A DNA stretch of 34,302 bases. Source: Salisapilia sapeloensis (Eukaryota; Oomycota; Peronosporomycetes; Peronosporales; Salisapiliaceae). Shown piece after piece: positions 1-34,302 of this stretch (within the stretch, counting starts at the first letter, position 1; every line of letters begins with the position of its first letter). The stretch lies in NCBI GenBank assembly GCA_023334545.1, contig JAADVB010000207.1:1-34302 (forward strand), in the 5' to 3' direction. The translations under genes were made by a program, and so were the position numbers. The notes beneath the pieces were generated by a model, which did not search any database, was not told the origin of the DNA, and saw only the letters and a program-made list of their open reading frames with translations.

Positions 1-585
1 ACCGTACACCTGCCATGGCGGCATGTGCACCGCAAGCCAGTAGATCACGAGCTCGCTCTTACCCTCACACGCAGCCTTGTCGTACGTGACTTCACCGTTC
101 GGGAAGGATTCACGGCAGTTGTCCGTGTATGGAAGTGCGAGGGTGTCGTCACACCAGATCTCGCATGGGCCAGGGTGGTTGAACTGGTGGTCAGTTGGGC
201 CAGTTTCCCAAATGACCTTGTCCGGAAGCTCTTGCGGCTGGTCATTCGGCTGCGACCATCCGCACTTGGGATCAGGAGGAGACGGCATGCCTTCGTAGAC
301 ACGACTGAGATCTTGCTTGTCCATGATGAAGTCCTTCAAAGATTCGTATTGGGAGCTTTTGAAGGCCTCCGCGATGACGGCAGCGTTCTGGTCAATGTTC
401 GGCCAGTTGTTGAAAGTCTTGCCTGCCGGTGGGGTAAGTGCGTCGCCATCAATGAGTGCACGCCAGTTTCCGGCATAGAAGTTCGGGTACTTGGGTGCAG
501 GCTTGGCCATAACTCCGTGAGCAGTGATCACCGACGGCAAGGTCAGTGCGGTGACTCCGATGAATTGGAACGAAGATAAAACCAT
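1..585 (-). CDS. Secreted AA17-type lytic polysaccharide monooxygenase, C-terminus cut by window edge
   Basis: Copper-dependent oxidase of family AA17, which in oomycetes cleaves pectic homogalacturonan of plant walls. It would act outside the cell. The minus-strand frame is open from the ATG at 585 to the window edge (195 codons). Residues 1-22 are a signal peptide ending VITA, so the mature protein starts at His23 (HGVMAKPAPKYPNFYAG). An exposed N-terminal His forming the copper histidine brace is the hallmark of LPMOs. Further family segments are visible: FNNWPNIDQNAAVI, YEGMPSPPDPKCGW, NHPGPCEIWCDD and YWLAVHMPPWQVY, with paired cysteines. The next in-frame upstream codons run to a TGA without another ATG, so the start is secure. 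An oomycete initiator match lies about 45 nt upstream. Any C-terminal linker is outside the window. Family assignment is from remembered motifs and was not searched. Confidence 0.88.
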   Translation of the reverse strand, partial: MVLSSFQFIGVTALTLPSVITAHGVMAKPAPKYPNFYAGNWRALIDGDALTPPAGKTFNNWPNIDQNAAVIAEAFKSSQYESLKDFIMDKQDLSRVYEGMPSPPDPKCGWSQPNDQPQELPDKVIWETGPTDHQFNHPGPCEIWCDDTLALPYTDNCRESFPNGEVTYDKAACEGKSELVIYWLAVHMPPWQVYG

Positions 586-628
586 TGCGGATAATGGGGT
601 GATTGAGAGGCTTGTGTTTTGCGAGGAT

Positions 629-641
629 AATTGTCGAATGA
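629..641 (-). promoter_or_regulatory. Oomycete initiator (Inr) candidate of the LPMO gene
   Basis: On the minus strand the bases read TCATTCGACAATT, which matches the oomycete core initiator TCATTYYNCAWTT at all but one position. It lies 44 nt upstream of the LPMO ATG, the usual distance for short oomycete 5' leaders. Confidence 0.5.
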
Positions 642-2384
642 GACTTGTTGGTCTTCATCACCTCAATTGCCCAAAGTATCCTCAGGCATCTACGTTTGGC
701 TACTGTCGGGTTGTCTTCCCAGGAAGCACATGGTTCAAATGTTCGTCAAATGCGTAATTGTGGATGCAAATAGAGAGCTCACTCGGTGGTGCATTGAAAG
801 TGGCCTAGAGCCGTATCAAAGGTCGATTGACTGAAGATTAAGCACATTGGTTTCTAGACAGATGCTCTCAATGACGGTTCGTCGGGAAATCCTGGGAAGC
901 ATTTAAATCAGGGAATGCTACCAGGAAAGCGTAAGTGCTTTGAAGCTACGTTACTGTATGAGCAACCATGACTAAATAGACAGTCTTGATCTTGGCATGG
1001 ATAAGAAAATAAATGAAGAAAGCAAGAAATAGTTCTACATATTCCACCGGATTACAGTAGTAACTTGGGCAAACGTAGTTTCCATAGCGGCCACAAGTTA
1101 GCGACAACTTGGCGCAAATAATCCGACGCTATTCAATTCGTTCGTAAAGAATCGCAGCTTACATCCGAACGATAGGGATTCAGTTTGCGGTTAAAGTTGG
1201 AACGATCGACTACAGTTTTAGGTACGTATGATGCATCAAAAAGCATCTTGCAGCCTATAAATATAAAAACATACTATTGTGAATGATGTAGTCAAGTGTC
1301 AGCGATTGGAGTCCGGCAAGTGCCATATTTTGTCGTGCCACCCAAAATTGATTTTGCATTGTTTCTTTGTATCATGTCGTGCGGAGCATCGAGAATTTTG
1401 GGACGGTTGAGCCGAGATGTTAGGTACTCTTTGGAATGCTCGGTGGGCACTATACTAGATGGATGCAAATTTGCAAACATTCATTCAGGCTAGTCGAGGT
1501 GCAGCTGTATTGATTCTTGCCTGTTTCCGGTTGTCCAACATAAGTGATATATCCTTGTGGTTTCAAGTCAGTGTGCTCGAATCGTAATAATTCACGGGGG
1601 ACATGGAAGGCAGTAGTATCAACCTGTACTTTGCCCACATATTACCTTGAAGCTCACATATATCAGGATAACCCATGTGGTCATTGGAAGCATATTACTT
1701 TCAAATGCCCTTGTCATCTACGGATCATGAAGGAGTCTGTGTCTGCCCAGATTTCCACTGAAATTTTTCGATAAAAGAATTATTTCATGTTTTCTTGACC
1801 TTTCTTTCGCTTTATGGCACTGGGAGCACGACTGAATTCGTTATCATGGGCTCAATTAACATCGCTTTCACCCGTGATACCTTTGCTTTGCAGTCTATTT
1901 TTCCAGATGAAGCATTTATCGGACCAGATTCTGTACCATGAAGATCTATCATGATTCGGAGTAGAATCGAGATGATGCGGCAGTGCCATCGCAACTCTCG
2001 CTGAAATTAAACCCAATCAGCAAATGAAGCGCAGTGAAGTTCAACCGGTGATAGTTTGTTCGTCTCCATAGGCGTTTTTCACAGCGAAACGGATCGAAGT
2101 TTAGGTACTTGGAACACTATGCTGCTAGCACCGCGCTCTGGCACGGCCGCTTTTCCTCCCGTACTTTATTTTATGTGGATCGTCATAATTGCAGCAAAGT
2201 GCTTGTGTCTACATGTCTGCTGCGTTCAGTCGACTTAATCGGATCGGACTACGACGTGATTTTTTGTACATCGTTGACGCTCATTGTCTCATTTAAAATT
2301 AGCAAAGTATGCTGGATAAAGTATGCCTATCAGCACAGAAAAATTCGGTGACAACTGGAAACTGTTCGCGTCTGTCGGCGTCGA
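642..2384. other. Intergenic stretch, no gene recognised
   Basis: This spacer between the divergent LPMO and OSCA genes holds only short scattered frames with no domain, codon bias or splice context that I recognise. It is visibly more AT-rich than the flanking genes. No tRNA, tandem repeat or transposon frame was seen. It must contain the promoters of both neighbours; a weak initiator-like TCATTTTCACTTC sits at 2385-2397, about 60 nt before the OSCA start. Confidence 0.6.
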
Positions 2385-2455
2385 TCATTTTCACTTCAGA
2401 GCTGTACCGCACGGACTGACGAAGCCCATTGCTTTAAAGCCTCCCGCGAAGATCA

Positions 2456-4906
2456 ATGAGCAGCATGAACACTGAAGATGATATATATGATAAACCTGGT
2501 GAAGAGGATTATACACCGTCGCAGACCATTCTCAATGGCCTAAAAACATACTATCCCATCCTTGCCGCAGGCTTGATCGCCTTTGAGATTGTTCGTCGTT
2601 ATTACCCAATGGCCTACTCGACGCGGGCATTAGTGGATAGGCTGTATTGCGAGGAAGCAGACAGACTCAAATCTACCACGCTGCTTAAATGGGTATTCCC
2701 GCTCTACACCATGAGCGACGATCGTCTGCTCGAGACGTGTGGCATGGACTCTCTCTTTTTCTTGCGGTTTCTGCGCCTTGGCCAGAAGGTCGCATTATCC
2801 TGCATCATCCTCTCTGCAGTCATGTTCCCAGTATACTACACGTCCGGCATCCACGAAGGCCATGACGACCCGTTGTACCGCATGACATTTTCCAACTTAT
2901 CAAGTGACGATACATGGCGGTTTTGGGTACCTGTCATCTGTGTCTACATTATGTCTGCACTCACCTGCTTTTGGCTCTGGAGAGAGTTCAAGACGTACAT
3001 CTATCGTCGACATGAATACCTCAGTCAAAAGAGTACCAAACAGTACTCGGTGCTCATCAACGGTTTACCGGCCCATCTAAGCACCCCCCGCACCTTGCAA
3101 AACTACATGGAAATGCTATACCCGAACAATGTTCTCCAGTGCTACGTCGCGCTCGATTGCCGCCACTTGGAAGAGCTCGTGAAAGAACGCGAAAAGGTTC
3201 GCAACAAGCTCGAGCATGCCATCGCCAAGAGCGCGCTCAATGGCGAAGAAGTGCAAGGCTCCACTGGTTTCTGCGGGACCGGAGACAAGTTCAACGCTGT
3301 GGAAAGGTACGAAAACGAGCTAAACGACTTGAACGATGAAGTCGAGTCAGAAATATCGACGTTACTTTCGAATGAAGCCAAGCTTGCAGAACGCGTGGCA
3401 AACGCTAGCGAGGACGAAGAGCAAGACGTTCCGGTGATTGGAGGACACCCTGGTGTGCGTGCGCAACGCAGTCTAATGCACAACAATGGAGAGTTGGACG
3501 CAACCACTCGTGAGTACATCAACGGTCTAAGGAAACAGCAAAAGGGTATTGAAGGTATGGACGCCATGCGCTCCGCCGGCTTCGTTACATTCAATTCGCT
3601 CAAGGCCGCTCAGACGACGCAGCAGACGCTACAGAGTGCGGATCCAAAGGCCATGCGACCAGAAGCCGCTCCGCATCCGGAAGAGATCGTCTGGAAGAAC
3701 ATTGGTTTGTCGTACAACGCCAAGAGCTCGATGCAGTCCATTTCATTCTTCTTGTCGACCGTCATTATTATCTTCTGGATTGTTCCCACCGCCTTCATCG
3801 TCAGTCTGAGTAAAGTCAAAAATCTGAGTCGTGAGTTCGTCTGGCTCGAGGAAGCGATGAACAATTACGCTTGGATCGAATCAGTGTTGGAGATGCTTTC
3901 GCCGTTGCTGCTTTCTATCATGTCCGCCCTCGCCCCCATCATTTTCGGCATCCTGTCGAAGAAGGAAGGCCACGCATCCGAGTCGCTCGTCGAAAGTTCG
4001 CTTCTCTACAAGCTCGTGGCGTACCAAGTGTTCATCGTGCTCTTGCTCCCAATCATCGGAGGTACTGTGTTGGACAGTGTCACGGCTGGGGACCCAGACA
4101 AGCTGACAAACATTAGCAACCTCGTGCAGAAGGTTAGTGAGGCGCTGCCAGTACAGTCGTCCTTCTTTATCACGTACATTTTCGTGCAGACGGGTATTCC
4201 CATGTGCATTGATCTCTTGCGACTCATACCGATCGCCAAGGCGCTCGTGTATCGATTCTTCGCCCCGAAACTCACGCCTCGTGAGCGCTCATCTCCGTGG
4301 CTTGGTCTCCAATCTCTCGAGTACCCTGGCCCGTTTGACCCTGCCAAAAGCGTCTCTCAATACTTTTTCATCCTGATGCTCATCTTCTGCTTCTGTCCCG
4401 TGGCTCCGATTCTGCCATACTTTGCTGGATTCTACCTCTTCCTGTCGGAACTTGTGTACAGATGGACCGTCGTCTGCGTCGACCGTCCAGTGTTCTACAG
4501 TGAAGCTCGGTACTTCCCGTCGCTCTACCGCAGTTGCATCGGAGCGCTCATCTTTTCCCAGGTCTTGATTGCTTTCTTGCTGGGAACGAAGAAAGCTCCG
4601 GCTTCTGGTGTCGTTGCGATCATCCTTCCTTTCATCACCTACGGCTTCTACTCGACGATGGAAACCAAGTACCCTCACGTGGCGGAGAACTTACCTCTAG
4701 CCGAATGTGTGCTCTTGGATTCGCGCCGCAATCGACAGCTGAAGGACTTAGAAGAAGTGCTCAGAGAAAATAGCTACGAGCAGCCGGCCATGTACCAGCG
4801 AGCTCCGATCAAGCCCGACTACCACGCGCTCGGTAGCGATCCTGACGACACGCACCAGTTATCTTCCCCTCCGAAACGGCATGAGAACTCTGGGGAAAAT
4901 GCGTGA
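2456..4906 (+). CDS. OSCA/CSC1/TMEM63-type (DUF221) calcium-permeable, stress-gated channel
   Basis: Single-exon gene of 816 codons. The family forms dimeric mechanically or osmotically gated cation channels in the plasma or endomembranes. Domains in order: an N-terminal hydrophobic segment at about residues 33-50 (YPILAAGLIAFEIV); two more membrane segments near 115-130 and 157-178; a long hydrophilic cytosolic domain of about 240 residues with charged coiled stretches (EREKVRNKLE, ENELNDLNDE), where the family's RRM-like fold sits; then the DUF221 membrane block from about residue 427, starting SISFFLSTVIIIFWIVP and including MLSPLLLSIMSALAPIIF, LVAYQVFIVLLLPII, SSFFITYIFVQ, FCFCPVAPILPYFAGFYLF and SCIGALIFSQVLIAFLL. 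The C-terminal tail carries YEQPAMYQ and KPDYHAL, a pattern repeated in the partial gene at 34137-34302. It converges with the CHD gene 80 bp away. Family confidence is high; the gating stimulus is unknown. Confidence 0.9.
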   Translation: MSSMNTEDDIYDKPGEEDYTPSQTILNGLKTYYPILAAGLIAFEIVRRYYPMAYSTRALVDRLYCEEADRLKSTTLLKWVFPLYTMSDDRLLETCGMDSLFFLRFLRLGQKVALSCIILSAVMFPVYYTSGIHEGHDDPLYRMTFSNLSSDDTWRFWVPVICVYIMSALTCFWLWREFKTYIYRRHEYLSQKSTKQYSVLINGLPAHLSTPRTLQNYMEMLYPNNVLQCYVALDCRHLEELVKEREKVRNKLEHAIAKSALNGEEVQGSTGFCGTGDKFNAVERYENELNDLNDEVESEISTLLSNEAKLAERVANASEDEEQDVPVIGGHPGVRAQRSLMHNNGELDATTREYINGLRKQQKGIEGMDAMRSAGFVTFNSLKAAQTTQQTLQSADPKAMRPEAAPHPEEIVWKNIGLSYNAKSSMQSISFFLSTVIIIFWIVPTAFIVSLSKVKNLSREFVWLEEAMNNYAWIESVLEMLSPLLLSIMSALAPIIFGILSKKEGHASESLVESSLLYKLVAYQVFIVLLLPIIGGTVLDSVTAGDPDKLTNISNLVQKVSEALPVQSSFFITYIFVQTGIPMCIDLLRLIPIAKALVYRFFAPKLTPRERSSPWLGLQSLEYPGPFDPAKSVSQYFFILMLIFCFCPVAPILPYFAGFYLFLSELVYRWTVVCVDRPVFYSEARYFPSLYRSCIGALIFSQVLIAFLLGTKKAPASGVVAIILPFITYGFYSTMETKYPHVAENLPLAECVLLDSRRNRQLKDLEEVLRENSYEQPAMYQRAPIKPDYHALGSDPDDTHQLSSPPKRHENSGENA

Positions 4907-4986
4907 GACTGTCGTCCTGACTTTGCATTTGATAACCGTAAAATGACTACTTAGGCATATCAACTTGTCATTTCCTTCCTGTATTA

Positions 4987-7900
4987 CTACTCTTCCTTGT
5001 CCTTCTTTCGCTTGGGCGTACTGTCCTCGGTATCAGAGTCGTCAATCACGATAACGTCCCACGACTTGCGCGGTCGCTTCTTGCTCTTACTGTCCATCGC
5101 CGCTTGATTACCAGGTGCACTCGCGCCTCCCACACCAGTCTCCGACTTTACACCGTCTACATCTATCCTATTTCTTTTCTGCTCCTGGTGCGAAGGCCCA
5201 GACTCCTTTCGATCAGACGAGGCAGTTGGTGGATCTCGCTTCCGGTGGAAATGCTCGACACAACGAGTCACCACGGCCGTCACGTGCGACTCTACCCAAA
5301 GCGACGGTGGAGTCATACCTCCGTATCGCTTGACGTTCTCTGTAAAACCAGGGAGCTCCCACACTTCTTCTAGCCCTTCGTCCAGTCCGTAGCACTCCAC
5401 GCCCTGGCACAGTAGCAAGTCATGCCGTGGCGTCTTCCACCACGGCGGATAATCTGCACTTGCCGGCAAAGCTTTCACAACATCGCTCATCACCCGGGCG
5501 ATCTGGCTCGGCGGAAGGATGAGCATTTGCGTTCGCAAGAGTCGGAACGTCTGGATTCGCGTGATCAGTCGCATCGAGTACTCCCGATCCAAGCGCCAGT
5601 CACCACGCACGCCGCCAAAGATCGAAGGCACGTTAGACATGGATCTAGCACGCGCCATCATCGAGGCGTCTTCAGAACGCCACGTCGGTGGAATACAACT
5701 CTGGCCTCGAACTTTCTCACAGCAAGTGAGTTCTAAGTCCAAGGCCTCTATCAATAGGTCATGCAGCATCACGCGCATCACGCCCAGATCCGCATTCAGT
5801 CGAAAGTATCTCCACTTTTCCAGCCGCTCGTCCTCTGTCGTACACAGCGACATGTCTGGAATGCCCACTCGGAAGACGGTCTTGACAAACTGTTGCTTTC
5901 GATAGTCGCGCGCGCTTAGCACCTGCTTCTCAGCAGTCAAAGTCGGTGCATGCGTCCCAACTCGTTTGACGGAGGACGGAGCGACAGTCGTTTGAACCTT
6001 GGACGGACTAGGTTCTGAACGAGACAGATTCGTCTTACTTCTCTTACGTCCGTCCGTCGTCATCCAGGCTGATACAAGCAAGCGTACGCGACTATTAATC
6101 AGAGCAGGCGTCGGCCATTTACTCCTGTCGTGAGCGTTCGCTCGCTCTCCAAACAACGAACTGTTCTCCTGAATGGAATGGAGCAATGCCTGTCCTCTTG
6201 CGTGTCCGTGGGTATACAGGTGTATGAGCAAGAGTGCGTCGTCCACGACAGGCAACCACCAAGGAGCAACCGTAGTGGCGTGAGGGACCACTGGGAGACA
6301 ATTGAGTCTGTGTAAAACGTCCTGCATGCCTTCCATATCTGCCAGGTCTTTCGGCAGCTGGCTTGTAGATTTCACCTGGATCACTTCTTCACTGGTCAGT
6401 TGCCGCAGGTGTCTTAAAAGCTTCGTCGTGCCCTCCGAAATCCCCAACGTCTTCTCGACGAAGGAAGAAATGTGGAACATGCGATCCATGTCGTTCAATT
6501 TCTTCACAGCAGCACGGCCAGAGCTTGGTGACACGTACACTGGTTCAATCTTGTACGAAAGAGTTATACCATTAATGTCCGAGACGCCCATGTCCAAACA
6601 CAACTGCTGGAGGAATGGGAATCTATACCCGAACGTCAAAACCATTTGAGGCCATTCGGGAGAGTCCGAAGACAGTTTAGGCAGTTCCACGGCGCTTCCG
6701 TCTGCATTCTTGCGATTGTCCATTTTCTTTCGCCACTGACCTGCACAGGCCAATTGGACGAGAGAAACAACGTGCTTGCAGCAAAACTCTTTCACCTGCG
6801 CTTTAGGAAAGAGCATCTGGACCGTCGGGTGCTTCTCGAGCAACACATCCCATCGACCGAAGCCATAGCAAGTCATATGCTGTTCCAGACTAGAGACAAA
6901 CGAGTCCAGAGTCCTCGCTTTCACTTCCTCCACCGGCTCATCACCACTGGATTCAGACTCCGACGACAGCATGTATGGTTCGTCTTGGTCGTACCTGTCG
7001 ATTGCCTTAAGTTTCTGACTGAGCTTGCTCTTCCTAAAGTGGTCGTCTCCATCGACATTGTAGCTGTGAACTCGAGAGGCGGCTCTTCTCTTCTTCAGAG
7101 GCGACGGTTCCGTCTTGGTGACGTCCGCCGCACCCTTGAGCCCCACGACCTTGGTCCAAAAGTCCGGGTCATCGATCGCTACTTGTTCATCCGGATGGGC
7201 AGACGACACGAAAGTCGCTTTGGAAAAGGAAGACATGGCAGTGTTCTTCTTCTCCTTCGGATCATGCACGATCGTCGTCGACCGACTCAGGATCTGGTCG
7301 ATGCTCTCTTCACTGAACTTTTTTGAAGCAGCCTCCGACTTTCCCTCCTCGTCCTCCTTGAAAATTTCGTAGGCGCCGTGCTTGAGCAGATTCTCCACCT
7401 CCTGCTTGGTCGGCTGCGCCTTCTGCGTCGCCTTCTTCTTGAGCAGATTGCCGCCTACCTCCTGGTTGCGCATACCTCCCAGCACCGCTTGGTCAATCCC
7501 GAGCTTCATGGACGCCTGGTGGAACATCTGGAGCTCGTACGTCTTGGACGCCAAGAGCCTGTAGATCTTTACGCTCTTCTTCTGGCCGATTCGGTGGCAT
7601 CTCGCCTGTGCCTGCAGATCCGACTGTGGGTTCCAGTCGCTGTCGTAGATAATGACCGTGTCTGCTGCCGTCAGGTTGATCCCGACACCTCCTGCGCGTG
7701 TGGACAGGAGCATCACAAAAGCCTGCGAATTCGGATCGCAGAACCGGTCGATGGCCTGCTGTCGCTCGTTGCCAGTGATGTTGCCGTCGATGCGTTCAAA
7801 GTGCTGCTGTCGTAGCTTGAGGTAGTCCTGGAGAATGTCCAGCATGATCTTGAACTGAGAAAATAAGAGGACGCGGTGGCCTTGCTCTCTCAGTTTTGGA

Positions 7901-10722
7901 AGCAACTTATCCAGCAGCAAGAGCTTGCCAGACGTGTTCACCAGCAGATCCTGCGCCTCCTTTAGCGTATCGCCTTCGTCCTTGCCGGCGTTTGTCTGCT
8001 GCAGCTTGTTCAGCTCATGCTCCTCCGTGCCCTTGATCAAGAACGGATGGTTGCAGCACTTGCGCAGCTCCATGCTGATGTTGTTGAGACTCGGTGCGTC
8101 GGCAGCCTTGCCTCCTCGTAGCAGAAAGTTCGTGTTTTTCTCGTAGATCGCGCGGTAGTACTGCTTCTGAAGCGCCGTGAGCTCCACTTCAACGATCGTC
8201 TCTTCCTTAGGCGCCAGACTCGTCTCGACGTCCTCCTTCATCCGCCGCAAGAGGTATGGCTTCAAGTCCGCATGCAGCTTCTCCACCTGCGACATCTCCT
8301 TGAGCTGTCCGTACCGACCTAAGAACTCTTGTTTGCTCTCGAAACGGTCTTCATCGATAAAGTTTAGGAGTGTCCACAGCTCTTCGACGCTGTTCTGAAG
8401 AGGAGTGCCAGTCAAGAACAGAATGCTCTTGTAGTCGTACTTGTCGTGGAGAATAGTTGACAGCTTGGACGTCCGGTTCTTCAGTCGATGAGCTTCGTCC
8501 ACGACCATGAGCTCCCACTCGATACCGTCCAGTCTCGTCAACGACGTAAAAGTCGCTTTGCTTAGGACTTCGTACGACGTAATCAGGACGTCGAACTGGA
8601 ACACGTCGTCCGTCGCTCGCTTCTTCTTGTTCAAAACCTCCGTGTCTACTCTGCGTCGAATTGCATCGTCCAGATAGAACTCGTACTCACCGATGGCGTC
8701 CCGAGCATCCATCGACCCATGGTAGATGATAGCGTTCAGGTCCGTCCACGTATTGAACTCTCTCTGCCAGTGGGGAAGAGTGGACAACGGAGCTACGACT
8801 AAGAACGGTCCTTTCGCTTGCTCTACCTTGGCTAGATGGTTGATATAAGTAACCGTCTGCAGCGTCTTGCCCAGCCCCATCTCGTCCGCCAGCATCGAGT
8901 TCCGTCCTTGGAGCCAATTGAAGACGAGCCAGTTCACACCTGTCAACTGGTAGTCTCTCAGCTCCCCCACGCCTTCCTTAAGAGGAGGCTGGGCAGTCGC
9001 ACTGTACCCTCTAAACTGCCGCTTCCGATCGTGTCTCTTCTTCATCAGTTGCTGCTGCTTGTACCTCTCTGCAGCAAGCTCACTCCGCTTCACAAAGTTC
9101 CGGTACGCCTCATCGTCATCCACGTCGTCCTCTCGCTCCCACGAGAGCTGATCGTACGGAAGTGCCTTCCACTTGACTAAATAGTATCGAAGGCCCTCCT
9201 CTCCGTCTTTCGGGTCCTCGGGCTCAAATCCATCGTACGGACGGTCTTGGACGTCCAAGACCCGGTCGACGATTCGGTACTGCGGATCAAAATACTCGTC
9301 TCCGTACGTGTTCGAATCTAGCAGACCACTCGCGAGCTTCTCTTCAAACGTCTGAATCTTCCGCTTGGCCATTTTGTCTGTCTCCTCCAGCGCCTCCCGC
9401 GTCTCCCAGCTCACGTGGAGATGTGATAGTTTCCGCCATTTCACCAGGAAGCGTTCATCTCCACGACTCTCGTCCTTTGATTCATCCTTTCTGTCCTCCT
9501 CATCTTCTACAAAGATCGAGCCTCGGACGAGGAAGCGAGAATTCGCGTTCTCCAACCGCTTGTCCCACTCCTTTTTCGTGTGCTCCTCCTTGGCCAGTAT
9601 CTTGTCGATCACGAACGGACTCTCATCCTCGTCTGGTGTCTCTCGAGGTAAAGGTTCCGTAAATTCGTCACTGTCAAAGCTGTCGAGTGAATCAAAACTG
9701 GAAGAACGTTTCTTCTTGACTGACTCTTTCTTCTTCCCACCACCATTCTTCTTGCTCGCTTGCTTTCGTGTCGACGACAGTTTCTTCTTCTTCGGCTCGA
9801 TCGCATACTCGTCCTCAGACGCGTCATTTGCAAATACATTCTGGTCATCGATTTCCGAGTCATCAGTATAGATAGACCGCGTATAGTCCGCACGAGAGAT
9901 GCGGCCACTCGATCGAGTCGACTTGTGTGGTGGACGCAACGGAGGACTCTGTCGAGATCTGATTCGAGTGCTCCGTCTTGAAGGCTCGATGCCGTCCGAA
10001 CTGTTCGGGTCACTACTCTCTTCTACCGCCTCCTATTGCCAGTAGACAAAAGTCAGTACCATTCCTATCGAAGCTGGACAAGGCTACATGTCCATCTCAA
10101 CTCGTATCAGTCTGACACAGGTATTTATAAAGTTTAAAAGGATCCACAAAGGTGCATAAACGAGCCGATGGATCGAATGGATACTAGCGGAATGGAAAGG
10201 TGTTGGAACGTACCACATCAGCAGCACTTGGGCGGAAATCATCATCTTTCTTTCCTCTGCGTGCTCTGTTGCTCTGGATTCGACTCGCGGTGTGACTCGG
10301 TCGAAGTGGACGGTCACTGTTCGAGTCGGACGACACTGCCACAATTCCCTCGTCTGCTCCAGAGCTTGACCCCGAGTCCAGGATTTCCAGTACTGACGCG
10401 TTCTGATATGGCCTCGACACCGGTCGTTTAGTGCGCAGCTTGGGTCGGGACTAATGACAGCAGACGCAACAGGATATGGTCAATTGACTGTTCAACGTCA
10501 GAATGATGATATGTAGCAAGGCACGTACCCGGTCTTGCTCGTATAGCTCCATCATCGGAGCATCTTCATCCGAGTCCAGTCCATTCTACAAGCAGCAGCA
10601 TCGTTAGATGATCATGAACGCAATTTCTTCAGTCTGCCCGTTTACTGTCGCGCTGACGGACGAGCGTCCGAGGGCAACAGAGGCATAGTAGAATCTGTTT
10701 TTCTAGAGACGGAACGTACCAT
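4987..10722 (-). CDS. CHD-family chromatin remodeller (CHD6-9/Kismet type), four exons
   Basis: ATP-dependent nucleosome remodeller. Model: exons 10722-10720, 10585-10529, 10450-10214 and 10032-4987, all phase 0, giving about 1780 aa. Introns are 134, 78 and 181 nt with GTACGT donors. The N-terminus is acidic and Lys/Ser-rich. Tandem chromodomains lie at about 240-330 and 350-420 (FLVKWRKLSHLHVSWE and YYLVKWKALPYDQLSWE). The SNF2 ATPase follows, with ADEMGLGKT (Walker A, about 484-489), VVDEAH (about 611-614) and LTGTPLQN (about 639-646), then the C-terminal helicase lobe with STRAGGVGINL and CHRIGQ (about 911-916). After the motor come LLKHGAYEIFKEDEE and FSEESIDQIL, typical of CHD6-9, and a SANT-like YGFGRWDVLLEKH. 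The C-terminal third is unrecognised except for basic nuclear-localisation stretches near the end. All motor motifs are intact. The ATG-only first exon is inferred from splice sites; an in-frame stop lies just upstream of it. An alternative start is the MM in exon 2. Confidence 0.9.
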
Positions 10723-11875
10723 GCTGAGGCTGCAGCTTGAAGGTTATTGCTGTAAAAGCTGCTGTCGCTGGTCGTCCTTGGCTGCACTCCCTGGGGCGTG
10801 ATAAAGGAAAGTGCGCGCGCTTTTGACACTTCGGTGTTTCTATTAAGTGGCCGTAATTTAGCGAATCAACTGCGACGCTTAAAACACTGGTCCGATATGT
10901 TGGTGCTGCTTGCATGCGATCTGAGCACTCTGGAATGAAACAGAGTCTAGGTAACAACGTCGTCACGTCAGGATACCTGCTGGATGGTGGAAAGCGTCCT
11001 CCGTTTAGCTATTCAGGGTGCCATTAGGCATAAGACTGCTTTTACGTGATGCATGTCACCGTGAACTAGGTCTTAGACCAATCTGCAGCTGCTTCCGTCG
11101 ACTGGCGAACATTAACATGCAGCTCAACCGCCGTCGAGAGCTTGCAGATCTTTCCACACTTGCTAAAGTCACAATGGCTATTCGGTAATCCTTTCTTCTA
11201 TATCAAAGCGAATGCACCAATTCCAGCTCAATAAAAGCATTGCTTCCATTTTCTGCAATGTCAATCAACAGCTTCCAGGCGCTCATCGATGAATTAATCA
11301 GCTATTATACATCTTCCACTCCGCAAATAGTCATCGCAAGACACGTGAAAGGGACCAAGCTCCGAGAACGGGGAAATGGGTAGTGCCATATAGTAGATGC
11401 ATGCGAATCTGGCGTCATTAGATGCCATTCCGTCCGTATGCCGCCAACATCGCTAGACTGGATATGGAGAAATATCTGGTGTCTCATTAGAATCACTCTA
11501 CGCGAATAGATACTATCATGTGGAATCAGACTCAAATTGGCAATCAAGCAAGAAAACCCAAGGAAACGCTATCGCTTGCAAATGCCATGTCAAAGCAAGC
11601 GCAATATTATCCAATTTGGAAGATAGGTCACAGGAGTCAAAATAGATGAGAAGCAAAGTTCCATCAGTTCATATCTTTAGTCGCTGGGATTCAAAGCCCA
11701 GTAGCTGTGACCAGAGAAAGCGTCGCTCTTATATTACCAACGGCACCCTCCGTGCACCGAAGAATACAATTAAATCTTTTACCGAGTCATTGGTACGTCT
11801 TTGATTGTAATTTAGTCCATCTATGTCTGTTGACGAGTTGAATGTCGTTATCAATTTCCATTTTCCACCGGAGGA
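10723..11875. other. Intergenic stretch, no gene recognised
   Basis: Lies between the start of the CHD gene and the stop of the next minus-strand gene. It should hold the CHD promoter and the downstream region of the membrane-protein gene. Only short frames without recognisable domains are present, and no RNA gene or repeat array was seen. Confidence 0.55.
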
Positions 11876-14155
11876 TCAATGCATGTTCGAAGTCTGCATG
11901 AATGGAGGCACTTGCACCAGCGTATTCTGCCATTTCTTATGTCGGAGAGTCACCGCTGCGACTTCAAAGTCACGGATATCCTGTGAAGACTCCATATCGT
12001 CGCCTTCGATGTGCAGCAAGTTGCCATTAAGCAACCGGAGGGGATTATGTCGCGTCTCGGCCAGCATCTGAGCCAAGTGCTTTGGCTTGAAGCACTCTTC
12101 AATCACGCTCGCGCGTCTGTTGCCGGCCACGAACACTAGCAGACACAAGACCACCAGCACTCCACAACCCACGTAGGCGAGTATCGCCGGGACTAAGGGA
12201 ATGGACATGACAATGTCTACATTCTCAGGCGTCGCTAACGATGTCGACGTCTTCATGTCTCTGCCGTCCGCTCGCTTCTGGACGCCATTCTGTAGGAGCC
12301 AAAAGGCGGACGAATAAAAGGCAGGGCTGAAAGAGTCATCTGTGTACCAGTGATTTCGCTCGATCTCGGTCAGCATTCGCCCTCGGTTCACCTGACAGTC
12401 GTTTCCAGTCACCGATTTCCACTTTGAAAAGTCTTCAAACCTTCTCGGGATGATCAGATCGGACTTGATTTCCTCCGAAGCGCCAATCTCCTGCGTATTG
12501 GCAGCAAGTAACATAGGCCACATGTCCATGTTCGGCACGAACTTGGTCAAGTGTCCGTTCGGAAGGTTAGCTTTGCCGACCAGCAATTGCGTGCTACTTT
12601 TGTCGCTCAACTGAATGGCAACTCCTTCGCACGCACCTTCCACCTCACAAGACCGACCAGTAATAGCAGACAGGTCGGTGGTCACCCACTTTAGAATGCC
12701 AACCGTCACGGATACGCTCTTCCTGGCACCACTCACAAGCACTTTCGACCCGTTTCTCTCTATCCTGTCTCCATCGATTGCGGACGAGAAACTGACAACC
12801 AGAAAAGAATTCGTGGCTTTTGTACAGTCAGAAGTTAGTGGGTCCATAGACAGATCGACGTCGACTTGGCCACTCTTGTCCAGACACAGCGACAGAGCCT
12901 TGACTGTTGGGCCCCTATTCAGGAAGGAAGTGGTGCTTCTCTCCGACTTGGGGCCGGTGCCTACGATACAAGCGTCTTCACCACAAGCCTCCTTCGCATT
13001 AATCTCAAAAATGTCTTCTTTCGGCGAGTAGGCAGATTTCGTAGTCTCTCCTGTAACCTCTGATATGGAAATTTTCCTCCGCAAGTAGTTGCTGATGAAA
13101 GGAATGTTAAACGTCACGGAAGACATGGATAATGCGTGCCCATCGACAGCGGTCTCTTGGAAGGACACCGACGCGTCGTCCACATTCAGTAGTCTGGTGT
13201 TGGGATTCGTCGTCCGGTCGAGCACCTTGTCGGACAAGATGGTTGCTGCGTCTTTCACCACCGAGTGTGACTTGGATGTTAGTTGCGTCATTGACCTGTT
13301 TGAAAAGACCGACTGGAGGACATTGAAACCCAGGACCATCAACATCTCCGTCTTCTCCTTGCCAGTCGGTAAGCCATCCACCTTTTCACTCAGCTCTGAT
13401 ACAGCTACTTTGCTCTGCCGCACGTCGTTTGCCACCCGTAGCTTGTCATGCCAACTTGTCGGCGCAAAAGCATACTCGACAGACGTTGAAATGAGTCGAG
13501 GCGAAGGCAGAGAGCACGTTGGGGTCAATCGGGATGGCGGGACTGGAAGCTCCATGCTTCCTCTAACGATCGAGTCCACTGGCGAGTTCGCCCACCACGT
13601 TTCCCTCGTAAAAGTCTCCATGCTCGAATCGTTGATAGTAGAGACGGTCTTCAGGTCACTTCCGGTGATAATGTTGATGACTTCCGACTGTGTCGCATCC
13701 ATACGAATCGCAAAGAAGGCTGTGGTGAGCAACCAGATCACGATCGTACTCGCTGCAATGGTGGCTATCCTGGTAGTTCGCATGTGCTTTTCGTCCAGAG
13801 ATAGATAGAACTTGGTTGACAAGCATAATAGAGTGAGTGGGACAAGCGACGAAACTAGGAATACCACGGGATTCACGACGAGTGCTACGAGAAGCGCCAT
13901 GGACGTCGTATAGTCGGCTAGGTCGACGTCATTGCTGTTGGATGCACTGAGACTGCGTATCGTGATTCCTTCATGGCAAAAGTAGACGAAGAGCACGATG
14001 CATAGGATGCCGACGACCGTCGGCAGCAAGACGCGCAGTCGACGGACCTGCAGTAGTAGAGGCACCGCATTGGTGGCCGCCGTGCGTGAATGAGACGGCT
14101 GTACATTTGCCGAAAGCATGACCTGTGACATGGAGAATGGAGCGGCATTTGTCAT
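11876..14155 (-). CDS. Oomycete multi-pass membrane protein, function unknown
   Basis: Single-exon frame of 759 codons from the first ATG (MTNAAPFS). Membrane segments are seen near residues 42-60 (VLLPTVVGILCIVLFVYF), 83-118 (two adjacent helices, MALLVALVVNPVVFLVSSLV then PLTLLCLSTKFYL), 129-149 (IATIAASTIVIWLLTTAFF) and 655-682 (IPLVPAILAYVGCGVLVVL). The stretch of about 500 residues between the third and last groups is hydrophilic, with paired cysteines (CGEDAC, CEVEGAC) and NxS/T sites, so it is probably an extracytoplasmic domain. A cytosolic tail of about 75 residues ends the protein. I recognise no named domain. The frame stays open upstream for about 25 codons to a TAG that also looks like a 3' splice site, so an upstream exon is possible but no phase-consistent partner with an ATG was found. 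Such proteins are typically oomycete-specific paralogue families (remembered, not checked). Confidence 0.75.
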   Translation of the reverse strand: MTNAAPFSMSQVMLSANVQPSHSRTAATNAVPLLLQVRRLRVLLPTVVGILCIVLFVYFCHEGITIRSLSASNSNDVDLADYTTSMALLVALVVNPVVFLVSSLVPLTLLCLSTKFYLSLDEKHMRTTRIATIAASTIVIWLLTTAFFAIRMDATQSEVINIITGSDLKTVSTINDSSMETFTRETWWANSPVDSIVRGSMELPVPPSRLTPTCSLPSPRLISTSVEYAFAPTSWHDKLRVANDVRQSKVAVSELSEKVDGLPTGKEKTEMLMVLGFNVLQSVFSNRSMTQLTSKSHSVVKDAATILSDKVLDRTTNPNTRLLNVDDASVSFQETAVDGHALSMSSVTFNIPFISNYLRRKISISEVTGETTKSAYSPKEDIFEINAKEACGEDACIVGTGPKSERSTTSFLNRGPTVKALSLCLDKSGQVDVDLSMDPLTSDCTKATNSFLVVSFSSAIDGDRIERNGSKVLVSGARKSVSVTVGILKWVTTDLSAITGRSCEVEGACEGVAIQLSDKSSTQLLVGKANLPNGHLTKFVPNMDMWPMLLAANTQEIGASEEIKSDLIIPRRFEDFSKWKSVTGNDCQVNRGRMLTEIERNHWYTDDSFSPAFYSSAFWLLQNGVQKRADGRDMKTSTSLATPENVDIVMSIPLVPAILAYVGCGVLVVLCLLVFVAGNRRASVIEECFKPKHLAQMLAETRHNPLRLLNGNLLHIEGDDMESSQDIRDFEVAAVTLRHKKWQNTLVQVPPFMQTSNMH

Positions 14156-14812
14156 GTTCAGTGCGTGGAACAAGCAATGGCGCCACCTCCGTTCCTTCGT
14201 GAAGTGGTGGCGAAGTACGAGACCAGTCTATTTGATAATGGTATTAGCTACCAGTCGAATAGATTTTTTAGTATGTCCCAGTTGTTCACTGCCCTCGCTC
14301 TCTTGCCTCTTGCCTTGCTTGGTTCGAAAGTGCCACGATTGCTTATGCAAGGCTGTCCTCCAGCATCAGGACGACCGGATGGCGATCTGGTCCAAAAGCG
14401 ATGCGAGTGTTGGAAGCTCCATGACAACCATACAACACGAAACCGCTGTGACTACCCTCCTCGACCGTGTTGTGATAGCTCGTCGGACGTGGACATGAAG
14501 GAGGTACCTGGCCATACGTGGCATCCAAGGGTACAAGCGATCATGATCGGCAGATACGTTATCAGGGATAGAGTATCCGGTGGTTCGGGGTGGAACGCGG
14601 GATGGACGCTTTTCTGACCAGCGTCGGGAACACAAGATAGATGGTGCAGTAATCTGACAATCGACAAGGCCGACATCTACAACAGAAATGATAGTCCGAT
14701 ATGCGCACGCTAACTGTGCACCACACACACGCGTCCTTTTGCGCAAATTTAAATGGCCATGCTGCTATTATCTCGCGTCCTTACGCTGACTCTTGCTACT
14801 TCTGTTACGACC
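14156..14812. other. Intergenic stretch with possible unmodelled upstream exon
   Basis: Contains several overlapping minus-strand frames between 14343 and 14746 and one plus-strand frame at 14165-14617. None has a recognisable domain. A CAG|GTACCT donor-like site near 14498 could splice in phase to the TAG at about 14231 that precedes the membrane-protein frame, but the frame feeding that donor meets a stop about 10 codons upstream. I therefore leave this stretch as leader or promoter. Confidence 0.4.
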
Positions 14813-15544
14813 TCAACCTGTATCTTCTGAAGCGGCGCTCGTAGTTGGAATGGGTGCTGTTTGACCGAAAGGAAAATTTCTCTCCAGTCGGCTGTATTTC
14901 GCTTCCATCAAAGCTAACTTCCCCTTGAGTTCTTTGTTCCGATTCTCACTTGCATAAACTCGGCGTTCGAGTCGGCTGACTTTACGGCACAGGAACGAAT
15001 TCGTGCGTTCCTCGTGGCTTACTTGAAGTGTCAGCCGCTGGAGTTGAAGACCCAAACTTTGAACTTGCTGCATCAGCCGACGTTCACCCGGCTCGAGTCG
15101 ATGCAAGCTTTCTCTAGTTGCTTTTGTATGTGAATTCCAACCTTCTCCGGTGAATATTGGAGAGGAGAAAGTAGACGCTCGATCGGATGCATGCAAGTAG
15201 GAAGGTGTCGTATCAATAAGCGCATTCGGTCTTTTTCCAATACTGTCCAATGTTTCATGTGCATCTCTCTCGTTCCGTTCAAAGGCAAAAGCCATTCGAA
15301 GCTGTGTCTGAAGCCTGTCAATCTCTGCCTCCATTCGCTGTTTCTCGTCATGAAAGTTGCCAGTCACTTTTTCCAATCGTTCAAGCATCTCTTCGTTGTG
15401 CTTTAACAATCCCAAGCCATGTTCTGTTGCCTGTCGAAGTGCCTAACATGACTATAGTACGCTAGCTTTTTTCCTATGCAGCAAGCCACTCACCCTTCCC
15501 GAGTCGAGGACGATCTTTGCATGACAAAGTACATTTTTGTCCAT
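14813..15544 (-). CDS. Small coiled-coil protein with N-terminal CC1-box-like motif
   Basis: Two exons, 15544-15494 and 15442-14813, with a 51-nt intron (GTGAGT donor, TTAG acceptor), give 226 aa. Exon 1 encodes MDKNVLCHAKIVLDSGR; exon 2 opens ALRQATEHGLGLLKHNEEM (residues 18-36). The AxxxG..LL..N pattern resembles the CC1 box through which dynein adaptors (BICD, Spindly, BICDL) contact dynein light intermediate chain. Heptad-rich coiled coil follows at about 30-75 (LERLEKVTGNFHDEKQRMEA) and 135-205 (LMQQVQSLGLQLQRLTLQVS, KVSRLERRVYASENRNKEL), with a Ser/Thr-rich low-complexity linker between. It lacks the C-terminal domain of its two longer relatives at 21410-23129 and 30476-33157. Its start lies 36 bp downstream of the stop of the gene at 15581-16686 on the same strand. 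The adaptor role is inferred from the motif only. Confidence 0.7.
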
Positions 15545-15580
15545 GTTCTATCCTTTATGAAGCAGAAGAAATTGTATTTT

Positions 15581-16686
15581 CTATTTACTTAGCACAGTCC
15601 GTACCACCCACTCGATTGTCACGATCTCACTTAAAGCGCTCGAAACGATGACGCCCACTGCCATCTTGCATGCAACACTCGCCGTCATCTCCGGTAGCTG
15701 CTTTACTGTTTCATGCCGGAAATCTTCCACAGCGTCCTTAATTTCTCCCATAAAAAAGACCAAGGCGAAGTTGAAGAGGTAACCCATCATGAAGCCAACT
15801 AGGACGACATTGGCAAAGCCTAGCGCGATCAACAAGACGTATACTTGGTAGCAGGCGTCGTATCCAATCTTTAACGACAGATTGGTCTGAGTTGCCGACC
15901 GCTTTTTGCTCTTATGAAGCTGCATCGCCAATGGAGCCGAACGCACACTTGATGCGACCATATAGGCGCCGACAAAAAGTGCCGCCCCTATCGAGTAGAC
16001 TGCGACGACAAGGTTCACTTTGTTTTCGAGAAAGTAGATGATGGAAAGCATGGCTACTGGTCCACAATAGACGCTGACAGCAAATTCTTCTAGCCCCTCC
16101 AGCCTGTTAAGTAGAGGTAGGCCACCCATGGAGTACAGCACGGCAATGGACAGCTCCAGTAGCACGATTGCAGAGGTAGCAAGAGGCTTGTCGAGCATGT
16201 AGCACGCCGGGATGACTGCTGAGAACAGCCCAAGCACAAATATATAGGACCAGTTCTGCACTTGCGTCTTCGTTAGCAGGCTACAGCATCAATATATATT
16301 TAGTCACAAACGAAATTGAGGGCATCGAGACTGACGTACTTGAGGACGACGCGATCTTGCTGACTGGAAGAGCTGTCGGAGGAAAAGTTGCTGGCATCAA
16401 CCATCTTTGGCTGGATGGATAGCCGAGCCATGGAGTATACATTGTTTAAATTACTAAGCGCCTGGAGAAAGATTGCTGCAACGAAGACGGCCATGACGTC
16501 CGAACGTAGCAACTCTATCGCTTCGGAGCTATGAAAAGCTGCGATAGGGACACCTGCCACACAAATCGCTGCCACAAGCGACTGTGGTCTGACGGCAGTC
16601 ACCTGTGACGTCCACTGTCAGCAAAGACCAAGTTAGAGGAATATACACGTCCAACGCACCAAGTTCGTCCGGTATTGGGAGCTCAT
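15581..16686 (-). CDS. UbiA/MenA-fold membrane protein lacking the catalytic Asp motifs
   Basis: Three exons, 16686-16660, 16614-16340 and 16280-15581, with introns of 45 nt (GTGCGT donor, CTAAC branch point) and 59 nt (GTACGT donor), give 333 aa. It is very hydrophobic, with about eight or nine membrane segments. Landmarks match MenA/UBIAD1 prenyltransferases: W..AVRPQSLVAA near residues 10-24 (compare RPKTLPAA); FLQALSNLNNVYSM near 58-71 (compare LQxxxNLxNDYxD); and PLLNRLEGLEEFAVSVYCGP near 156-176 (compare the KY.GLGE..VFLFFGP block). Both Mg-pyrophosphate-binding aspartates of the first motif are replaced (Val, Ser), and no DxxxD second motif is visible in the loop after AYMVASSVRSAPLAM. 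If family membership is right, it is probably not an active prenyltransferase. Exon 1 is inferred: it restores frame, adds an ATG and has good splice sites. It is head to head with 16830-17609, 143 bp apart. Confidence 0.55.
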
Positions 16687-16829
16687 ATCCAAGTGCCGGA
16701 GCAGGTTCCGTTTTCACAGAATACCCCTCATTATTGAAGTTCAGTGCGCCTCCGCTTTTTCCTCTTGGATTTTGTATGGCGACTGGTTTTTGAAGTCGAG
16801 ACAGAATCAAAGAGCTTGGCGGACGGAAG

Positions 16830-17609
16830 ATGGAAGAGGCGACGACGGCCCTGCCAGCGCAGCCCGAGGCATTCCGGCCAGACATGGCGCACTTGAAGGA
16901 GCCCCAGTTCGACCTCAGCATCGAGCCAGAGCAAGAGATGCCGTCACAACCTCTGAAGAAATCGCGAGGAGGCCGAGCCGAAGGAAATAAGCGACACTCG
17001 ACCAAAAGCAAAGCTCGCCCTGGTCTGCGCAAGGGAAAATGGACGATACAAGAGTCCAAATATGCGGAAAGGCTGATCTTTTACTTCAAGGAAGGGCTCT
17101 TGGACATTGGTCGAGGCACCATGCTCCGCATCTTTCTAGCAAACGAACTCAATTGCGAGCCCATGCGCATCACGAAACGATTCACAGGCAGCACTTGCAT
17201 TGGAAAGCAGGTGTATAGACCGTGTCTGGCCACAGCAGAGACGAAGGCTCGGATGATCGAGGCCAAGACAGAGCTAGCGCAGTTGGAAAAGGCCTTCCGA
17301 GCCAAAGTGGAGAACCCGAGGGATTTTGGACCCAAGATGTCGGACAGCGACGAAGATGGGAAGCGGGAAAAAAAGTCTGGCCGAAAGAAACGCAAGACTC
17401 GGGCGAATGAAGAGGCGAATGCGGTGGGACTGTTGCTGGACTTTAGCCAGAAGGCTCAGAGTCGAGACGACGAGAGCGACGAGGACGACGGTGGCGAGAA
17501 GAAAGCAAAGGTGAAGGAAGAATGTGGGGAGAAGAGAGCAAAGGTGAAGGAAGAAGGCGAGGCAGAGGAAGCTCCAAAGGTAGACACGCCGCCGATATTT
17601 TCCATCTAG
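16830..17609 (+). CDS. Probable nuclear protein with conserved stramenopile domain
   Basis: Single exon, 259 aa. The core, about residues 66-130, reads LRKGKWTIQESKYAERLIFY, then GLLDIGRGTMLRIFLANELN and CEPMRITKRF..STCIGKQVY. From memory, this block (KGxWT.EE..YA..LI..F..G.L....G..LR.FL...L.C.PMRI.KKF.G...IGK) recurs in many diatom and oomycete proteins without a known function; its KGKWT start resembles a SANT/Myb helix. A short helix of coiled-coil type follows (137-160), then basic nuclear-localisation stretches (KKSGRKKRKTR, 181-191) and an acidic tail with an imperfect duplication, EKKAKVKEE / EKRAKVKEE (223-242). Charge layout suggests a nuclear or chromatin-associated protein. It shares a 143-bp bidirectional promoter region with the UbiA-like gene. 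Confidence 0.75.
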   Translation: MEEATTALPAQPEAFRPDMAHLKEPQFDLSIEPEQEMPSQPLKKSRGGRAEGNKRHSTKSKARPGLRKGKWTIQESKYAERLIFYFKEGLLDIGRGTMLRIFLANELNCEPMRITKRFTGSTCIGKQVYRPCLATAETKARMIEAKTELAQLEKAFRAKVENPRDFGPKMSDSDEDGKREKKSGRKKRKTRANEEANAVGLLLDFSQKAQSRDDESDEDDGGEKKAKVKEECGEKRAKVKEEGEAEEAPKVDTPPIFSI

Positions 17610-17695
17610 TCAACACATCCATAAACAATAACCTGTTTTCAAAACTACAAACCAAATTCTCACAAAAAGAATTTTTCATCTAAGCACATCACGCT

Positions 17696-18379
17696 TTAAA
17701 TTACGACCTGTATAAGAACACCTCCACTCGAATCCCACAGTCGGAGAACTCCGTCCGAGTCCCCTGCCATCAGTCTGCCTGACCGTTTGCTCTTTTTATC
17801 ACACTGCCGACACTCGGTGCGGACGGAGACAGGAAGGCCAGGCCACTGTAGCTGGAAGACGGACGGCTCGAATCCCGCAGGATCCGCTGCGGTCGAGTGG
17901 GAACTTTTTGCAATTAAAACAAGTGAACCTCTATCTTCGACGCGCAGCACACGGCGATCTCGTCCTACTCAAAAGTTAGCATTCGAATGAACAGAGGAAG
18001 CATGCAATATATGCTACTATCATATTCAGAAAATTCCACCGGATGCGCCGAACCTCATACCAGGTCGAGATGAGGTGAATCCAGCGATGTAATGTTAGAC
18101 AATGGTCGTAAAAAATATAAGTGAGTAGATATGAGAAACACAAACAGGCTCTACTCTTCGACACTTGAAGGACTCGCCTCGAGGTGCTTCGTCTGCCGCC
18201 TGGCGCGACCTCTATGTCTGCACTGCATTTATGCTTCGGTGGAAATGCTAATCAAAGTCGTACACGGCGATCACACCTGTGTTGGAGCCAGCCACCAGTA
18301 GAGCGCCTTGTCTTTCAAACTCGAGGCACGTGGCTGTTATCCGGTCCAACATAGTGGGGGCATGTTTCCCACCACGCGA
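17696..18379 (-). pseudogene. WD40-repeat protein pseudogene
   Basis: Several WD40-like pieces lie in order on the minus strand but not in one frame. At 18379-18248 a TAG-preceded frame reads ITATCLEFERQGALLVAGSN then TGVIAVYDFD and hits TAG. In the middle, EVRRIRWNFLN is followed by a plausible 53-nt intron (CTAAC branch point, acceptor at 17965). At 17964-17917 DEIAVCCASKIEVHLF is broken by an in-frame TAA (17916-17914) exactly where the repeat should read F-D-L; the same frame then continues LQKVPTRPQRILRDSS...SGLAFL as if still coding. A frameshift moves the last repeat, RLMAGDSDGVLRLWDSS, into another frame ending at 17696. One nonsense codon, at least one frameshift and missing parts between repeats argue for decay rather than an intron-rich live gene. 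Which WD40 family it came from is not clear. Confidence 0.6.
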
Positions 18380-18844
18380 CTAGACTTGTGCTAAAAAAGC
18401 CTGCGATCGGCTGCGCCCGCGACCGCTTCATTCTGTAGCTGAATCATATCAAACTCCCACCATTAGGTATCCGCTCTAAAGGGATGTTGAACCCATATCT
18501 GGTTTTGAAGGGAAAGACACTATAACATGCCATTTGACAACACGATTGGGAGAGATTCTCCACATATTTACCTCTTGATTGTAGTACAGACCTACTTATC
18601 GTATCTTTTTAAAGGATAGATGGCTATCCTTTATCACATGAAGTCACGGCTCCAGGTTTCCATCAATTCCAATGTGAGTCTGATGGACTTGAGCGCTGTA
18701 AGCCAACCTGAATCAGCATCTTAAAATTCATCTGCGACCACTCTCCAGCAGCTCTATCTACGATTTGTTCCCGTTAAGCAAGCGATCCATCATAAAATAA
18801 AGCGTAGCTGTAAGCAGTGGTGGCAATTTGCATTCGGAACCTAC
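18380..18844. other. Intergenic stretch within the decay island, nothing recognised
   Basis: No frame, repeat or RNA gene that I can support. It could include further eroded 5' sequence of the WD40 pseudogene or of the PDZ pseudogene beyond recognition. Confidence 0.4.
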
Positions 18845-19711
18845 TTGCGGGCTTCCACGCCAGTGGACGCATCAGCAGACAGCTCAGCTTGGCCATACTC
18901 ATCTGCGCTACACAAACCCAAGTGGAGCGCATCCTCCGACAACTTCCGCCGACTCAAGTTTATCGTTCTACGCTTTCCGGAAACAGCCCAGCCAGATACC
19001 CACTTCCAGCTCGGCTTCTCTCTCGAAGAGCACTGCGTCACCACGCTCACATCTAACATCTACGCCAAGCAGAGCAGCATGGAGCTTGTCGTCAGCGACA
19101 TCTCGCACGCGCACTTGTGGAAACTGGGCTTCGTGTCGGCGATGTTTTGGAGTGTGTCGGTGGCAAGCCCATTGCTGGGCTGGGCGGTTGCAATGCCTAT
19201 CCTTCGCGTGATCTCCAGTTTGCCAACTACATTCTTAGCGATGGAAAAGGAGTTTCCATTGTCTACAAGAAGCAGCGCCAGCCACCAGCTCCAGCTCGTC
19301 AGTACCCAATTACGCTTAACGCCGAAGACGTTGTCTAGGGCTTGGATCCCGGACGAACAGAGTTCTATAACGCAATCAGCTCAACGGATCGGAAGCTCTC
19401 CTACGCTACTGCCCAGTACTTTCGAGATGCTGGCTCGATAAGAGCACTCGCCGTCGTCAAATTAAGATCAACAGTGATCAGTTTATTCGTACGACATTTA
19501 ATACGATGCCGACGAAGAAGTTGTCGACGCTAAGGGCATTCAGAGTACACCTGGAGTATGTCCTTCCGAAGATCGATATATTGCTCCGATTCTTTATGCA
19601 ACCATTGTTTCTGAATTTAACCTTTACTCACAGTTGATATCATCGCGTCTTGAAAAAATTGTGTCGTCGATTTGTCGACGGAAATGGTACTACGTAAATC
19701 GGATTTGGTGA
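18845..19711 (+). pseudogene. PDZ-domain protein pseudogene with several frameshifts and a nonsense codon
   Basis: Coding-like sequence hops frames along the plus strand. From 18845 to about 19114 the frame reads FRRLKFIVLRFPE...FQLGFSLEEHCVTTLTSN and MELVVSDISHAH. A net 2-nt shift then leads into ETGLRVGDVLECVGGKPIAG (from 19117), the GLGF-like binding loop and beta strand of a PDZ domain, followed by FANYILSDGKGVSIVYKK. That frame meets TAG at 19336-19338 but goes on in frame as GLDPGRTEFYNAISSTDRKL...YFRDAG. Near 19460 it shifts to INSDQFIRTTFNT, and near 19502 it shifts again to YDADEEVVDAKGIQSTPG...RYIAPILYATIVSEFNLYSQ, ending at TGA 19709-19711. Three frameshifts and one stop in a coherent order mean a dead copy. 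Whether the last segment belongs to the same ancestral gene is inferred. PDZ proteins usually scaffold membrane complexes. Confidence 0.6.
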
Positions 19712-19718
19712 TTGAAGT

Positions 19719-20081
19719 GCGACCAATTATAATTGTCACCTCAAGAAGACTCAACCAGGTCCGGTGAAACGGTTTGAACGGTAGCTTCGAAGATACTGTA
19801 CCGTGGTCCCGGTCGATGAATTTCGTACGAGTCAGAAGCACCATGGCTGTCATGAACAACTTAAGAATCAAGTATCTCATCGACGTTGTCGCGATGGCGT
19901 AATTCGGAAGCACAAGGTACATAAAGTTCTACATTGTAGTTCGCCTCGACGTAGAAATGCTACGGTCGATCGAGATGAAAACGCAAGTCAAAACATTTTC
20001 GCAACTTTTATGCGTCAGCTCCAAGGCCAGGAGCGATCAGCACCGTTCCAACGACCGCAACGAACCAACGCACAAGACTGA
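19719..20081 (+). pseudogene. Decayed TnpB/Fanzor-like RNA-guided nuclease fragment (zinc-ribbon and last RuvC motif)
   Basis: One frame from 19719 to the TGA at 20079-20081, interrupted by TAG at 19782-19784. It holds CTVVPVDEFRTSQ, then HHGCHEQL, KVHKVLHC, and VDRDENASQNIF followed by a basic end. The order V.VDE(F/Y)RTS - CxxC-like knuckle - LxC - DRD.NA..NI is that of the OrfB zinc ribbon and terminal RuvC Asp of IS605/IS607 TnpB proteins and their eukaryotic Fanzor relatives, which have been reported in oomycetes (remembered, not checked). One cysteine of each knuckle seems lost (HHGC; CSSPRRR). Only the C-terminal part of a normal TnpB/Fanzor protein is visible, and the upstream RuvC motifs are not seen. 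So it is an inactive relic. It follows the PDZ pseudogene directly. The alternative is another transposase-derived zinc-ribbon protein. Confidence 0.5.
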
Positions 20082-20277
20082 AATGTAGAGCAAAACTAGT
20101 AGTTTATTTTATCATGCAGTGCCTCTCTTTGGAGTTGTAACTGCATGACAGCTTCTTGTCTTAGATTTATGATTCATAGCATTAAGCCGTTCGACCACGC
20201 GGTATTGGATATTACAATTCAATATTGTGGGGATCCAAACAGGGCCTAAAACTACATAATTTAATTGGTTTGCGTCT

Positions 20278-20694
20278 TCAGTTCACGCCTTCGATCCGAG
20301 GCAGATTGAAATTGATTGGAGGAACCTTGGACGACACGCGCTGGTACGGCGAGTACCGGTACTTGGTCATGCACCGACGGCGGTGACGAGACTGCATGCT
20401 CATTCGCTCGGCACAAGTCCGGCAATGGCATTCGACGCTGCCGGTGCGATCATCACCGAGCCAGAAGACCAAGTCCGTGTACGAGATGTCGTCGCACATG
20501 GGCTCCATGGCCGGCTCCAGCTCGCACTTGGTCGGTACCATTTGGGCAGGTGGCAGTTCATAAGGGTTCAACGTGATGTTGGAGGAGTTGACGAGAATAG
20601 CTTGCATAAGGTCTTCTTCCTCCCAGAGCTTAAAGTCTTCCGTGTCGAGCCATGAAGGCGAAGTGGGAAGGTCGGACGTGGGAGTGTTCGGCAT
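20278..20694 (-). CDS. Small orphan protein, acidic N-terminal half and Arg-rich Cys patch
   Basis: Single exon, 138 aa, starting MPNTPTSDLPTSPSWLD. The first half is acidic and Pro-rich with a WLDTEDFKLWEEEDLMQAIL stretch that could form an amphipathic activation-type helix. Then comes CHCRTCAERMSMQSRHRRRC, a cluster of four cysteines and basic residues, and the end is VPPINFNLPRIEGVN. The frame is open upstream to another ATG, but a near-perfect oomycete initiator (20761-20774) lies just downstream of that ATG, so transcripts would begin after it; I therefore choose the ATG at 20694. I recognise no family. An acidic segment next to a basic Cys patch would fit a small regulator, but this is speculation. 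Confidence 0.55.
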   Translation of the reverse strand: MPNTPTSDLPTSPSWLDTEDFKLWEEEDLMQAILVNSSNITLNPYELPPAQMVPTKCELEPAMEPMCDDISYTDLVFWLGDDRTGSVECHCRTCAERMSMQSRHRRRCMTKYRYSPYQRVSSKVPPINFNLPRIEGVN

Positions 20695-20760
20695 CGTCTT
20701 GAGCGAAACGAGCGGAGAAGGAGAGAAGCGAGTAAAGCTGACGTTTGTGCACTTTCCAGT

Positions 20761-20774
20761 GAATTGAGGAATGA
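20761..20774 (-). promoter_or_regulatory. Oomycete initiator (Inr) of the 138-aa orphan gene
   Basis: Minus-strand bases TCATTCCTCAATTC match the oomycete initiator TCATTYYNCAWTTT at 13 of 14 positions. It lies 66 nt upstream of the chosen ATG and decides between two in-frame starts. Confidence 0.55.
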
Positions 20775-21409
20775 GAGCGTAGATGCCACGCACAAAGAGC
20801 GAAAAAAATTGGAAGACGTAGCGAAAGGACGGTCGAGTAGCATTTCAAACCTTTTTCTTCCGCGTGCCTCGGATGAACCCTGCATGTAGCCCAGTTGGTA
20901 GCAACAATGGTACACCCGAAGCGTTGCGATCCACGCGTTCTGGATGTTCCAGGGCTGCACTGGACGTCAAACAGGTCGAAATATGGAAAGGAAGTAGCCA
21001 TAACCTTCTTCCGACACGCTACTTCCATCTCCAAGATCGAAGCCGTCTCGGATAACCCACCTCACTTCTGTTTCACCGTATGGTGACAAAAGTTCGCTTT
21101 ATCTGGACGCTAATGGAAACTTGTCAGAAGACAGGCGGATTAGTTGCAATGGAGCAGCTTCGCACGGTCTAAGCGACGTACGAACGACGACTTGCACCGC
21201 TTCAGACGGATTGAAGCGCAGACACGAGGGAGATGGATGGCTGTTCAGAACCTTTCCTCTCGCTCTATCCTTCGGTTCAGACAGCTAAGTTTCCACGGTC
21301 GTTCGCCTGCCCATCTGCTCTCGACGCCTTCGACCAAAGAGGTTGCTCCTCGCTATTCGACATCCTCTTGAGCCCAATTCAACCTCTTGATTTATTTCGA
21401 TCAAATTAA
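20775..21409. other. Intergenic stretch, no gene recognised
   Basis: Lies upstream of the orphan gene and downstream of the coiled-coil gene at 21410. Overlapping short frames occur on both strands without domain signal. No repeat or RNA gene was seen. Confidence 0.5.
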
Positions 21410-23129
21410 TCACTGGACTTTCAGAATCAAGTCCGTCTTCACTTGCATACTCTCCCGCTTATACACGTCTACATTCACACCGTACTGGTCGCGCAGTACC
21501 GGCACCAGCAGCTGCAGAAACCCAGCACACACGTTCTCCTCCACTCCATCCACCCGGAAAGCATCCTTCTTGCCAGTGCCTCGGAGCACACGATGCAGAA
21601 AGTCAGTCAGTTCCATTCGCTTCTTACTGTCACCAGCGCTCCAATTCGCCACAAAGTTCTTTATCAGCGGAGACGTCAAGTCCACCGGCAGTGAAGGGTA
21701 CCCTTCCACTTGCTTCCATGTCTCCTTGCTTTTCTCTTCCAACCCAACAGCCACTGCACTCTCCAGACGTGTTTGCTGCAAGTCGTCCACCTCCTGCTTC
21801 AGTTGCTGCACATGCGCCTCCAAAGCCTTTTGCGACACTACCGCAGCACTCCACTCGCTTTTTGTCTGCCTCAGAATGTCACGCGTTAGTTGGTGCTGTT
21901 TCTGAAGTAAGCGATAGTCGTCCATCAGCTTTTCCAGATCGGACGCTTGGTTATCGATCGGCTCTGGCTCTTCCATCGAAGTCTCCGTCTTGGACGCTTG
22001 GTTCCCGATCTCCTCCGGCTCTTCCGGTTCTTTCCGACCCAGTATCTCGGAGCTAGCAAGAGCCGACCGTAGCTCCTTGATCTGGAGCTCCAGCGTCAGA
22101 TTGCTTTCAATCAGCACGTCCTGCACTGACGTCTCGCTCGAGTCGATGGCTGCAGTCGGACTCGATGGCTGCGATCCATTCGGCACTTCCAGCAGTTCCT
22201 ACAAAAGGCGTTCAACAAGATACTCCAGTCTACATCCCCTGCAAAAGTACCTTGTACTTGTAGTTCATGTTCGTCAGACTCTCGATCATGGCCTGACTCT
22301 CCTTTGCTTCCGCCTCCAGCTCCTCATTCAGCTCCTGTACTCGACTCACTTTGGCCTCCAAGTGACTGATATAAGACGCAGCCTCCTCCTGCATCTGAAG
22401 CCTCCTCTTCAAGCCCTCATTCTCTTTTGCAACACTCTTCTTCTCCCTCTCTAGCCTCGCCTTTTCGTCTACTACTCGATCGTATCTTTGCGTCAGCTCG
22501 GCGTACTCCTCCTCATTCTTCAAATCCGCCAAGGATCCTTTTCGAATGAGGTGCTCGGACTGGAAGCGACGCATTGAAGGCATCACAACCGCATTCTCCT
22601 TGTTCTGCTCCTGCAACCGCTCGTTCTCCTCCATGAGCTGCGCTGCCCGACGCTTGTACTCTGCAATAGACTGTTCCATTCGCGTCTGCCTCTCCAGCAG
22701 CTCCTCCACATATCGAGTCTTGGCTGCCAAGTTCGTCCGCAGTTCACTCAGCTCCATGTAATTCTGTCTGCGCTCGGTCTTCAAAGCGTCCAGCTCATGC
22801 GTCTTGTCCTCGAGGTGCGACTGGAAGTTCGTTTCGGCATCCAACTGCTGGAGCACTTCCAGTTGAGCTCGAAGGGCTGCATTTTCATCCTGTAGCTCTC
22901 TCGTCTGTTCCAGCAGTTGGATGCCAAAACGCGCAGTTCTTCTCAGGATTGCAGACTCTCCGTCACTCTCTTCCCCATCCTCACATGCCAGCACATCCGA
23001 CGAAAAGGACGCAGCTACACATTTTTAATTACGCCATATTAATCAAGAAGCATACCATATACATTGCAAAAGACATGTACTTGATACGGGAGGGCTGCGG
23101 GCGACCGGAGCTAGGTACTCGTCCTCCAT
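21410..23129 (-). CDS. CC1-box-like coiled-coil protein with conserved C-terminal domain (533 aa)
   Basis: Three exons, 23129-23081, 23014-22251 and 22198-21410, with introns of 66 and 52 nt (GTACAT and GTACTT donors, TGTAG acceptors), give 533 aa. Exon 1 starts MEDEYLAPVARSPPVST; an acidic run (CEDGEESDGES) precedes ILRRTARFGIQLLEQTREL (39-57), aligning with the CC1-box-like motifs of the genes at 14813 and 30476. Long heptad coiled coil follows at about 55-275 (LQDENAALRAQLEVLQQ, ELDALKTERRQNYMEL, VEELLERQTRMEQSI). A Glu/Pro-rich linker, more coiled coil and a C-terminal region of about 90 residues close the protein. That region reads LIKNFVANWSAGDSKKRMEL, DFLHRVLRGTGKKDAF, LLVPVLRDQYGVNVDV and VKTDLILKV, and aligns with the end of the 893-aa protein. 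A role as dynein or cargo adaptor is inferred from the box alone. It is head to head with the cyclo-ligase gene, 130 bp apart. Confidence 0.72.
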
Positions 23130-23183
23130 GCTGCTCAAAAGCCTTTCAAGTTGCGTAGTGGCAGAGGATTAGGCATAGCCGCG

Positions 23184-23197
23184 TCCTTCCACATTAA
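23184..23197 (+). promoter_or_regulatory. Initiator-like element upstream of the cyclo-ligase gene
   Basis: TCCTTCCACATTAA matches the oomycete initiator TCATTYYNCAWTTT at 11 of 14 positions and sits 63 nt before the ATG at 23260, inside the 130-bp head-to-head spacer. Confidence 0.35.
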
Positions 23198-23259
23198 ACA
23201 CTGTACACAGTCCCCACAATTGATCCTTTGCACCCACTCCAGTTTTGACCCGAAACACG

Positions 23260-24071
23260 ATGCAAGCTGTGAAGAAGACGCTACGACGAGAGATTGCGCA
23301 AAAGCTCAAAGCACTGTCCCCAGCAGAGATTCACGAGCAATCCAACCTCATTGCATCCAATCTATTTGCTCTTCCTGAATTCCAAAATGCCCAAATCATC
23401 AACGTCTACTTGAACATGGCAACGGAGGTGGTGACGCTGGCCATCCTGGAGCAAGCTTTTACATCGAACAAGCAAGTTTTTGTCCCCAAAATACTGGGCA
23501 AGAGGTCGGAAGACATGAAGATGGTTCGGATGGAGTCTATGGCCGAGGTTCTGGGTTTACCAAAGGTGCGCTGAATAGACAACTGACACTGTGTATGACC
23601 AATGCGAAAGTTTATTGTTATCGTGTAGGACTCATGGGGAATCCCAGATCCTCCTCTGACGGATGGTAAAGGAACAATCAAGGAAGAAGTCCTTAAGGAT
23701 GATGTAAGCATCGATCTGATACTCCTTCCCGGCGTTGGGTTCGACACGACGGGCGGTCGACTCGGGCACGGCAAAGGATATTACGGTATGCTGCCTCCTC
23801 AAACATCTAAAATATTCTTCTAACTCGAAGATGAAGACTGCTTTCTGGACCGCCTAGTTGCCAACTGCCAGCGTACTGGCAAATCGTTCCCAAAGACAAT
23901 CGTAAGCTAGCCTCGTGTACTGCTACCTTTTAACTTGCGCTCATCACACTAAACTTGCAGGGTCTCGGATTGAGAGAACAAATGGTCGACCAGGTTCCGA
24001 CAGACCCACATGACTACATGCTGGATGTGATCGTCACGCCGGATGAAACGATCCGGCCTGTAAAGCAATAA
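23260..24071 (+). CDS. MTHFS: 5-formyltetrahydrofolate cyclo-ligase (methenyl-THF synthetase)
   Basis: ATP-dependent conversion of 5-formyl-THF to 5,10-methenyl-THF in one-carbon folate metabolism, in cytosol or mitochondria. Four exons: 23260-23565, 23629-23785, 23837-23901 and 23961-24071 (212 aa, the usual length of about 200), with introns of 63, 51 and 59 nt. N-terminal family pattern: KKTLRREIAQKLKALSPAEI with IINVYLNMATEVVT. The signature LLPGVGFDTTGGRLGHGKGYYD spans the second intron and forms the phosphate and folate loop. The acceptor at 23836 was chosen because it yields GKGYYDCFL; one 6 nt earlier would insert two residues. The end reads LGLREQMVDQVPTDPHDYML with DVIVTPDETI. No targeting peptide is obvious. 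It converges with the Cys-rich gene 69 bp downstream. Confidence 0.92.
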
Positions 24072-24140
24072 GATACAACCAGTTCATCAAACTCGCGGTG
24101 CTTAGTCTTTACATAGACTGTTTATTTCCAATGAAAGAAT

Positions 24141-25694
24141 CTAGATGCGAGCCCCATTGTTGACCGAGTCGAGCTTGGATTCAAAAGACAGCTCCACTGG
24201 TGTGTTCACCTCAGGCTCCCGCCGTTTATTCTTGTATGCAGCCAGCGCAAAAACTGCGACGATCAGCGCCATCACAAAGATGGCACCCAAGGCCCAGTAC
24301 AACGTTCCATTGGAAGAATTGCTGCCACTGTCCGCTCCAGAAAGCTGCGTCTTCGAAACCATAAAATCAAATTCCTCGGACTCGCTGCTCGGGTCGTTAA
24401 TCCCATCCAGGTTGGCGCAAAAGTGCAGGTCGGCACCTTGGGTCAAGTACGTTTTGCAAAGTCGGCAGGAGGTGTCAGGCTGGCAACCCAGGAGATCCTC
24501 CCCATTGCTGTCAAGGCATCGTTCATCAATGATAAAGTGGGCATCGTAGTAGCTGACTGAGCCAAGATAATCTTCACACTGCGTCGGGCACTCTACCAAG
24601 TTGCTGTTAAAGTCGTTCACATCGCCCGATCGACAGAACCTGCAGTTTCCCTCCGAAAAGCAGCCAACGCCTCCGTCTTCGCACGCAGCATCTAGGTACG
24701 CATTGATCCCGACTGCTAGGTCTCCATCAGGAACATTAGCAGTACAAAAGGTCTCGTAGGTGTCTTGGTCGTGGCACCGGTACAGATGAGAGCTGTGGTG
24801 TGTCTGTCTGACATGACAATATCTGCAGTTGAGGGTTTTGTTGGTGGCGTTTCCGGCTCCTTTAAAGCAACCAGTGCTAGGCACTTCCTCGCAGAAATCA
24901 TCCACTTCAGCCGATACGCCGACGCTGTTGCCATACAAGGACACTTGAACTCCACACTCGTCTCTTTCAAAGATGACAGCAGAAGCATTATACTGACGAT
25001 CGCAAGAGTACAAGTGCTGGCTCGCGCTCGTCTCTTCCGTCTTGCAGTAGCGGCACCCGGCACTCGCCATCGAGTCGATGCATCCCAGTCCTCCTCTCAT
25101 CAAGCACTCTTCATCAAAGTAGGCAGAGATGCCGTTGTCCGCATCTCCACTGGACACGAGGTCGTCGCACACAGCTTCTTCATCACCAGCCCAACGACTG
25201 GAAGTCGTGTTGGTGATGTTCATCGTCACGTCCTCACACAGGACCAGGTGTTGGCTTTGAGATGTGAGCGTAGTGGCGCAGAAGCGGCAATCGGTGTTGT
25301 TTTCCGGTGGGAAGCATCCAATGCCACCGAACTCAGAACAGCCTAGGTCAGCCTGAGCTGAGATTCCGACGGCTTTGTCGCCAGGAGATACCTTGGCACT
25401 GCAGTTTCTGTCCTTAATGGCAGCTAGTTCTTCACACGTGTAATAATTTGGCGTCTCTTCGGTTGGCGTGAAGAAGAGGCACTTGCGGCAAGTCGAATCG
25501 AAGCAGCCGAGCCCATCTGGATCATATCGACAGGCTTCGTCAAACACGGCAGTGACACCGACGTACTCTTCAATCTCCTGCACAGCGAGAACGCAGTCGT
25601 CAATGTCTCCCACGTCTGCCAGTGCTCTGGATATGAGCGGAATCGTGATACCAAGCATGGCGGGAATGCAGGCAATTATCGAGTGGAGACGCAT
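24141..25694 (-). CDS. Secreted type I membrane protein with six cysteine-rich repeats
   Basis: Single exon, 517 aa. Residues 1-26 are a signal peptide (IPAMLGITIPLISRALA). Then come six tandem repeats of about 60-70 residues, each with C1 - about 15-20 - (V/I)(G/T)(V/I)(S/T/N)A..D..C2 - GxGC3F - CR.C(4,5) - C6. Examples are VGVTAVFDEAC..GLGCF..CRKC, VGISAQADLGC..GIGCF..CRFC, NGISAYFDEEC..GLGCI..CRYC and VGINAYLDAAC..GVGCF..CRFC; the sixth is divergent (HFIIDERC..LLGC..CRLC). Many NxS/T sites fall between repeats. A membrane helix at about 465-488 (LYWALGAIFVMALIVAVFAL) is followed by a basic stop-transfer (YKNKRR) and a cytosolic tail of about 28 residues. Six cysteines per unit suggest three disulfides each. 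I recognise no named domain. The architecture is that of a cell-surface receptor or adhesion protein; the ligand is unknown. Confidence 0.8.
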   Translation of the reverse strand: MRLHSIIACIPAMLGITIPLISRALADVGDIDDCVLAVQEIEEYVGVTAVFDEACRYDPDGLGCFDSTCRKCLFFTPTEETPNYYTCEELAAIKDRNCSAKVSPGDKAVGISAQADLGCSEFGGIGCFPPENNTDCRFCATTLTSQSQHLVLCEDVTMNITNTTSSRWAGDEEAVCDDLVSSGDADNGISAYFDEECLMRGGLGCIDSMASAGCRYCKTEETSASQHLYSCDRQYNASAVIFERDECGVQVSLYGNSVGVSAEVDDFCEEVPSTGCFKGAGNATNKTLNCRYCHVRQTHHSSHLYRCHDQDTYETFCTANVPDGDLAVGINAYLDAACEDGGVGCFSEGNCRFCRSGDVNDFNSNLVECPTQCEDYLGSVSYYDAHFIIDERCLDSNGEDLLGCQPDTSCRLCKTYLTQGADLHFCANLDGINDPSSESEEFDFMVSKTQLSGADSGSNSSNGTLYWALGAIFVMALIVAVFALAAYKNKRREPEVNTPVELSFESKLDSVNNGARI

Positions 25695-26275
25695 GTTCTG
25701 ATGATAGGTAGACTTGGATGGGCACTAGGAGGAAGGTTGACTTATGAAGACGACCTTGATACCGAGCGTTAGCTGGAAGTGAATGTCCAGCAGGGGCATC
25801 CCATGGGAGCGTTCCTACGGCTGAGCTTCTAGCAATTCAAGTTCATTATAACTTGCTACCTGACACACTCTCACCTGCGTCTCTACGGAACGCTCTTTGT
25901 TGGAGAAACCGTCTTAATGAATTCGTTCCTTTTAAATGCACTCGGAAGCGTCAGCCTTGTCTACTGACCAGTCCAGTCCGTATCGCATGTGCCACCTTGC
26001 GCAAAATCTGAGTAAATATCTAGATTCTTCACTGCGCGATGCATCCTGTTCTATCTTTGGACTGAATACAAAGCCTAGAGGGAGACGTCTTGGGACGTAT
26101 CCTGTCGAGGCCGACTCGTGGTAACTTCGGACGGGTCGCGCCCTTTCAGGCTCCGTTTCCAAGCTACACATCATAAATGGGTTTCCAATGATGTCAGTAG
26201 GAAGGCAGTATCAATTACGTATTCTAACGTCTGGAAACAGCCATCCGACCTCAAGTTTACGTGAACGGAAAGAGG
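25695..26275. other. Head-to-head intergenic region
   Basis: Separates the divergent starts of the Cys-rich membrane protein and the acyl-CoA-binding protein, so it must carry both promoters. A minus-strand frame at 25932-26174 has no supporting features. Confidence 0.5.
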
Positions 26276-27528
26276 ATGTCGACGCTGGCTTCTTATGTGC
26301 CTCTACGTCGGTCGACGAGCCCCATGAGCACTGTCACAGCGTCTAGTTTTGGAGAACGTGAGGACGACATGGCCGGATACAACCTCTCTCAGTCCATGTC
26401 TTCTTTTCGAAGCACCGAGCACTCTGGTCCCGACCACAGCCACAGCTTATGCGAGTCCTGCGGCGATCTCGAGCGCGACTTTGCCGCCGCCGTCCTCTTT
26501 GTCGATAGCTATCAAGGTATTTATTAGTATTCCCGTTGTTGTATACGTCGACTGAAACGAATTGTTCTCGGCATCAGGTCCGCATCGGATTCTGACCCAG
26601 GAGAATTCTGGCCCAAAGAAGGACTTTTACGCCTACTACCAGCAAGCGACGGTCGGGCCCTGTCCGAACAGCAGCCAAGCCCAAGGTCTTTCTGGGATCG
26701 AAGCAGCGAAATGGTAACCGACGTACATGGTTAGAATCAAAGTCTCATCGAAATAACGCGCGAGATGTAGGGACAAGTGGCGGCAATTGGGAGACATGAC
26801 CAAGCATGAAGCTATGAAACGATACACTTCGACGCTGGACAATCTGGTGGACGGGTGGAGACGTAGTGCTCGAAACACGACCGTCAGCCGTTCCCGCAAT
26901 GGGGACAACAACTCCTCGAACCCCGTACGTGTTTCTCCGTCAGCGCCTTTTGCATGATGCTGACGTTGTTAAAACAGGCTCTGAAGAAGTCTGTGAGCAT
27001 GTTTGAGCGACTGCCGCATCTATACGAGGAGATCGGAAGCATTGAAAGCCGCCTGGAAGATGAAAGCCATAAGCGACAGCTACTAGAGACTCAGTTCCAC
27101 AACGTGTCTTCTGTTCACGTACGTCCACACTCATACCATACGACTACCAGCTCTAACGTGAAGATATGCAGGAAGCTGCTATGGATGACCATTCTCATCG
27201 ATTAATGGACACGGAAGAGGCGTTCAAGACGTTGATGGAAGACATGGAGGCCAAGGTGTCGGAGCAAGCAAGAGAGCTAGAGTCTCTGTCGGCTACAAAC
27301 CGAGAGCTGTCGGATCAGATCGACAACTCCATCATCCTCTCGTCAGAAAAAAAGGTAGCAGGTGCTGGAAAGAAGGCGTGGGGCCTGATCATGCAGCCGA
27401 CGGTGTGGAAGACAGTGCTGGTAGTCGTTGCCTTCCAGTTGTACGTGTACGGGAAGCGTCGGAGAGTGCCGCAGAAGCTGGCGCAGTACCTCGTCCAGTG
27501 GCTCTTGAAGATCTCTCAGTCCGAATAA
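26276..27528 (+). CDS. ACBD5-like tail-anchored acyl-CoA-binding protein
   Basis: Five exons, 26276-26516, 26578-26713, 26771-26924, 26978-27118 and 27172-27528 (introns 61, 57, 53 and 53 nt), give 342 aa. After a Ser-rich leader, an acyl-CoA-binding domain spans about 64-160: LERDFAAAVLFVDSYQ, DFYAYYQQATVGPC, then AAKWDKWRQLGDMTKHEAMK and RYTSTLDNLVDGW, matching YxxYKQAT.GPC and KWDAW..LG.MSKEEAM of the family, including the ligand-contacting Tyr and Lys. Coiled coil follows (LPHLYEEIGSIESRLEDES, MEDMEAKVSEQARELESL). A single membrane segment near 300-317 (TVWKTVLVVVAFQLYVY) is followed by a basic tail of about 25 residues. This order (ACB, coiled coil, tail anchor) is that of ACBD4/5 proteins, which sit on peroxisomes and tether them to the ER. 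No clear FFAT motif was seen, so tethering is inferred. No single continuous frame shows the domain because introns interrupt it. Confidence 0.85.
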
Positions 27529-27602
27529 ATTGTGTTGGATTTGTCTCGTAATGTCAGTCTCTTTCCTCTTCAACATGACGTCAGCATCATTTCTCGACAA
27601 GC

Positions 27603-29607
27603 ATGCCGGCGTACACATCTGTAGCGATAGCTGTCGTCCTCGCTCTCTGTAGCGGTCTCCTCGTACTGACGGAAAAGCCTACGCTATTATCCCAAGAGGA
27701 TGCAACTCTCGAGATGCAGCAGACTAAGGGATACGTTCCCAACACGCTCCAAGCTCCTCGTCTCGCTGGTTCCCTCCTGCAGGTATCTACTGCCTCGTAC
27801 TCATGGTGTGCATCTCAAGTATAACTTTCGGGGAATATAGACGGCGTCGAAAGTAGTTCGAGTGCCAGGCATCTCGAACCTCTTTGCTGCACAAATGTAC
27901 CGCGACAACAAGATCGTAGACGTGCGAAAGTGAGTAGCGTGACCCTATCTTCCATATCCTACGGCCTCAGACCTTATGACATCTACTAGACTGGCTGCGT
28001 CGCTTCCGGACAACCCGACCTACTTCCCTCTCGTCGCGCCAAAGCAAGAAGACTCCACGGCCGTCGATCTTGTCGCGTTCCGAGATGAAACGCCATCGTT
28101 GGATGCTTCGGCCTTTCGCTACTGGACCGTCAAGGACTACACCTCTCGTTATGCTTCCAAAGAACTTACGCCTCTCCAAGTGGCCAAGGCGATCCTCCAT
28201 TACCTCAAGTCGGAAGAGCACAACAACGTCTTCATCGCCAAGCACGATGAAGAGGTGCTGCGAGAAGCAGAGCTGTCCACCAAGCGCTATGCGACCAACC
28301 AGCCCAAAGGTGTCCTAGACGGAATCTTTGTTCCTATCAAGGACGAGATGAATGTCAAGGGATTCCCTGTCACCGGTGGCACATCGTTCCTCGGCGACCT
28401 GAACGGCATCTCGGAAGAGGACGACAAGGTCGTCACTCTCTTGCGCAACCAAGGCGCCATCATCCTGGGCAAGAGCAACATGCACGAATATGGCATCGGC
28501 GTCACGGGCCACAATAATAACCACGGCTTCCCTCGCAACCCGCACAACACGAGCCACTACACTGGAGGATCTTCCAGCGGAGCAGCTGCAGTCGTCAGCT
28601 CTGGCCTCGTGCCCTTCGCCATCGGATCAGACGGAGGCGGCTCTGTGCGTATCCCATCTTCCTTTTGCGGCGTCGTCGGCATTAAACCCACCTTCCAGCG
28701 GGTGGAGCACGTGACCCCACCGTGTCCGACCGTCACCAACCCAGGAGTACTTGCCAACAGCGTGAGAGACGCAGCGCTCGCGTACGCTGTCATCAGTGAA
28801 GCGACGGAGGAAATGGAGCTCGCGAGTTTCACACTGTCCAAGCCAGCACCCTCCCTTCGCGATCTGGAGGCGTCTGACTTGACTGGCCTCCGTATCGGCT
28901 ACTTTGAAGACTACGCTCTGGATGCGACTGACCGCGTGCAGGAGAACGTCAAGAGCGCGATCCAAAAGCTTGAGAAGAAGGGCGCCAAAATCATCCCAGT
29001 CAAGCTCGAGTACCTGAACATCATCCGCTCAGCACACATGCTGACCATCTTGTCCGAGCTGGCCACAGCCACGGACGCACACTACCTTTCGCACTTCCAC
29101 GAGCTCGGACCGGAGACATCGATACTGCTCACCTTTGCTCGAGGCTTTTCTGCTGTCGACATGATTTCTGCCCAAAAGGTCCGTGCCTTTGCCATTCGCC
29201 AACTGCGTGACATCTACCGCCACGTGGACGTCATGATCACCCCAACGACGGCCATGACTGCTCCAAAGCTAAAGGAGGATGCTGCGATACTTGGAGAGTT
29301 GGACGCCGTGCAGACCAGCATCATCATGCGCTTTGCCGTCTACGCGAACTTTGCCGGCACCCCTGCGATGACTGTTCCCACTGGCGTCGATGACGATGGA
29401 CTACCGCTCGCCATCCAGGTAGAGTAGACAGGATCTTATCACACTATACAATTCTAAAGTTTCACTGCGTAGGTCGAATCGGAGCACTGGAAGGAAGACG
29501 TGATGATGCGCGTGGGGAGAGCGCTGGAAAAAGAGTACGAGGGCAAGATGCCAAAGCCTCAACTGCACTACGACATCGAGGCTCAAGTGAAGAGCCAAGG
29601 CAAGTGA
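27603..29607 (+). CDS. Amidase-signature hydrolase with N-terminal signal anchor (FAAH-like)
   Basis: Four exons, 27603-27782, 27841-27929, 27990-29418 and 29473-29607 (introns 58, 60 and 54 nt), give 610 aa. The amidase-signature family hydrolyses amide bonds with a Ser-cisSer-Lys triad. Here these are Lys207 (VPIKDEMNVKG), Ser285 (TGGSSSGAAA) and Ser308 (DGGGSVRIPSSFCGVVGIKP), all intact. Residues 5-22 (TSVAIAVVLALCSGLLVL) are a hydrophobic signal anchor, and the length of about 600 residues fits plant-type or FAAH-type membrane amidases better than the soluble GatA subunit of about 480 residues. A leader region of about 110 residues precedes the core. The substrate is unknown; fatty-acid amides are one option. 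Its start is 74 bp after the acyl-CoA-binding gene on the same strand, and its stop is 39 bp from the convergent J-protein gene. Confidence 0.88.
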
Positions 29608-29646
29608 AAAGTAGAACGATGACCTTTTGCTACTTGAAATGTGCGT

Positions 29647-30359
29647 TTATTTCTTGACTGGTTTCGTCGGACCTGATCGTGCATCAAGTTAGTCAATAGC
29701 AAACGACAGAGTGCAGGAGATGTAGTGTACGTTTCTTTCTGCTACTCTTGCGATTGTTCGAGGCCATCCGCATGAAGGCAACAGGAATGATACCAGCAGA
29801 CACAATGAGGATGAGTCCAAGCCAGTTCGTCCACGAGTCCTCCACACCTTCGTGGGAAAAGCGGAAGGCGTCGTCAAAGTTTCTATTCAAAAGGCCCAAG
29901 TGGGTCAGTCCTACGATCGAAACCCATGAATGTACAGGCCCTCCTACTTGAATCCTTCTTCGTCTGCGATACCGTACAGGTCGTACTTTTCACGACGGTC
30001 CGGGTCCGACAGCACTCGATACGCTGTACACGCAAAGTCAATCACAACCGTGTTTTGTCAGCAAAAGGACAGTTTGCATCGTACCATTCGTAATCTGAAC
30101 GAAGCGGTCTTCTACAGCTTCTCTTTTGTCTGCAGACTGCTTATCGGGATGGTACTCGACAGCCAGCTTCCTGTATCTATTACCACGTCACGCAGCTTAG
30201 GACGATGGCAGACATCAACTTCCATCAAAGATACTACCTCTTTTTTAACTGGGCTGGCGTCACCGAAGACGAGACGCCGAGCATCTCGTACAAGTCCTCT
30301 CCAGCCACGAACGAGCATAGGAGGACGAGTAGAGTGATTGCCAACGTGATGCCACGCAT
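29647..30359 (-). CDS. Small ER-membrane J-protein (DnaJ domain)
   Basis: Five exons, 30359-30238, 30176-30085, 30023-29948, 29882-29731 and 29672-29647 (introns 61, 61, 65 and 58 nt), give 155 aa. A signal peptide (residues 1-20, LAITLLVLLCSFVAG) is followed by a complete J-domain at 22-90: DLYEMLGVSSSVTPAQLKKR, YRKLAVEYHPDK with the HPD motif at 50-52, and RVLSDPDRREKYDLYG. A membrane helix lies at about 117-135 (LGLILIVSAGIIPVAFM) and a very basic short tail follows. The J-domain would face the ER lumen and stimulate an Hsp70 such as BiP. The last intron is inferred from its donor, CTAAC branch point and phase; without it the frame ends RTLHLLHSVVCY at 29693. There is no Gly/Phe or zinc-finger region. 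It converges with the amidase gene. Confidence 0.82.
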
Positions 30360-30475
30360 ACTTTCGTTTGAATGACCATGTTTGTGTCCTGTATTATTAA
30401 CCAATCACTGCAAGCTCTATGACTTTCTACCAATCCCAATAAATCTATGTCCGAGAAGTTGTCTTGAAAACCACT

Positions 30476-33157
30476 TCAAGTGAAGCAGGGCCGTGGACTA
30501 CGGTGCCGAGGTGAATATGTCCTCGGATCATGCTCCATCCTCCTACTTTCGAGGTCTCCAATCCAGAAGTCTGCTCTATTCGATCTGTGGTTCCCAGTGT
30601 TCGTCCCTGCTCTAGTGACGGAAAGTCGAAGATCCGTGACCACTGTCTTCCGAAGTCTTTTGCCAATATGGATATGCATACCAAAGAATTTCTTTAAGAC
30701 AGGAACGAAAACCTTTTCAAAAGCAGTGGTGAGTTCTGTCGTCAGCTCTTCCAGATACAGCGGTTTGCGCATCCCTGTGCCGCGAATGCCATTCGTCAGC
30801 CAGTCATACAGTTTCATCCTCTTCGATTCGTCTCCTGTCCAACTATCCACCACTCTTCTCAGTAGACCGAAAGACCTCTGCTCCGTCTCGTGACTCGGCT
30901 CTAAACCGTCACCATCGGCGCTCAGCGAAACGAGTAAGGATTCACCAACGTCATCCGTCTCCACTTGTTCATATGGCATAGCAACACCGACATGCTGTTC
31001 GAGTTGACGCTGAAGAGAGTCCACCTCAGTGAGCAATTGTTCATTTTCGGTCTGCACTGCACTCAAGTGGTTTCGTGAAACCTTCCACTCACTCGTGACT
31101 CGACGAAGGAAGGTATCTAGGACTTCCAAGTGCAGCTCTAGATGCCTTGCTCGTTTCCAATAACCCAGCATCGCAGGACTCTTGCTCGGGCTAAGGTCGA
31201 ATGATCCAAACTTTCCATGGCCTTCAATCGACTTCATTGGGGACATTGATGTATGCTGCTTCAAATTGACCATTTGTTCACTTAGTAAATTGAGCACATC
31301 CCGAAGCTTTTCTTGTTCGTCATGAAGGCGGTATTTAGTAAAGAAAAAGCTGGCAAGACTTTCCTTTGAACTAGGTACTGCGATGTCACTGTTTTCCATG
31401 GTCGACGATAGAACGTCACTTTTGCCCGTCTCACCTAATCCAGTCGATATATTGCTATCAAATACCTTTTTAAAAACATCCAGCTCCGCTGACATCTCGC
31501 CAATCTCTTCAGTCTTCTTTTCGTCTTCCAGTTTAAGCGTATCTATCTCTTCTACCAAAACGTCCTTCTCTTCTTGTACTATACCTAACTCGTGATTCAA
31601 CTCATTGATCTGAAGTTTATAGATCCCTGCCTGGACTTTCATCTTCTTGAGCTTCATTTCTAAATCTGCAAACTTGACGGCAGTGATTCCTGTCGTTGCC
31701 ACTCGGGCACTAGCAGACCGGTATAGTGTCGAACGCTCTTTGTCGGGTATCTGCTTTGGTAGTGCACCAAATCGTAAAGCATTCTCTGTCATATCAGGAC
31801 TAACTTCGCCATTAAGGTTTCCATCTGAAGAACCACATTGACTTTGCGCCATGTCCGATACACCGTCTGCTGGATTCTTTCCAACTATGCTGTCTGTAAT
31901 CATCGTCTCCTGTGTCACATCAAGTTCATAGTATGTTCTCATAAAGGTTCGAAGGGTCCGAATGAGCTTAATGGATTCCTGTTTCTCCGTCTCCAAGACA
32001 GAAATTCGCGCCTGAAGGTCTGACTCTTCTCGGTCAAAATCAATCCCATTCTCCCCATCACAACTTTCAGTCTGTTCGTCATCAAGATCTGGATGTGTGC
32101 ATTCATTTAGCACATCCTGCATGCTCGAAGTAAGTTCAGTCTCTGCTTTTGCAAAGAGCTGGTACGCAATACTTTCACCTGAGCTTGCAGTGGTAGCCTG
32201 GTCGGTAACACCATCTCTCATATCTACCGTGACTTCGCCCCGTCCACTTTCACATCCCAATGCATCGCTTTCAAAGCTTAGTTTTTGATACTCTTCCAAG
32301 GTTTTACGAAGACTGTTGACGACTTCTTTTTCCTCTTCTCTCTCCTTTTCAAGAGCTTCAATTTGTCGTTCTCGCTCCTCGAGTTGAGTAACAAGCAAAC
32401 GATTGTAGTCTTGTGCTTCTTCCAACTCTACTTGGATGTGCTCCATACTTTTCAATTGTTTCTTTGTCAGGTGAAGTTGCTGCATCAGGTCTCTGCTTTC
32501 ACGAAAAGATTCCACGTATCGTTCTTCAGCTTCCGCTGCTCGCCGTTCTAACTCGCTAAGTAGCTTTGTTGTTTCCGCTTTTGCGTTCCGACTAGCATGC
32601 TCCATGTCCTCTTGGGTTGAGCTGGAACTTATCATTGGTCGTGGGGTGGTGTCGATATACGTAGGCCTTCTAGTCGTACATAGCGCTTCTTTTGAAGAAG
32701 ATTGACCAGGTGTTAACGAATAGTCTACTGTAGGCATACACGATGACCGTCGAGCTGACCTTCCTGTGACTGTTGAAAAATAAGAGTTATGGTTTTCCTC
32801 ACTATCTGTTGAGGGAGTTGGAGGTAGCAATGGGTAGGTCATCTGTGATTTAACATGATCTAGCTCCGAAGTTAGCGTTTGGGTCTCTTGCAAAGCTTGC
32901 CTCCATCTTTTGGTCATCTCGTCCAAATGCAATTCCGTTTCATGCAGTTGGCGAAACAGAGAGTTTTGCCGTACTTGCATATCGCTCTGTTGACTATGTA
33001 GATCCTCGATCTCCAGTTGGAGCTCCGCGTTTTCTTCGAGAAGCCGAATACCTGCTCGAGCAGCTTGCTGGAGTGCTCTTGTTTCGTCGAATTCATCGTC
33101 CTGTTCACCCAATGATGAGTTGTCATCCTCACCACAACCTTCTGAAAGTGAAGCCAT
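30476..33157 (-). CDS. Large CC1-box-like coiled-coil protein with conserved C-terminal domain (893 aa)
   Basis: Single exon, 893 aa. An acidic lead-in (LGEQDDEFDETR) precedes ALQQAARAGIRLLEENAEL (28-46), a good match to the dynein-adaptor CC1 box (compare the AAxxG..LL..N..L pattern of Spindly, BICD and BICDL). Nearly continuous coiled coil follows in blocks at about 40-110, 185-300 (ELERRAAEAEERYVESFRES, EEREREIEAL-type heptads), 385-410 and 510-570 (LEMKLKKMKVQAGIYKLQIN), separated by Ser/Thr-rich linkers, with a late coiled block near 690-730. The C-terminal domain at about 760-847 reads LLRRVVDSWTGDESKRMKLY, DWLTNGIRGTGMRKPLYL, VFVPVLKKFFGMHIHIG and VVTDLRLSV, and aligns with the 533-aa protein. 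A 46-residue basic tail ends it. A cytosolic, elongated motor or membrane-trafficking adaptor is inferred; no direct evidence. Confidence 0.75.
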   Translation of the reverse strand: MASLSEGCGEDDNSSLGEQDDEFDETRALQQAARAGIRLLEENAELQLEIEDLHSQQSDMQVRQNSLFRQLHETELHLDEMTKRWRQALQETQTLTSELDHVKSQMTYPLLPPTPSTDSEENHNSYFSTVTGRSARRSSCMPTVDYSLTPGQSSSKEALCTTRRPTYIDTTPRPMISSSSTQEDMEHASRNAKAETTKLLSELERRAAEAEERYVESFRESRDLMQQLHLTKKQLKSMEHIQVELEEAQDYNRLLVTQLEERERQIEALEKEREEEKEVVNSLRKTLEEYQKLSFESDALGCESGRGEVTVDMRDGVTDQATTASSGESIAYQLFAKAETELTSSMQDVLNECTHPDLDDEQTESCDGENGIDFDREESDLQARISVLETEKQESIKLIRTLRTFMRTYYELDVTQETMITDSIVGKNPADGVSDMAQSQCGSSDGNLNGEVSPDMTENALRFGALPKQIPDKERSTLYRSASARVATTGITAVKFADLEMKLKKMKVQAGIYKLQINELNHELGIVQEEKDVLVEEIDTLKLEDEKKTEEIGEMSAELDVFKKVFDSNISTGLGETGKSDVLSSTMENSDIAVPSSKESLASFFFTKYRLHDEQEKLRDVLNLLSEQMVNLKQHTSMSPMKSIEGHGKFGSFDLSPSKSPAMLGYWKRARHLELHLEVLDTFLRRVTSEWKVSRNHLSAVQTENEQLLTEVDSLQRQLEQHVGVAMPYEQVETDDVGESLLVSLSADGDGLEPSHETEQRSFGLLRRVVDSWTGDESKRMKLYDWLTNGIRGTGMRKPLYLEELTTELTTAFEKVFVPVLKKFFGMHIHIGKRLRKTVVTDLRLSVTRAGTNTGNHRSNRADFWIGDLESRRMEHDPRTYSPRHRSPRPCFT

Positions 33158-34136
33158 GACCCGATCCTAGTCTACCTACTCTTAGATCACTAACTCTGTT
33201 TTCAGCGCTGGCTTTAGCACCTCATTTATCGTTCGTTTCGGTATATTTTTAGAAATACATCACATACGTGTTTTATTTGAAATGCATTTCAGTTAGTCTG
33301 CATAAGATGACTTTATGTATTGGTGCGAAGAATGCGCTTTCCATCTAAACCCAATAGCATCCATCATAGGGAGTTTTGCAAATTAAACGTCATCGGGCTA
33401 GTACATGCGATAAACATGACCAGAGTATATGCTTCAAATAGTCGACAGTAAATGCAGGCAAATGATCTAGAACAATTCATTTATTTGTTCTGTTCAATTA
33501 AACTTCCATCGACAAAAGCGTAAGAATGAATTACGTTCATTCAATTTCCCATAAAAGCAGATCCTCCATCATAAACTCACGCAGCTCTAGGAATAAGAAC
33601 CCAATAAAATATAAGATCTGGAAACTTCTACATCAGAACCTGTTCAAATTCACCTCAAGATTTCAACTATTCTTTTGTACTTCTTCATTAATAATAATTT
33701 ATTTATTAAAGTATAATTTAATAAAACGATATCAGAGTCAAGAGCAGCATCTACAACTTTGGGGCCTTGAAAATGCCTCTATCTTATCGTAACTACAACA
33801 AATGTTGAACAGTATCAGGAACATCATTCGCATGTTCGTGGTTGTATTTAAGGGCTTTTAAGCTATCACATACTAGTTCATAGCAATAAATTTGTTCATA
33901 CATCTACACTAAAGCCCTTTTGCTACATAGTGATAGCTATCAAAACATTTCGTATTCATCAAAGCAATCACATTTATCGAAAGGGCATGTTTTACTTCAA
34001 ACTACTGTACTAGGCCTTCCCATCAGCTCGTAAACACCTCAACTTTCTAGTCCACGTTAATCGATAACATTTTCCAAAATGGTAAACATCGCTTTGATAC
34101 AGAGACATTCGTGTACACGACCTCTGAGATCATGTT
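33158..34136. other. AT-rich intergenic stretch
   Basis: Upstream region of the 893-aa gene and downstream region of the gene entering from the right. It is the most AT-rich part of the window. The frame at 33526-33792 has a random-looking composition. A small interleaved inverted repeat lies at 33850-33940. Confidence 0.5.
33850..33940. repeat. Interleaved short inverted repeats
   Basis: Two 9-10 nt elements, AAGGGCTTT (33850-) and AGCTATCAC (33861-), recur as reverse complements about 50 nt further on (AAAGCCCTT near 33911; GTGATAGCT near 33930) in the order A B A' B'. A direct GTTCATA duplication lies between. Such a layout could be the remains of a small non-autonomous element, or chance in AT-rich DNA. 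Confidence 0.35.
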
Positions 34137-34302
34137 CTACTGCTCAAACAACCTATCATCGTCTTCGCTTTCTCGTTCGAGTGACACGAGTCCGGTTCCT
34201 TCTTCCAGCGTCGAGCTGAGGACGCGGTAGTCTGGTCGCAGACGCTGCGTCTGGGTCAGCGCTGGCTGCCGGTACACTTGGTTCAAGAAGTCAAACACCC
34301 CC
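34137..34302 (-). CDS. C-terminus of a probable second OSCA/CSC1 channel (partial)
   Basis: The minus-strand frame enters from the right edge and ends at TAG 34139-34137, giving 55 codons. It reads GVFDFLNQVYRQPALTQTQR then LRPDYRVLSS and an acidic end. The spacing Y.QPA......(K/R)PDY..L.S is the same as in the tail of the DUF221 channel at 2456-4906 (YEQPAMYQ...IKPDYHALGS), and DUF221 proteins often end with a Y.(Q/D)PAL motif. The identification rests on this short tail alone, so it is tentative; the rest of the gene is outside the window. Confidence 0.45.
   Translation of the reverse strand, partial: GVFDFLNQVYRQPALTQTQRLRPDYRVLSSTLEEGTGLVSLERESEDDDRLFEQ

Follow-up and report, generated by a model that had tools for sequence, protein, structure and literature searches.

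Three coiled-coil genes on the minus strand

How are the genes with a dynein-adaptor-like N-terminal box arranged in the window (the whole stretch of DNA analyzed, 34,302 nucleotides of contig JAADVB010000207.1 from the oomycete Salisapilia sapeloensis)? Three such genes, here called G1, G2, and G3, lie on the minus strand, and our models give them the same limits as the original prediction, which had described a family of three dispersed copies sharing a CC1-like box. G3 (30476..33157), a single-exon open frame of 893 aa, represents, in the window, a coiled-coil protein that is conserved in oomycetes and has 19 collected relatives (P0001–P0019). Its CC1-type box, ALQQAARAGIRLLEENAEL (33020..33076), directly follows an acidic run at residues 8–27 (33077..33136; 9 of 20 are D/E) and opens a first coiled coil of residues 28 to ~108 (32834..33076), delimited from the alignment and the AlphaFold helix of P0005, with its end placed by eye at a PLLPPTP break. 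Downstream lie LVEEI (31544..31558), a possible counterpart of the relatives' Spindly-motif-like site LΘxEΘ; a C-terminal domain common to G2 (30620..30871; E = 1e-29); and Cys 891 (30485..30487), which is aligned with a cysteine at position -4 in the relatives and itself sits at -3, in an end (CFT) that departs from CaaX.

G2 (21410..23129) was modeled with three exons—23081..23129 (start at 23129), 22251..23014, and 21410..22198, the last including the stop—and the model used encodes 533 aa. The first-exon donor is ambiguous: 3 of the 10 GT sites tried gave no stop within the 80 residues printed. The box is ILRRTARFGIQLLEQTREL (22893..22949), and the homologue of the G3 C-terminal domain occupies 21419..21667. 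A 26-nt inverted repeat (22830..22931; arms 22830–22855 and 22906–22931, matching at 24 of 26 positions) is also present, and its second arm falls within the G2 box. G1 consists of exons 15494..15544 and 14813..15442 (stop included), separated by a 51-nt GT..AG intron; the second exon is coiled-coil-like, and the 226-aa product has no C-terminal domain. Its box, ALRQATEHGLGLLKHNEEM (15386..15442), is the weakest of the three and is not significant by hidden Markov model (HMM).

A loose box pattern, itself designed around these three boxes, matched the six frames of the window three times, solely at their positions. G3 fits AAxxG (AARAG), while TARFG in G2 and ATEHG in G1 are each one letter off. 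The acidic run claimed for two of the genes was recovered in G3 and also in G2 (7 of 20 D/E); G1 has 2 of 17, that is, no acidic run.

Conservation of the box and its likeness to known adaptors

How strongly is the box conserved? P0001 was retrieved by the whole G3 query and the 18 other relatives by the C-terminal domain alone; the family is common to Phytophthora, Nothophytophthora (P0009, from Nothophytophthora sp.), and others. AARAGIRLL is present in all 17 relatives that have an N-terminus (P0015 and P0017 begin downstream of the box), and 10–14 of the 20 residues in their acidic run are D/E, counted as in G3 over the 20 residues ending 4 before the box AA. When G3 is compared with its relatives in 14-residue segments, the box ranks first of 342, at 94% mean identity against a median of 33%. 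When columns are scored with gap weighting across all 20 rows, the two without an N-terminus included, it comes 13th among non-overlapping segments; most of the C-terminal domain and a number of coil segments score higher. Seven relatives bear the database label G protein gamma, an identity that we rejected. G protein gamma shares a CaaX-type end with the relatives and is ~70 aa long, whereas the relatives have 464–791 aa, and no Pfam G-gamma family was among the 15 families matched by any of the 20 members at E ≤ 0.1.

Judged by its letters, the G3 box is a CC1 box: it reads AAxxG, the published definition (AAXXG, as given in the available part of PMC9481740), followed by LL and EN. It is identical to Spindly at 8 of 20 positions and to BICD2 and TRAK1 at 9 of 20 each; those three share 8, 5, and 6 positions among themselves. 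Profile searches with the boxes, proposed as a check on the original prediction, bore it out in part. A 62-position profile matched 36 PDB sequences at E ≤ 10. Only four of them have their best stretch over AARAG, namely Spindly, BICDL1 (two sequences), and BICD2 (E = 0.07–3). Among known adaptors the best match was to Spindly (8arf_B, E = 0.072), and none was significant. Profiles of 24 and 39 positions retrieved no CC1-box adaptor and matched unrelated proteins (ParD antitoxin, PA2260), nor did single queries with G1, G2, G3, or P0005 retrieve one; as the shorter profiles and single queries miss the adaptors, we rejected the idea that the sequence of the box is in itself fully specific.

The likeness to TRAK/HAP1 lies in pieces of P0002 and P0003, which match Pfam HAP1_N (PF04849) with the box AA at profile positions 83–84 (read from the match ends), as does the AA of TRAK1. 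The best score, however, is 20.4 bits against a gathering cut-off of 33.9, and Fungal_TACC and others score similarly. At E ≤ 0.1 HAP1_N matches 2 of the 20 members; full-length P0002 gives E = 0.29, the P0005 piece aligns in a different register (E = 0.39), and pieces of G3, G2, and G1 give no match. Scanned with HAP1_N, this genome yields five weak matches that all stay below the cut-off, and matches also occur in 4 of 14 control genomes; scanned with a composite box region, it yields G3 plus a single weak match, on C334 (E = 0.16). HOOK_N gave no match in the members scanned. HOOK proteins are dynein adaptors that likewise bind the dynein light intermediate chain (LIC), but they do so through an N-terminal Hook domain instead of a CC1 box (PMC6336354, available text).

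Does the genome supply a partner for such a box? It encodes a LIC carrying NFFNNLLS, which has the FFxxLL spacing of the docking helix. In human LIC1 this spacing was required for binding all six adaptors tested, and it was also required in worms in vivo (according to the part of PMC6336354 available). Dynamitin and one HOOK_N protein, the latter outside the window, are encoded as well. The LIC-helix peptide run against the PDB gave two chance matches and no LIC, and searches of this genome for dynactin p62, Rod_C, and Zwilch returned no match, with control searches equally silent.

Taken together, these sequence comparisons make it likely, though unproven, that the oomycete family of G3 consists of dynein adaptor-like proteins using a CC1 box. 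The original claim of CC1-box likeness holds for G3—in its letters, its conservation, its place close to the beginning of the first long predicted helix, and the presence in the genome of a LIC with the FFxxLL docking helix—but is doubtful for G1. We consider it rather unlikely that the family is instead a conserved coiled-coil scaffold of the oomycete centrosome, Golgi, or flagellar base, with an N-terminal helix that binds some other helix-shaped partner and an AAxxG that is the small-residue face of an unrelated interface. A scaffold would fit the mostly generic coiled coils found by the profile searches, the Pfam TACC, GIT, ATG16, and Cep57-type coils with comparable E-values, and a C-terminal domain without a confident structural match. 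It sits less easily with a block that is kept between G3 and its relatives and coincides with the published CC1-box signature, with a matching LIC helix in the same genome, and with CC1-box adaptors accounting for the 4 of 36 profile matches that cover the box.

Membership of G2 and G1

Is the box more than chance in the other two genes? An ungapped BLOSUM matrix built from G3 and its relatives, with heptad-preserving shuffles as controls, picks the box as the top-scoring stretch in both G2 (equaled by 0 of 20,000 shuffles) and G1 (18 of 20,000); it finds Spindly and BICD2 moderately, with 234 and 167 of 20,000 shuffles equaling them. In a second scoring, a 54-position HMM from the same rows with 5,000 shuffles, the G2 box score is equaled by 13. 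The best stretch of G1 is then not the box and is equaled by 460 shuffles, the box itself scoring -0.8 bits (equaled by 1,227). A 24-position HMM gives G2 3.1 bits, with G1 unreported. Thus, across the two scorings, support for the box is good in G3 and G2 and dependent on the method in G1.

The C-terminal domains of G2 and G3 are homologous (E = 6e-21, and 1e-29 in another search), and by this shared domain G2 is a diverged, linked paralogue of G3. G2 has neither the LΘxEΘ site nor the basic CaaX-like tail, and a single search for its relatives returned 38 candidates, none at E ≤ 0.1. The fold of the domain is predicted, with middling confidence, as αα-β-α-ββ; structure comparison gave no confident match. 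This domain is a feature that the original prediction had missed.

G1 is probably not a member but a short coiled-coil protein of an ordinary kind, whose box resembles the others by chance. The missing C-terminal domain points this way, as do ATEHG in place of AAxxG, the lack of an acidic run, the nonsignificant HMM result with its best stretch off the box, and a full-length family profile that scores 6.6 bits, again off the box; no second genome copy was found save one weak match (E = 0.045). Against this stand the few shuffles that equal G1 under the ungapped matrix, a best local match to G3 that spans the box on both sides over 53 columns (one-to-one E = 0.003), a box identical to that of TRAK1 at 9 of 20 positions, and the same strand and neighborhood as G2 and G3. 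Of the proposed three-copy family, then, G2 and G3 are proven paralogues by their C-terminal domain and G1 is doubtful; three equal members can no longer be maintained, as G1 has no such domain and a box that is significant by one scoring only.

Coil architecture, tail, and candidate function

In the AlphaFold single-chain model of P0005, a helix at 46–143 (block pLDDT 86–93 across residues 51–130, lower at both ends) is followed by low confidence at 144–217, a second helix at 216–304, and low confidence at 309–370. The box AA lies 9 residues into the first, 98-residue helix. BICD2 and BICDL1 share the register of the box and have profile matches that cover it, but differ in having more or less one long coil: in BICD2, BICDL1, HOOK, and TRAK1, CC1 is 35–39 nm and roughly unbroken between box and Spindly motif, while JIP3 and RILP have a short CC1 too (as described in the available text of PMC9481740). 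The P0005 helix instead stops at 143, and ~70 low-confidence residues follow. Because the first coil is short and broken, we do not file the G3 family as a canonical activating adaptor. Exactly one LΘxEΘ site occurs in 18 of the 19 relatives, in P0005 at the start of a helix at 370–401; 18 of 400 patterns of this shape give a conserved site, so chance occurrence is not rare. G3 has three matches, and LVEEI is not aligned with the conserved site of the relatives. At the other end of the protein, a cysteine at -4 is found in 19 of 19 relatives, whose tails read CANI (12), CSGL (3), and CTSI, CANM, CTNI, and CVNI (one each). Read from its letters, this CaaX-like end is a likely lipid anchor.

Could the family be the stramenopile counterpart of Spindly, the prenylated kinetochore adaptor that works with RZZ? 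The order of features is the same: an AAxxG box near the N-terminus, coils interrupted by a break, then LΘxEΘ, and a C-terminal end that is CaaX-like in the relatives. Wu et al. report RZZ and a CENP-E with a -4 Cys, but no apparent Spindly orthologue, in the stramenopile/alveolate lineage (PMC10630089). We nevertheless regard this identity as quite improbable. Sequence similarity is seen over the box only, and the G3 family adds a C-terminal domain with no equivalent in Spindly, whose C-terminal tail is described as unstructured in the available part of PMC9481740. The relatives' tails are CaaI/L/M (geranylgeranyl type) whereas Spindly is farnesylated, the window G3 has its Cys at -3, searches of this genome for Rod_C and Zwilch, run without a positive control, gave no match, and Wu et al. 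date Spindly to Obazoa (PMC10630089, available text). It is likewise improbable that the family is either the missing stramenopile counterpart of Spindly, inherited or re-invented as a prenylated CC1-box adaptor, or, if it does not work at kinetochores, a membrane-anchored dynein adaptor of a new class with a cargo domain of its own. If the Spindly reading were true, the family could round out an RZZ-Spindly-like corona where RZZ and a CaaX-bearing CENP-E are reported but Spindly is not; the tail bears on the printed question of whether a corona-like structure can be built in stramenopiles that have RZZ and no recognized Spindly (PMC10630089, as far as the available text goes).

As a dynein adaptor-like protein with a CC1 box, a G3-family member would dimerize through its coiled coils, and the AAxxG box, close to where the first coil begins, would form a groove in which the FFxxLL helix of LIC could dock. 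The later coil that starts with LΘxEΘ may contact the dynactin pointed end. The C-terminal domain would attach cargo, as might the basic CaaX-like tail of the relatives through a putative lipid; the cargo to be transported would probably be either a membrane or a partner that binds prenyl groups. As a diverged paralogue, G2 keeps a box and the C-terminal domain, and G1, with its weaker box, may not belong.

The G3 family is therefore best described as a candidate cargo adaptor, and if this is true, oomycetes would gain one besides HOOK. The CC1-box adaptors in the available parts of the papers cited are animal proteins, with Spindly also in fungi; a conserved family outside that group, if real, with its box kept nearly to the letter, would suggest that the handshake between LIC helix and CC1 box has an older origin, or more than one. 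Our literature search found no paper combining "CC1 box" and "oomycete." The G3 family is a conserved, so far unnamed oomycete protein, and the single LΘxEΘ site (18 of 19) and -4 Cys (19 of 19) of its relatives are newly observed here.

Kinship of the three genes

Do the three putative CC1-box-like genes belong to one family? The box peptides, N-terminal motifs likened to the CC1 box of dynein adaptors, lie on the minus strand at the positions first reported, and the limits of each gene are those of its spliced model. G1 (14813-15544) was modelled with two exons, the box forming the exact start of exon 2; G2 (21410-23129) was modelled with three exons, the first donor being ambiguous; and G3 (30476-33157) has 893 codons in one exon. 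An acidic run ahead of the box, originally noted for two genes, is present in G3 and G2 and absent in G1.

In addition to the box, G2 and G3 have in common a C-terminal domain of ~85 residues. A profile built from G3 and its relatives with G2 left out matched this domain in G2 at E 6e-21 and did not find it in G1. Because they share this domain, and because both copies found in the assembly (19.5 Mb searched, perhaps incomplete) lie within the window, G2 and G3 are linked paralogues about 7 kb apart. With an ungapped family matrix, the G2 box was matched by 0 of 20,000 heptad-preserving shuffles, while the boxes of G1, BICD2, and Spindly were reached by 18, 167, and 234 of 20,000, respectively. 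With a 54-position HMM, 13 of 5,000 shuffles reached the G2 score; the top stretch of G1 differs from its box and was reached by 460 of 5,000, and the G1 box itself by 1,227 of 5,000. A 24-position HMM placed G2 at 3.1 bits (17 of 5,000 shuffles scored at least 4 bits and 72 at least 2 bits) and did not report G1. The best local likeness between G1 and G3 falls at the box (53 columns, one-to-one E 0.003), and the full-length family profile gave G1 only 6.6 bits, away from the box. The membership of G2 stands, helped by the C-terminal domain, and that of G1 is doubtful. The original prediction of a three-copy family is thus retained for the G2/G3 pair, with its common domain, and is doubtful for G1, which lacks the domain.

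One arm of a 26-nt inverted repeat (22830-22931; 24 of 26 pairs, 50-nt loop) lies within the G2 box. For loops of 3-100 nt no inverted repeat in the window is better, the runner-up among unrelated ones pairing 19 of 26. Its transcript would form a hairpin of -60 kcal/mol (z -6.2), and it may have arisen when a template switch copied the box strand into the adjacent coil. The homology argument is unchanged by it, because that argument rests on G3 and the C-terminal domain.

Conservation of the box and its likeness to known adaptors

How well is the box conserved among relatives of G3? Whole G3 retrieved one protein, P0001, and a second query (P0001 residues 540-660) yielded 19 of 120 candidates at E<=0.1, P0001 included. 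Twelve come from named Phytophthora and Nothophytophthora, and the other seven from collections without an organism label. Those whose names are listed are annotated as “hypothetical,” “uncharacterized,” “unnamed,” or “G protein gamma domain-containing”; the last, a UniRef label of P0006, P0007, P0008, P0010, P0012, P0014, and P0016, is probably wrong, and these seven had no Pfam G-gamma match. Two relatives, P0015 (474 aa) and P0017 (475 aa), start downstream of the box region. All 17 that reach it—16 of them selected blind to the N-terminus—contain AARAGIRLL, each with 10-14 D/E among the 20 residues ahead of the box. When G3 is compared with these relatives, the box has the highest identity of 342 alignment windows (mean identity 94% vs. 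a median of 33%), and the second and third best-conserved windows fall in the C-terminal domain. A second measure, a column score weighted for gaps and taken over the full 20-row alignment, ranks the box 13th among windows that do not overlap; the reasons are that it is missing from two rows and that the Phytophthora sequences differ little along nearly their whole length.

Does the motif qualify as a CC1 box? The signature, as described in one published account, is AAXXG (PMC9481740). Counted from AA, Spindly, BICD2, and TRAK1 are identical to G3 at 8, 9, and 9 of 20 positions, and among themselves at 8, 5, and 6 of 20. The TRAK1 letters used were checked by their 115-bit match to HAP1_N (Pfam PF04849, TRAK/HAP1). 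The original prediction had proposed profile searches of known CC1-box proteins, and the outcome depended on the profile. A 62-position profile with G2 included gave 36 matches at E<=10 among 177,635 PDB sequences; in four of these, with E 0.07 to 3, the best stretch spans the AARAG positions, and they comprise Spindly, two BICDL1 sequences, and BICD2. The remaining 32 align to coil downstream of the box. No adaptor was retrieved by shorter profiles (24 and 39 positions) or by single queries, and the 39-position profile matched a ParD antitoxin (RAGLRLLEENE) and PA2260. HAP1_N matched a P0002 piece at E 3e-4 and a P0003 piece at E 1e-3, both in TRAK1 register at the box, at scores under the cut-off and like those of other coiled-coil families. 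Against full-length proteins it gave E 3e-4 for P0003 and 0.29 for P0002, reaching E<=0.1 in 2 of 20 members; a P0005 piece matched a different place in the profile, and pieces of G3, G2, and G1 had no HAP1_N match. By themselves the box letters give a lead and no proof; the case for a CC1 box rests on letters, position, constraint, and partner together.

Putative partners, architecture, and cargo

The same genome encodes a dynein light intermediate chain (LIC; PF05783, 41.5 bits vs. a cut-off of 19.7) with LTNFFNNLLS within the matched stretch. Mutation of F447/F448 or L451/L452 in helix 1 of human LIC1 is reported to have abolished binding to each of six adaptors assayed, and the corresponding worm residues to be required in vivo (PMC6336354); the FFxxLL spacing is identical in Salisapilia. 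A search of PDB with the helix peptide did not pick out LIC, and so the helix assignment rests on this spacing and the surrounding LIC domain. A HOOK_N protein (L014, G000:C38:49016-49306) and dynamitin (L004, G000:C200:5018-6079) are also present. The dynamitin stretch crosses two stop codons, a TAG and a TAA, which may mark introns. A genome search for dynactin p62, run with no working positive control, had no match; oomycetes are reported to have Arp11, in a survey that found no dynactin3 in stramenopiles (PMC3583065). The most likely mechanism, which we favour with moderate confidence, is that the box would dock with the LIC helix, the coils would dimerise, and the C-terminal domain and tail would hold cargo.

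An AlphaFold model of P0005 (20 sequences; mean pLDDT 56, pTM 0.21) has a 98-residue helix, with the box AA 9 residues in; two further helices, one of 89 residues and then one from 370, are each preceded by a low-confidence stretch. The CC1 of the G3 family is short and broken compared with those of BICD2, BICDL1, HOOK, and TRAK1 as described in PMC9481740, and we therefore do not file it as a canonical activating adaptor. The helix at 370 opens with RDENDRLLAEL, of which LLAEL (at 377) is the sole LΘxEΘ, a Spindly-motif-like site, in P0005. Exactly one such site occurs in 18 of 19 relatives, the exception (P0010) being without the corresponding region; G3 has three, none aligned with the relatives' site, and G2 none. 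Because 18 of 400 patterns of this shape also have a conserved site, its conservation is weak evidence for a Spindly motif.

All 19 relatives have Cys at -4, then varying letters and a last residue of I, L, or M (CANI in 12, CSGL in 3, and CTSI, CANM, CTNI, and CVNI in one each), with basic residues ahead; G3 ends in CFT. CaaL/I/M ends are described as the geranylgeranyltransferase I class, and the farnesyl enzyme as also accepting certain three-residue CaX ends (PMC11152559). Prenylation of the relatives' tails is plausible rather than sure, because the a2 position is N, S, or G and not aliphatic.

Could this family be a Spindly? Spindly has been dated to Obazoa, and the stramenopile/alveolate lineage is described as having RZZ, together with Cys at -4 in CENP-E, and as apparently lacking Spindly (PMC10630089). 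Because three Spindly-like features occur in the same order, the oomycete family is a candidate for the missing Spindly, albeit an unlikely one; its C-terminal domain and tail class argue for different or wider cargo. In this genome, searches for Rod_C and Zwilch had no match, and the control searches were silent as well.

Other features of the window

Pfam identifies an RSN1/OSCA-type channel (2438-4906, plus strand), a CHD-like SNF2 helicase with chromo domains (4987-10032, minus), and an amidase (27943-29427, plus). Two minus-strand proteins had no Pfam match at E<=0.001: a secreted-looking protein (1-654), which we take to resemble oomycete LPMO-like proteins, and a cysteine-rich 527-aa protein whose modules are repeated and whose C-terminus includes a hydrophobic segment (24141-25724). 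A charged open frame on the plus strand has two 33-nt tandem units, 85% alike, close to its end (17482-17547), and exon 3 of G2 contains two adjoining 51-nt direct repeats, 71% alike, that encode NQAS-containing units (21918-22019).
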